From NCBI GenBank assembly GCA_030272155.1, contig CP126195.1, forward strand, positions 2,091,001-2,155,000: DNA of 64,000 nucleotides, read 5' to 3'. A program made the translations under genes and the position numbers. This stretch comes from Tetradesmus obliquus. Lineage: Eukaryota; Chlorophyta; Chlorophyceae; Sphaeropleales; Scenedesmaceae. Shown piece by piece: positions 1 to 64,000 of this stretch. Every line of letters begins with the position of its first letter. Position 1 is the stretch's first letter. The notes beneath the pieces are model-generated. The model saw only the letters and a list, made by a program, of their open reading frames with translations, did not search any database and was not told the DNA's origin.

Positions 1-301
1 CGTGGCGCTACAACGTATCTCGTTCAAAGGCAGTGTGACTGGCATGGCGGCAGTGTCCCATGCTAGATGTGCGTAACAGCATCTCAAACAAAGCGCAGCA
101 AACAATTCAACCCTCCTGATAATTAATTTCCCTTGATCCAACAAATATTGCACCACAGCACTTGCTTGCACCCATGCAGCTGGCGCCCTATCCAAAAGCC
201 CCACAGCGCCGTGGTTGTGCCAGTGTCCCCACAATGCCATCTTGTTCACAACTTCAGCACGTCTGGTTGCAACCCATCTGAGGGTGTCCACGTGCTGATG
301 T
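1..301. other. Intergenic left edge, no gene seen
   Basis: This is the sequence just downstream of the stop codon of the first repeat-protein gene, so it probably holds that gene's 3' UTR and terminator. No exon, RNA gene or repeat was recognised. Short open frames here show no protein-like pattern. Confidence 0.5.
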
Positions 302-2807
302 TCAACCATCTGCAACAATCGTGATGGTGAGGGAGATGCCAGCTGTGTACACTTTTGGGTCTGTTCCATTTACTGCACTGTACCTGCAAGCCCAACAGCA
401 AGGACAATAATGTGATTTAAAGGCAAGAGCCGGCTTGTGGATATGCTCTGTACAAACTGCACTGATATTTGGCAGCCGTAACCAGGCCAGCAAAGTGAAG
501 CACCAGTCGGTATGACATCAGGGCTCCAGTCCCTTTTTATATGTGTGTACTCGGGGTCAGCAGACTCTGTTGTGCCTTGCAGCTGACACACAGCGCTCAA
601 CAGCCTCTGTGCTGGCAGCACGAAGCATACATGCTGGCGTGCTGCTGCTGCTGCTGTTGCCGCCGCTGCTGCTGCTGCTTCTGCCGCTTCTGCTGACCCT
701 GCTGCCGCTGCGGCTGTGCTGCTGCGGCTGCTGCAAAGGCATCAGCTGCCGCCTTTCCCCGCACCTGAACCTGTCCGTGAATTTGACGCCAGCCAGGAAG
801 CCACTGTTTGGCAGCGTGTAGACGATCCACTTGCCACCTGTACCAACAGCCGCCGAGCCTTTTGGGGTGCCGATGTTTTCGACAGCAGTGATGCGCAGAG
901 TGTCGGCTGGGGTGTCGTCATCGAGCACGAACAGCTTGGCAGTGAATGTAAAGCCTGTTGTGACATTGCCGGTGTAGGTGTTGTCAGTCAGCTCAACGGG
1001 AATCTTCACAGCACTCGCATCTGCAGGCGGAACAGGCATCGCATGCAGCGGTACGAAAAAGAAATGTTTTGGGGGATGAGCTGTGTGGGCTGCAAGCAGA
1101 TTGGCGCAGTGCAGTGTAGTACCATGCTCTTGCACTGCAACTGAGGTTGCAGTGGCAGGCCCTTGCACTGGAACTAGACTGAGCGGCTAACAGCACCACA
1201 ATCATGCCAGACTCACCAACACTGACGACGGCTGTTGTGGAGTCCGTGTTGCCGCTGCCATCGCTGGTGAAAGAAAAGCTCTGACAAAGCAACCTTTTGT
1301 GCACTGCTGAGCTGTTGCAGGTATGGCATACATATACACTCACCAACGCTAACGACGGCTGTGGTGGAGTCGCTGTTGCCGTCGCCATCACTGATGGTGT
1401 ACTCGATGTCAAAGGAGTAAGAGGGGCCGCTGCAGCAGCAGAGGCGATTTGAGGAGGAGCAGGTTCAGTCACTGCGATTAAAAAGCACAACCATGGTACA
1501 TGGCATAATGATAATTGTAAGAGGGCCCAGCTTGCAGCAAGGCACACCACGTGAGCACATGCAACTCTGCTACTGGACCCGTGTCACAACTGGCTAACGG
1601 CTGCACATAGGGCATGACAGGCGGTATATGGATTGAATCCATGTCAGTGACAAGGACCCATGCAAGCAATCTGATCCTGCATTGGAGGATCTGTGCTCAC
1701 AGAAGGCAAGCACATCTTTGTTCCCGATGACTGGCTGCTCAATGCATCAGCTATAGCACTGCAAGCCATCTCACCTGTACCCTTTGATGGTGTACACATA
1801 GTAGCTCTTGGCTTGGTTCCACACCAGATCGCCATATGGGAGTCCGATCGACGTCAGATTGGCGCTCAGTATGTTGCCGGTGTCATTTGCAAACAGGTCC
1901 AGAATGGTGGGTGGCAGGTTGCCGCCCGCATCCAGTTTGAGGTTGTATACATCAGGGTTGGCTGACAACGCCTCTGCAGGAGGAGAGAAGTGCAGCAGGG
2001 ACAGAACAGGCAGCAGAGGCAGCAGCAGCAGCAGCCGCGGTGAATCACAAGTTGGCAACAGTCTAGCTCACGGCAGGTTGAATGCACAGGCAACAAACCA
2101 TCTGGCTGCTGCGTCGTGCTCCGTCCCTGCCACTTCAATTACAGATCAGCTGACCTTGAAGCAGCAGTAGCAGCAGCTACACCAGCAACACCATCCCCAC
2201 CAGCAGCCGCCGCAGCAGCAGCAGCAGCCTACATCCTCTCACCTGGCGACACATTCACCAGCACATTCGCCTGTGCAGACGCTCCGCTGCTGTTCTTCAC
2301 GGTATAGCTGAAGCTCTCAGTGATTGGGGCTCCATCATATCCATTCTCCACCAAGGACAGGGTGTACTTTACGCTTTGCTTGCCAACAGGGATGCTCAGA
2401 TCGCCTTTGAAGCTGCTGCCCTTGCTGAAGGAATCCACAAACATGCCGATGCCCTTGTCATTTAGGAGCACAGGCAGGTCCCAGGACTTGCCGGTGGATC
2501 CTGTTTTCAGGTTGAGGGTGAATGCATCGTTTACTGCCAGCAGTGGCTGGCCTGGACCGGAGCCACCTGCAGCAGCAACATGTGTGATAGAGTTGTGGAA
2601 CATCAACAAATTACTCACTGAAAGATGGCAGTTGCATGTACACTAGGAAGAAACACAACCTGGGCAAGGTGTCATTCACTGCCAGCAGGAGCTGGCCTGG
2701 ATTGGTGCCACCTGCAGCAGCAGTGAGTCGAACACCAGTATGCTGGTCTGCAGCACATGATCAGAGCTGCATAAAGCCAACACAGCAGTGTGCAACAGTT
2801 TTAGAGC

Positions 2808-2855
<48 letters not shown>

Positions 2856-5286
2856 CAAGAAGCACAACACACAAACCAGAGAGCACGGTTCATGACGTGC
2901 AAGAACAGCGGAACTTGTTGTCTCCGGGAAAGAGCTTCAGTGCAACTGCAGGAAGATTGAGGAACGCACCAGCGCAACCACAATGCATGCATGCATGCAG
3001 GACACAGCCGCTGGCTTGTACTGCTGGACATTTCACATGCATGCAAGCCAGCAGAACTCATCAATCACAGGCTGGTAATAGGTTTCACCAACACATCCTC
3101 TGATCTCACCAACTTTGATGTCGACCCGTGCTCCAGTCACTTTGCCGACAGTGCCAGGGGGCAGGGAAGGGTCCGTAACCCTGTAACGGAACGCCTCAGC
3201 AAATGGCACACCATTGTAGTCCTGCACAGTGTAGGTGATGCTCTTGCTGCCTGCATCAATCTGTGCTTTGCCAGTGAGGGTTTTGCCAACTGGCAGGGGT
3301 GTGATGTCAATGATCAGAAGCCCGTTGCCGATGTCATTTTGCAGAACCTCGAGCTTCTTGGTGAGGGTTTGGCCAGCTGTTCCAGGGATGACATACTGAT
3401 CAGGTTTGGCGCCTCGTGGTGGCGGCAGCGCTCCGGGGCCTGTTAGAAACGTGTTACGGAGAATGCAGGATGTGGGCTGATGTAAGCCTCCAGAACACAT
3501 GCTTGCTTGCAGCGGTCCCCGACTGTACAAGATTGCTTGTCTCAGTCATATATGTTGGCATTGCTGTCCCAACCTGCAACATTACGAATTACACTGTGCT
3601 GTGCTGTGCTGTGCTGTGCTGTGCTGTGCTGTGCTGTGCTGTGCTGTGCTGTGCTGTGCTGTGCTGTGCTGTGCTGTGCTGTGCTGTGCTGTGCTGTGCT
3701 GTGCTGTGCTGTGCTGTGCTGTGCTGTGCTGTGCTGTGCTGTGCTGCGTTGCGCTGTGCTGCGCTGTGCTGCGCTGTGCTGTGCTGTGCTGTGCTGTGCT
3801 GTGCTGTGTCAGCAGCCAAGGCAGTCCATGTTGTGTGTGTGCTTACCAACTATCACTTGGACCTGTGCGGTCTTTGGCGTTGGGTCGAAAGCATCGACTG
3901 CATCGTAGGAGAATGTGTCAGTATAGACACCACCAGAGTATGGAGCCACCCTGCATGCAGCAGCGGCAGCAGGGGCGGCATAGCTCTGGATGGTAGTGCA
4001 AAAGGAGCCGGCCTAATCAGCCATGGGTGTGCAGTGCAGCTTCCAGTAGCGCTACAGCAGACAGATGAACAGCGTGGCTTGTGCGTGCTTACTGGTAGCA
4101 CACGTCAACCATGCACCAGCATCAGCAAATCCTACAGCAACTCAACGCACGTGCTGCGTTGATCTGGCTGCAAAGCTGCCACCCGCCAGCTGCCAGCTGC
4201 ACCACTTCAAACCAACCGCACACCCCCACCTGTACACGATCACTTTGTTGTTGGCTGGGGGAATGAACACGCTGCCTCTCACAGTACTGGGCACCTTCAC
4301 TGCTGTAATTGTTAGGTTGGTGCCTGTGTCATTGGCCAGCACCTGCAGCACAGCACGCTGCGTGGTGCCAGGCTCCCAGGAGAACACAAACTTGTCATCT
4401 GCCACTGTAAATGGGATGGGTTCTGGTTACAAAGTGTAAGATAAGGCGGCAGCAGCAACAGCAGCAGCAAAAGCAGCAGGAGCAGGAGCAACAAAGAGCA
4501 GCTGTTGCCAGATTTGCACAACCAATGAGCTGCATTCAACGCCAGCTGCATGGCGCAAGCCAGTGCTACCCATAGAAAGCGTGTGACATGTCAGCGCTTG
4601 CCGCTGCAACAGCAACAAAGTACCGCCGGCAGTGCAGGGTTGTGCACGCATGGCAAAATGCGGTAAACATGAGGTCCAGGGCAGTGAGGCACACCCTGTC
4701 AGAGGTGCTGGGTAGGGGCATTTCCTGCCACGGAGGACTGCTGCGCTGTATGAGTGAGGCGTTTCTGCGCTTGCTGCTACAACAGCCGCAAACTACTGCC
4801 GGCAGCGCAGGGTTGCACGTGATGCATAATGCTGTAAGAATGCAATCCAGACAGGGCAGCACACCAGGTCAAAGCACTGGGTGGAATGCATGTCAACGAG
4901 GGCTGCTGCGCTGTTGCAGGGGCACTCACGGAGCTGTACCATAATGGTGGCTGGTGCAACTCCAGCAGCTGCAAGGGCATGGCAGCATGGCACGATGAAC
5001 ACCGTGAGAAGGAGGGGTTTGGGTGCTCTCTTTGCTGTTGTTTTGCCTTGAGGGACAATGATGATATGGCAAAGCCAGCCAAGAGAGGCCGCCTGCGTCG
5101 TCAGGCTGCTGGGACAGCACACACTTTGCAATGTAATGTAATGTAATGTAATGTAATGTTTGCAGCAGCTGAGTCAGCACAGAGAAGCATACTGGCTGCT
5201 GCCTGCACAGTTGCACAGCACATCTGCACTGCAATTGCACTGCCGGCTGGACCATCGGGCGCTTCCAGCCATCGAGCTTCACCTGG

Positions 5287-5321
<35 letters not shown>

Positions 5322-5427
5322 TTACTGTCACAACTCGCTCCAGCGCTCTGCTGGGCACTGCAGCCAAGGCAAGGAACAGGTGCAGCCACACTGCAGCTGC
5401 CCCCCATGATGACAGATGATGCAACAT
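302..5427 (-). CDS. Secreted cadherin-like/Ig-like repeat protein, paralogue C (566 aa)
   Basis: Nine exons: 5283-5427, 4230-4404, 3847-3950, 3110-3439, 2243-2566, 1775-1973, 1344-1429, 765-1020 and 302-383; the sum is divisible by three. The first exon encodes a hydrophobic signal peptide (core VWLHLFLALAAV) followed by a poly-Ala stretch. It was chosen because it gives a phase-1 donor (GTGAAG) like that of the largest paralogue. Five domains of about 100 residues follow: A (49-141), B (142-251), C (252-359), D (360-454), E (455-566). They carry the family signature V-L-x-N-D-x-G and end in TPGE/VGE-like strands. The protein ends just after the last beta strand (LTITIVADG, stop 302-304) with no membrane segment, so it is probably extracellular. 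Such repeats usually mediate adhesion or form rigid stalks; the exact role is unknown. The signal exon is the least certain part. Confidence 0.72.
1212..1269 (-). repeat. Echo of exon 1344-1429 (3' end with donor)
   Basis: Near-copy of the 3' part of the second domain-D exon of paralogue C, including its GTGAG donor. It still reads DSTTAVVSVG in frame. It lies in the next intron, 127 bp downstream on the sense strand. It could be an alternative 5' splice site or a dead duplicate. Confidence 0.8.
2671..2722 (-). repeat. Echo of exon 2243-2566 (5' end with acceptor)
   Basis: Imperfect copy of the first ~42 bases of the domain-C exon of paralogue C plus its GCTGCTGCAG acceptor. It sits upstream of the real acceptor and is followed upstream by a CTG array. 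It could act as a decoy 3' splice site. Confidence 0.8.
2809..2853 (-). repeat. (CTG)15 array in an intron
   Basis: Perfect CAG array on the plus strand, so CTG on the sense strand of paralogue C. It lies in the intron upstream of the duplicated acceptor at about 2715. Confidence 0.95.
3595..3808. repeat. (TGTGC)n pentanucleotide microsatellite
   Basis: About 43 units of a 5-bp repeat inside the intron between domains A and B of paralogue C. It is perfect except for a few TGCGC variants at about 3745-3775. A length divisible only by five makes it open in several frames, which produces spurious long open frames. Confidence 0.97.
4405..5282 (-). other. First intron of paralogue C with imperfect tandem repeat
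   Basis: The intron between the signal-peptide exon and domain A. It holds an imperfect tandem duplication: a segment at about 4610-4760 recurs at about 4793-4915 (shared GCCGGCAG-GCAGGGTTG core, offset near 184 bp). A short CAG array at about 4449-4490 (CTG on the sense strand) lies upstream of the acceptor at 4405. Confidence 0.55.
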
Positions 5428-6723
5428 CTCTGTGCTTAGTCGCCCGCGCTCCTTGCTTGCACTTTACAGAAGCTGTAGGCAACAACACAACCAGGTTGCA
5501 GGAGCAATTGTGTTAGTGGCGTGCATGTGACGGCGCATGCTGCATTTGAGCAGCAGCCTGTGCAAGTTCGCTGCAACTTCCAACATGTGCAAGCGTTGCT
5601 GTGAATAATGTGCTGGCAGCAGGCAACCTCAAACCTACTTTTTGTCGAGTTCATGGCTTTAACTGTTGTTGCAGCATGCAGGGCTTCCCCTCTGACCGTT
5701 AACCGCTCAGTGTAGTGCTGAGCACAGTACTACCAGTGCAGAACAGCAGCAGTGACGGCCTAGGAGTGGCAGTCACCGCAACTCTGACTTTGCGACGCGT
5801 ACAATGCTGTAAAAAACCATATTGCACTAATATGTATCAGTGGATGCACGATGATCGTGCCTGGGAGAAGCAGCCTGGAACATTTCGCTCGCCTGATGTG
5901 ACCTAGCTTTCGAAACAACACAGAGTTTTCGACATAAAGCACGGAAAATGGGGTCTAGTATGTTCTCACCGAGTAAGGATGGTCACCGAAAGCACGTGGG
6001 AGAGCACCTGAGCCTTCTGCGATACTCTGGCAAGCTGCGGTTGATCACACCAAGGTGGCAAGTTAGCTGCTCCGTTTGATGTCCAAACTCTTATAAAAAC
6101 GTTAATCAAGTTTTAGAGTGTTGCACGGACAGGTCTAGTAGGCGGTTGATGGACCTTGCAACCCGTATACGCATAACAAGTTCGGCTGCGACACCGCTTT
6201 TGCATCGCAACGCCTTCCATAATATACTTGGTTACATAATAACTTTGGTGGGATGAGCTAAGACCTTGTTGCAGTAGTTTCACCAGTCTCTGGTGACGCC
6301 ACTTGGTGCAGTGACTGCACCCCCAGCTCAACACCGCCCCTGCAAGGCTGGCTCATCTACCTGATGACTACTTCAACGACGACATCTCACCTTTACATAA
6401 ACTATACCATGCTTAACAATGAAGGATCGCAGTCCTGCAGCTCAAGCGGCTAGGACAGCATCTGGGCTGGGGTCCAACAACACCTAAAGACAGACAGTAT
6501 AAAGAATTGCATGGAACAGACACCAGCGGCAATGGCTTAGAAGCGTGGTTACGCTTCTGGCAATACATGGCAGTGCTGAGCACAGCTGTTGCTGTCACCC
6601 AGTAGGACCACCCAGCCTGGAGCAATGGACACACTGTGCTGTGACAGCACCACTCACCCTGAGGCACGCTGGCTGCCAGCTGGCTGCCAGCCATTGGCGG
6701 CCATTTACTGTACAACAGTATGA

Positions 6724-6788
<65 letters not shown>

Positions 6789-7829
6789 ATCGATGCCGAT
6801 GACAAGGTATGGCTTACAAGAAGACTATTATTTGCACAACAGTATGACATCTGGAGCGCGTCCCACCACCGCACACTATGCATTTCACGCACTGTGTCAC
6901 ATGCGACAGATCCTTCCCAGGACCAACAACACATGTGATGACAAGGCACAGCTGCGCAGCTGCGACGCCGGCCGCGACGTACAGTGGCAGTGCCAGCAGC
7001 AGCATCTCAGATGTCAGTGACACCGCAGGTGCGCAAGCAGCCTGTCCTAATTGACGATGCACTGGAAGCTGCACTTGTAGCTTGTCATGCGTCAAGAACA
7101 AATGCACAACCAGCAACGACAATGATTTGAAACAAGGCCAATAAATGTGCATCAGCACGGCAGGTGAAACCACAACGCGTGCTGCAGCATGCCGCTGACA
7201 TTGAAGCAGCAGCAACATCAACACAAGTCGCATGCACAGGAGCAGAATTCTGAGACACGCCTTGCTGCAGCATCGTGTGACGTGCCAGAGACTGCACACA
7301 CGCACAATGGGTTGTGATCAAATGCAGCACCAGGCGCTGCTGGTAACGCATACGGCTGGAATGGCTCGCAGCTGGCGACTCACTGCTGCCCATGAAACAC
7401 CTGGCCATGGTGACGATAAGTGCTGTGGGGAGGCCGTGAACTCAACATGCTCTGTTGTTGTGTACACAAGAAGTCCAATGAGAAACAGACGGCAACCCGC
7501 ATGCGCTGCGTACATGCCTGCAGCAGACATGTGATGAACTGTACGCACGAACGCGACCACACTTCACTGCAAGAGGATCAATGCCATGAATGGCACTCAG
7601 CATGACACAAACAACTGCGCCAATCATCACAAGCTGCGGATGCAGCCTTCTTGCAGAGACATTGTGAACGGCTGCTCCCTGCAAGTGCAGCAGCCGTTTC
7701 ATCTGGACGTTGCAGCAGATGGCATATAATGCAGGTGGAGCACTGCCAACTACAGCTGAAGTTACAGAACCAACATGCCACACCTACTCTGGTGCAGTGA
7801 CCAGCATAGTAGCGGCCTCACAATCAAAA

Positions 7830-7863
<34 letters not shown>

Positions 7864-8046
7864 CTATGAGCCTCACAACGTCGCTGCTGTGAGTGCAGTG
7901 AGCGGAGGCCAGCCGCCCTTGCATGGGATGTGCAAGGTGATGCACACATAATGTTGGTGTATTTTAGCATCATTCCCGTGGCTGGTCTTCCCTTTGAAAC
8001 ACACATTTCACATTGTGAACTTCACAAGGCAGTGCAGCACAAACAT
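5428..8046. other. Intergenic region between paralogues C and B
   Basis: About 2.6 kb with no recognisable exon. It should contain the promoter of paralogue C and the 3' end of paralogue B. It holds a GAT/ATC microsatellite and short CTG arrays. The stretch 5750-6420 is noticeably richer in A+T than its surroundings. No terminal inverted repeats, transposase or reverse transcriptase were seen. Confidence 0.5.
6724..6788. repeat. (CAT)n microsatellite, about 21 units
   Basis: Perfect trinucleotide array in the gap between paralogues C and B. The apparent poly-Asp, poly-Ile, poly-Ser and poly-Met frames across it are not genes. Confidence 0.97.
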
Positions 8047-11000
8047 TCATCCAGCTGGCGCAGCACCATGCACAGTGTACATCACACCACCTGTTAGCAG
8101 GCACACCCCACACAGTGCGATCATTGCACCAAACCCCTTGAACCACTCATCTTTCAACCATAACTGGGCTGAAACCTGTGCATTCCATGGCATCACTGTA
8201 AACCTGTCCCCAGAATAGAACAGGGACATGCAGTATGGTGGGAGTTAGAAAGCCAAACGCACCCACCGCGTTGCAGCAAGGTGTCAAACAGACCAACGCG
8301 CCAATCACCACAGACTCAGGCTACACCAACCATACACCACCAATGCCAAGCCAGCCCTGTAACACCCAATAAACCATCTCAATGCATCTGCGCTCATGTG
8401 TTCTGCTGCACCCTTCTCCATGTTCTGCTGCTTAGAAAATCGCAGCATACCCTTCCCAATGCCGACGCATGCACTGCAGCAGCAGTGTGGCTGCACAGCA
8501 GCCGTGTTAGGACAGCGCTGGAGTCAGCAGCAGATTGAGCAAAGCTGCTCAGCAGGATTGGCCTGGCACTGGCTCAGCTTCTGAGAGTGATGCCCTGCAT
8601 GTTTCATGTTGTGCAGTGCATGCAGCCGCTCAGGCATGCTTTTGCCGCCCCGCTCCATTTGTAAAGGGAGAGTTTTCCTTGAATATGTTTGATGCATCTC
8701 CTGTTGGCTGCTGTGGATTGGCAGGCGTGTTTTATTCTTTGGCCAGCCCGCCATCCGGCCGGCTGCGCTTCAGGTTATTGTGATGGCCATGGTCAAATCA
8801 GCCTTGTATATTGTTGGCGAAGACCCGTTCACGGCACTGTAACTGCAGAGAAGCAGCACAGCACGCACACAAGACAGCAGCAGCGTCAGCAGTGGCATTA
8901 GACACGGCGGCAATGCACAAGCTGCACAACTTGGCAGCAGCGTCCGTGTTGCTGACCAGCATGCTGCCGTGCCACTGTGCCAGGCTGCTGCTGCTGCTGC
9001 CGCTGCCGCTGCCGCTGCCGCTGCCGCTGCCGCTGCCGCATCACATCATGGCACGGCACATCACATCACCTCACTGCCCATGCCTCCGCACCTGAACCTG
9101 TCGGTGAATGTCGTCCCTGCTGTGAGGCCCTTTGAGTCCAGTTGATACACCAGCAGCTTCTTGCTGGCCTCCACATCGATGGATCCTTTTGTGGCGCCAA
9201 TTTGCTCGACCCCAATCAGCTTCAGGCTGTCTGGCGTGTCATTCTCGAGCACGCGCAAGTTGAAAAACAAAAGGGTTCCCGCTGGGACGGTGTTTGAGTA
9301 GGCGTCGTCTTTCAGGTCGATTGGGGTGACTGGGGCAGGAGCGAGGCTCGCGTCTGCGGACAGCACAGCATGGACAAACAAGCAAACAAAGAGTTGGGTT
9401 CACTTGCAGCGCATTTGAATTTAGGGCTTGTTGTACCGCAGGCCAAAATGGGCAGCATGCACAGCACAGGTGCGCCAATTGTGAGTAGCATGCACATACG
9501 GTGCTTTGACAGGAATCAAGCAGCAGCTGGGCCAGCAGCCCTGGTAGGTGTGCAACGCAGCGCAGCTTTTTTCTTTGTGGTGCTCATCACACCGCCGCCT
9601 GCTTTGAGCACAGCTCAGCACACCAGGGCAGCAACGTCCTGCTGCTGAAACACGCCCACTGCAGGCACAGCTGCAGCAGGCACCAGCAGCAGCATAGCCA
9701 GCGGCAGCCCATCGATCCCTGCAAGTGTAGCCTCGTGCCTGTAGGCCAGCAGCTTGTGTACAGTTCAAGGTTACTGACGCAAGCAGGTCACTCGATTGAG
9801 GCGCAAGACTCACCAACAAACACCCTTGATGTGGTGGAGTCTGAGTTGCCGTTCTGGTCAAAGATGGTGCAGTTAATCCTCCAAGAAAAGGACGGGCCCC
9901 TGAGTGCATGCAGCAGGCAGTTACAGATGAGTCAGGTCACTGCGGTTCAGTTGCGCATTACATTGCGCCAGTCCCAAACAGCCTGCCACGATCGCGCTCA
10001 TGGTAGGGGGTTTGTCACGGCATTGCAGTGACGTGCGTTGTGGCTCACTAACGCTCTTCCTTGATTCACGCACGCCGGAATACGCCGGGGATGCTGTAGA
10101 TCTTGTAATTTGTAACTTGTGCCAGTCATTCACCAATGTAACCCCGTCATTGCAGCAGGCATTGAGCAACACTTGTTGTACAGTTGGTGTGATCAGTGAA
10201 GGAAATCATGGCTCTTGCGCATCTGGTGGATGTGATGTAAGGCGAGTAACATGCTGTGATTGCTGTGTTGTGCACCTTGCAGTGAAAACCCAATACCAAG
10301 GTCTACGCAGTACTCCTGCAACTGCTGTTCAGCACTGCAGTCCTTCACTTGTAGGTAGGCCCTGTGTAGGTCAAGTTGTCTATGATGTTGCTGGTCACTC
10401 TTAGTCATTCATAGTCACCCATAGTTGCTCTCAGTCACTCTTACTTGTAGCCGGTCACTGTATAGGTGAAGTAGTCTGTGACGTTGTTCCACACCAGATC
10501 GCCAACTGTAAGGTCGGTGGCTATCAGGCGCGCGATGGCGATGAACCCTGTGTCATTTTTCAGGGGGTCGAGGATGGTGGGTGCCAGGTTGCCTGCTGCA
10601 TCCAGCTTGAGGTTGAATTCATCAGGGTTGGCTGACAGCGCCTCTGCAGAGAGGAGGGTGAGAGCAGCAGCAGCAGCAGCAGCAATAGCAGCAGCAACAA
10701 CGACTTGAGAAATGGGTGTTTCCAGGCGATGTGAGCGCGGGGAGCCAAACGCCTGCCTGAACTGCCCGCATGCAACAGGCAAGCAGGCAGCAGCAGGAGC
10801 AGAGCAATGTAGTTGTCACGTACTAGCCGATCTTGTGCGAGCATGCACAGCAGTTGTGCCAGCCGTTCAAGCAGCAGCAGCAGCAGCAGCAGCAGCAGAT
10901 CAATGCAGCTGTCATGCTCCAGCCAAGCTTGTAACACGATGCCCAGCAGCATTTACGGCAGCCATTCCAGCAGCAGCAGCAGCAGCAGCAGCAGCTCACC

Positions 11001-11335
11001 TGGCGTGATCTGTACAGTCACAGACGCCTGCGCTGTCTGGCCGGCGCTGTTTTTCACAACATACTTGAACCTCTCGATGAGCGGCGTGCCATCATACGCC
11101 TCTGGCAGCTCATATGTGATGCTTTTGCCGCTGTCTGCAATGCTGATGGTACCCTGGAAGCCGCTGCTCTTGTCAAGCACAGAAGTGACCACTAAGCCAC
11201 TGCCCTTGTCATTTGTGAGCACCGGCAAGTTCCAGGTTTTGCCGGCAGTGCCATACTTCAGGAAAAACAGGAACTTGTCATGACCTGCTGACACAGGCTC
11301 GCCTGGTGTACTCGTGGTGCCTGTAGAGGAGGAAC

Positions 11336-11380
<45 letters not shown>

Positions 11381-12883
11381 TGGTCAAGCAATACAGTGAT
11401 GGCCGTACAGAGTGCACCGCTGCACACTTGACTGAGGTCACTCTCAACCTTTTGAAAGGTGCACAGACAAGCCACCAGCAGGGGCTCAGACACACTGCGG
11501 GGCCACTCTTTAATAACTTATACACCTTGTATGCCACAGCACACGCTGGGAGTCAGCGCACAGTACAACAGATGTTGCCTTCAAAGCCACTCACCAACGC
11601 TCATACCATCCAACATGGTGCCAGGACCCACATGTAACTATCCCTCCGTCAAAAAAAGCCACTCACCCACGCTGACGTCCACGCGTGCAGCCGTCACAGC
11701 CCCGGAAGCCAAGTCCCGCACCCTGTACCGGAACGAGTCCACGTACGCCACGCCGGCATAGTTTGGCACAGTATACATGTAACTCTTGCCATCTGCAGTC
11801 GGCTGAACCACGCCCTTGAGTGTAGCACCAGCAGGCAGAGGGGTGACTGGATTCAGCACAGTGAGCTGGCTTTTGTCTCCATCATTGGCAAGCACGTCAA
11901 GCTGCCTGCTCAGGATTTGACCAGGGGATCCCGTGATTGAGAAGGTGTCGGCTTTGGCTCCACGTGCTGGTGTTGTGCCTGACGGGGCTGTTAGTAACAT
12001 GTTACATGAGAGGGCAGGGAGGCAGGGCGTGTTGTACATGGCATGGCGGCAGGGGCGACACACAGCAGGGCATAGCAGAGCACAGCAAGCATCCACTGCG
12101 ACCACAAAGCAAGGTGTGGACTGCTGGTGCCTGTTGCTAGGGCTGCATGCATGCACGTGCGTGCGAGCAGGTGTGTGATGCAAGTATTGAGCATGTGCAA
12201 GGCATGAGCTGCGTCTGCTGGCTCGGGTGTTTAATGCAGCGTGCCTACCAATGGTGACCTCCACGTTAGCAGTCTTGGTGCTTGCGCCGAAGGCGTCAGC
12301 AACTTCGTAGGAGAACCTTTCAGTGATCCGACCGCCTGAGTAGCGTGACACCCTGCTTGCAGCAGCCACAGCATGCAGCGTGCATATTGCAGTGCTCAAA
12401 TGACTCTTGACTGCATGATATTCATGCCAAATGGGAGTTGAAGTCGTGCTATTCATCTCGTGTTGTTGAAGCAATGCAGGGTGATGTGGCGGGAGTTCTT
12501 GGATGCCACAGCAGCTGCAGCAGCTCTCGCTGATACATGCGTATGGACTTGAGGTGCATCATGACACACCGGGCCATGTGCAAGCCACTGCACAAGTAAG
12601 TGAATGAGATGCCTCTGGCAAGCACCCGGTACAGAACATGTGCCCAGCAATACGCATGCTGCCCGTGTCCAAATCCTCACCTGTAAGCAATCACCCTGTT
12701 GTTATTTGGTGGGACATACACTGTGCCAGTCATGGCATTCATGGTCTTGATCCCCACCACCTTCAGGCTGGACCCGCGGTCATTCTGCAGCACTTTAAGT
12801 ATGAAAGTATAAGAGGCGCCAGGTGCCAACTCCAGGATGTACTTGTCATCTGTCAAGCTAAAAGCAGCTGCAGGCAGGCAGGA

Positions 12884-12934
<51 letters not shown>

Positions 12935-13710
12935 TTGGGCGAGGGTGCATTGTAGTGGCGGCATGCAGTCACAGGTAAGCAGCAGCAGCAACCAGGCAAA
13001 CAGTATCCAAGCATGCACTGCCTAGTGTGGTGAGGTACTGCCTTTAAAATATGGCAGGCACATACAGCCCTTTCGTTCAGCAGATACAGTTGTTGCTGCT
13101 TAAGAACTTGCACCGCCTATTCTAAGTGCACAGTGCCGGGTTGACATGCACATCCCATAACACCACCATGCCTGCTGCTGCTGCTGCTGCTGATGCTGAT
13201 GCTGATGCTGATGCTGCATGTTCGCTGCTGCTCTGCCGCACTTCAAACCGCAACACCAAACCATCTACTCACGTGCTTGCATTGTCACAGCAAGTGTTGT
13301 GACATCCTCAGCTGCAGCAGCATACAGCAAGCCACCGTGCAGCGTGAGATCATGTTGGTGATCGTCAGGCAGGTCACATCCTGATTGCTTGTCAAGAAAG
13401 CGCGTACTGCAGTGGTGTGATGAGGCGCAGCTGCTGTTGCTGTGCTTCGAAGCTTTGGGCTGTTGCATGCGCTGTATATAGCGCAGCGTGCGCGTCATTG
13501 TGTGTTCGTAATCACAGAGCAGCAGCAGCAACCGGAGACGTCGTGCCACGCGGCATACTTATGCTCAGCAGGGCTGCAGGCAGCTGCCACTGTGCAGGCG
13601 TCTGCTGCTTGTACTGCACCTGATTCTGCTGTGCTCTGCTGCTGAGCTGCACAGCAGCTGGATCCTAAAGCAAGTAGCAGGCCCAGGCATGCTGCACGCA
13701 TCAGCTTCAT
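8047..13710 (-). CDS. Cadherin-like/Ig-like repeat protein with C-terminal membrane anchor, paralogue B (575 aa)
   Basis: Nine exons: 13620-13710, 12681-12867, 12249-12352, 11667-11987, 11000-11320, 10445-10643, 9814-9899, 9092-9353 and 8047-8203; they total 576 codons with the stop. The first exon encodes a signal peptide (MKLMRAACLGLLLALGSS) and ends in phase 1. Domains run A (31-127), B (128-234), C (235-341), D (342-436) and E from 437. The second half of E differs from both paralogues. Instead of ending after the last strand it continues into a hydrophobic segment (about residues 547-566, core MIALCGVCLLTGGVMY) and a short tail of about nine residues. This predicts a type I membrane protein with an extracellular repeat region. 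The last exon was chosen because its acceptor (GACAG), phase 2 entry and stop at 8047-8049 close the frame. That exon is the weakest part of the model. Confidence 0.72.
8984..9038. repeat. (CTG) to (CCGCTG) microsatellite
   Basis: A short CTG run passes into a hexanucleotide CCGCTG array. It lies in the last intron of paralogue B, just after the donor at 9091. Confidence 0.9.
11337..11379 (-). repeat. (CTG)14 array next to a 3' splice site
   Basis: CAG on the plus strand, so CTG on the sense strand. It sits directly upstream of the acceptor of exon 11000-11320 (domain C of paralogue B), where a polypyrimidine tract is expected. Confidence 0.93.
12870..12934 (-). repeat. (CCTG)n tetranucleotide array at a 3' splice site
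   Basis: About 16 units of CAGG on the plus strand, CCTG on the sense strand, running straight into the acceptor CTGCAG of exon 12681-12867 of paralogue B. It appears to serve as the pyrimidine tract. Confidence 0.95.
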
Positions 13711-16241
13711 GGCAGCAAGCTGGCTGGCGGCACTGCTGCACATGGTGTGGCCTGTGGCCTGCAATGACATTCACAGGGGCCGGGGGCAGTAGTGAAAACA
13801 GCAGTTGGTGTGAGTCAAAGCAGGGTGCCACCAAAAGATATCCTGCCACTTGCCACTGGGTTGCAGGAAGGTTGATATGCTGAGGGGCTCACAGGCAGTG
13901 TGCCGTGTGAGCACACCTGCTGCTGCATGCTAGGAAGCATTCTGAGGGCTGTACAGCATGACTTGCTCAGCTGCACCTGCAAAACTATTGTGGGATGAAT
14001 CCTTGCCTGTTTGCTCATGAGACGCAGTGCAGACACTACTTCAGCACAGCTGCTGACCGCTGCTCAGCAGCACTGCAGAGTTGCTGCAGTAGTGACCCAG
14101 CTGCAGAAGGCGAGCGGCGTCTCATACCGCACCAGCCTGTTCTGAGACCATGTCAACCATCTATAATCCTGTACGCAATGAACCTGTTCCTGACATGCAG
14201 TTTGAACGCTGTTTGTCTGCGCTTCCACCACAGTTCGCCCAAGGCTCCTATGCAGAAGCGGCCGATCGCTGGCTGAACCGCGATAATTGAAAACTCACAA
14301 GGCATTGCTGCTGCATGAGCTCATCACCTTGGAGTAACTCGCCGCGTCTTCAATGGTACTGGATACCCGTTGTAGGTTGCAGGCGAACATACAGCGAAAG
14401 CGAGTGAGCTGAGTACGCTGCAACTGTTTTACTGTAAGAGACGTATTTGCAGTCGTATGACGTGCACTGCCGCTCAGTGAACGTCATGCGGCACTGTCAC
14501 AACCCGTACGCAGTGACGCTGGGCTGGAAGATGAACTGCCAGCACCACCCAGCGTCCACACTGAACGCCCAGCTGCTGCATCAGACACCCTTGTTTGGCT
14601 AGGTGATATTAACGCTGGTCCAGTTGGCCTGCGCCGTTTGATAGCTACAAGCAGCAGCACACCAAACAGCACTGCACTGGGCAGCACTGGGCAGAGCAGC
14701 ATGGCACTTGAAGTGCTGCACAGCACATCTGAAGACCCTAGCTGGGGTCAGCTGGTGAACATGCCACCGCTGGTAGAGCCACGCTCAAAGTGCCGCAAGC
14801 ACAAAATCACATCTTCAAGATCAAAGTGTCCACGAGTGTGCAAGGCGATTCCGATCGTCCAGCTGTTGCAGCCCTGCTGCTGCTGCTGAGCAGCAGCAGC
14901 CGAGCATCTGTTTAGGTGGCCACGCTGTGCATTCAGTGCACAGTCGGCGCAGTACATCACCCCAGAAATCACAACTTCCAGTAATAAAGCATGCTGTATA
15001 AGACCTGGCAGCATCATGGCACCTGCCATATGTTGGCTGCAACACAAAGCATGCCTCATCATTGCCATGAGCTGCAGTGCACCCCGCTGACGTGAGCAGC
15101 AGCAGCACTTGCTGCAGCAGCTATCGCACAGTTTGAAAATGGCACAGTGCCGTATGCAGAGGTGCACGCACGCGAAGCACACAGTGCGCCAAGTGCTAGG
15201 AGGCAACACGGGCTACGCGGAAGCTACAAGCCATGATGGCTTACTCACAACGTGCATGCCATCATGGCATATCTAATTCAACTGCCGAGCAAACACCAGT
15301 ATCTTGCAAACTCAAGCCACACAAACTCTCGCTGTGTGTGAAAGATGCTAGCAGCCTCATTCCACAAAAAAGGTCCCCATGACTGCAAGCGCTGTGTGAA
15401 CATGACAACCTTACCACCAAACTTTGGCTGCCAGCACCTAACCAGCAAACATCTGCCAGTGTTTCGTTAGCATGAACAGCAGTCGGACCCGAATCGACTG
15501 CCAGCATGCGTAATGCCCTGCAAGGCTGCAATCAGGTGGCAAATGACAAGACGACAAAAGCGGTGGCGTAAACACTAGCACCAGCAGCAGGGACGGCCTG
15601 CGTCAGGCGCAGATGTAGATCATCAAATTCAAGAACAAGCAGTGGGTTGATGCATGAAGGTGTGACAGCAGGAGCAATGCGGCCAGTGTAGCTGGCAAGC
15701 ACGTGCACCATCTGCTGCTAGTGCTAAGCAAGCAGCTGCAGTTTAAAGCTGCGAGCACATACAACAAGTACAGCTATTGCTGGCAGCTTTGACCTTGAAC
15801 CTGCGTTGCAATGCTGCTTTCGTCAACTGAATCCAGGTTCAGCAGCTGTCAATCCTGCATGCATCATGTCTGCAAAAGATATTGCATGGATGATGCCAAG
15901 TAAGTTGCTGCTGTTTGCCACCAGAACAGGCAGGCAAGTCAACCACTCAAAGGCAGCAGCTAGCCCAAGCACAAAGCCTTAGACCCTCCCTCCCCAATTC
16001 AGCCCCCAATCTTGCTCCCATGTCAATTGCTGGGTCCCATCAAACTCACAACACAGCTTTCTGCATGTCAAAGCACCCCCTCAGTCATTGAGATGTATGA
16101 ATAGCCCATGCAGGCTTCATGCTTCATATCTGTGCCGCCTGGGTGCATCGCGCTGTGGCAAGCTGTAGGCATGTGCTGCTGGCAGGGCATAAAACGTAAA
16201 CCCTATCACGTGATCACCACATCCATCCATGCGGCCATCAT
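13711..16241. other. Intergenic region between paralogues B and A
   Basis: About 2.5 kb, very close in length to the gap between paralogues C and B, as expected after tandem gene duplication. I found no exons and no obvious similarity to the other gap by eye. It must hold the promoter of paralogue B. Confidence 0.5.
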
Positions 16242-19200
16242 TTAGGTGATCACCACATTGACAGACACTACCGCCTTGTACTCTGGCTGGCCCGTGCCGT
16301 CAGCAGCAATATACCTGCATCAGAATAATGCACAGCAAGTATGCATATGTAAGTTGTGACTGGAGTGTACCAGGGCTGTAAACATGCCGCAGTAGGTCAA
16401 GGTATTGCTGTTGCTACAGTGCTGGGAGAAGCGATGCTGCATGCTGTGCAGCGAGTGCTTGCGAGCCTGTTGCTGTTGAAGCATGGCATGTCAATCTACC
16501 AGCTCTGGAGCCCTTCCTGCAGGCCCACCTGCATTACCAGCTGCACAGCTGCTGTTGCTGCTGCTGCTGCTACTAAGTGGCCTGTGAGCATCAGCAAGCA
16601 TGATGAGCACATGCTGCTGCTGCTGTTCCTGCTGAAACAGCTGCAGTCCTACACCGGCGCTGCCCCTGCAACAGCCCGTAGCCCACCTGAACTCGTCTGT
16701 GAACTTGTTTCCCGCCACAAAGCCCTGCGTGTTGAGCTTGTATGTCAAAAACCCAGGGTTCACTGCCAGCTCTCCATACGCAGGTGCAGCATACTCGTAG
16801 CCCACCAACTTTAGGCCAGGCGAGGTGTCATCATTTGCCAGCACGCTGAGCCTCGTCAGCAGTGTGCTTCTGGCGGCTGCGGTGAGGTTGTAGACGTCGT
16901 CTCTGAGGGTGATGGGCAGAGGGGCTTGGCCAGCGTCTGCAGTGCAAAACACATGGCATGTCAGTGACATGTACACGAAACAACAGCCCCGACATCATCA
17001 GCAGATGCAGATGTTTTCAGAGGCTTTGCTGGACAAGAAACAGACAAGCATCATGGGCAGTTTATACCCTACATTGGTGTTGGCAGCGCAGCTGGCTGGC
17101 AGCTGTCCCTGCAGCCGGTGCTGCACAGTACACTCACGACACACTGTTTTTTAACTCACCCACTCTCACTGTAGCTCTGGCAGTGGCGGTGGCACCGCTG
17201 CTGTCTGTCACTGTGTAGTCAAACCACCAGGTGCGCGAGCCGCCAGTCAGCTCAGCAACACCATAGTTGAAGCGGTTGTTGGTCCTGTCCAAGGTAAGGA
17301 CGCCAACATACATGTCCGATGTTTGGAAGGATGTGATCTTGAGTCCGCCCCCTGCATCATTTGCCAGGACATCCAGTGTGGTGCGCTGCAGGGCGTTGTT
17401 GGCATCGGTTTGGAAGCGGAATGTGTCGGGGTTGGCCTTAAGGCTAGTTGGAGTGCTCGAGTCTGCATACAGGCAGCAACACACCAACACAAGTGGCACC
17501 ACGCAACAAATGTGGGGTGTTATTGCAGCATGCTTGCAGCCGGCCTGGCATGCTGCCACATCATACAATGGTCGCCGTGTGCACCGATGCCATCTGCTGC
17601 ACTGCGCAATGCCTGCAGTACAGGGCGCCTGGCGTGGAGGCTGCTGGCGTCTGCGTGACAGCGCAGTCCGTTACATCTCTGCACCAGCAAGGGAGTGTGC
17701 ACAAGTGCGTGTCCACCTGAGCTTGATATATTACAAAGCACCTGGCATGACACTGTACTGCAATTGCATGCAGCTACCACATCAAACGCTCACTCACCAG
17801 GTGTGATGCGGATCGTCACGCGCGCCTGCGCAGACGCGCCGCTGCTGTCCCGCACAACATACGTCAGCACATCAGTGAAACTAGACCCATCGTACTGCCC
17901 AGGTAGCCTGTACGTCAAGTACTGTGCATTTGCCGCAATAGAGAGCGCTCCTTTGAAGCTTGCTGATGTCGTCACATAGGAGGCAATGTATTTGTTGAGC
18001 CCTGCATCATTTGCTAGCACATCTAAGTCCATGCGGAAGTTGGAGCTGCCTGGAGTGAGGGTGTATGAGAAGCTGTCGTCTGCTGCTTCCAGCGGTGGCA
18101 GGTTGCTGTTGGCTGTGGGTGCATAGTACGAAAGGAGTGCAGGAGAAGCAGCAGCAGCAGCAGCAGCAGGAGGAGGCAGTGACGTGAGCCACTATATACA
18201 ATGCAAATATGATGTGGTGCTGGAGCCAGAATTGCACAACATGTGCAATTATTGGCATCAGATGGTACATGCTGCTTGTTGGTCCAATAGGAAGAACCAT
18301 ACGCACAGTAGAGCGGCTGCTGCAAGCTTCTGCAAGCTCAAGTGATGGGCAAGATCTGACTTGCTTGTACAGCAGCAGGAGCCTGCTTGCATCGCCTGCA
18401 CATGGTACAACTGTGAAACATATAGCTTGCATTGCTGTGCTGACTCACCAACAGAGATGGTTGCCCTGGTTGAGGAAGGCTCGTTGTTCAGGTCCCTTAT
18501 CGTGTAGTCAATGAGCCAGGTGAAGGCACTGCCCCTGTATGTCCAACATGCAACAAAGCCCACAGTGCAACGAGTCGCTGAGTCAGCACTGCTGGCAAGG
18601 CGATCTAGTGGGGAGACACGCGCTCAGCAGCAGCATATGCAGCAATGTGGCGGCTGCATCTTACACACGGCAGGTGTGCAGCAGCGCAAGGCTCATGCTC
18701 TGCCATGCTCTAGCGTACAAAGCGTGTGCAATCATCCCCAGCTCACACACAGCATGCACAGCAGTGCTGTGTAGATTTCACAGCTGTGTTGTTTCCGCAA
18801 TCTTCATCTGACACACCTTCAAAACGGTTCACGCCTCAGCACACAAAGAGCAGGCTGCTCACCTGTATGGCTGCGGCATTGAGTATACAAAGTAGTTGCT
18901 GACCCTGTCCCAGCTGACATTGCCAAAGAAGTCGGAGGTCTGCCACCTGGCCATGAAAATGCCGTTGCCGGTGTCATTCGCAAGCACATCAAGCACGGTG
19001 GGTGCCAGGCGGCCAGTTGCGTCCAAAGACAGCGCGAAGGTGTCAGGGTTGGCGCGTGGTGCGATGGCTGGGGCTTCTGGTGCGAGCAGGTGGCAAGGCG
19101 GCAGAGAAGCGAGGGGTGAAGACAGGCGGAGACAGAGATGCTTACTGCTGTAACAGTGTAAGTAACAGCTGCTGGTTTGGCTTTTACTGATTGTAAGTTG

Positions 19201-21440
19201 CGCCTTGTGCACGACGGGTGGCTGACAGGCTTAATCTTGGGCAAACCAGCAGGCTGCAGCTGCAGCTTCATGCGTCTCCTGCCGTAAGTGCGTAAGCCAT
19301 ACAGCAGCAGGCAAGGGCTGAGGTGCTGTAGCTGGCATCTTGCTGGCTAGCCGCCGCCTGGCCCTCACCTGGGGACACCTCAACATCAACGCTTGCTCGA
19401 GCAGAGCCGCCAGCACCATCCCTCACAACATACGTGAAGGTGTCGGTGAACGCAGCGCCATCGAAGCGTTGCTGCAGCCTGTACACAATGCTCTGGCCGT
19501 TTGCAGGCACGCTGAGGGTGCCTCTGAAGTTTGGGGAGGCTGATATAGCAGAGATGACGAATATGCCCTTCCCTTTGTCATTGTTGAGAACAGGCAGGTC
19601 AAATCGTGCGCCTGTTGTGCCGGCTTTCACTGTGAGGGCGAATGTGTCATCTGCTGCTGTCACGGGCTGTGGCGCTGGGTCGTCAGTGACTGTAGAGCAG
19701 GGGCGGCAAAGTGGAACATGGAGATCAGGCGGCAAAGCAGTACATGGGTTTGTGCAGCGTCATCTGCTGCTGTCACGGGCTGCAGTGCTGGATTGTCAGT
19801 GACTGAGCAGCACGGGGAGCAGGCAGCACAGCAGCACACATTTGATGATCGATGGCGCTTCGCAGACGTGTACCACCAACATGCAAGATGTGGACTTTAT
19901 CTCTGCAACACGCACTGCTGCGTGCGTGTGTTTGCGCCTGCAGTGCTGTCCCAGTAGAAGCAGGTATACACAGGTGGCCAGGCTGCAGCGGCGCCACGTT
20001 TGCACAGCAATCCACAGCTTGTTAACTCACCAACTGACACCTCCACGCGCGCACTGCTCGTTGCGCCTGTCTCATCCCGCATCCTGTACCTGAACACCTC
20101 AATAAACGGCTTGCCATCGTAATCCACAGCATACTCAATCGACTGCTTATCTGCGCTGATCTGAACCCTGCTTGTGGCGGGTGTGACATCCAGCAGGATG
20201 AGATCACCGCTGCCAGTGTCATTCTGCAGGACAAAGAGGCTCCTGCTGCTTGTTTTACCGGCGGCTGCGCGGATGGTGTAGCTGTCATCACTGGCAGCGA
20301 TGACGGGGGACTGGGAAGGGCCTGCGGTGCAGCGGCAAGGCAGCTGCTTGGGTGCGTGCATGCAAATTATGCACATAACTATAAGTAGGTTGAGTGCAAG
20401 TTGTTATGATGAAGATGCAGATGGAACATTGCGCTACTCAACAGATGCAAGGGGGCTGCGGTGCTTGCACAAGTGTGGCAGACAGGGTCGCAGACAGCAG
20501 GAAGTGTGGCAGACAAAGTTGCGCACAGCAGCAGTTGCGGCAGGCAAAGCTGCCCACAGCAGCAAGTGTGGCGGGACAAGCCTGGGCAGTATACTTGGGC
20601 AGCTATTTTGAGTGTACCCATGCCGCAGATAAAAACATACATATATCGCCTGTGTGCATGTTGATGTGGGCGTGCATCACATGTTGGATTGAGCTACTCA
20701 ACAGTCCTGCCAAGACCTCCGTCAACAGACTGTCAGCCTACCAGCTGTGGCGTTGGCACCCAGCTAGCGACATAGAGCACGCTGCAAGCTGTAGACTGTA
20801 CGCTGCTGCTCACCAACGTTCACCACGACCCTAGCCATCTTGGTTGTGCTGTTCTTGGCATCTGTTACTTCATACAGGAACGTGTCTCTGAATGTGGCAC
20901 CACTGTAGCTGGGGACCCTGCAGACAGGTGTGCAGCGCACAAGGCACATGCTGTTTCATCACATGTTCTTCAAAGCAGCATGCTGCTGCTAGTACAGTCC
21001 CAGGAAATGACACAAGCACCTGCACACTCGAGCGTTACGATTCACAGCGAGTACACACACATCTGCAACCTCCAGACACACCACGCACAGCACTAAACCT
21101 ACAAATCCACAGCAGAGCGTCACGCGCAACAGCTGCTGCATGCAACCTTTCCAGCAGCCTCAAGAACAGCACCACTCACGTGTAGATCACAAAGCGCTTG
21201 TTGCCTGCGATGCTGGGCACGCCCTGCATGCTGGGTGTCAGCTTCAGCCCCACAAGCTGCAGCCCACTGCCGGCATCATTGCCCAGCACATCAAGCCGCA
21301 CCCGCTGCTGCCTGGCTGGGCTGCCCGGCCACTCAAACTTGAAGCTGTCGCCGGCTGCAGAGATGCTGGGCGTGGCGGGCTCTGCAGCAGCAGGTGGCAG
21401 GGATTAGCAGCAGCAGCAGCAGCAGCAGCAGCAGTTGAGT

Positions 21441-21487
<47 letters not shown>

Positions 21488-22662
21488 GCACGCAGCTCGC
21501 TGGGTCGCCTCATGAATCCTTGTCAAAGGTGTGTTGCCACATCGTATCTACCTGGCGGACCACGCCAGCAGTAGGTGCTGGTTCCTGCTGCCCCTGAGTC
21601 AATGTGCTGCTGACGGCTGGCCTAGGCAAGGTCACCTGCATCATGCATCTTTGACTAGACACGGCAGCTGCTGAATCTGCATTAGACACCCTTGCGCCTA
21701 CCATGCGAGCCTGATGTATGACGGCTGTTACAATGTCATACAACCTGCATGTATAGCAGTGACTGCATCACAGCAAGACACTTACGCACGGTCACCAGCA
21801 CTGTGGCTTCACCAGTCTTGCCAGACCTGTCCACAACGGTGTACCTGCAGCAGGAGATTATTGACACGTGTCATCAGGTTGATGCAGATGCCGTGCAGCG
21901 CACTGAGCACCCTTCAACAGCTGACGTAGCAGCTGATCATGTACCCATGCTCTGTTTGGCTGACTCCACTCACCAAGGAAACATGCTTTGTTAAAGAGAT
22001 TGCCCGCAGCAACAGCAGCAGCAAGAACAGCAGCAGCAGCGACACCACCGCCAGCAACTCACTTGAAGTAGTCTGTTACTTCTGCGCCGTCATAGCTGTC
22101 CACCTGGTACGAAATGCTGCTGTCAGTGAAGGTGATCTTTCCATACAGCGGTGATGAGAAACCCTTGATCTGAATGATCCTCAGTCCACTTTGCGGCACG
22201 TCATTGGCCAGCACATTGAGCACTTCTGAGATGGGCCTGTTAGTGACGCCGCTGAAAGTGTATGAGTCATCAAAGGGAACAGGTGTCTGTGGCGGCCCGT
22301 TTGGGTCGCTGGCAGCAGCTGCAGGGATACATGCATGAACGCAGCAAGTCAAGAAGATGAGTTTGAGGTGTGGGTGTGTCACCAAGGCTGGATTGTGCAT
22401 GCGGTGCCATGTGCTGCTGCTCATGCATGTGCACCTGCAGGGACTTGAGGGCGACACACGTGCGCTGGACCTTTTGTGACTCCTCATAAACAAACAACAG
22501 AAACCAACAGATTCTTATCATTGCGTGCAATTTGCTTGCGATGCTACTGCTTGTACAGAAATTGCACCGTGCTTCACCTTCTGCCACCACCTGTGCTGGC
22601 TCCTCAGCAGTGCAGAGGGCTATGCACAGGCACAAGAGCACAGCTCCCAAAAGCCTTGACAT
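16242..22662 (-). CDS. Secreted cadherin-like/Ig-like repeat protein, paralogue A (852 aa)
   Basis: Thirteen exons: 22578-22662, 22063-22318, 21786-21844, 21180-21381, 20814-20917, 20031-20321, 19369-19689, 18863-19076, 18449-18534, 17798-18112, 17160-17462, 16687-16936 and 16242-16314; 853 codons with the stop. A classic signal peptide (MSRLLGAVLLCLCIALCTA) is predicted to be cleaved near residue 19. Eight domains follow: an extra N-terminal domain X (29-133), then A (134-235), B (236-332), C (333-439), D (440-539), C' (540-644), D' (645-745) and E (746-852). C'-D' is an internal duplication of C-D, and D' has lost the intron that splits D in all other copies. All domains begin and end in intron phase 1. 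The stop at 16242-16244 follows the last strand (VVSVNVVIT), so no anchor is present. Likely extracellular; ligand and partners unknown. Confidence 0.82.
19758..19806 (-). repeat. Echo of exon 19369-19689 (5' end)
   Basis: Copy of the start of the domain-C exon of paralogue A, about 115 bp upstream of the real exon on the sense strand. The shared core on the plus strand is CATCTGCTGCTGTCACGGGC, with scattered mismatches beyond it. Confidence 0.8.
21407..21486 (-). repeat. Double (CTG)n array near a 3' splice site
   Basis: Two CAG runs on the plus strand (21407-21434 and 21442-21486), CTG on the sense strand. They lie just upstream of the CTGCAG acceptor of exon 21180-21381 in paralogue A. 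Confidence 0.93.
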
Positions 22663-24809
22663 TTGGCCTATCGGATATGATTGGCAAACTCGACAGCCTT
22701 TTGGTGAACCTGCAGGCACAAGAGTGGTGATGTCAGAGGCAGGCCCTACAGCACAAGGATCTATGCGCAGGCAGTGTTTGCAGCATGAACCATCGAGTGT
22801 GACTATCCTGACTCGAGAAATACGCACAAAGATGTACAAACTTTGTTTCATGATGAAACGGGTGTTTGAGTGGCAGTTCTGCGTGGACGTAGACCAGAAC
22901 TTGCCTTGCTGGCGGTCACGACAATGTGTGACTCCAAATTGGAGCTCGGTTGGCCCTAAATCTCCAGTAAATAATCAAGATATTTTATTCAAGTGTTTTT
23001 TCACGCGGAACGTGCGTTGTGCTTTAAGGCTTGCTTAGACACACTGCAAGCGCAGAAGCTATAGCAGGCGTGGCATCTCCAAAAAAAGCTGCTTCAAATA
23101 TGTATGGTAACAGTATCACAGTAAAAACTGTACATGCTCTTTAGAAGCACCAGCGGGGCCTGGCGGAATGACAGTAGGAGGACGAAGTGTCGATGACACT
23201 GGGCGGGATCACGAGCAGCGCCCGCCACATTTGCTGCCTGGTGTCGCGACAGTAACCTTATGCTGTGCAGCGCCTTTCCTATGACACCTTGTGCACCGTC
23301 GTATTCTGCTTTTATACTGGTACCTTCGGCGTCATCAGCTGTTGCAATGACTGCACATGTGTCTGTACAGGCAGTGGAGGGCTTCCGTCAAAATCGTGTC
23401 CATTGGTAGCCACTACGAGCTTCGACCTTAGCCATATACGTGTAATGAGTTGTTTTTTGCTAACAGCAGCAGCAGCATGCAAGCTGGTACAACTCTTCTG
23501 GAGTTCACCTGGATCTCATGTCCACAATCTCAAGACTTGTGCGGCTGTTACACGACAACCCCAAGCAAAACCCTCATGCTGACTAACAGAGCCCCTCAGC
23601 CTGCCACAACTGTGGCCGCAGGCTGGCACACTGTGTGCATGCAAACACTGATCATCTGCTGCTGGTATCTGCAGCCGAGTATGACCTGCAGCTTACATGC
23701 TCCTTCCATTTGAAAGAGCATGATCACACAATCATCATCATCATGTTACCATTTAAGCCATAGCAACGTCGCCATCGGCCCCGCGCCCCACAGGAGATGA
23801 TCACACAATGCATGATGTTCGACTCTGTGCCACCAGACACCTGCACCACTAAACATCCCTAATGAGGGGTGCTGCCGCTGCAGATGCTGTTTGCAAGCAG
23901 CAGACTCTGCTGGCAGCTGCAACAGTTCTGTCAAACAAAAAAACACAGCCACAAATCTACCAAGCAAGTGCTGTCGGCTCTGGCCGATACGAGTGCAAAC
24001 GTAAAACATGTAATCAAAGTAATGCATGCAACACCCAGGGCATATGCAAGGTTGAGGACAGTCATCATGCCGATACAAGGCAACATACAGTACCAACTGC
24101 TGCACACAGTAAGTACACACACCGCGGATACTGGTTCAATGCAACCTGCTAGTTCACACACATCCTGCAACATGAATATAGGGAGATGTATGTTGATGGT
24201 GAATGCACTCAACATGGAGCAACAGTGGCATTCACAAGTAAAGAAGGTGGATTGGATAAGTAGGGGGAAACGTTGCCTTTAGGCTGCCCTCAAATGCATA
24301 CACCCTGCCAAGTGCTGTAGCAATACTGACAGCTTGCCGATGTGCTTTGCAGCACACTTTGCAGCCAGGTTTCAATGTTGTTTTGAAAATGAAATGCCTA
24401 AGCTCCACATAGGAGCAACCCGCCCTATTTAAGCGGCAGAGTCACAAATAAGACATGGATAGGAAGATGCGGCCCCCACAGGAGTGAGCGCCTCACAGTT
24501 CAGTGCAGTCAGCATTCAGCACCACACTATGCTATGCACTGATGCACTAAGTAGGCTGATCACAATGTATGCGCAGTCATGCACATCGCATACACGTGTA
24601 TTTGCTCGCAATGCTCCTGAAAACACCCGCAACGCGGTGACTGGCAGCAGAAAAGTGCAGAACAAAACAAATCAACCACCTCGCAACTGCCAAGCAGGCC
24701 GGCCCGTCCTCGCACTTCTCATCGCCCTCCTGTTGTTAAATGCTCAGCACCCATGCAGCAGAACGCACCATCACGACACACTGCCAGATCACAACAGGTC
24801 ACGCAATGC
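22663..24809. other. Intergenic region upstream of paralogue A
   Basis: About 2.1 kb between the start codon of paralogue A and the stop codon of the reductase gene. It should hold the promoter of paralogue A and the 3' UTR of the reductase. No coding pattern, RNA gene or mobile element was recognised. Confidence 0.5.
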
Positions 24810-27101
24810 TCACACCAGGTCCACCATCTCGCAGCCACCTGCAGCCGAGCACGCCAGCTCGTACTCGCACTTGTCATCCCCTTCCTTCCTTTCAAGCTCG
24901 CGCAGGCCAGCCCAGTTAATGGCAGGCGGCATGCGCGCCAGCAGCTCCTCGTATGCCGCCTGGTCCACCTTTTCGTACGGCGTCTGGCGGTAGCTGCCGC
25001 AGTCGTATGGCAGGAAGGACACGCCTGCGGGGCGAGGAAAACAGGAAAAGACAGTCAATGAGTTGTACAACCGACAGAGGCAGGGTAGCAACGGGAGGGG
25101 AAATCGGTCATGCTACAGAGCCGGCGTATGTATGGTCAGCTGGCAAAACTGTGCACAAACAGCAACCAAACACCTAAGAGACGCACATCTACAGATGAAA
25201 ACCACAGCCAAGGCAGCACAGCAGCGCACGTCAACTAAAGCACTCACCTGATACCTCGTCGAAGTGCCGGTAGACCCATGCGCCCACATCCATCCACTCC
25301 TCCTCGCGCACAGTGACAGTGATGCTGGGCTTGTGCTCGCACCAGTGCCGCTGGTAGGCCAGGCACAGCTCCAGCTGGCTCAGCGCGGACACATCGTCAC
25401 GCGTGACAGCGCCATCAGGGGCCTTGATGGGGAAGCTGTGGCCAGAGAAGGGGTGTGGTCGCAGCAGAGATAGCAAGGGTGAGGATGCAAGGAGATTGCA
25501 CAGCACGGAGCATGCAGCATGGCATGCAGGAGCTGAGGCAGGCGTTGCATCAGCAAGGTGGGCATTGCATAGCGAGAGGAGCGTGCTTGACGCACAGCAA
25601 GCAAGCGCCACAGTTCAACCTGCTGCACATGCTTTGCATGACAGCAAACACTGTTGCAGTGCCAGGCGGAATGTTTGCACAGTTGTCTGATTGTGCCCCA
25701 TTTGCCGTCTTACCTGAAGACCGCGGTGGTGCCGGGGTTCATGACACAGTCCTCCATGGGCACGCTGTGCTCCGCCATGAAGCCCGTGAGCGGGTCGTCC
25801 TGCAGCAGCAACATACAGAGTGAGGCCCACGATCAGCACTATCAAAAGGATGAAGGCAGACAGGAGGCAGCAGCAAGACAGCAAGGCGCACGCACATCAC
25901 TGCAATGACAATCAGGCTGCAATGTGCCAGCTGCAGGGCATGTTGCATCTGCAGAAGACTCTCTCTGCAGTAACTAGAAGATGCTGCTTCAGCCAGCCAG
26001 TTGCAACCTGCAGCGTAACGGCCCCCAGCTGCCCCAACACCCAGTGCATGCTGCCTCGTCACACCACACCACGCCGCAGCGCAGTGCGCCGCACCTTGTT
26101 GCAGCGCACGCGCCGGATGTAGTACTCGCTGTGGCGCGGGTGGATGCCGCTGGCGCTGTCCACCAGCTGGCTCACAGTGCCGCTGGGCTTCACACAGGTG
26201 ACAGCGGCAGCCTGGGGGATGCCCAGCTCTGCAGTCAGCTCCGCATTCACCTGCGCGGTGCACGGAAGGCATCAGAATTCAGGGCCAACTGGAGCATCGA
26301 ACGGTCACGATGAGCAGAGCTGCTGCAGCCTGAGATATGCCCAGCTCTGCGGTCAAATCTGCGTTGACCGGCGGGATGCGCAGACAGCAACAGGAGTGTG
26401 GAAAGCCACATGCAGCTATGGGTGTGCAAGCAGCCGTCAGCCAGCTTACCATCCCCAGCAGCGCCGTCACATCCCAGCAGCCTGACAACAACAAGGGCAC
26501 ACAGCCATCACCCAGCTACCGAACCACCTGCAACCCCGGATACCCATGCGCCTCACCTGCACCGCGTGCGCCTTGAGCTGCTGCAGCGTGTCGTTCAAGG
26601 GCTCCATGCCCTGCTGGCCGCTCATGAGGGCGTTGTCCATGATGCCGGTCAGGCTCACGCCCAGCAGCCGCTCCGCGCTGGTGTTGGACCGCCACACGTC
26701 ACGCAGGTAAGGGAACTCCACCAGCGTGGACTGCAGGGAAGGAAAAGTAACAAGCAGATGTGATGATATGTGACAATGTTATGTGGCAACCACCAGGAGG
26801 TGCAGGTGAGTGTGCACGCCACACGTCATGCAGGCAGGGAAACTCCACCAGCGGAGACTGCACCATCACAACAAAAGGCGTGTACCAACATGTATTGGTG
26901 GCAAGGTAGGGGGAGTGCATGTGTATTGGCAGGGAACAGGTGTACCAAACTTCGAGTGTGCTGTGTGCTACGAAGGCACCTGGCAAGGCCAAGGACAGCA
27001 GCTTGTAATAGGCTAAGCGAAAACATGAACACCATAACCAACACATGCAGGAGAAGTCACATTTCTCAACAGCCATGCAGCAGCAGCAGCAAAGTCACGT
27101 A

Positions 27102-27133
<32 letters not shown>

Positions 27134-27729
27134 GTCGCACCTGGAATGTGCCCAGGATGGTGGCGAGGCGCGCCTTGCGCTTGAGGCTGGCCAGGTCGTC
27201 ATGCTGCCGGATGATGACCTCCGTGAGGTTGCAGAACTGGTAGGGCCGCAGGATGATCTCGCTGCAGGGGGGAAGGGGAGCAGGGCAGCATGCAGGCAAA
27301 GCACAGTGTTAAAGGCAGCACACGGAGATGCGGTGCTGAACTGGTTGCAGAACTGGTAGGGCCGCAGGATGACCTCGATGCATCGCAGAAGGGCGGCAGT
27401 ACAAAATGTGAGACAGGCAGTGCAGGACGCAGGAACAGCAGGCAATGACATACACCTGACATGTGACAGCTGCAGTCTCTGCATGAAGCAGACACACTGG
27501 AGATTGTCTCATGTTGCGCCGGAAGGCATTTACTTCAATCTAACACCATGCTCACCAGCAGGGGTTGGTGCCAAAGTCCTGCGTGGCGTCGCGCCTCCCG
27601 CTGCGCGCCGCCTGGCGCTGCGCCGCCGCCCTGCTGAAGAGGCCGCGCTCGCCGCTGCCGCTGTCGTAGAGGCTCTTCCACTCCGCCAGGAACGTGCCGA
27701 TGGAGGGCTTCTCTGTGGACGCCGCCGCC

Positions 27730-27760
<31 letters not shown>

Positions 27761-30602
27761 AGTTTATAAGCGTTACCCGATTGTTGCTTACAGCCACTCT
27801 TACGGCAACAGGAAAGGCAGTACAACGCAGGCAGCAGTGTAACATACATCAAACCCAGCACTGCACAGTCATACAGGAGACCGGCCTCGGCAACTGCGGC
27901 AACTGCGTAAGCTCACTGCAGGCCACTGGCATGCAGGCGCACCTGTGTACACGGCGCTGTTGTTGGCCATGGCGCGCTGCGCGTTGTCCTCCCACCAGGG
28001 GCCCGCCTTGGCGCCACGCATGGTGTCGTCGTCAACAGAGGACAGGCTGATCAATGCAGACCTGACAAAAAAGGCGGAGTTGGAAGCATTGCAGTTTGAC
28101 AGCAGCGGCAGCAACACAAGCAGCAGTGAGACAGGTCAGCAGTGAGACAGGGCAGTGCAGGGTAGGTGGGCTGTCACTGGTGTTTTGCACGACTCTGGAA
28201 CCTGGACCCAAAGCCCATTGGGCAACCAACGCAACCAACAACACAGCGGTGAGTTGATGCTAGCAAAAACCCATCTTCAACAAGCAACAAGCAAGCAGTC
28301 TTGCAAGCAGCAACATCACCAAGGCCAGCACCTGAACCAACAAACATAAAGACCCAAACACACCCACCTGCGCACGCCGCCCACCACCACAACCTCCGCC
28401 ACCTTGCACACCAGATCATCAAGTCAACCACAGGAAACATCTGGCTACAGCATAACTAAAACATACATCAAGCCCACCTGCGCACGCCGCCCACCACCAC
28501 AATCTCCGCCACCTTGCACACCAGGTCGTGCGCCTCCAGCGGGGTCAGCCGCCGGCCCCTTGCGTGCTGGAACATGTTGACCGCAAACAAGAACAGCGCC
28601 TCGAGGGGTTCAGGGCCAGAGGCGCGGCCGCCAAAGGTCTTGAGGCGGGCACCCTTGGCGCGCAGCTTGCTGGTGTCCCAGCGGGGGATCTGCGGCAAAT
28701 CAAAGCAAAGGATAAAGGATGTATCAGTCAAGCACCGCAGGGGGTGATACCGAGTCCAGCGTACAAGCAACTCAGCATCAGAACAGCAGGTGCATAAGCA
28801 GGTGCATAAACATTTCTCAGCTGCCCGTCGCAGCACATGACATTCCATGCAATTGAGCAGCCGCAAGCAGCAGACTCACGTGGCCAGTGTACAGCAGAGC
28901 GATGATCTCGCGCAGCGCGCGCGCCCAGCCCTCGCGGCTGTCCTCCACCACCACCGTGCTGCTGGTCTGCACGAAGCGCTCCGCCACCACCGGCAGCTGC
29001 GCCACGCAGCGGGGCTCCACGCTGAAGCCCACGCCTGCAGAGCGGTGATGGTGTGTGATTTGCAAAGTAAGTTGTGAGGCGCAATTTCGATGCTGCAGGC
29101 TGCAGCAAGCTCGTTGATGCACGGCAAGCGCAGGCATCAAACAAGTGCCAAGCACAGCGATGGCCGATAACAAGCGCAGCAAGGACGGTTGCAGCTTGTC
29201 ATGCATGTCATACGCGTTGCATCTCCCCTGCATGCCCTCACATCTGCACCCGACTGCTCTAAAGCAGCTGACTGGTTTTCACGCTAGTCACTTGTATAAG
29301 AAGCAATGTGCCGCTCACCTGTGCCGTTCATGAGGATGTAGAGCACCTCGTCGAAGGCGTGCGGGTGGTCGATGGGCAGGTAGGAGCAGTTGTAGCCCGC
29401 GATGTGGCACTTGGCCAGCGCGGGGCCCGCGGTCATCATGCTGCGCATGCTGGGCATCACCTGCAGGAGAGGGGCAGCAACAGCAGGCACGGCACGAGGG
29501 TTCAGCACAGAGGGTCCAGCACAGAGGGTTCAGCACAGACACAGCACATCCGATCGCCATCAGCAGCACACATGCTGAGCATCACCTCCAGGTGCAAAGT
29601 TTCAGCACGTGCAGGAAAGCGGCACAACAGGGGCTCATGGTGCACGCCAGCATGCTTCCTACATCAGGTGCAGGTGCACAGGCGAGGCTCACCTCCAGGT
29701 GCAGGATGGCTGTGGCGAGCTCGTCCTTGAGCGCTGCGGGCAGGCTGTAGTTGCAGGCCTGCGCCAGGTGGCCCTCCATGAAGTCCAGGTACCTGCAGCA
29801 CAATTCAAATGGCATGCAGCGCAGCACACACTGTTAGCACAGCTGGTTTAGCACAGTGACGAGAGGCAAGGATGTATTGGCAGGTGCCAGGCGGCCCTCC
29901 ATGAAGTCCAGGTACCTGCATGCATGCAGGGTATGACAGCGCTGTCAAAGGAACAAAGGGCAAAGTTGCAAGTAAGGAGGGTTCCAGAGTGTGGCTGATT
30001 GGAAGAGGCACTGCTAACTGCATATGGGGGGTAGCAGTGCAGCAGTAGCATGGCAAGTGCCAGCCTGGCAGCATGCATGGGTCGCCACACAGACATCTGG
30101 CATGGCAGCTGATGTTACAGCTGTATGCCCAAGCATGACAGGTAGCAGCAGGCCCACCTGGAGATGGTCTCTGGCCATGTCTCCCTGCGCTGCTTGGGCT
30201 CCACCCAGCGCGCATAGCGGGAGGTGTGGATGAAGGCCTGGTAGTCACTGGGCAGGCCCTTGGTTGGGGGCAGCGGGCTGCTCACGGGCGAAGGCGAGGG
30301 GCTCCTCCTCTCGTTACTGTAAATCAGCAGCACACATGCAGCAGTGAGATGTGGTGTGTTCTCGGCGAGTTCAGATGGGCGGGCAGCTAACTTTCAAACA
30401 TGAGCAGCAGCTACTGCTGTTGTTAGCGCGCTGCTGGGGGTGCGTAGAAAAGCTTTTCGAATACTCAAGGCGTTTGCTTACGTCTGCTGAGGCTCCTTGT
30501 GCAGCTTGATCTTGCGGATTGGCTTGAGGGCATCGAGAGCATCTGTCGTGCCTGCCTCTGGCTTGATGGGGGTCAGGTTCTCAATCGCTCCCAGAACTCT
30601 TC
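24810..30602 (-). CDS. Adenosylcobalamin-dependent (class II) ribonucleotide reductase
   Basis: Fourteen exons: 30482-30602, 30158-30316, 29693-29792, 29319-29460, 28880-29034, 28478-28689, 27943-28061, 27556-27712, 27141-27261, 26557-26730, 26095-26250, 25714-25799, 25248-25435 and 24810-25024, giving about 702 codons. Reduces ribonucleotides to deoxyribonucleotides using coenzyme B12. Landmarks in order: RYARWVEPKQRRETWPET; NCSYLPID (first active-site Cys); GTGVGFSVEP; FGGRASGPEP; GGVRRSALISLS; GTNPCCEIILRPYQFCNLTEV, with the thiyl-radical Cys, the Glu two residues later and the second redox Cys; KPSGTVSQLVDSASG; and a C-terminal Cys pair (ACSAAGGCEM) that would reload the active site. This matches monomeric class II enzymes of the Lactobacillus leichmannii/Euglena type (about 740 aa). 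The first exon was not found: exon 30482-30602 enters in phase 1 and has no in-frame ATG. Several introns hold echoes of exon edges. Confidence 0.9.
26321..26370 (-). repeat. Echo of reductase exon 26095-26250 (5' end)
   Basis: Imperfect copy encoding VNADLTAELGISQAAA beside the real VNAELTAELGIPQAAA. The base before its start is G rather than A (CCGG, not CAGG), so it lacks a usable AG acceptor and is probably not spliced in. Confidence 0.82.
26817..26861 (-). repeat. Echo of reductase exon 26557-26730 (5' end with acceptor)
   Basis: Copy of the exon start reading SPLVEFPCLHDVWR beside the real STLVEFPYLRDVWR, preceded by a CAG acceptor. It lies in the upstream intron, about 130 bp away. 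Confidence 0.85.
27100..27132 (-). repeat. CTG array just inside a reductase intron
   Basis: CAG on the plus strand, CTG on the sense strand, beginning a few bases after the donor of exon 27141-27261. Unlike most CTG arrays here it lies at the 5' side of the intron. Confidence 0.85.
27342..27379 (-). repeat. Echo of reductase exon 27141-27261 (5' end)
   Basis: Copy of the segment encoding EVILRPYQFCN, about 117 bp upstream of the real exon on the sense strand. Its acceptor position reads GCAT rather than GCAG, so it looks inactivated. Confidence 0.85.
28362..28415 (-). repeat. Echo of reductase exon 28478-28689 (3' end with donor)
   Basis: About 50 bp copy of the exon end (VCKVAEVVVVGGVRR) with its GTGGG donor, lying in the downstream intron. 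Only a few mismatches separate the two, so it is probably recent. Use of this donor would need the preceding intron to be retained. Confidence 0.87.
29571..29596 (-). repeat. Junction-like echo in a reductase intron
   Basis: A 26-base segment inside the intron between exons 29693-29792 and 29319-29460 matches the joined exon-exon sequence at 25 of 26 positions. It covers the end of the first exon and the start of the second. Part of the match is explained by similar bases on each side of the intron (shared AGGTGA). Confidence 0.6.
29884..29920 (-). repeat. Echo of reductase exon 29693-29792 (5' end with acceptor)
   Basis: Copy of the exon start (YLDFMEGRL) with acceptor TGCATGCAG, 128 bp upstream of the real acceptor. 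Confidence 0.85.
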
Positions 30603-32164
30603 CTGTGGGATATTAAATACATTTTGCATGCAGCCAGTGCCAAGAGAGAACAGGATGGTGACGTGGTGAGCGCAGCACGCAGGTCGTGGCAACAACGTGG
30701 CAGCAAACCGGCACATGTGGCCAAATATGAACGGCTGTATGTTAGCTGAAACGTATCGTGAAGACGTGGCACTCAGCAAGGGTCGCTATGAAAAGGTTCA
30801 GGCAGAACAGCAAGTGTGCCGTGCTGCGACACTGGCGTGTATCATGCCCTTCCGTCGCACCTGTCGACATCTTGGGTGTTTATATCAGTTCCTTGCTACA
30901 ACAAAAGTGGATTCTTCGAGCTGGCTTGAGAGAGGCAGAGCACTGCTCACGTCTGATGATGTGTTGGCCACACTATGCTTACAACCAACGATGCCGGTGT
31001 AAAGCTATGCTGATTCGCTATGCTTGGTAAGCGTGTGAGGCCTGTCGGAGCTATATAGCGGCAGCAACGCAAGGATTACGCCTTCATTGCAAAGCCTGAA
31101 AACCTGCGTTTGAAAAGCATGCGTCATAAAACGCCTTGCATATAAATTACGGTGGTTAGATTCAAAAACTTAGTCCTACAGGACTGCCATCACACGGCAG
31201 GAAGCTGCCAAAAAGCTGGTTGACCAGGCCCCTCCAAACTCCGGAACTGCCGAGCAGGTTTCCGTGGCTGTCAACAGCTGGCCTCATGGCTGCTGCAATC
31301 AACGTCGTTTAACAGTCATCATATCTACAGGCGAGCTTTCTGGCTGCCGTATCATTGTATCATGCTGCTGTGTTGTGTGGCCAATGCCCAGCCTGGCCAG
31401 GCTCAGCCAGAGGCCTGACAGGGCCAGGTTGGCAGCAGCTCACATGCTCGAGGTCCACTTGGGCGAAGTTCAACGGCGATACCAGTCGCTTTGTAACAAA
31501 TGTCATACTTACAATGCCTATGCAACTCTCGATGTTGCCTCATGTGACAAGAACAAAGATAGCCCATCAGTAGTACTGCCACCCTCGAGAGAGCCCTCTG
31601 CTGCAAGTGCGATGCATGAAGACACTTCAAATATTCATCCTCACAGGCTCTGGGCCCAAGGCAACGGTTATCAATCCCACCCCAACAGAAAAGCATCATT
31701 GCCACCACACAACGACACTGCAAACCTTCTCGAGGCAGCAGCAACACAACAACTGCTACTTCTGCCACCTCTGCTGTGCACAAGAGGGAAGCTGCAAACA
31801 CAAGCTGCAGTCAGCGCAAAATTGGCACAATGCAGCACACAGCAGGCTGACCAGCCGTCATGGCCGCATGCGTACAGACACTCTACTTGCCACAACCACT
31901 TACAACAACTCAGATAAAGCAGACGCCAACAACACCCCCGCCAACCAACAGAAAGCAGCGACTGTACACTGCACATGGCTCAAGACCAGGCACCTGCCCT
32001 CTGGAGCAAGCTACACACGGTCAAGAGCATTCAGAACCACCACCAACAAGCATCAGCGATGCGCTGCTGCACACTACTGCTGCATTGCAGAGGTGCACCA
32101 TCCCCGCACATAAGCCACAGCAGGCAAGCAACAACCAAAAACACCCGCAATTACTGCTGCTCCT
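30603..32164. other. Region upstream of the reductase exons
   Basis: About 1.6 kb between the first recognised reductase exon and the stop of the hydrolase gene. The missing first reductase exon and promoter, and the hydrolase 3' UTR, should lie here. An open frame starting at 30779 has a Ser/Arg/Ala-rich beginning (MLSATSSRYVSANIQPF) that could be a transit peptide, but I could not join it to the next exon by a good phase-1 donor. Confidence 0.45.
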
Positions 32165-35100
32165 TCAGCTGCTGGGGAACTGCACTTCTGCTGCTTCCTC
32201 AGCCCCCTGCCCTGCTGCTGCTGCCCCTGCATCCCCCTCTCCAAGCCCCAAGTGCTGCCTCAAAAAGGCAATCACTGGCTTGATATCACCCTCCCGCACA
32301 CCCGTCGAATGCGCCTCGAGGTGCGTTACATTACGCTCCTGAATAACATACTGCTGCTCCGGCCATCCTGATTTCCGCACCGCATTTAGCACCACTGACG
32401 GCGGGCACAGGTGGTCCAGCGACGCCACGCGGAAGAAGATCGGGGCCGTTATTTTTGAAAAGTGACGGCTGGGGTTGTAGCCCAGGGCTTCCAGCACCAC
32501 GCGGGCCAGCACCTTGTTCTGCCAGCCGCCCTGGCGCTTTGGGGGCGCATGCACACTGCGCAGCTTCATCTCAGACTCCTGCAAACATGTGTGAGTGCAG
32601 CAACACCATCAGTCAGTTGATGCAAGCGATGGGAGAAATAAACAAATGCGCAGATGAAGCGCTTTGAGGGCGCGTGCACACTGCGCAGCTTCAAATTCAC
32701 AATCCTGCAACAGCAGAACAGGTGACGAGTGCGTCAACGCCATCATCTGGCTTGCTGCGACTGAGAGTTTGATGCGATGTAGGAGATCATGTAGACATGC
32801 GCAGATGTAGGAGATCATGTAGACATGCGCAGATGTAGGAGATCATGTAGACATGCGCAGATGTAGGAGATCATGTAGACATGCGCAGATGTAGGAGATC
32901 ATGTAGACATGCGCAGATGTAGGAGATCATGTAGACATGCGCAGATGTGGCGCGCTGCGCTGCTGTAGGTGGCTGCCCATGGCGCCGCATCTGCCAGAAC
33001 AAGCAACAGCCATGGGACCCTCGATGCCCAGTGGGGTGTCACATGGGGCGAGTAACACGCGTTTGACCACCAAACCTTGACTTACTGACACGACCATAAG
33101 CGACAGTTCTGAGACCTGCACAAATCAAAGTATCACCCATATATACTGTGTTGACGATGTGGCTGAGCCACAGCCAAACCGCTCCCAGCACCCCTGCCAG
33201 CACACGCTTGAGTGCGGCGTAAAAGGATCGCATCACCCTGCCGGCAGCAGCAACGATAATGCTTGCCATGACACGGATGCCACACTAACCTGCAGCGGCA
33301 GCAGTGCCAGCGCCTTTGGATCTGTAATGGGAGCCACCAGGCTCAGGTAGATAGGCGGCAGCGTCAGCCCTACATGCCCCAGCAGCCGCCGCAGCTCATC
33401 GCTGATGCCAACCGCCAGCAGCCGCAGCGTGCGGCCCACGCCGCGCACGCCGGTGGTTGACAGCAAGGCGGCAGGGGAGACGTACGGCTCCTGCAGCAGC
33501 AGGCAGCATTATAGGTGAGAATGCCAGCGTTAGCCAGCAACGTTGCAGAGTGGTAAGCATACAGCGCCAGAGTAAGCATACAACGCGAGAATAGGCCACA
33601 AGCTGACTATCTGCCCTCCGCCCTTCAACAACAGCTCCAGAGAGGCTTCTGCACAGGTGCAAGACGACGCAAGTCGCCTAGGCAAGAATGTGTGCTGATG
33701 CAGAAGTCGAACTGCTCGCAGCAAACTTGAGGAGGCTAAAAAACGTTGCTGCTGCATTGCTCTGCAGCCCTGTGGCCGCGCTCACATTGGCGATGACAGC
33801 GCTGATGTTGCTGCCAAAGGTGGCTGCCGTGACCAGCACGTGGCCGCCAGCATACGACACGCCCCACAGCGCGATGCGGCTGCCGTCAACCTGCCCACCT
33901 AGGCCGGTGGCCTGCACAGCACAGCAGCAGTGAGGATGAGCAAGAATAAGTAGAATGCAAAGTAACACGACAATCAAGAGCAATGAACTGCAGCATCATG
34001 CCATGGCATGTACAGCCAAAGCAGCAGACAACGTGGCTTGAGAACAGCACAACAACCAAAAGAACAGCCTTTGAGTAAGAGGCTTGATAACGCAGCATGC
34101 CTGCACAGGGGCCCACTCAGCCCTCAACCAGCCCGCCCCACCTGCACGTGGTCCACCACTGCGTGCCAGTCCTGGATGTGGCGCTTGGGGCTCACCCAGT
34201 GACGCGGCAGCCCGCCACTGCCACCAAAGCCCCTGGCAGCAGCAGGGGCAGCAGCAACAGCAGCAGCCAAAATGGATGAGAACAGTGACACATGAGGCTA
34301 GGTGCGTCTCTACTGTCCTCTGTACATGCCTTTGCCCTGGATGTATAGCAGCAGCTGCCATTACAGGCGTTCGCGTTGGCAGATAGCAGCCAAACACAGG
34401 CACATTCACTGCCACCCAGGCGCTTATACTGCCACACACAACTGTAGGCAGCAAACCTGGGGCATTGCAACTGCTGATTGTGCTCAAAGCACTGCTTTCG
34501 TGCAATCTGCGTGGGTCATCGCACACCATGGTGCAGAGTATGTTGCGTGATTGAAGTTTTGCGCAACAACGGCAAATTGTTGCCAAACATCAAGCATGCA
34601 ACACATTCTGCATGTTCCTTGCTCTGCTATTAGCACACTCTACAGTTGCACAAGAGTCATCTGCCTTCCGCAGGCCCCCTCCTGTAGTCAAACGCCAATA
34701 CTGCCATGCAAGTCACTCCGACCTGCAACATGCAGGTAACTGTACATGCAACATCATCTGCGCTGAAAACACACATTCTGTTTGCATGTTTCTAAACTCA
34801 GTAGTATCTGAGTCCCTCTGTTGACACATATGCTACATCCTGCAACACATACACCACACCTGAAAGCCAGCGCCGCCATGCCCGCCTCCACAACCGTTCT
34901 TGCATGCCACCCACTCGTCATACAACCCACGCGTCAAACAACCCACGCGTCAAATAGCACAAGTGTTCACTGCATCGACCAAATCACGAGGCCGCACCTG
35001 CAATCGAACGCCAGCACCGCCTTACCTGCCTCCACTAATGTTTCACACGCACACAGACATCTGCATGCAACACATCTGCAGTAGCATAATCCTGCAAAGC

Positions 35101-36249
35101 ACTGTTGCAGACCGCACCTGTAGTCAAAGGCCAGCACCGCCATGCCCGCCTCCACAAACTTCTCTGCATACATGAACAGCCCGATGTCTTTCTGGGCGCC
35201 CATGCCGTGACCCATCACCAGCACGGGGGGCGGGCTGCGGCAGCAGTGGCAGCAGCACAATTTTTTCCTGCAAAGCTTCTGGATGCAGGAAAGGGAGGCG
35301 CTTGAGAGTGCAGCACTGCGTTGTTGTCACAGAGCAGTAGCTGTCGGGCAGATGTTCTGCAATGGTGCCTTGCTTGTGAGCTCGTGCTGACCCGCTGATG
35401 CGACGAGCCTGCGTACAGCCTGCACACGCTGCTGCAGCATGCGCACAACAGTGTCATGCTGGAAGCCATACGCAGCGCAGGCGCTGCTGTTGTTCAAAGC
35501 TGCTCAAGCATGATGCAGGCGCCGCACCTGGTGGTGTGTTTGGGCAGGTAGAGCCATGCCTCTAATGGTGTGCCATGGCTGTTGATGTGAAGCACGCTGC
35601 GCGTGAACCTGCAGGCAGCAGCAGGGGCAGCAGGGGCAGCAGCAGCAGCAGTGCAAGGGGCATCCAATTACAATCCATGCGAGAGCTTCAAACCCTTGCC
35701 TGCAGCATAGTTCCAATACTGGTTGCAGGTTACATGATAACAGACAGCTGTACACGCTGCCAAGGCTTGCAATCTGGATTGCCGGTGCACCAGGGACCCA
35801 TGAGGCACAGCTGCCTGATGAACATCATCACAGTGCAGCTCAAGCTGGTTGCGCTGCATCAAGGCCTCTACTTACGATGCTGTGTCCTGCTCTCCGGTGT
35901 TAGGAACTGGCGAGCGATCCCAGTGGAAATGCGTGTCGATGTGCTTCTCCCATGGCAAGGCAAGCAGCAGTGCTAGGGCACCTACAACCAGGCTCAAGCG
36001 GAAGCCCAGGGCGGGCAGAAGCCCCTCTTTGTTGTACATGAGCGCTGGCAAAGAGCTAATGAGTTCGCAGTGAGCTCGCAAGCGGCCGTCCCTTCGACTT
36101 TGAACTCCGAGAGGCACTCCAAAGTTGTGTGGACGTGTCTGCCGGAGCCTAGAGACACGATCAAGCAGCGACACCCTTGCTGGCTTCCTCAAGCTGCCTA
36201 AGTGGGCATCAAGGTGCAGGGCAGGCGTACTCAAGAACTGCTGTGTCAT
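32165..36249 (-). CDS. Membrane-anchored alpha/beta hydrolase (467 aa)
   Basis: Seven exons: 35876-36249, 35528-35608, 35118-35234, 34142-34232, 33786-33911, 33290-33490 and 32165-32578, totalling exactly 468 codons. An N-terminal basic region is followed by a single hydrophobic segment (about residues 82-98, LSLVVGALALLLAL), a likely signal anchor. The catalytic domain follows: GHGMG (oxyanion region), AGMAVLAFDYRGFGGSGG, the nucleophile elbow GVSYAGG (Ser240), a catalytic Asp in RVASLDHLCPP (near residue 385) and a catalytic His in RNVTHLEAH (near 416-420). It resembles peptidase S15/dienelactone-hydrolase-like alpha/beta hydrolases; the substrate cannot be told. The start is the first ATG of the open first exon. 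Introns hold several exon echoes and a 28-bp minisatellite. Confidence 0.85.
32660..32709 (-). repeat. Echo of hydrolase exon 32165-32578 (5' end with acceptor)
   Basis: Copy of the start of the last exon with a TTGCAG acceptor, about 125 bp upstream. It differs at several positions and has shifted codons, so its use would change the reading frame. Confidence 0.82.
32781..32948. repeat. 28-bp minisatellite, six copies
   Basis: Six uninterrupted, identical copies of a 28-bp unit (starting AGGAGATCATGTAGACATGC) in the last intron of the hydrolase gene. The perfect identity suggests recent expansion. There are no spacers, so it is not a CRISPR array. Confidence 0.97.
34679..34712 (-). repeat. 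Echo 3 of hydrolase exon 35118-35234 (3' end)
   Basis: Most distant and most diverged copy of the exon end encoding AVLAFDYR, in the downstream intron. The donor region reads CAGGAGG rather than CAGGTG. Confidence 0.6.
34855..34896 (-). repeat. Echo 2 of hydrolase exon 35118-35234 (3' end)
   Basis: Copy of the segment encoding VEAGMAALAF with a downstream GTGTG in the donor position. It has a short deletion relative to the real exon. Confidence 0.75.
34989..35045 (-). repeat. Echo 1 of hydrolase exon 35118-35234 (3' end with donor)
   Basis: Copy of the exon end reading LVEAGKAVLAFDCR followed by the same GTGCGG donor, about 120 bp into the intron. Spacing and divergence grow from echo 1 to echo 3, as in an ageing tandem array. 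Confidence 0.85.
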
Positions 36250-37598
36250 CGTGCGGTAAGGGTTTCTTGAGTGTTAGTCACACTGAGTCGTTAAGAAAGC
36301 ACTATATGCGCCGATATTGACAAGAATTTATACGTGGTTAGTCATCTGATGTCATGGACGCCCGTGTGCGTGCCTTGCGCTGTGCTGATGTGGCAACCAG
36401 GCCAAGGACCGTCCAGCACTGTCAAGCACTGCTGAGCAGGTGATAACTTTCTAAGGCCTGTTACCGCCTGTCTACTCGCATGCTGGTCGTGAACATCAAG
36501 CGCAACATTTGACAGTTGTTGATACACTGGCTGCAACAGGGTACGCTGCCGCTTCTGTAGATGCGCATCTGCATGCTGTCAAACATTGGCACTGAACTCT
36601 GCCAAAATGTACAGAGCGGCAGATTTACAATGGTTCGCCGCCTGCCATGCTTTGCTGTCTCACACTGAACCGCACAAAAGCATAGCAACATCTGCACCAC
36701 AGCTGCCAAACTGCCACCGCTGATGCACCACCTGCAGCAGCAACTTCCTCCGCCCCTCAACTGAGCCATGCTGGTCGACGGGATCATGGGCTTACTAGTG
36801 AATCCACTGCAAAGTCAACGCAGTGCTCCCTCCTCCTTACGCATCAGTACGTCGGGGTATCTAATGGAGATGTTGTCCCATACATCAAAGGGAACATGGC
36901 AATGTGGTGATGATCACTATGATGGTGACACTGCTGCATGTGTGCGCACTGTGCTGATGCAGCACCGCCAGATGCAGCATCGCATGTCATATGTGGAGAA
37001 ACGCCTCCCCAGCAACGGCTGATCAGTCGCCACCACAGTTAGAAGAAGTGCTTCACAACAGGCCTGCTAGCGCACTGCAAACCAAAACTGCACACTGGCA
37101 GGAGCGAAAAACAGGTACCCTGGAACTTCATGTATGCTACCGGATTGCAGCACATCTGCACGTGTGCCACACCCACACACACATGGGCTCAACATACTTG
37201 AAATCGCAGAAGTCATCCTATGATACATGCAAGCAGCTGATCGCACGCACATCCTATAATCGGCCTGGATTGTGAGTTAAGATGGCAGCAGTGTACAGGT
37301 CACAACACCCAAAGCATGCCAAGCACCTCACATGCACACAGCAGAACTGTCCTGTGACAGCATAACCCAGCCGTGCACAACACACCGCCTCGGGCTGTTT
37401 TCGACTGTACACAGAGAGCACAGTGGGTCGTCCTACAGTTATGCACCAGTCTGGATAAGGCCAGCCCCACCCTAGTGCCCTGCAGACACAGCTGGTAGTG
37501 ATGCGTCCAGTTGCCCACCCAAGAAGCCAGCTTGCCGAAACAAGCTCACCACACCAATCTTCAGGCAAACCAAGCTGACAAACTCATGAGCATCACAA

Positions 37599-37658
37599 GT
37601 AGTCCGGGTGCCCGTCCAGGGACTCTGCGCAACGCCTTCATGATCATGTTGTGCAGCC
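37599..37658 (-). repeat. Echo 2 of START-like terminal exon
   Basis: Diverged copy of the last ~60 bases of the START-like coding region, including the ATGATCATG segment. It lies downstream of the gene. Confidence 0.72.
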
Positions 37659-37711
37659 ACACCACACAAATCTTAGGCAAGCCAAGCTGCTAGGAACTTC
37701 ATGAATAAATC

Positions 37712-37779
37712 TTATGCGTAGTCCAAATGCAGGTCCAGGAAGTCCGCACAGCGCTTCAAGACCTTGTCGTACAGCTCCA
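37712..37779 (-). repeat. Echo 1 of START-like terminal exon, with stop codon
   Basis: Copy of the gene's end reading KRCADFLDLHLDYA and then a stop, 115-120 bp downstream of the true end KRCADFLAGHPDYA. It would lie in the 3' UTR. There is no intron beside it on this side. Confidence 0.85.
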
Positions 37780-37829
37780 CCGCACTCTTCGTCAGGCACT
37801 CAAAGCTGATGGGCACATAACACTTTGGT

Positions 37830-38188
37830 CTACGCATAGTCGGGGTGCCCAGCCAGGAAGTCCGCGCAGCGCTTCATGATCATGTCGTACAGCTGGTGGT
37901 GGCCCGCGATGCGCTGCGGCAGCGGGTCGCCCGGCTTGAAGGCGGAGGCCAGCACCTTGAGCACCGTGCTGTAGAAGAACGGCGCAAACACCTGAACAGC
38001 GGCAGCAGCAGCAGCAGGGATACATCCACATGAGGTCTGCACATCTTCAGGAAACAGCATGAGCATGAGTGCGCACCCAACCAAGCTGATAGCAGACAAG
38101 CACACATACAACAGTTCTGCTGGCGGCGGCCATTTGTGCGCCCCCCAACCAAGCTGATAGCAGACAAGCACACATTCAAAACAAGCAA

Positions 38189-38240
<52 letters not shown>

Positions 38241-39494
38241 GCTGCTGCTGCTTGCCGTACCTTCAGCACAAAGCTGATGATAGCCTCCGGCACATGCGAC
38301 TCCGTCTCAATGTTGGCCACCACACACACTTGCGTCTGCTGCTGCTCGCCATCACCAGCACCAGCACCAGCACAAGCAGCCTGCACAGTGCTGCCGTCTG
38401 CTGCCACAGTCACTGCTGCTGATGCTGCCGGTGCTGCTGCTGCTGGTGCTGCTGCTGCTGCTGCCACTGGCACCATGGTCATGCAGCTGCCTGGCATGAA
38501 GTGGATGTGCACGCGCTTGTCTGCGCCTGCAGGCAGCTCGTCGCCAGGCTGCAGCAGACAGCGCAACCGGCAGGCGGCCAGGCGAGTCAAGACCCCGCGG
38601 AAAGAGTTAGCACGGCAAAGGCAGCTTGTCGCCAGGGTGCAGCAATGAACGCAAAACACACATATACAAGCAGGGGTACAAAAGACATACAGAGTAACAG
38701 TTACACACTCCACGCGGTGAGTGTGCCAGGAGAAACATGCAAGTGGGCTATGAACACACCAACTGTGTTTTGCTACTGCGCGATCGTATGAGCAGGGACA
38801 CTTCATGCTATGCTCCCGCCGGCCCATCTCTGCTGTCATCAAAGCTTGCCCACTGCTGCCCTCTCACCGGCGCATCTGCATCACGTGGTGAGGCAAAGCT
38901 GATGGCCACCACACCTTTCTCCCTCAGTTGGTCATCTGCCACTGCAGAAATGAGCACGTCACGCTCAGCAAAGGGCCACGGCAGCCACACAGAGGCATAC
39001 ACCAGCATGTCCACATCACAGTAGGTCTGCAAAGAAGAGGGAGGTTGATTGCAGCGACAGCAGCGACGGCGGCAGCGACAGTGACGGCAGCAGATGGCGT
39101 GTCAGCCGCAGGTGCTGGAAAGCCTGGAGATTTGCAGCCAATTATACCCAAGATTGCATCTGCAGATGCTTGCTGCCGGTGCTGATGTGGGTGCTGCTGC
39201 CGCCGCCATTGCAGCTGCTAGTATCACACTGACCACAAAAGCATCTGTCGCCACCAGCACTCTGTGTTTGAACCGCAGGTTATGTGTTCAACTGCCTGCC
39301 AGTCACCAGCTGCATCTGTCTGCCTCATCATTACGCCAAGGTCATGCAAACCATATTGCTTGTCTCGCTGCCCTGCTACTGCCATGTTGCTTGCTCCCTG
39401 CCACCGCCGCGCACCCGCAGTATGCTGCTGTTGGTAATGTAGCTGTTCCAGCTGCTGACCAGGTCAAACTCCTTGGCCATGGACAGCGGTTGCT

Positions 39495-39549
<55 letters not shown>

Positions 39550-40633
39550 TGTCAGCAGCGAGGTCAGCAGCATAGACGGAAGCAGGAACAGCAGCGGCTG
39601 CGCTGTGAGCACAATAGCATATCAACTGTATACACAGACAAGCCAGCTTGGCGGTTGCCGCCACGATGCTACACAGCCTGCAAACGACTGCCGCTGCTGC
39701 GTCCTGCAAGTGGTGCACGATGCCTGCGATACCAATGCTCGCCACCATGCTGTACAGCTCGCCAACTTGCTGTCCTGCAAGCAAGCCGCCACCATGCCCT
39801 GCTTCTTCTCACGTAGATGGGAGCCGGCAGCAGGCAGCTGCCCTTGAAGCAGTGCACAGTGCTGCCTGCTGCATGCCTGTACAGCAGCCTCAGCTTGCCA
39901 TCATCCTGCACCAGCCTCCAGCCCTCATCACTTGCACACTCCGCAATGCCGTTTTGAACTTCTGCTGCACGTGCCTGCAGCTGCTGCAGGTTCATGCCGC
40001 GTGTGTGAAGCTTGGCTGCTACTGCTGACTCTGGGATGCCTGCTGCGCTGCATGCTGCTGCCAGCTGCTGCACTGCACGGCTGAGGAATGCCTGCAGGAA
40101 GGGTGTTAACAGCCGCAGGATGTTGTGTAGACATACAGTGGACAATTGCACGTTTGTGTGCAGCACGATTGGCTGGGTTTGCTGTGCATGCAGGACCTTT
40201 CGGCGGGAAATGCTGGGCCAATTAACGTCGCTGGCGCAGCATGTTGCCTCTGGACGCCAATTTCAACTAGTCATTGCACGACACTACAATCAAGAGGCCA
40301 TCAGTCAGGCGTCTCATTGTGCTGTCTGCTCACTTGCTCGTACAGCTCCACGAAGTTGTCTGCACACTCAGCAGCTGCTGCGTCCTGCTCTGGTGTCAGC
40401 TGCTGCTCTGCCTTTGCGGTTGCTGCTTCTGGCTGCTGCTCTGAGCTCGATGTTAACGCCGTTGATGTGGTTGCATCCTGCTGCTCAGAGCTAGGCAGCA
40501 CAGAAGCGTTGAGTACAGCTGCTTCAACCTCTGCTGTATCAACCTCCACTGCTGCTGCTTTGGCGCCCTGGCCAATCAAGGCCAGGTCCGCAAGCAAGTC
40601 CGCAGACTCAGACAGCACTACTTGGCCGCTCAT
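37830..40633 (-). CDS. START-like (StARkin) lipid-binding domain protein (421 aa)
   Basis: Six exons, all of lengths divisible by three: 40334-40633, 39813-40091, 39415-39492, 38868-39026, 38261-38548 and 37830-37991. The N-terminal ~100 residues are acidic, Ala/Glu-rich and probably disordered. From about residue 150 a START-like pattern begins: EGWRLVQDDGKLRLLYRH, then STVHCFKGSCLLPAPI, KEFDLVSSWNSYI, ASVWLPWPFAERDV and, after a low-complexity Ala/Gly insert, ETESHVPEAIISFVLKVFAPFF. This order (short strands, a W near an Asp, a W-P-W-P-F-x-x-R-D core, and a C-terminal helix) fits START/Bet v1-like lipid-binding folds. The ligand is unknown. No signal peptide or membrane segment was seen, so it is probably cytosolic. 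The start is the first ATG of an open exon. Confidence 0.78.
38191..38238 (-). repeat. CAG array after a donor site
   Basis: CTG on the plus strand, CAG on the sense strand, starting about 20 bases after the donor of exon 38261-38548. It is the clearest exception to the CTG-sense rule seen in the introns of this window. Confidence 0.9.
38621..38646 (-). repeat. Echo of START-like exon 38261-38548 (5' end)
   Basis: Short copy of the exon start (PGDKLP beside the real PGDELP), about 96 bp upstream. The acceptor AG is replaced by AC. Confidence 0.75.
39496..39548 (-). repeat. (CTG)17-18 array at a 3' splice site
   Basis: CAG on the plus strand, CTG on the sense strand, running into the CTGCAG acceptor of exon 39415-39492. 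No ordinary polypyrimidine tract is present. Confidence 0.95.
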
Positions 40634-41890
40634 GTAGCCTGGGCAGCGGCTAATTGCTAGTGCTCAACGTCCGACTCGCAGGACGAACAGCTCAGCTTGA
40701 TAGATTATGCAGTGTGCCGATGACCTTGATGCACACACGCACTAAGCAAAGGGACTGCAAAGATTTTCGAGTCTCGTGATAGCAGGCATGCGGACGGCAG
40801 CAGGGCCCAAAGTTCCTGCACAGTTCGCAACAGACAGGACAGGGAAAGGACCGCTGCCTGTCTGTAGGTTTCGGCTGCGCACTGTTGCAACTGATCCGGT
40901 TGTAAACCTTGCGGCTGCTGTGACTGCGGCATTCGACACTGCACTGCTGACACCTTCAAGGTGTGGCCAGGCCAATGGCCACAACCCTGTTACAGGGGAA
41001 GTACTACTTCATGTGACATGTACAACCCTAATTGCCTGTCTATACCGCCAAGCACAGATGCTCAGCAATGATGACATGACGCTAAAACATCAAAACCTCA
41101 TAACACGGCATTTGTGACGGCACATCAATGAAGCTAGGCAGCTGTCACAGCCACTGAAGGCAGACTGTGCCGTACAGGCTGGCAGCCTATGACAGTGTCA
41201 GGCAAAGGACACAAGTGCACTGCCGCAGGTTTGCAACAGCAGATTTGAAATATTCAACTCTGATTGTATGTTTGGCCTGCTGCTGCTTTGTGCAGCTAGC
41301 AAGCAAAGCATGGCAAACAGACAGAGATGGTCCAGCAGTCTGGCTGTGTTATCGCACAGGACTGCAAGGATCTCAATCAAGATTTCAAACAACACGTTTC
41401 AACACAACAATGGAAGCACCTGCCACCTTCAGAATGCACTCAGCGACGACCCGTGGGGCACATGACGCGTGGCAGTTACAACCCCTGGATGCCGTGCCTG
41501 TGACCTGACACCCAAACGGTGATCTAAGGCGACCCTGCCTGCAGCTCGCTAGAACGCCATCGCATTGCCTCTTTTTTGTCCGAACAATCTTTCAAAGGCA
41601 CTGTTTTGTGCCGTCTAGCAGCATTCGCGTGGTGAGCCAAGAATCTACTGGATGGCAGCCAGCCTCAGTGAGGCAGGGCCCGCAGCTTAGCGGCCGAGAT
41701 CACCGCCGAAGCCTTACAAAACGACTATCAAATGGTGTGTGCGAGCGAGGGGCAATGCAGCTGTGCGTACTCGGCGGTGCGGCATCATTCGCCGTGGCAG
41801 GGCAGCCAGTACGGTGAGCTGCTGGGATGATAGATAAGACGCAGCGGATGAATCTGATCAGTTGTAATGTTCGTGTAAGGCAAAGGGCAT
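40634..41890. other. Divergent intergenic region between START-like and cyclin genes
   Basis: About 1.26 kb between two genes transcribed away from each other, so both promoters should lie here. No gene, and no strong TATA-like element in a convincing place, was recognised. Confidence 0.5.
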
Positions 41891-42586
41891 TTGCATGCGT
41901 GTCACTCAGACGGCAGTGATCTGCCAGCTGCTGCTGCAACTGGTGACAGGCACGCAGCAACCAGAGACGTCACCGCCCAGAAGCCGTTTGCGCCTGAATC
42001 AAGATGCTTAGGACGATCCCAACCTTTAGCGCACAACCGGACTGATCTGCACCACACATCACACTGTTGCTTCCATGCAGTCTGCACCGGCTGCGCTGGC
42101 AGCAGCCCTGGCGGCGTCTGCAGCAGCAGCGGCAGCAGCAGCGGCTGCTCGCCAGAGCTGCAGTCATTACTCAGCCAAGAGCTGCAGTCCTACCGCACTG
42201 CCCACACTGCTGACTCAGCAAAGCTGTGCAGCTACTGCCGCACACAGCTGGTCGATTGGATGGTCACTGCAGCACACTCGACAGAGCTGCAACTGGAAGA
42301 TGGCACACTGCACCTGGCAGGTGAGGCCATGCGCCTCAGTGACAACATGCCCTGCGGAAAGGACTGCATGACGCCATCCTGTGGATTAGTATGAGTGTGC
42401 TGTGGTGTAACTGCATGCGCACCTCGGCCCCAGGCAGGCGTGAGCAATGCTGCTGCAATGGTCAGCAGGTCCCATGTGTGCTTGGCACGGGGAATCAGCT
42501 GCCAGGTTGTGTGCCAGCAGTCAGCTCCTAGCTGCCGGGCATGCAGTAGCAGCTGCCCCTGCACCAGTGCACGAAGTTGACCTCAA

Positions 42587-42622
<36 letters not shown>

Positions 42623-44724
42623 ACAGTGGACCTTCTGGATCGCTTCCTGTCAGCAGTGCCGGCAGTGGCCTGCTCAGCAGGGCAGGCGCTGGGGGCCACC
42701 TGCCTGTGGCTAGCAAGGTGAGGCGCAGCAGCAGCAGCAGCTGTGGCAGCAGCAGCAGCAGTAGTAGCAGCAGGGGTAGTGTTGCAGCAGTCGCAGCAAT
42801 AGCAGCAGCAGTGACGGCAGCTTGCCTGCGGCTGGCAACTATTCATCGCATCTCGCACGCCGCTCATCTCTGCAGCAAACATTTGACACAACCCAACAGG
42901 CGTGTTTGATCCTGCATACTGTGTGTTGTATGCCGCAAGTACAGAGGAGGTGGTGCCGTGCAGCACTGATGCGGCCGGGGGATTCTTACTTATGTTATTC
43001 TCATGAAACAGCTATGGGACAAAAACTGAATCACCCTGCTTTGTGTCTGCCACGCAGCAAGTACGAAGAAGTGGTGCCGTGCACCATGGACGACCTGCGC
43101 TGGCTCACCGGGGGAGCTTTCAGCGCGCAGCAGCTGCGAGACACAGAGCAGGCCGTGCTGCTGCTGCTTCTCTGGCGGCTGGCGCTGCCCACTGCATGGA
43201 GCTTCCACAGCCAGATGCTGGCAGACACGGGCGCAGGTGGGCGGCGTGAACTTGGGTGTGAAGTATGCACCTGTATGTGAAGCTGACCGTGAAGTTGCAT
43301 GTGAGAGGTGATGGGAACGGAGCTTCCACAGCCAGATGCTAGCAGACACAGGCGCAGGTGGGCGGCGTGAACTTGGGTGTGAAGTACATGCCTGTGTGTG
43401 AAGATAACTGTGAACTTGCTTGTGAGAGTGGCTGGGACGGGGAGCTTCCACAGCCAGATGCTGGCAGACACGGGCGCAGGTAGGCGGCGTGAACTATGCC
43501 TGCGCAAGTAGCACCGAGAGCTCGAACAAATCCGCTTGTGCTTGACGACTGCTCATCTTGATACATACAACTCATCTTGATTCGGCTCCCACCCTGTTTG
43601 CTGCTGCTGCTCTGCTGCCCCCTGCTGCCATGCTCCTCCCTCTGCGCCCCACATTCTTACAAGCAGGCAACCAGCAGCAGCTGGCCTGCCTATCAGCCTT
43701 CCTGCTGGAGCTCTCCCTGTGCTGCGATGACCTGCTGACAGTGCTACCCAGCTGCCGAGCAGCAGCAAGCTTGTACCTGGCACGCCGCATCTCAGGCTAC
43801 ACAGCAGGCAGCTGGGACAGCACTGACAGCAGCAGTACTGGGGCAGCTTCTCTTGCGGCTTCCACATCATATCGGGAGAGTGATCTGCTGCCAGTGGCAG
43901 AGAGCATTGCATGGATGCATTGGCTTGTGGTCAGTTCCAGCAGCAGCAGCAGCAGCAGCGCGGGCAGGGGCAAGCTGACAGGGAGCAGGGAGTACTATGC
44001 AGCAGAGGAGAGGTTTAGCGTGGCAAAGGCGCTGCCGGTGTGCTTTGAACTGGCGTTTGCGCTAAACAACATACCCAAGGCGTCTGCACTGAACCGCTGT
44101 GATAGGGAGACGAGCGAGCGCGTGCAGCAGCAGCAGCAGCAGCCTTGTGACTGGCAGCAGCAGCAGCAACAGCACGACACCTCATGGCCGTGGCGGCAGC
44201 AGCAGCAGCAGCAGTACGCAAGCTGGGCTTGGCATCCGCAGCAGCAGTATGCAGGCTGGACACAGCAGCAGCAGCAGCAGCACGCGTACTGGGCCCCGCA
44301 CACGCCTTACGTACACTGCTATGCATGCTGGGCACAGCAGCAGCAGCAGCCAGTGCAGACACATGTGAACCAGGCATACTGGTACCAGCGGTATCCGCAG
44401 CAGCCGCAGCAGCAGCAGCAGTCATACTGGGCTTACCCACAGCAGCAGCAGCAGCAGCAGCATGCGTACAAGCCAGCAGTTCAGCAGAAGGCACAGCAGC
44501 AGCAGCTGCGGCAGCAGGAGCAGCAGCAGCAGCAGCAGGACTTGTCGCCCTGCAACACAAACTTCATGTCACATCAGCAGCAGTACATGCAGCCCGGACA
44601 GTACCAAGCTGGCTATGCTGCAGCAGGCTATGCTGCATACTGGCCACAGTACTACTACAATCGCCCCGCTTGGACAGCAGCAGTAGCGGCATCACCAGCT
44701 CCCTCAACCCCTGGTGTGCTAGAG

Positions 44725-44758
<34 letters not shown>

Positions 44759-44904
44759 TGTCACCAACACAGCTGATGGCACTAGCAGATGAATTCATGC
44801 GAACACATAATATGTTTGCGGCAACTACACACATGATTTCACAGCTGCAGAACCTTGCTGGCACATTGGGCGTGTCGCTGCATGAGGTGCCGTGTGTATG
44901 CTGA
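41891..44904 (+). CDS. Cyclin (A/B/F-like) with Q/Y/W-rich C-terminal tail (645 aa)
   Basis: Four exons: 41891-42320, 42627-42717, 43058-43236 and 43667-44904; 646 codons with the stop. The cyclin box is clear: CRTQLVDWMVTAAHSTELQL, then ETL-like DGTLHLAVDLLDRFLSAVP, ATCLWLASKYEE and TMDDLRWLTGGAFSAQQL. A second, weaker cyclin fold follows to about residue 350. From about residue 386 the tail is rich in Gln with regularly spaced Tyr and Trp (YASWAWHP, YAGW, AYWAP, SYWAYP), a prion-like composition. Cyclins activate cyclin-dependent kinases; the class is uncertain because the rest of the protein is atypical. The ATG at 41891 is the upstream in-frame one; translation could start later, or a further 5' exon could exist. 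Confidence 0.8.
42589..42620 (+). repeat. (CTG)n array at a cyclin 3' splice site
   Basis: CTG on the sense strand, ending six bases before the acceptor (CTCACAG) of exon 42627-42717. Confidence 0.93.
42931..42971 (+). repeat. Echo of cyclin exon 43058-43236 (5' end)
   Basis: Copy of the exon start (KYRGGGAVQH frame-shifted beside KYEEVVPCT), about 125 bp upstream. The shared core is GGTGGTGCCGTGCA. The acceptor position reads GCCGCAAG, still offering an AG. Confidence 0.8.
43198..43500 (+). repeat. 121-bp tandem triplication across a cyclin exon-intron border
   Basis: The last ~39 bases of exon 43058-43236, its GTGGGC donor and the next ~80 intron bases are repeated three times, starting at about 43198, 43319 and 43440. 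The third copy is partial. Each copy ends the coding part with SFHSQMLADTGAG or close to it, so three equivalent donor sites exist. Confidence 0.93.
44124..44545 (+). repeat. Coding CAG arrays (polyglutamine) in the cyclin tail
   Basis: Runs of 3-7 CAG codons separated by short Tyr/Trp/His-containing spacers. Here CAG is on the sense strand and inside an exon. A final GCT array at about 44728-44754 encodes poly-Ala. Confidence 0.93.
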
Positions 44905-47900
44905 TGGCTGCACATGTTCGGGTCGTACCATCTGGGTGCAGCACTGTTGACACATTGTACACAAGTATGTTCCTGTGGTGCAGCCTGTGATGCGTGGTGC
45001 CTGCTGCTGGCAGATCTGCTAGCAGCAGGTGCAGCACAAACACAATGGGTATTCATGCGTACAGGCTGTTGCATATGTTGCATGACTGATGCGTTCGGCC
45101 GCCATCTTTGGTTGAATTGCTGTGTGGCACATCAACCGCTTCTTAGCTTAGAGGGTTAGGCTGTGTTTCAATCACCATATAGTATACAACACCATGCCTA
45201 TATCAACATTTATGTAGCATGGTATTAGCCGCAGCGCCGCGCCGCACTGCGTCACCTGCTTTGACTGGCAGTGACGCGCTGGCAAACTTCAATGTTCAGT
45301 TTGGTCACAGTTTAGCTGCCCTGTACTGGCACCCCACCTGGCCTCCTGTCCTGTCTGCAGCAGTGCTGTGAATGGGCAACTGCTGCCTCTTGCAGCAGCA
45401 GCAGTTGCTGCTGCTGCTAATTTGTTCAAATGCCTCTGCCTGCTGCAGCACTGGTGGTGGCATACCGGCACGACCTCAATGTGCTCTTGGAGAATAGAAC
45501 GGATGCTCGTGTTCTACAAACATTGTTGTGCCATGCAGTTGCGTGTGGCCCTAAATTGGTGCTGCGCACATATCTCTTAGTGTGCATCTGCTGCCACCCT
45601 TGGTTCCAGCAGCAGGGTGATGCGTGTTCCTGGAAGGCAGGATTGATGTGCTACTGCTTTAGAGCGCTGTAAACCTCACAGATAAAGCTTGGTTTGAATG
45701 CAATAGTTTCCCTGGTGGTCCTGCACCCCATCTGCGCCCACACTGGCATTGCCAGGTGGACGCATGCATACGCACGCATCGCCTGATCTCTGCTTTGCAT
45801 TGAAGCAGACATTGGCAGCAGACTCTGCAGTACACGTATAGCTGTGCTGACTGTGTTTTAGGTGTGCAGGCAGCAAGTGTGCCGCACAGCAGCTACCAGC
45901 ATGCTCTGAATGACCTGGCGTGTATGGGCGCTCTTTTCTGCACATTCCGCACACACCACCCTGGGACGGGCCTTGCACCAGATGGAATGTGTGATCGTTC
46001 TGCAGTTTGCAGGCAGGGCCCTGCATGATCTCCTGATTAGTGCCCTGCAGTTTGATGGCTGCAGCTGCCCACCTTATGTTGTGTGTGCAGTTGCTGGTGG
46101 AGCAGCGCACTGTCAGCACAGGCTGTCTGCGCTTCATAAAACACTGCCTAACTAAGAACTGCCTGGCACAACAGCTCATGGTGATGGATCACAGTTTGAG
46201 ATTGAGTTGTCCTGCACAGTGATACGTATTGTGGTTCACTATGTGTATAGAGGTACTGTTATTCCTGCTGCCTTAGCTCTTTTGTGTTAGTGTCAACATT
46301 TTTGCTGGAAATGCATGCACATAACAGATGCCACTTGCTACTTGCCACACCAACTAAAGAGCTTTGTGAATTGCGGCCCAGCGCTATCTTGCTGGCTGCG
46401 TTCTGTTGCCGAGATGCAACACAGCTCGTCCTTTTCCCACAGCAGGGCTCTGTTACTGCGTGTTTTGCAGAGCCTTAGCTTACATGGTGCAGCAACGGCG
46501 GCAGGACAAAATCTGCCAGCTGCATTTTGTGTGCAGAGCTCCTGGGTTGTCATCCAATGCCATTGCGTGATTAGTTGTAGCTGTCTATGTATTGTCGTAC
46601 TGTGTTGCAATGCTGTGACGCTGTGTCTGCTGCTGCATGTACATACGGCCGCTGATGTGTCATCTAGCGGGGCTACTAGAGCCCCAGCTAGTAGCTTGGG
46701 TAGCCCCAGCCAGTAGCTGGGGAGTCACCGTGTCTTGGGTTGCATTGTGCAGCGCTCTGTGCTGCGTGCCTGCTGTGTCAATCCTGCTCTGTTCTATCCT
46801 TGCTCCATTGTGCCGGTCCTGCCAGACAGGGGGCAGGGAGCTTGGCTGCACTTGTCTTCTTGGTGTCACTGTGCAGGTCTGGGTAGTGCTGTCAGCCGGG
46901 GATTTGCGGCTTGACATTGCTGCTGCTGTTCCGTATCAAGCCATTGCCTTGCGTGTTGCCACTCAATCACGCACTATCCTGCTGGCAGTGCTGTTGCGTG
47001 CCTCTGCCCCTGTAACGCGGTACTGTCAACGCAGCACATGCCATTGTTGGTTTCAGCTTTGTGTGCGGCCTGGCGTCTTCTGTTTATGCTGGTGCTTGTG
47101 AGTACAGTATTGTTGTGTTTAACTTGGGCAGGCTTTTTGTGCTACGCCACTCCTGCTATCGCATGGTTTGCAGCTGGAGCGTGTACCTGCTCTGATATAC
47201 CTTGGCAGTGCCTTACGCTACGCTGCGGTTTGGCTGCTATGTTGAGAGCAGCCTTTTGTGGTGTTGTTTGCCTTCCCTGCAGTCACTTTGCTGCCAGGTC
47301 TAGTGTGTCGATCCTGCGATTTGCTGCTGCATGTCCCGCCTGCAGCATTCAACTCACCTTCGCGTGCAGTGTCAGCCTGCGGCCTTCTGGTTCATGCCAT
47401 GCTAGTGTGCTGGGGCGAGGACAGTTGTGATGCCTGTCGCCCAACTTTCAATTGGGCCCAACATCTGGTTATACACTGAGGCATTGCTGCTGTCAGCACA
47501 TCTTGTCGTGCAGTCTTCTAGTTCATGCCTTGTGGCGGTGCTGGGGATGGGGCAGTTGTGCTGCCTGCCACCCTACTGTCAACTACTATACACAGTTGTG
47601 CTCCGTGCTGCCTTGCTAAGGTAATAGCACTGTCGCTCGGGTCCTGTTCCTGGTCATACACTTGTTATTCATCACGGTAGCTGTCGTGGTCATTTGAGCA
47701 TGGCTGCGCATGTGCCTGGTGAAACACACTGCTCATATTGTGCACTGCGAATGCCTGCACACTTGACGATTACTTGCGCGGTCTGTGATACCGGCGTTGT
47801 TAGGTGCTCTGATGCGCCGCCTGCACCTGCTGTGGCTCTGCGCGCTTTGATCAGTGTGATGGTCCCCTACCCTGCCAGTTTACAGCTTGCTGTTAATGCT

Positions 47901-49416
47901 ACCGGCTGTCTGCTTGTTTCTGCCCACAAAGGGCCATGCAGTGACTGGCTGGTCCCTGAACCAAGCAAAGGTCTTGGTTTGGCTACGTCTTTGCTGTATG
48001 ACTGCCTGTGTGCTGCGCGTGTGTTGCTGCTGGTACCTGTTGCATCTACGCTGGACAGGCAGAGCGATGATCTGCATGTACTTGTCGCGCTCGTGCAGTA
48101 GTTCATTTAAGCACCTGTGCCCTGGTTTTGTGTTCTGTTCCAATCTTGTGGTGGCAGCGGCCACCAGCCTGCTGTGCTCCACGCCAGCCATGCACGTACG
48201 TCACTCTGGTTAACCATCTCTTTGGCTGCTGAACTGTAGCTATGTGTTCCTTGACGTGATTTTAGTTGCATATATGCTGAGCTTGCTGGCTTCATCTGCA
48301 CCGCTCTTCCGCATTGGTTGGCTGTGAGTCTTGCTTGTGCATTGGCTGTGTCGGAGTTGTGGCTGCCGCGCGGTGGCTTGGACACCGCTGCTGCTGCTGC
48401 TGCTGCTGCTGCTGTGGAGAATTCCACGCTGCTCAGAATGCTGGCGTCTGTGTGACTCGGAAACAATGTGCTAAATGGGGCGCCCCCTCGTTCCGTGAAA
48501 CGTGGTCTTGCGTGAGTAGTACTGCACACCAAGCACCTTTGATGACATTGCATGGTCACAATGTCAGCCAGCAGATTGCGGCTTGTGACATTGGGAGAAG
48601 AAATGATGTGATCCTGGAGGGTTATGCGTGCCTTGCGGCACCACCGTCACTGCTGGGTGCCGCTGGTTGCATTGGGGGGTTCGATTGTGGAGTTCCTTGG
48701 ATTGAAGGGTGTGGCAATGATGCTATGGCTTGATGGGTAACATGATGATGATTGAAGGGTGTTGTTCTCACCTGGGGTGCTGTGTCACACTGCACAGCCA
48801 CTACGGTAGTGGCTAGGAAGACTGCAGCACTGGACTACAGTTCGATGACTTGTTGGCTGCGGCTGGTGATAGATGTGGTGCAGTAATGCTGTGTTCGTGG
48901 CTGGCTGTTTGCTCGAACAGGTTAATGCCTGCTCACGAGCTCCTGCACATGGCTGATATCTCTGAGATAGTATGCCAAGGTTTTGCTGCCTGCCGCTGAG
49001 CCAAGTTGCCATTTAACCCAGCATTGCATGTCGTTGGTTGCTGCTTGATTGCAGACACGGCTGACTTATCGGAGGCGCAAGTACCTTCTGGTGTGGCCTG
49101 TCATGCAAACTTTTGAATTCTTTACTGTGGCGTGCAGTCTGTCCTTTGGGGTTTCCAGCAGCGATAGCGATGGTGCCGCAAGCACGGACACAACACTTTA
49201 TACATGCTTTTTGACATTGAGGTCTCAACGTATCAGCAAGAGGCGGCGATCGGTTGCCAACGGTACCCGCAAGCATGCTGCAACGAAGCCTGCAACTCTG
49301 GCGCGTACACAGACATGCTGGATATACACTAAACCCGTTACTTATATGTTCAGTCAGATGTCTCCACAGGACGCGCAACAGGCGCGCTAGGTCGCTGGAG
49401 GCGCGCTCAGTGTCGC
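44905..49416. other. Gene-poor 4.5-kb stretch between cyclin and MnmE
   Basis: No exon with convincing protein pattern was found on either strand. The plus strand is rich in T and G. One diverged tandem repeat is visible: the segment at about 47385-47445 recurs at about 47515-47575 (shared TTCATGCC and CAGTTGTG cores, offset near 132 bp). The region may hold the 3' UTR of the cyclin and additional 5' exons of MnmE. A fast-evolving or non-coding gene cannot be excluded. Confidence 0.45.
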
Positions 49417-50195
49417 ATGCTGCTGGTGTGTGCTGCTGCTGCTCTTGCACCAGTGCAGTGGCTGCAAGCCATCGGACTCGACATGTATCGGCTTGTTCAG
49501 GTTATTCGTACTCGTAACAATACCTTCACGGTGTTTATGCTGCCATGGTGCATGCATGCAGAGCAATCAGTAGATGATGGCCCCTCAACCAGTGGCAGGA
49601 CAGCAGAGCACAGCTCAGCAGCGGCTGACACCCCCTTAGCCACTGATGGCGAGGATACCATCGCGTCACTGGTGACTGGTAAGCCTTGGCTACAATGTGG
49701 ACCGCTTGCAGGAAAAAGCAGCACAACCAGGTATAGGATTGCCTGGGTTCAGGCACATGCATATGATGCACAGCCAGGCAGGCCCTACAAGTCGCACACA
49801 AAACGAAGCTGAAGAAGCAGGTTGTTTCTAAACCTTACAAGCAGTGACTCGGTGCTCTCTGCTAGAAGCTGAGCTCTTGAGACAAGCAACGACCAGTGCA
49901 TCATCAGCTGGCTGCTGCCGCTGCCCCTGTTCGACGTTGCGCAACAGGTGGCAGCAGGTCTGGAGCAGTCGACATCATCCGCGTATCAGGGAGCGAAGCA
50001 GTGCAGATTGCGCAGCGGGTGTTCTGGCCTCAGGTACTGCCCAGGCTGCCAGCTGCAGCAGCTTGCAGGAAACCAGCGGCTTGCAGGAAAGCAGCAGCTG
50101 TTGACCGTGCAGCTGCTGGTGGCAGCTGTCACAGCTGCGTGCTACGCATGCCTGCTATTGAGTTTGTTGGTTGCAGCAGTACTTGCAAAAGAGAG

Positions 50196-50231
<36 letters not shown>

Positions 50232-50679
50232 GCAGCAGCAGCACTTGGAACAAGGGACAGCTCGCTGGTTGCGTTTATAGTTGCCAAGAGGGACAGCAGC
50301 AGTACTTATAAAGAGGGAGAGCCTGTTGGTTGCAGTAGTACTTGCCTTGAGGCAGTACTTGCCACAAGGGACAGCAAGCCTTGCTCAGCGTGTGCTGTTA
50401 CAGCAACTGCCACCAGCAGCAGATCTGCAGTGATCGCAGCTGCAGCAGTTCATTTGCGCATGCATACACTGCCCTACACCTCAGTTGTACTGTGTTGCGT
50501 CATCATCGCAACTGCCGACAGCAGCCCTAAGTATGCTTGCCCGCATGTTCACGTATTATACGCACATGACCTGCCCCAAGACACTTGGCCTGAGACATGG
50601 CCCCCAGCCTGAACGCCTGCCCTGCTGCCATGACCCAACCAGCACTTCCGCCCCTCTGCTGTGGAAATTGCTGCGTAAC

Positions 50680-50737
<58 letters not shown>

Positions 50738-53700
50738 AGGGCCGCTTCCGCTTCAACTGGCAGCCGCGCAGCCAGCGCATCTACCACGGCAGCGCCATCG
50801 ACAGCAGCGGCCGCATGATTGATGAGGTGCTGCTGCTCGCCATGCTGCGGCCGCGCTCCTACACAAGAGAAGATGTGATTGAGCTGCACACACACGGCGG
50901 CGGCGTGTGCGCGCAGCGCGTGCTGCGGGCCTGCATAGAGGCCGGCGCGAGGCCTGCGAGGCCCGGGGAGTTCACGCTGCGAGCTTTTCTAAATGGACGC
51001 ATGGACTTGTCTCAGGTAGGTGCAAAAGGGAGCGTGTGTGGGCGGTGGTGTCCGGTGTCGACTGTTGTTTGTTGTGGCAGGGTTGTGCCTGCATTGGGTT
51101 GTGTGCAGCGCCATGGTCCTGCTCAAGCGAAGAATGTGCTGCAGCAAATTTGCTGCATGTCAATCTCTGCTCCGACCCAAACAATGCCTGGCCTGCCGCA
51201 TTGCCAGGCCGAGATCGTGCTGCAGCTCATCAGCGTGTGCACCGCCACCTGCAGCCTCTGCACCGTTCAAACCCTCCGCAACGCCTGCCGCACGCTTTGC
51301 TGATTGGTCAACACCATACTTACTTAATCGCAGGCCGAGAACGTGCTGCAGCTCATCAGCGCGCGCACCGCCACAGCAGCAGACAGCGCCCTAGCAGGCC
51401 TTGCTGGGGGCCTGGGCCAGCTGGTGTCTGAGCTGCGCGGTGACCTGCTTGAAATATTAGCGGAGCTTGAGGCGCGGCTGGACTTTGATGATGACCTGCC
51501 CCCTATGGATGTGCCAGCACTGGTGGAGGACATCACAGGTGGGTCGGCGTCTGCTTTGGCTTCAAGCCAAGTGCAAGTTCAGTGTGCTGCTATGGCCGTT
51601 TGGCTGTGGCTTGATCGGCTTGGGGGCCTGAGCAGCTGGTGTCTGAGCTGCGAGGAGATTTGTTTGAATGTCAGCGGAGCTTGAGGCGCGGCTGGACTTA
51701 TACGATGCCCTGCCCCGGATGGATGTGCCAGCACTAGTGGAGGACATCACAGGTGGCAGGGGTGTCAAATGTGGACGGGCCACGCAGCACACGCTCGCGA
51801 CACCCTGCGTGAATTTGCACTGCAGGGTGGTGTTGAGGAGTAAGCACTCTCAGCATAAGAATGCATGTTTACATCTCTTGCATGTTTCCCAGAGTGCTCT
51901 GGTGCATATGTTTCCCGGAGCGCTTGTTTATAAGTGTGTAGCCATAGCTGTGCATAGGCATGCAGTGTCACTCACGTGCATGTGTGTGTGGCAGCATCAC
52001 CTCCTCAAGTCTCGGGCAGCTTCCTATTCGACCAGGTGTCTGTGGTGGTGTATGCCGCATGAACACACCGTGTAACCTTTCTATCGTTGTGACCCCTCTA
52101 TATATTGTCAAGTCCTTGGGCAGCTGGCTCAATATCTGGTGTGACTGCTGCGCCGCTGCTGCTGCTGCTGCTTGCAGTGCTTCAGCGGGACATTGAGGCT
52201 GCGCTGCGCACCAGCAGGCAAGGCAACCTGCTGCGGCAGGGGCTGCAGGCAAGTGACGCAACACAGCAGGCAGCAGGGCACAGACAGCTGCCTCTTTATG
52301 CACCTGATAGCTTGCCATGCTCAGGATACATGTGACATGGCAGATAAGCTGGGAATCTTCATGCACCTGATAACTTGCGATGCACAGGATACATGTGACA
52401 TGGCAGATAAGCTGGGAGCCATAAGATAAGCTTTGCTGCAGTTGCATATTGCTGCGGTCCTGTGATAGAATAATCCAGCGCTCATGCACCCGAGGCAGCG
52501 TGAGCTTGCAGCCTTGGCCGTCGCCCAACAAAAGGGAGATGGTTGTTACAACTGTGTCGTGTCTGAGGCTGCCAGAGGCTGCCAACAGAGGTGATGCCTG
52601 CTGCTGTGCTGCGGCTCACACGGCGCTGTACAGACCTCGACCGTATAGCCAACTGGGCTGTGTGCTGCTGCTGCGGCTGCTGCGGCTGCTGCCGCAGGTG
52701 GCCATCGTGGGGCGGCCCAACGTTGGCAAGTCAAGCCTGATGAATAGCTGGACAGGCACCAACAGGGCCATTGTTACTGACATTGCTGGCACGACACGTG
52801 ACGTGCTGGAAGCAGGTGACACAAGCGTGACAGGCGGCAGGACTGTGGCTGCTCAGTTGTGTCTGCAGATTGCGTTCTGCTGGTTGTGTCTGGGTGATTT
52901 GCCACAACGGAGTATGCTGCTGTGCTGGTGCAACATGCATATGCTTGCCAGTGCTGCTGGTGCTGCTGCCTCTTGGTTGCCCTATGGTCTGCTCCTGCAC
53001 CTTACCTCCAGCACTACGAGTAAGTAACAACTAACAATTGTGTAACATGTTACATGACACCTGCAGGCCTCACGGTGTCGGGTGTGCCCATCACGCTGCT
53101 GGACACAGCAGGCATCCGCTCCAGCTGCGATACAGTAGAGCAGCTAGGAGTGGAGCGATCAACGGCAGCAGCAGCGGCAGCAGATGTGGTTGTCATGGTT
53201 GTTGATGCTGCTGCCGGGTGGACAGACGATGATGGCGAAATCTTTGATGCGCTGTGGGGAAGAGGCGGCCCCGGCAGCAGCTCCTGCAAGGTCAGGGGGC
53301 CGGCGCTGCTGGTGGTCAACAAGAGCGACCTGGCAGGTGGGTGGAAGTGTGAGGAGCGCGTAGAAGTGTGAGGGGGCAGGCATGCTGCACACAGTCCTGC
53401 TGTTGCCGCAGCCGATGGTCCAGCAACAAAGGCAGTTTGGTTATGATGCTGCTGACAGGTCTCGCCTCCAGGATGCGGGTCGACACAGAATCAGCAGTTG
53501 CTGCATCCGGTGTGTCTCAGCGCTTGATCTCTATGTCTTCTTTTGCAGCGCCATACTGCACGCTGGCGCGTCAACCCTCGAGCAAGCCCCGCTCCCGCGC
53601 GTCCTCTTTGCGCTCACTCACTCTCGTGCACACCTGCCTGCCTGCTGCTGCTGCTGCTGCGGCGGCGGCGGCTGCTGCTGCATTATCCACCTGCTCCTCG

Positions 53701-54073
53701 GCCGCCAGCAGGCACCAAGCAGCTGCAGCTTCCTTTACTCGCCAAGGAAACTTTCCAAGCAGTGGTACAGACCAGCGCTGTTACACGTGACGGCTTGCCA
53801 GATTTAGATGCGGCCCTGCTGAAGCTCGCAGGAGCCCCGCAGCTAGCAGCTGGCGGTGTATCATGGTCTGTGAATGAGCGGCAGGCAGAGGCGCTGATTC
53901 GGGCACATGAGGCGTTGGGGGCTGTAGGGGAGAGCATAGCAGCTGATGTGCCGCTTGACTGCTGGACAGTTGACTTGAGGGCTGCGCTGCTGGCGCTGGG
54001 GGAGGTTAGTGGAGAGGGTGTGGGGGAGGAGGTGCTAGATGCTGTGTTCAGCAAGTTCTGTATCGGGAAGTGA
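49417..54073 (+). CDS. mnmE: tRNA modification GTPase MnmE (TrmE), organellar
   Basis: Nine exons: 49417-49678, 49948-50033, 50740-51015, 51334-51538, 52178-52248, 52698-52815, 53067-53336, 53412-53434 and 53729-54073; 552 codons with the stop. With MnmG it makes the 5-carboxymethylaminomethyl-type modification of wobble U34 in organellar tRNAs. Seen: N-terminal THF-binding domain ([61 protein letters not shown]), the helical domain, then the G domain with [21 protein letters not shown] and NKSD, and the invariant C-terminal FCIGK whose Cys is essential in bacteria. The N-terminal ~65 residues have no bacterial counterpart and would be a transit peptide. The first exon start is uncertain, and the tiny exon 53412-53434 is inferred from phase. 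Confidence 0.9.
50681..50738 (+). repeat. (CTG)19 array forming a 3' splice site
   Basis: CTG on the sense strand passes directly into CAG|GGC, the acceptor of MnmE exon 50740-51015. The array occupies the whole position of the pyrimidine tract. Confidence 0.96.
51204..51250 (+). repeat. Echo of MnmE exon 51334-51538 (5' end with acceptor)
   Basis: Copy of the exon start ([14 protein letters not shown] beside [14 protein letters not shown]) preceded by a CAG acceptor, about 125 bp upstream. Confidence 0.87.
51618..51760 (+). repeat. Partial second copy of MnmE exon 51334-51538 (3' two thirds with donor)
   Basis: A ~137-bp copy of the exon's 3' part, ending in ALVEDITG and a GTGGC donor, lies in the downstream intron. 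Most of it still reads as protein ([24 protein letters not shown]), but a short frame change occurs near 51665 and no acceptor is obvious. Confidence 0.87.
52296..52421 (+). repeat. 63-bp tandem duplication in an MnmE intron
   Basis: Two adjacent copies sharing GGATACATGTGACATGGCAG and GATAAGCTGGGA, located in the GC-AG intron between exons 52178-52248 and 52698-52815. They do not resemble an exon. Confidence 0.88.
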
Positions 54074-54532
54074 GGCAAGTGAGGCAAGTGAGGCGAGCAG
54101 GGGTGTTGAGCGGCTGTGGGGCATGTGGTGGTTACCCTGGCGCGCCGTGGTGGTCAGCTGTCGTGTGTTTTCAAATGTTGACGATGTCTGTGGTGGGCAG
54201 CCGCTGCAGTGCCATGCAAGCAAGCAGCAACAGTATGCATGCTCTGTTTGTAGCCGCAGTCAACTGCCATGACCTCCGCATGCAGTTGTGGTGACCTTCA
54301 CTTCTATCTGCTGGCGGTTTTGGTGGGTTGGGTTTTGCTCTGTAACAACTGCTGCCTCTTAGACAAGGTGCCGCGTCACGCCCATGCTCGGTCCTTTTGA
54401 CACATGCAGCTCCTCTTGAGCGTCGTTTGATTTGTTCTTGCACACTCTTCAGCCGCCTGCTTCGCTCGCAGCCTGCTGCTCAACATCTTCAGCTTTCTTG
54501 AGTCCTTTGATCTTTGATCGACAGCTGCAACC
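54074..54532. other. Intergenic region between MnmE and eIF1A
   Basis: Only 459 bp separate the MnmE stop from the eIF1A start in the same direction, so it contains the MnmE 3' UTR and the eIF1A promoter and leader. A short run of GAGGCAAGT-like units follows the MnmE stop at 54072-54100. A TGTAA motif at 54338-54342 could be a chlorophyte-type polyadenylation signal for MnmE. Confidence 0.45.
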
Positions 54533-55355
54533 ATGCCTAAGAACAAGGGAAAAGGAGGAAAGAACAGGCGTAGGGGAAAGAACGAGAACGAGGAGAAGCG
54601 CGAGCTGATCTTCAAGGAGGATGGCCAGGAGTATGCCCAGGTGCTGCGCATGCTTGGCAACGGACGCTTGGAGGCGCAGTGCATTGATGGTGTGAAGCGG
54701 CTTTGTCACATCCGTGGCAAGATGCGCAAGAAGGTGTGGGTGAACCAGGGAGACATCGTCCTAGTGGGCCTGCGCGACTACCAGGACGCCAAGGGCGATG
54801 TGATCCTCAAGTACATGGCAGATGAGGCCCGCAGCTTGAAGCAGTATGGCGAGCTGCCGGAGAACATCCGTGTCAACGACACAGACGCAATGATGGAGGG
54901 CGATGAGAACGAGAACGCAGAGTACGTGGCTTGTCTGGTGCTGGTTGTGCAAGCCACAGCAACTTCAGTTCATTTACATGCTTCAGCGAGCCGCTGCACC
55001 CTCTGCATGGGCCGTGTGGGCTGGGTTGGGCAGTTCCACTGCTTGCTGCTGCTGCATAGCGGCTGCTGCTTGACAGCTGCCCTGATCACAGCCTGTGTCA
55101 GCCCATCAGTCGCACATAGGTTGCCAATTGTTTTATTCAGCATCATGGCAGCAGCGCAGCTGCAGGACAGGCTGTGCTTTTGCAGCATCCAGTGCAACAC
55201 TGTTATGCCAATGCAACTGCAGCTGTCTCTGTCGTGCATGCGCGCGCACCTGACACGCATGCAACGGTTGCTCACCCTGCTGCCACTGCTTCTTTGCTGC
55301 TGCTGCTGCTTTTTGCTGCAGGTTCTTCGACTTCGACGACATTGCAGAGATTTAG
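54533..55355 (+). CDS. eIF1A: Translation initiation factor eIF1A (140 aa)
   Basis: Two exons, 54533-54921 and 55322-55355, joined by a 400-bp intron (donor GTACGT, acceptor TTTTTGCTGCAG) in phase 2; 141 codons with the stop. eIF1A binds the 40S ribosomal A site and promotes scanning and start-codon selection in the cytosol. Seen: the basic N-terminal tail ([19 protein letters not shown]), the OB fold ([20 protein letters not shown], then [53 protein letters not shown]) and the acidic C-terminal tail ending [10 protein letters not shown], which binds eIF5B. The length is typical for the family. The donor was chosen over nearby GTs because only it restores the conserved tail. Confidence 0.96.
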
Positions 55356-56883
55356 GCCTGCTGCCTTTAGCAGGTGGTGCTGCAGTTGGAGTCGATTTGC
55401 GTTTTTTCAGCAGCCGAGCAGCAGCTGCTGCTAGCAGCAGCAGCAACGGCCTAGCATATGGCGGAGCGGCAGCAGCAGGGTTCTATGCTGGAGCAGCAGC
55501 AGCAGGGGTCTGCGTGCTGGCCCTTGCCATTGTTGCTTGGCAACAGCGCTGTCTGCACCTGCAGCTGCAGATGTGCGGCAGGGCAATCCAGCTGGTGGTG
55601 TGCAAGCAGGACTGCCATGCTTCTGCTGGTGGCTGCGTGTGTTACATGCTGGGCTGCTCGCGCAAGGCGCTATTTTGAGGGCAGCCAGATAAAGCACAGA
55701 TGGCTAAGGAAGGCGCTGCAGCAGCAGCAGTTGCCAGCTCCCGGAGTTGTGCGCTGTGGCGCCTGCAGTCGCCCATGTGCTGTGTGCTTAGCTAGGTGTT
55801 TGCTTGTTGGTCCGTTGTGTCACTGTGCAGATAGGCGCGCAGTGCAGCTCTGAGCAGATTGTGGTATCCCGCCAAGTTTGGGTGCAGGACAGCTGCTATC
55901 AAGAGCTAGCACGCCAACTGTAGATGATGTGCTATGTTATCTAGGCCGGGGCCGTGTGCTTACTGTAGATATGCGCAGCTGCTGCCTCCCCAGCCCTTTC
56001 GCTGCTATCTAAATTTGCTATGCGCTGGCAGCTGCCCTTGTTTGCTGCTCAGGCATGTGCATTTAGGTGTTGCAGCATGCTGCAAGGCAAGCTTTACCAC
56101 AGCACTGTCTGTGTCAACACGCGCGTGCTTATCATGCACGGTGCATTTGACAATATCGTGCCTAGCGCCTAGTGCCAAGTTTGGTGTCATATTGCCTGCT
56201 GTCCCAGCTGCAGTTGTTGGTGCTGGCACTGCACTGGGGTAGGCCATCCGACGTGTTGCCTTGACAGCTGATCTGTTGCCTTGGTATGCAGCCATTGCAG
56301 CAGCAGCTGGCTGTGCCTGCTTTATGCTTTGCTGTGCCACAGCAAATGGCGGCGCTGGTAGCTGCGCTGGGTTGGGAAGTGTGTGTGCTTGTGTGCGTGA
56401 TGCCAACTTGTGGCATCTCATTTGAGTGCCGAGGGTGAGTGTGATTGGACAGCGCAGGTTGCCTGCATGTTGGGATGCCAGCCATTGCTGGGATCTTTGC
56501 TGGTAACATTCCCAAATGGATCCAGGTGTGCTGTCAGCGTTACAAAGCTGGTTAGTGCAGCTGCGGCACAATGGGGGAAGGAAGGACAAAGTGCTGTCAC
56601 AAACCTGCCAAGATTTTTCTGCAAGCCAGCCAACAGAAAACCGCACAGCAATTCATGCCAGTGCATGCTGTATGGTCACAAAACAAACGGTTGCTGGCAG
56701 GAGGAGTGTTCAACACAGTGCCTGCTGCAGTGGGAGCCACCATGACAGTGTGCAAGGGAATGATCACTGCAACGCAACAGCAGTACTGCCGTTGCTGCTG
56801 CCGCTGCCTGCTGCAGGCATGCTAGCAGTGCTGCAAGCAGAAAGCGTGTTACAACCACCACAGTAGCCGTCGTAAGCTACTGA
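55356..56883. other. Convergent intergenic region between eIF1A and BBS9
   Basis: About 1.5 kb between two gene ends facing each other, so it should contain both 3' UTRs. No exon or RNA gene was recognised. Long open frames reading out of eIF1A are intron read-through. Confidence 0.5.
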
Positions 56884-58879
56884 TCAGTGTGCCGCAACAG
56901 CAGCAGCGCTGCCGCCATTATTGCTGCTGCTGCCTGCCACCAGCCGCATGCCCTTTGACAGCCGCTCCAGCACAAGCGAGATGTGCTTCTTCAGCCGCGC
57001 TGTATCAGCAGCAGGCGCCAGTGGCGGCACTGCTGCTGCAGCGTCCTTGGCTGAGCGCGCCAGGGCGCTGCGTAGCAGGTGCGTCATGGCTGCCTCGGTG
57101 GTCTCCTCCCAGCTCACCTGCACACAAAACAGCGGAACAGAAAATGCAGCAGAGTCCTTCAGCTGAGCAGGTGGCATGAGAGAACAGTGCAGCAGGTGCG
57201 TCATGGCTGCCGAGGAGGTCTCCTCCCAGCTCACCTGCAGGTGGCACACCAGCAAAGGGCAGCAGAGTCCAAAACCTGAGCAGGCAACATAAAAGAGCAG
57301 TGCAGCAGGTGCGTCATGGCTGCCGCGGAGGTCTCCTCCCAGCTGACCTGCAGGTGGCACAACACGGCACAGCAGCAGCGTTGAGACCCGGAGCTGCTGT
57401 GGCGCTGGCGCGGAAGCGCATCCACAAATTCACCCTGTCAACGATGTTATTGGCCAAGGTGCTATGTTGGCCTGAGTTGTTGCACCAGCTCCCAGGCTCA
57501 ATCAAAGCACCTTGTGCTGCAAACGTTTTACACGTGCTTGAGTCATATCCGGTGTCTGCACCTACCTCTGGCCCCTCCAGCACCACTGGGCTCAAGGCGC
57601 AGCGCATTTGTGCACGCACAACAGGCAACTGTGCAGCTGCTGCGTGTGTTGGCAAAACACAAACACACGACATCATGTGCTATGATGTGTGGTCAAGTAT
57701 CTGCACCTACCTCTGGCCCTTCCAACACAACGGGGCTCAGGGCGCAGCGCAGCAGCTCAAACTCCTCGGCAGCCAGCTTGAAGCGGAACCTGGTGAGCAG
57801 CAGCAGCAGCTGCACGCCGGCCCCCAGGGCCTGGCCAGCTGCCAGCAGCTCAGCCTGCAGCTGCTCCATCTGCACACACAGCAGCACATGCAGCAACATC
57901 ACGTTGTGTAGTATACGGCGGGGGAGGTGATGAAGGTGATCAAGCGGCACTGCAGCGACAGCTGAGGCGTGGCACCAGTGGTATGGGCAGCTGCTGCTGA
58001 AGCTTGCATTGTCGTGGAAGAACTGCACAGTTATGCTGTCATGCCATGCCTTATCGCTGTACATGATTGAGTGTAGCTATCCTGAGGGCCAGGCTTTAGG
58101 GCGTTTGCAGCAACTGAGCGACAGCCGTTCTGCATCCGCAACTGCCCAGCAGGTCTGCCTGCAGCTGCCTGCCCATACAGCCTGACGACTGTGTGACGCA
58201 AGCCCCAGTGTGCTGTGGTGATGCCGCAATGACAGTGCACACGCATCGTGTTGCGCAAGCGCGCGTGCTCACCTGTGTTGCCAGGTCCAGTATTTGGTCG
58301 TACGTCTCCTCCATGAGCACGTCCAGCTGGTTCAGTGGCGCTGCATTGCGGTCCTGAGACCGTGTACAATTTGCAATTGCCAGTAGCAGCAACAGTAGCA
58401 GCAACAGCAGCAGCAGCAGCGACATCCATGTGCATGATGCGTGAAGTGGTTCAGCAGCGCGGCATTGCGGTCCTGTTAGGCCATGCGCAGCACAACCGCA
58501 GTAAGAACCGCAGCAACAGCAGCCATGAGCATCACAGTGACGCCAGCAGTGGCTATTCCAGAGGCTGAAACGCTAGTGCCATGCAGCACACGCTGCTGAT
58601 TGAAAAGGAGCACACAAGGAGCAGACATGGTTGTGTCAGACCTGCTGCAATGTGTTTGTGCGCAGCATCAAGCTGCTGGGCGGTCCCACAGTGTCCTTAT
58701 TTGTGTGTAAGATGTGACGCTGTGCAATGACTGTGCCTCACCTTGTATCGCACCAGCAGCCGCTTCTGCACGCTCCTGAACTGCACCTCGCGCTGCTCCA
58801 GCGCCTCATTGGCGGCAGCCAGCGCGGCGCGCAGCGCAAAGTGGCGGTCCACCAGCTCAAACACGTCCTGGCAGCAGCA

Positions 58880-58937
<58 letters not shown>

Positions 58938-60070
58938 CAGGCAGTCGATCCTCAGCTGGGCTGCTTGGCAGATCCTCAGGTACAGCCAGGGTCTAGCTCC
59001 AAACAACAACAGCAGCCCAGCAACCACTTCACACTTGATACCACAGCCCACGCGGCGCCCCACCTGCAGCGGCAGCGACTCCTCAAACGTGATGCTGAAA
59101 GGAGGCGGCTGCTGCTGCTGCTGCTGCGCTGCAGCGGGCTTGGCCTCCGCAGCAGCAAAGTGTCCGGCCAGCCGCCGTGACAACTCCTGCAGCACCAGCC
59201 ACATTGCTGCAAAGCTGTCTGCCTGTAGCCGGTATCGCCCCGCGTTCTTCGACACCAGGATTGTCACCTCCTGCCCGCCGCCAAAGTGAAAGCTCATCAC
59301 GTTTGCGGCCTGCGAGCGGCTGAGTGCCTCGGCATGCGCTGGATGCGCCTGCATTTGCAGATGTACCAAAACACGTGCAGCAAGTGTGCAGTGAGGAGGT
59401 CAGCAGCAGGAGGAGCAGCAGCAGCAGCCCCAGGTTTGCAGCCTGGCAGCGGCTCAGCGCCTCGGCATGCGCTGGATGCGCCTGCGAGTGCAGATGCACC
59501 AAGCGGGTGCAGCAAGTGTGCAGTGAGGAGGTGCAGCAGCAGCGGCATCAGCAGCCCAAGGTTTGCAGCCTGGCAGCGGCTCAGCGCCCCAGTATGCGCT
59601 GGATGCGCCTGCGAGTGCAGTTGTACCAAGCGGGTGCAGCAAGTGTGCAGTGAGGAGGTGCAGCAGCAGCGGCAGCAGAAGCCCCAGGTTTGCAGCCTGG
59701 CAGCGGCTCAGCGCCTCGGCATGCACTACATGCGCCTGCGTGCGGCAACGGCGCATATACACAACAATGGATGGTATCTATGATGACGGCGACTGTACAC
59801 AGAGATTTAATGCAGCAGGGGTGCAGCGGGGCGGTGCAGCAGGTGCGATTGTGCAGTGCCACCACCATGATGCTGACCACGCCACGCAGGTAAAAGCGCA
59901 ACTTCTATATGGCTCCTGGATTCGGCGGGTCATGCCGCTGGCACAGATGCTGCAGTGGCCGTGCGCACCTGCACCAGCATGTCACCAAACAGCGCCACCA
60001 GCTGCGCTGCGTCCCTGTTGGTGGCCACAGTGACCTTGTACTCCGCAGACTTGACAGGAGGGATGACCTG

Positions 60071-60115
<45 letters not shown>

Positions 60116-62549
60116 GACTATCTGATCAGCACACAAGCACCGAACTGGTGTTGTAACCATTGGCACAATCAGTGGTGCCGGGCCAAGCACACTAGAGGTG
60201 CAACACACACATAATGTTGCTGCATGGCCTGGCTACAGGTCACACAAGATTTGTGGCACAGCAACATTGATGGCATGCTGCACACCCCCAATGAACCTCT
60301 GCTGAATCGTACAGATGCTGCACTCACCTGGCAGAAGAGGATCATGGGCAGCTGCAGCGCCAGCTGTGAGCACTGAAGCTGCTTGTCTGCTGACCTGTAG
60401 CACGCCACCACCTGCACAGGCAGAGCACAGCAGCGGCAACAAGATGACAGTTGCTGTTTTTTGCCGTCGCCGCACTCAGCTTTTAACTGGAGTCCACAGA
60501 AACAGACTGTTGTTGATGCCTTCTTTCAGCTGAAGTTCCTGCTGCAAGCATCCCTGTTATTGTCAGGATACACACGCCCACTGCCACTTAACACAGCAAG
60601 CACAGCCTGCAGAGAGCCACTCACCTCTGCAGTGTTGGCTGCCGGTATGCTGCTGCCTGCCGGCACCTGCAGCACCACCTGCACAGCCAGCGGCTCGCCA
60701 GGGCCCCTGCTGCTGCTGCTGCTGGGTGGCAGCTCAGGCAGCAGCAGCTGCTGCTGCAGAGCCACCACAGGCGCTGGCACTTGGATGCTGATGCTCACAT
60801 CCTGCAGTGGGCACAACACCTCCGACGGGTTACTAGGTGCAGAAGCACAGCTGACTGACACTGATGTGTTTTCCTTCCAAACACTCTGCGATCATCACAA
60901 CCTTGCAGGGATGCAGCTGCACAGATATACAGGTCAGATTTGCTGCCCAGGCTCCACGCCACGTGCAGAACCCAGTTTATCAGTAGCTAACACCAGTTGC
61001 TTTGACGCAAGCAATTTCAATCCAGCTGCCCTGACGCACCTTCATACTTGACTTGGTTGTGTTGCTGAGCAGCAGCGTCACTGTCAGCTGCTTCACGCCA
61101 GCAGCTGCTGCACCCCCAGCAGCACCAAACCCTGCCACACCATCTGCATTCGAGCCTGGCGGCCCCTCTCCACCCTCTCTCACAATCCTGTCAGCATCAT
61201 CCAGTCTGCTTGGCACCTGTGCCCTCAGCACCAGCTCCTTTGCTGCTGCTGCTGCTCCTTTCCCTGCTGCTGCTGCTGGTGCTGCTGCTGCTGGGTCCCA
61301 CCCCGCGCCACCTGCTGCCTTGATTTGGGTCAGCAGTGCTTTTCGCTCTGCCTCCATTGCAGCGTAGTCCAGCTGCTTGGACTCTGCAAAGGATACTGAC
61401 TGCTTGGGCGGCTCGCTGCCAAGGTACAGCACTGACAGCTTGCCTGCAGTGAACGACCACCACCACCAGCAGCAGCAGCAGCAGCAAGAAGCAACAGAGT
61501 GCATCACTGTGTGACAGTTGGTTTTACTCCGTCCCCTGGCAGCCGACTGAGCAGCAGTATGTCACCAGCATCAGAGTTGTAACACACGGCAGCATGCCAG
61601 CGCTGTACAAGCCCATGACGCAGATGTGGCTGGCTTGCGCCTGACGCTACACTTGATATGTGGTTACACCGAGGTTTCAACCAAGCCCGCCTACCTGTGT
61701 CATCCAGGGCCACGATCATGCCCTGCATGCCTTCCAAGGCTGCCACCCGCACTGCCACAGGCAGCATCTCCAACCGCGCAGCCCACGCTAGCTCCTGACC
61801 CCTGTACACCATCAACGCTTTAGTATGCGTAGCAACAAGCAAATTCTCCGGCGGCCGCTGCTGCTGCTGTTGGTTAGGGTTTGCTGTTGCGCTGCTGCTG
61901 CTGCTGCTGTCGGGGCCAGCTGGGAAGGGCCAGCAGCAGGCCGGGTGGTAGTCCAGCCGGCGCTGCAGCAGCAGCTGGCCCCGCAGGTTGAGCACGAAGA
62001 AGGTGTGCTCAGCCAGCACCAGGATGTCGGCAGGCGCATCTGCAGCAACAGACCCAGGAGTTTTTGGCTGAAGAAAGTATTGGTGTGATGAGCATCAACA
62101 TGTGTTTTCAGCCAGCACCAGGATGTCGGCAGGCGCATCTGCAACATGTACAAAGCAAGCAACAGTCCCAGGATCTTCAAAAAGACGCAGCAGATATTGA
62201 TTGCTTGTACAGAGAGCAATGACAGGTGGTTGCATGCAGGTGAAATGCAGGCTGCGCCACGTTGATCTACATGATATGGTGTGACACATATGCACAGCCG
62301 TCACATGCTCCTGCTAGGATGGTGATGTGGCCCAGACAGCTGCCGCAGTTATCATCCTAAAACTGCAACACCCAACACCTTGAAGATGGACTCCCCAGTG
62401 CACGCACCTGCACGTGTGTTGGCTGTGATGCGTCCTGTCCTGATGTCTAGTGCTGCTTCTCCCAGCACCACAGTCCAGTCAGCCTGGATGCGCTTGCCTG
62501 AGACAGCGCCTGCAGGGGGACCGCCTGCTGCAGCAGCAGCAACAGCAGC

Positions 62550-62589
<40 letters not shown>

Positions 62590-62959
62590 GTGCAAGGGCA
62601 TCATCAGCTACAGCAGCAGCATGCACCAACAACATCACTGCAGCAGTTGCAGAGGTGGGGCTGTCCAGGCAAGCATGGTCGTGCTGAGTTTGCAGGAACA
62701 TGCACAGGGGCGTGCTGCATGCTGAGCTGCAGCCGCAGCACTGGCACTGCTACCAGTCTGCTGCACACGGGTGTGGTCAATTGCCACAGAAAACTGCACA
62801 CAACGAGATGACCAACAACGTCCTGGCAGCTGCTCGCAACACAATCAGCACTGCTACTCAGTGATGGGCTACTGCCACAACACATCCGGGCACAATGCAG
62901 CATAACACAACCCAGGCCCTGCGGCAGCCTGACCCCTGCAGGCACATGGGCCACACAAA

Positions 62960-62998
<39 letters not shown>

Positions 62999-63717
62999 TT
63001 GCTGCCACTCGCTGCTGCCAGATTGCTGTACTTGTACGCCACGAGCTCCAGCCCTGCAGTTGAGGTGATGAAGCTGTCTGATGCTGCTGCGTATGCCAGC
63101 GGCCCAGGCAGCAGGAAGCTAGGCAGGAAGCGGCTAAAGGCCATAGCCTCCTGCTCAAAAAAGGTGAGCTGGCCATCATATGACTGCACCACAATGTGTT
63201 CTACACCTGCACATGACACATGGGCAGGACAGGGCGGACAGGGCCCATGTTGCTGCTGCAAAGCAAGCACCAGAGGCTCAGGCTCAAAGAAGGTGAGCTG
63301 GCCATCATATGACTGCACCATGATATGCTCCATGCTTGCGCAAGCATAGCGCAAGCGGCACAGGGCAGTCAGGAAAACTCATTGCACATGGTGCACTGTT
63401 GCGACATAGCAGGTTTCTGAAGTCTGTAGAAGACTGGAACAGCTGCTGCCATGTATCCCTTGCTCACCAGCAATGCCCCCGAAAGGCCCTGTAGCCATAT
63501 TGGCTGCTGTGTGCTCCAGATAGTGCTCGTAGATCTTGCTGTGCTGCAGGTAGCTGCTGCCGACTGCCTGCAGGGCGTACACTGCCAGCTTGCGTGGGTG
63601 CAGCACAGCCAGGCAGATGCTGCTGCTCCTGCAGGAACCAGTGCCAGTGCCAGGGAGCAGGGCAGCAGGCAGCAGGCGCAGTTGCTGAGCCCAGTCGCAC
63701 TGTCTTGGCAGAGCTTC
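56884..63717 (-). CDS. BBS9: BBSome subunit BBS9 (PTHB1), N-terminus beyond the window
   Basis: Thirteen exons seen: 63468-63717, 62961-63206, 62408-62509, 61695-62039, 61040-61443, 60625-60801, 60328-60411, 59969-60067, 59064-59348, 58742-58867, 58273-58353, 57711-57869 and 56884-57117, giving about 864 residues; human BBS9 has 887. BBS9 is a core scaffold of the BBSome, which moves membrane proteins in and out of cilia. Landmarks: ICLAVLHPRKLAVYAL, the propeller core VVQSYDGQLTFFEQEAMAF followed by SRFLPSFLLPGPLAYAA, DWTVVLGEAALDI, ILVLAEHTFFVLNLRGQ, MLPVAVRVAALEGMQGMIVA, LDYAAMEAERKALLTQIKAA, SFHFGGGQEVTILVSKNAGR, REVQFRSVQKRLLVRYK and PLNQLDVLMEETYDQ. Exons from 63206 downward keep phase throughout. 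The start of the 63468-63717 exon is uncertain, and one or more 5' exons are missing. A polyglutamine run ends exon 62961-63206. Confidence 0.9.
57187..57354 (-). repeat. Two tandem echoes of the last BBS9 exon (5' end with acceptor)
   Basis: Copies at 57187-57240 and 57301-57354 of the exon start (VSWEETSSAAMTHLLH and VSWEETSAAAMTHLLH beside VSWEETTEAAMTHLLR), each with a CTGCAG acceptor. The offset is about 115 bp. Three near-equivalent 3' splice sites therefore exist for the last exon. Confidence 0.93.
57543..57603 (-). repeat. Echo of BBS9 exon 57711-57869 (3' end with donor)
   Basis: Copy of the exon end (ALSPVVLEGPE) with the same GTAGGT donor, about 160 bp into the intron. Confidence 0.88.
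58442..58478 (-). repeat. Echo of BBS9 exon 58273-58353 (5' end with acceptor)
   Basis: Copy of the exon start (DRNAALLNH beside DRNAAPLNQ) with a CTAACAG acceptor, about 120 bp upstream. Confidence 0.85.
58872..58934 (-). repeat. (CTG)n array at a BBS9 3' splice site
   Basis: CAG on the plus strand, CTG on the sense strand, ending at the acceptor (CTGCCAG) of exon 58742-58867. Confidence 0.94.
59440..59745 (-). repeat. Three tandem echoes of BBS9 exon 59064-59348 (5' end)
   Basis: Copies of the segment encoding AHPAHAEALSRCQAAN lie at about 59452, 59580 and 59707, spaced 127-131 bp from each other and from the real exon edge. Each carries some upstream intron with a TGCACT/CAG acceptor region. 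Confidence 0.93.
60073..60113 (-). repeat. (CTG)n array at a BBS9 3' splice site
   Basis: CAG on the plus strand, CTG on the sense strand, just upstream of the CCACAG acceptor of exon 59969-60067. Confidence 0.94.
62095..62147 (-). repeat. Echo of BBS9 exon 61695-62039 (5' end with acceptor)
   Basis: Copy of the exon start (DAPADILVLAENT beside DAPADILVLAEHT) with acceptor GTTGCAG, about 106 bp upstream. It is nearly identical and therefore probably recent. Confidence 0.9.
62531..62588 (-). repeat. (CTG)n array upstream of a BBS9 3' splice site
   Basis: CAG on the plus strand, CTG on the sense strand, about 20 bases upstream of the CTGCAG acceptor of exon 62408-62509. Confidence 0.94.
62963..62997 (-). 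repeat. Coding (CAG)11-12 at a BBS9 exon end
   Basis: CTG on the plus strand, CAG on the sense strand, encoding polyglutamine in frame up to the donor (CAAG|GTTTGTG) of exon 62961-63206. Human BBS9 has no such run here. Confidence 0.85.
63274..63340 (-). repeat. Echo of BBS9 exon 62961-63206 (5' end)
   Basis: Copy of the exon start (MEHIMVQSYDGQLTFFEPE beside VEHIVVQSYDGQLTFFEQE), about 130 bp upstream. The protein-level match is nearly complete, so the duplication is recent or under constraint. Confidence 0.92.
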
Positions 63718-64000
63718 CTGCTCAAACATTGTAGGTTTGGCAATACGCATGCTGCAGGCCATGTAACACCCTGGAACTATAATTGCTGTTGCTGAGGCAG
63801 TACACTTGCCGCAGCGGTACATACAACCACAGCTGCCACGCCTGCTGAAAGCACCGCTTGAAATGTCATGCAGATATCTCTAACTTGTTGATAGAATCTC
63901 AATATAATGTTGCGGCTACCATCAGCAGATGCGCTTGCAGGGTGGCCCTATTGGCCCAGTACCAGGCTCACCCCAGAAAGTTTCCTGCAGCCAGCTGCAG
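63718..64000 (-). other. Right edge, probable BBS9 intron or 5' exon region
   Basis: The missing N-terminal ~80 residues of BBS9 should begin here or just beyond. A possible donor (GGG|GTGAGC) is present at about 63971 on the minus strand, but I could not match the sequence upstream of it to the BBS9 N-terminus. Confidence 0.35.

Follow-up and report, generated by a model that had tools for sequence, protein, structure and literature searches.

Do the introns of this 64-kb stretch of DNA (the window), from a green alga very close to Tetradesmus obliquus, carry copies of the exon borders that they adjoin, and if so, how did these copies arise? We use the term echo for a copy (R') of an exon edge (R) in the adjoining intron, and spacer for the intron stretch between R and R'. 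The sequence analysed comprises the window and positions 1000001-1200000 of contig C1, together 264 kb of 104.66 Mb, and all counts rest on it. The exon borders are predictions from a gene finder that was trained on this DNA and seeded with supplied splice motifs.

Echoes of exon edges in the window

The pairs found in the window are given below, each line naming the edge R with its side of the exon, followed by the echo; id is the identity between them.

1338..1396 (-), donor side of exon 1344-1429; echo 1211..1269 (-), offset 127, id 0.85
2527..2572 (-), acceptor side of exon 2243-2566; echo 2672..2717 (-), id 0.85
19646..19692 (-), acceptor of exon 19369-19689; echo 19759..19805 (-), offset 113, id 0.89
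26204..26255 (-), RNR gene, acceptor of exon 26095-26250; echo 26322..26373 (-), offset 118, id 0.79
26690..26735 (-), RNR gene, acceptor of exon 26557-26730; echo 26817..26862 (-), offset 127, id 0.87
27208..27266 (-), RNR gene, acceptor of exon 27141-27261; echo 27331..27382 (-), id 0.81, 0.97 over the best 35 bp
28473..28527 (-), RNR gene, donor of exon 28478-28689; echo 28363..28417 (-), offset 110, id 0.96
29739..29797 (-), acceptor of exon 29693-29792; echo 29865..29920 (-), id 0.83
32534..32584 (-), acceptor of exon 32165-32578; echo 32659..32710 (-), offset 125, id 0.87
35112..35172 (-), donor of exon 35118-35234; first echo 34992..35055 (-), id 0.75; second 34854..34905 (-), id 0.81; third 34676..34709 (-), id 0.82
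37831..37894 (-), donor of exon 37834-37991; first echo 37713..37776 (-), offset 118, id 0.78; second 37600..37657 (-), id 0.83
38531..38554 (-), acceptor; echo 38619..38642 (-), 24 bp, id 0.92; weak, at threshold, score 40
43054..43115 (+), cyclin gene, acceptor of exon 43058-43236; echo 42932..42982 (+), id 0.68 overall, 0.87 over the best 29 bp
43198..43242 (+), cyclin gene, donor of exon 43058-43236; first echo 43319..43363 (+), id 0.96; second 43441..43485 (+), id 0.98; both in a 121-bp tandem array
51346..51380 (+), MnmE gene, acceptor of exon 51352-51538; echo 51220..51255 (+), offset 126, id 0.89
51469..51542 (+), MnmE gene, donor of exon 51352-51538; echo 51683..51756 (+), offset 214, id 0.91
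57067..57122 (-), PTHB1/BBS9 gene, acceptor of exon 56884-57117; first echo 57162..57239 (-), id 0.78, first of a 113-bp array; second 57297..57352 (-), id 0.89
57726..57751 (-), segment near the donor of exon 57711-57869; echo 57581..57606 (-), id 0.88, covered by a 55-bp block at offset 145; weak, score 40, exon model doubtful there
57803..57864 (-), acceptor of exon 57711-57869; echo 58107..58168 (-), offset 304, id 0.70; weak, score 44
58310..58356 (-), acceptor of exon 58273-58353; echo 58425..58475 (-), id 0.77
61989..62044 (-), acceptor of exon 61695-62039; echo 62089..62143 (-), offset 99, id 0.88
63141..63210 (-), acceptor of exon 62961-63206; echo 63270..63339 (-), offset 129, id 0.81

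The pairs with edges at 26204..26255 (RNR gene), 29739..29797 and 51469..51542 (MnmE gene) were absent from the list of the sequence-only reading. The alignment of the RNR protein with 1l1l runs across both the 28478 and the 26730 border and shows no large insertion.

Frequency of echoes at exon borders

The sequence-only reading of the window had reported echoes at 16 coordinates, and all 16 hold a direct repeat of 42–60 bases at offsets of 99–145 bp. With queries of 60 bases, the alignment scores at these coordinates were 53–112, as compared with means of 19–25 in the null draws; null maxima reached 120 at several of them, which we read as random draws landing on the query itself. For the further statement that nine of ten genes are affected, the count was 7 of 10 gene models at the threshold used.

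Across the window and C1, an echo was present in the adjoining intron at 75 of 380 exon borders, with about 1.2 expected. Both donor and acceptor boundaries are affected (33/187, expected 0.45, and 42/193, expected 0.7, respectively), and echoes occur at 20 of 124 borders in the window and 55 of 256 in C1. Loci elsewhere in the genome gave echoes at 10/51 and 0/6 borders; locus L031, with echoes at 2/2 borders, had been chosen for its doubled Pfam match, and leaving it out gives 8/55. Control searches matched at 0/380 borders with reversed windows, 0/273 with the opposite edge, 4/380 with reverse-complemented windows and 7/170 with exon-interior windows. After length and complexity filters, self-BLAST of the 264 kb gave 96 local repeats in direct orientation and none inverted; the offsets peak at 105–135, with a second peak at 240–255.

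CAG/CTG repeats are abundant in the window, as would be expected if the echoes were chance similarities of CAG-rich DNA or products of assembly error. This explanation is nevertheless extremely unlikely in view of the 75 echoes seen against about 1.2 expected and of the empty reversed control. Assembly error, which had been named as the artefact to exclude, is judged unlikely because 58 of the 75 pairs lie below 0.95 identity; the assembly is in 17 contigs.

The probable duplication unit and its decay

We consider it probable that echoes are the intronic halves of ~120-bp tandem duplications across exon-intron borders, on either side. Tandem duplication across the border had been proposed before, and is supported by residual similarity of the intron halves. 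When the spacer was compared with the sequence beyond the echo, 23 of 51 pairs, arrays included, reached p<0.05; among 43 single-echo pairs, for which some nulls contain very few spacers, p was <0.05 in 6, <0.25 in 23 and <0.5 in 32. The continuous range of echo ages suggested by the sequence-only reading was upheld as well. The unit is 123 ± 18 bp long (n = 45). With an exon query of unlimited length its exon and intron parts are anticorrelated (r = -0.67, 95% interval -0.81 to -0.46, n = 45), in part by construction, because one part equals the unit minus the other; an apparent independence of the two (r = -0.08) came from limiting the exon query to 70 bp and was rejected.

Several steps can be read from the sequence. 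A unit of 25–116 bp of exon and 14–112 bp of intron is repeated head to tail. The exon copy is the most conserved, whereas the echo and the two spacers drift, and the intron part therefore fades first, leaving the exon edge and the splice consensus standing. Introns that bear echoes exceed the others in length, by roughly one unit for each echo, and some borders hold arrays of up to 7 echoes. Arrays lie, for example, at 43198–43495 of the window and at 19320–19859 and 193610–194391 of the C1 segment. Duplication of a border would be harmless to the gene, because the splice site beside the exon body would still work and the echo would leave with the intron.

Rates of change are consistent with this sequence of events. 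Within the unit, the intron half has decayed at about twice the rate of the exon half, the pattern predicted for a constrained exon. In exon-echo pairs with related spacers, edges differ at 72/1171 sites and spacers at 203/1475, whereas in echo-echo pairs (10 pairs from 4 arrays) edges differ at 37/387 sites and spacers at 57/615 (0.096 vs 0.093), the comparison covering only spacers at least 72% alike. Both halves are thus equally diverged between one echo and another, and for this reason echoes look neutral. Indels are less frequent in edges than in spacers, which is unexplained. The intron growth that had been proposed is also supported: median intron length is 243, 370 and 489 bp with 0, 1 and 2 or more echoes (n = 176, 44 and 28), with p = 8.5e-8 for one echo against none (introns of at least 150 bp) and p = 0.019 for two or more against one.

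In the 75 pairs the exon side of the echo block spans 18–134 bp, and the median intron side is 8 bp at donors and 6.5 bp at acceptors. Most blocks end sharply, with no similarity visible beyond them on the same diagonal. Such an ending could mean that the exon edge alone was copied, by a template switch or by a staggered break with filler, and that the spacer was never duplicated. Some pairs with near-identical edges fit this: 28363/28473 in the RNR gene, which is 0.96 identical over 50 bp with a spacer whose similarity is not significant (z 1.18), and a C1 pair at offset 134, which is 0.97 identical over 39 bp with an unrelated spacer (z 0.00). Copies that end at +5 to +9 point the same way, but this edge was measured on a subset picked for unrelated spacers, and simulation attributes much of the sharp cut to faster decay of the intron half together with this selection of pairs. 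The residual spacer similarity across pairs overall and the arrays with full units also argue against copying of edges alone, which we regard as unlikely; it was rejected as the main reading and kept for a few pairs.

The layout of R, spacer and R' also resembles an insert between direct repeats, so the spacer might be a mobile, introner-like element with a long target-site duplication, and one spacer does match inside another C1 spacer (78% over 65 bp). Against this, a search of 62 spacers over the 264 kb plus 7 small loci, with up to 6 matches listed per spacer, gave no relatives and no shared family beyond that one C1 match, copies within local arrays, and matches that were short or CTG-like; a mobile insert is thus most improbable.

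Excess at borders and possible renewal from the exon

Duplications that cross a border had been suspected to exceed those in intron interiors, and in the 264 kb they do so, at 30 border loci against 3 intron-internal ones (35% expected; p = 3.6e-11). With opportunity and decay allowed for, those at borders are ~19 times commoner than those inside introns. Units may re-expand or contract when an exon edge and its echo slip against each other, a process that would renew some echoes from the conserved exon; exon-anchored repeats would then persist, whereas intron-only repeats would disappear. Judged from their sequences, some echoes do look renewed from the exon. Spacers are unrelated in 45% of 49 pairs, as compared with 21–28% in simulated plain neutral decay, and this excess calls for renewal or another step. 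At edge identities of at least 0.95, unrelated spacers occur in 4/9 pairs against 1–2% in simulated plain duplications; at 0.90–0.95 they occur in 0/8 pairs against 5–10% simulated. Among 13 arrays with related inner spacers, the last edge is followed by unrelated sequence in 7 and by related sequence in 4. The border excess is only partly explained, and the birth of duplications may be biased to borders as well.

In a more far-reaching reading, self-renewing repeats are anchored at the exon borders of this alga. Copies of the constrained edge would be seeded again and again into the intron, border duplication would therefore largely set intron length, and much old intron would be decayed exon edge. 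We hold this only tentatively and think it rather doubtful; it implies border duplication of the order of 100 bp in each intron for every neutral substitution per site, assuming steady state and ignoring deletions.

Splice sites and intron creation

The earlier suggestion that the duplications create spare splice sites is supported insofar as echo sites score like real ones, but the alternative exons or coding role that went with it found no support. The 10th percentile of real sites is reached by 43 of 51 echo donors and 35 of 55 echo acceptors; among the remaining GT and AG dinucleotides of introns, the shares that reach it are 9.5% and 24%, respectively. These scores, and a lean of echo-specific changes to third codon positions (34/26/51), would be expected if selection kept echoes as alternative splice sites or exons. 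The equal divergence of echo and spacer described above speaks against such selection, as do frameshifting indels in 29 of 101 echoes, offsets without frame preference (38/39/29), and loss of the GT in 4/32 and of the AG in 7/30 echoes with unrelated spacers. We consider it very unlikely.

A search for introns gained by duplication, in which the offset approximates the intron length, flagged 1 of 223 introns, with control offsets giving 8; in the flagged intron, the gene model has probably mistaken an echo for a 9-bp exon. In C1 an intron of 203 bp has an echo offset equal to its own length; it was not flagged in the 223-intron test and is a candidate.

Relation to known systems

The type of structure is already published as lancelet 'mirages'; new here are its occurrence in this lineage, its density and what was measured on it. 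According to the available parts of two reports (PMC3087553, PMC3902484), mirages in the globin, Adh3, troponin C and PGBD5 genes are tandem repeats that straddle an intron-exon boundary, on the 5' as well as the 3' side, with units of 10–160 bp and up to 6 repeat units. The same parts describe many copies with splice signals, concerted evolution inside clusters with the cluster boundaries spared, and normal splicing backed by RT-PCR. Like mirages as described there, the algal units span the exon-intron boundary at donors and acceptors and their copies carry splice signals. Mirages are known gene by gene in cephalochordates in these accounts, whereas the algal echoes lie at ~20% of predicted borders in one genome, from sequence only; the excess corrected for decay and opportunity, the near-neutral rates and the effect on intron length go beyond what these parts report. 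Among the titles and abstract beginnings listed from open-licence papers, recurrent border duplications appear for lancelets only, with single cases such as potato RdRp. There, in the part of the report available, one tandem duplication over the 3' end of an intron and the start of the next exon gave a new spliced intron and an inserted exon (PMC4974935), whereas the algal copy appears to stay intronic.

Introners add intron sequence genome-wide as copies of one family, as the available part of one account has it (PMC9860276), unlike the algal spacers, among which the search of the 264 kb and 7 loci gave no shared family. Intron gain by AGGT tandem duplication, as far as it is described in the parts available (Rogers 1989, Hellsten 2011; via PMC3443670, PMC4974935), makes an intron of one unit and shares with the echoes a tandem duplication with splice-like motifs. 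Unlike that process, the algal duplications gave 0 confirmed new introns among 223, besides the 203-bp candidate. A further study of small intragenic duplications, which may include splice sites, reportedly found new introns as the outcome, whereas the algal duplications lie within existing introns.

Transposons and intron gain have been the main routes to studying intron growth and the origin of spare splice sites. In 72 of the 248 introns considered here, a copy of the intron's own exon edge can still be read, and a single genome therefore allows one to measure how often borders are duplicated, how the copies decay and how duplication relates to intron length. The finding suggests that lancelet 'mirages' are not peculiar to cephalochordates.

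Gene models

The window (55.9% GC) is C5:2091001–2155000 in a genome of 104.66 Mb in 17 contigs. A two-strand gene finder, seeded with long open frames and with splice motifs supplied by hand, was trained on the window together with a 200-kb segment of contig C1 (C1:1000001–1200000); its models are predictions. It converged on donors AG/GTGAG and acceptors CTGCAG/G, with median predicted exon and intron lengths of 142 and 281.5 bp in these sequences. All five of the ten window models that were submitted matched Pfam families (class II ribonucleotide reductase, alpha/beta hydrolase, cyclin, MnmE and PTHB1/BBS9). A stretch encoded by a model on contig C3, L032, was identical at 90 of 91 residues to the photosystem II D1 protease of PDB 1fc6, a structure from Scenedesmus (now Tetradesmus) obliquus, and the single mismatch falls at a predicted exon join. 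The DNA thus most likely comes from this alga or from a very near relative.

The gene for PTHB1/BBS9, a BBSome subunit, lies at 56884–64000 (minus strand); this alga is usually described as lacking flagella, and the gene suggests that ciliary genes have been retained. The class II (B12-dependent) ribonucleoside triphosphate reductase (RNR), uncommon in eukaryotes, is encoded at 24810–30870 (minus strand) in 15 predicted exons, with PDB 1l1l as closest solved relative. Adjacent models of repetitive proteins whose domains look alike occupy 370–22662 (minus strand).

Repetitive-protein gene models in the window
370–2988, minus strand, repetitive protein
8732–9695, minus strand, repetitive protein
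10441–12000, minus strand, repetitive protein
16491–22662, minus strand, repetitive protein

Echoes are concentrated at exon borders

A direct repeat was present at 16 of 16 coordinates where the sequence-only reading had claimed that an exon edge, usually with its splice site, is copied in the adjoining intron or flank (an echo), and most repeat blocks ended abruptly in diagonal plots. When exon-terminal 50-mers were compared with the adjoining intron (score at least 40), echoes were called at 33 of the 187 donor borders and 42 of the 193 acceptor borders in the window plus 200 kb of C1, where random introns would give 0.45 and 0.7. Controls gave 4/380 matches with the edge reverse-complemented, 0/380 with the edge reversed, 7/170 with exon interiors and 0/273 with the exon's opposite edge. 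Self-BLAST returned 96 direct local repeats and no inverted ones past length and complexity filters. At loci elsewhere in the genome, echoes were found at 10/51 borders in one set and 0/6 in another, or 8/55 without L031, a locus chosen for its apparently doubled Pfam match (echoes at 2/2 borders).

Duplications of about 117 bp were simulated in three settings (exon borders, intron interiors and intergenic sequence) and passed through the same BLAST, with indel rates near those measured in pairs with related spacers (the intron stretch between edge and echo) and an exon rate assumed to be a quarter. Uniform birth gave shares of 0.166 border, 0.307 intron-internal and 0.527 intergenic. The 46 loci observed at offsets of 80–170 bp comprised 30 crossing a border into predicted intron, 3 crossing into unannotated sequence, 6 exon-exon (excluded from both tests), 3 intron-internal and 4 intergenic. 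Border-crossing loci thus exceeded intron-internal ones about 19-fold (p = 3.6e-11, 33 loci) and made up 30/40 against all other non-exonic classes (p = 5.9e-16), which bears out, for predicted exons in 264 kb, the unusual density proposed for existing borders.

Probable origin by tandem duplication

Tandem duplication across exon-intron borders, as had been proposed, is supported by residual similarity between the spacer and the sequence lying past the echo, with p<0.05 in 23/51 pairs (arrays of several echoes included). Because the spacers retain this similarity, the duplication appears to have taken in the intron part as well. Among 43 single-echo pairs, p was <0.05 in 6, <0.25 in 23 and <0.5 in 32, some nulls being very small. 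The duplicated unit measured 123 ± 18 bp, and its exon and intron parts traded off (r = −0.67, n = 45, partly built into the measure), as predicted for random breakpoints. A search with 62 spacers found no shared spacer family within the 264 kb and 7 small loci covered; one spacer matched inside another (78% over 65 bp). The RNR model aligned to 1l1l through echo-bearing borders 28478 and 26730 without large insertion, so at these two of its five echo borders the copy adjoining the exon body fits the coding copy.

At 59301–59740 there are 3.4 copies of a 127-bp unit whose start lies some 9 bp within the exon that ends at 59309; this border array contains hardly any exon sequence and is absent from the filtered repeat list. 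At 66346–67129 of the C1 segment, 63-bp predicted exons recur every 183 bp in one gene, apparently whole-exon duplication alongside edge echoes.

Intron length and intron gain

Median intron length was 243 bp without an echo (n = 176), 370 bp with one (n = 44) and 489 bp with two or more (n = 28), in keeping with the intron growth suggested earlier, and one-echo introns were longer than no-echo introns of at least 150 bp (median 267, n = 138; p = 8.5e-8). For each neutral substitution per site, a steady-state estimate that ignores deletions gives about 0.43 units at a border, or 104 bp in an intron. A search for intron gain by tandem duplication flagged 1 of 223 introns (8 at control offsets), probably a mis-modelled echo. 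In a 203-bp predicted intron of the C1 segment, not flagged by that search, the echo offset equals intron length at both borders, a candidate signature of such gain.

Two further repeats were also seen: a 28-bp unit in 6.2 perfect copies (32776–32948), in an intron that also has an echo, and the pentamer CTGTG x43 (3594–3808, 96% matches).

Decay of the copies

Decay was compared only in pairs with both spacers at least 72% alike; the pairs overlap. Differences numbered 72/1171 sites in the edge and 203/1475 in the spacer for 24 exon-echo pairs, and 37/387 and 57/615 for 10 echo-echo pairs out of 4 arrays. Edges thus diverge less than spacers between exon and echo, and about equally between echoes, as expected if the exon is under constraint and the echo close to neutral. 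Indels were fewer in edges than in spacers. Echo-specific changes fell 34/26/51 by codon position (columns 290/292/294), a mild third-position lean (p ~0.01). The proposal that echoes supply alternative exons fared poorly, with a frameshifting indel in 29/101 echoes and near-neutral decay. That echoes hold spare splice sites was supported by their sequence scores: 43/51 donor and 35/55 acceptor echoes scored like real sites (background 9.5% and 24%). Where the spacers were unrelated, however, 4/32 donor and 7/30 acceptor echoes had lost the splice dinucleotide.

Possible renewal and relation to known repeats

Spacers were unrelated in 45% of 49 observed pairs against 21–28% simulated (one pipeline); at edge identity of at least 0.95 the comparison was 4/9 against 1–2%, and at 0.90–0.95 it was 0/8 against 5–10%. 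Plain duplication thus seems to leave part of this excess unexplained. Under a looser threshold, 26/105 echo-bearing borders had at least two echoes (maximum 7). Inner spacers were related in 13 of 21 arrays inspected, and the terminal edge of those 13 was followed by unrelated sequence in 7, related sequence in 4 and something in between in 2.

Open frames with repeated peptides (YYTALQ; RRLAWCAPRRGWLRSCRGVSEALLL and variants) occur at 620–1084 and 2940–3434 of L029, a locus with a D1-protease-like gene on C5, and are possibly further border arrays. 

The echoes share three features with mirages, the lancelet tandem repeats spanning intron-exon boundaries (PMC3087553, PMC3902484): a boundary-spanning unit, occurrence on donor and acceptor sides, and copies with splice signals. 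They would thus fit the same kind. On concerted evolution, which in mirages spares the boundaries of a cluster, the array ends and spacer comparisons given above point both ways. What appears new is the distant lineage and the density, which we did not find described in the portions of the open-licence literature surveyed.

Because unrelated spacers are in excess and 7 of the 13 arrays end in unrelated sequence, slippage between exon edge and echo may renew echoes from the constrained exon. Preferential birth of duplications at borders is an alternative compatible with these data. Renewal by slippage, if it occurs, would help exon-anchored repeats to persist.
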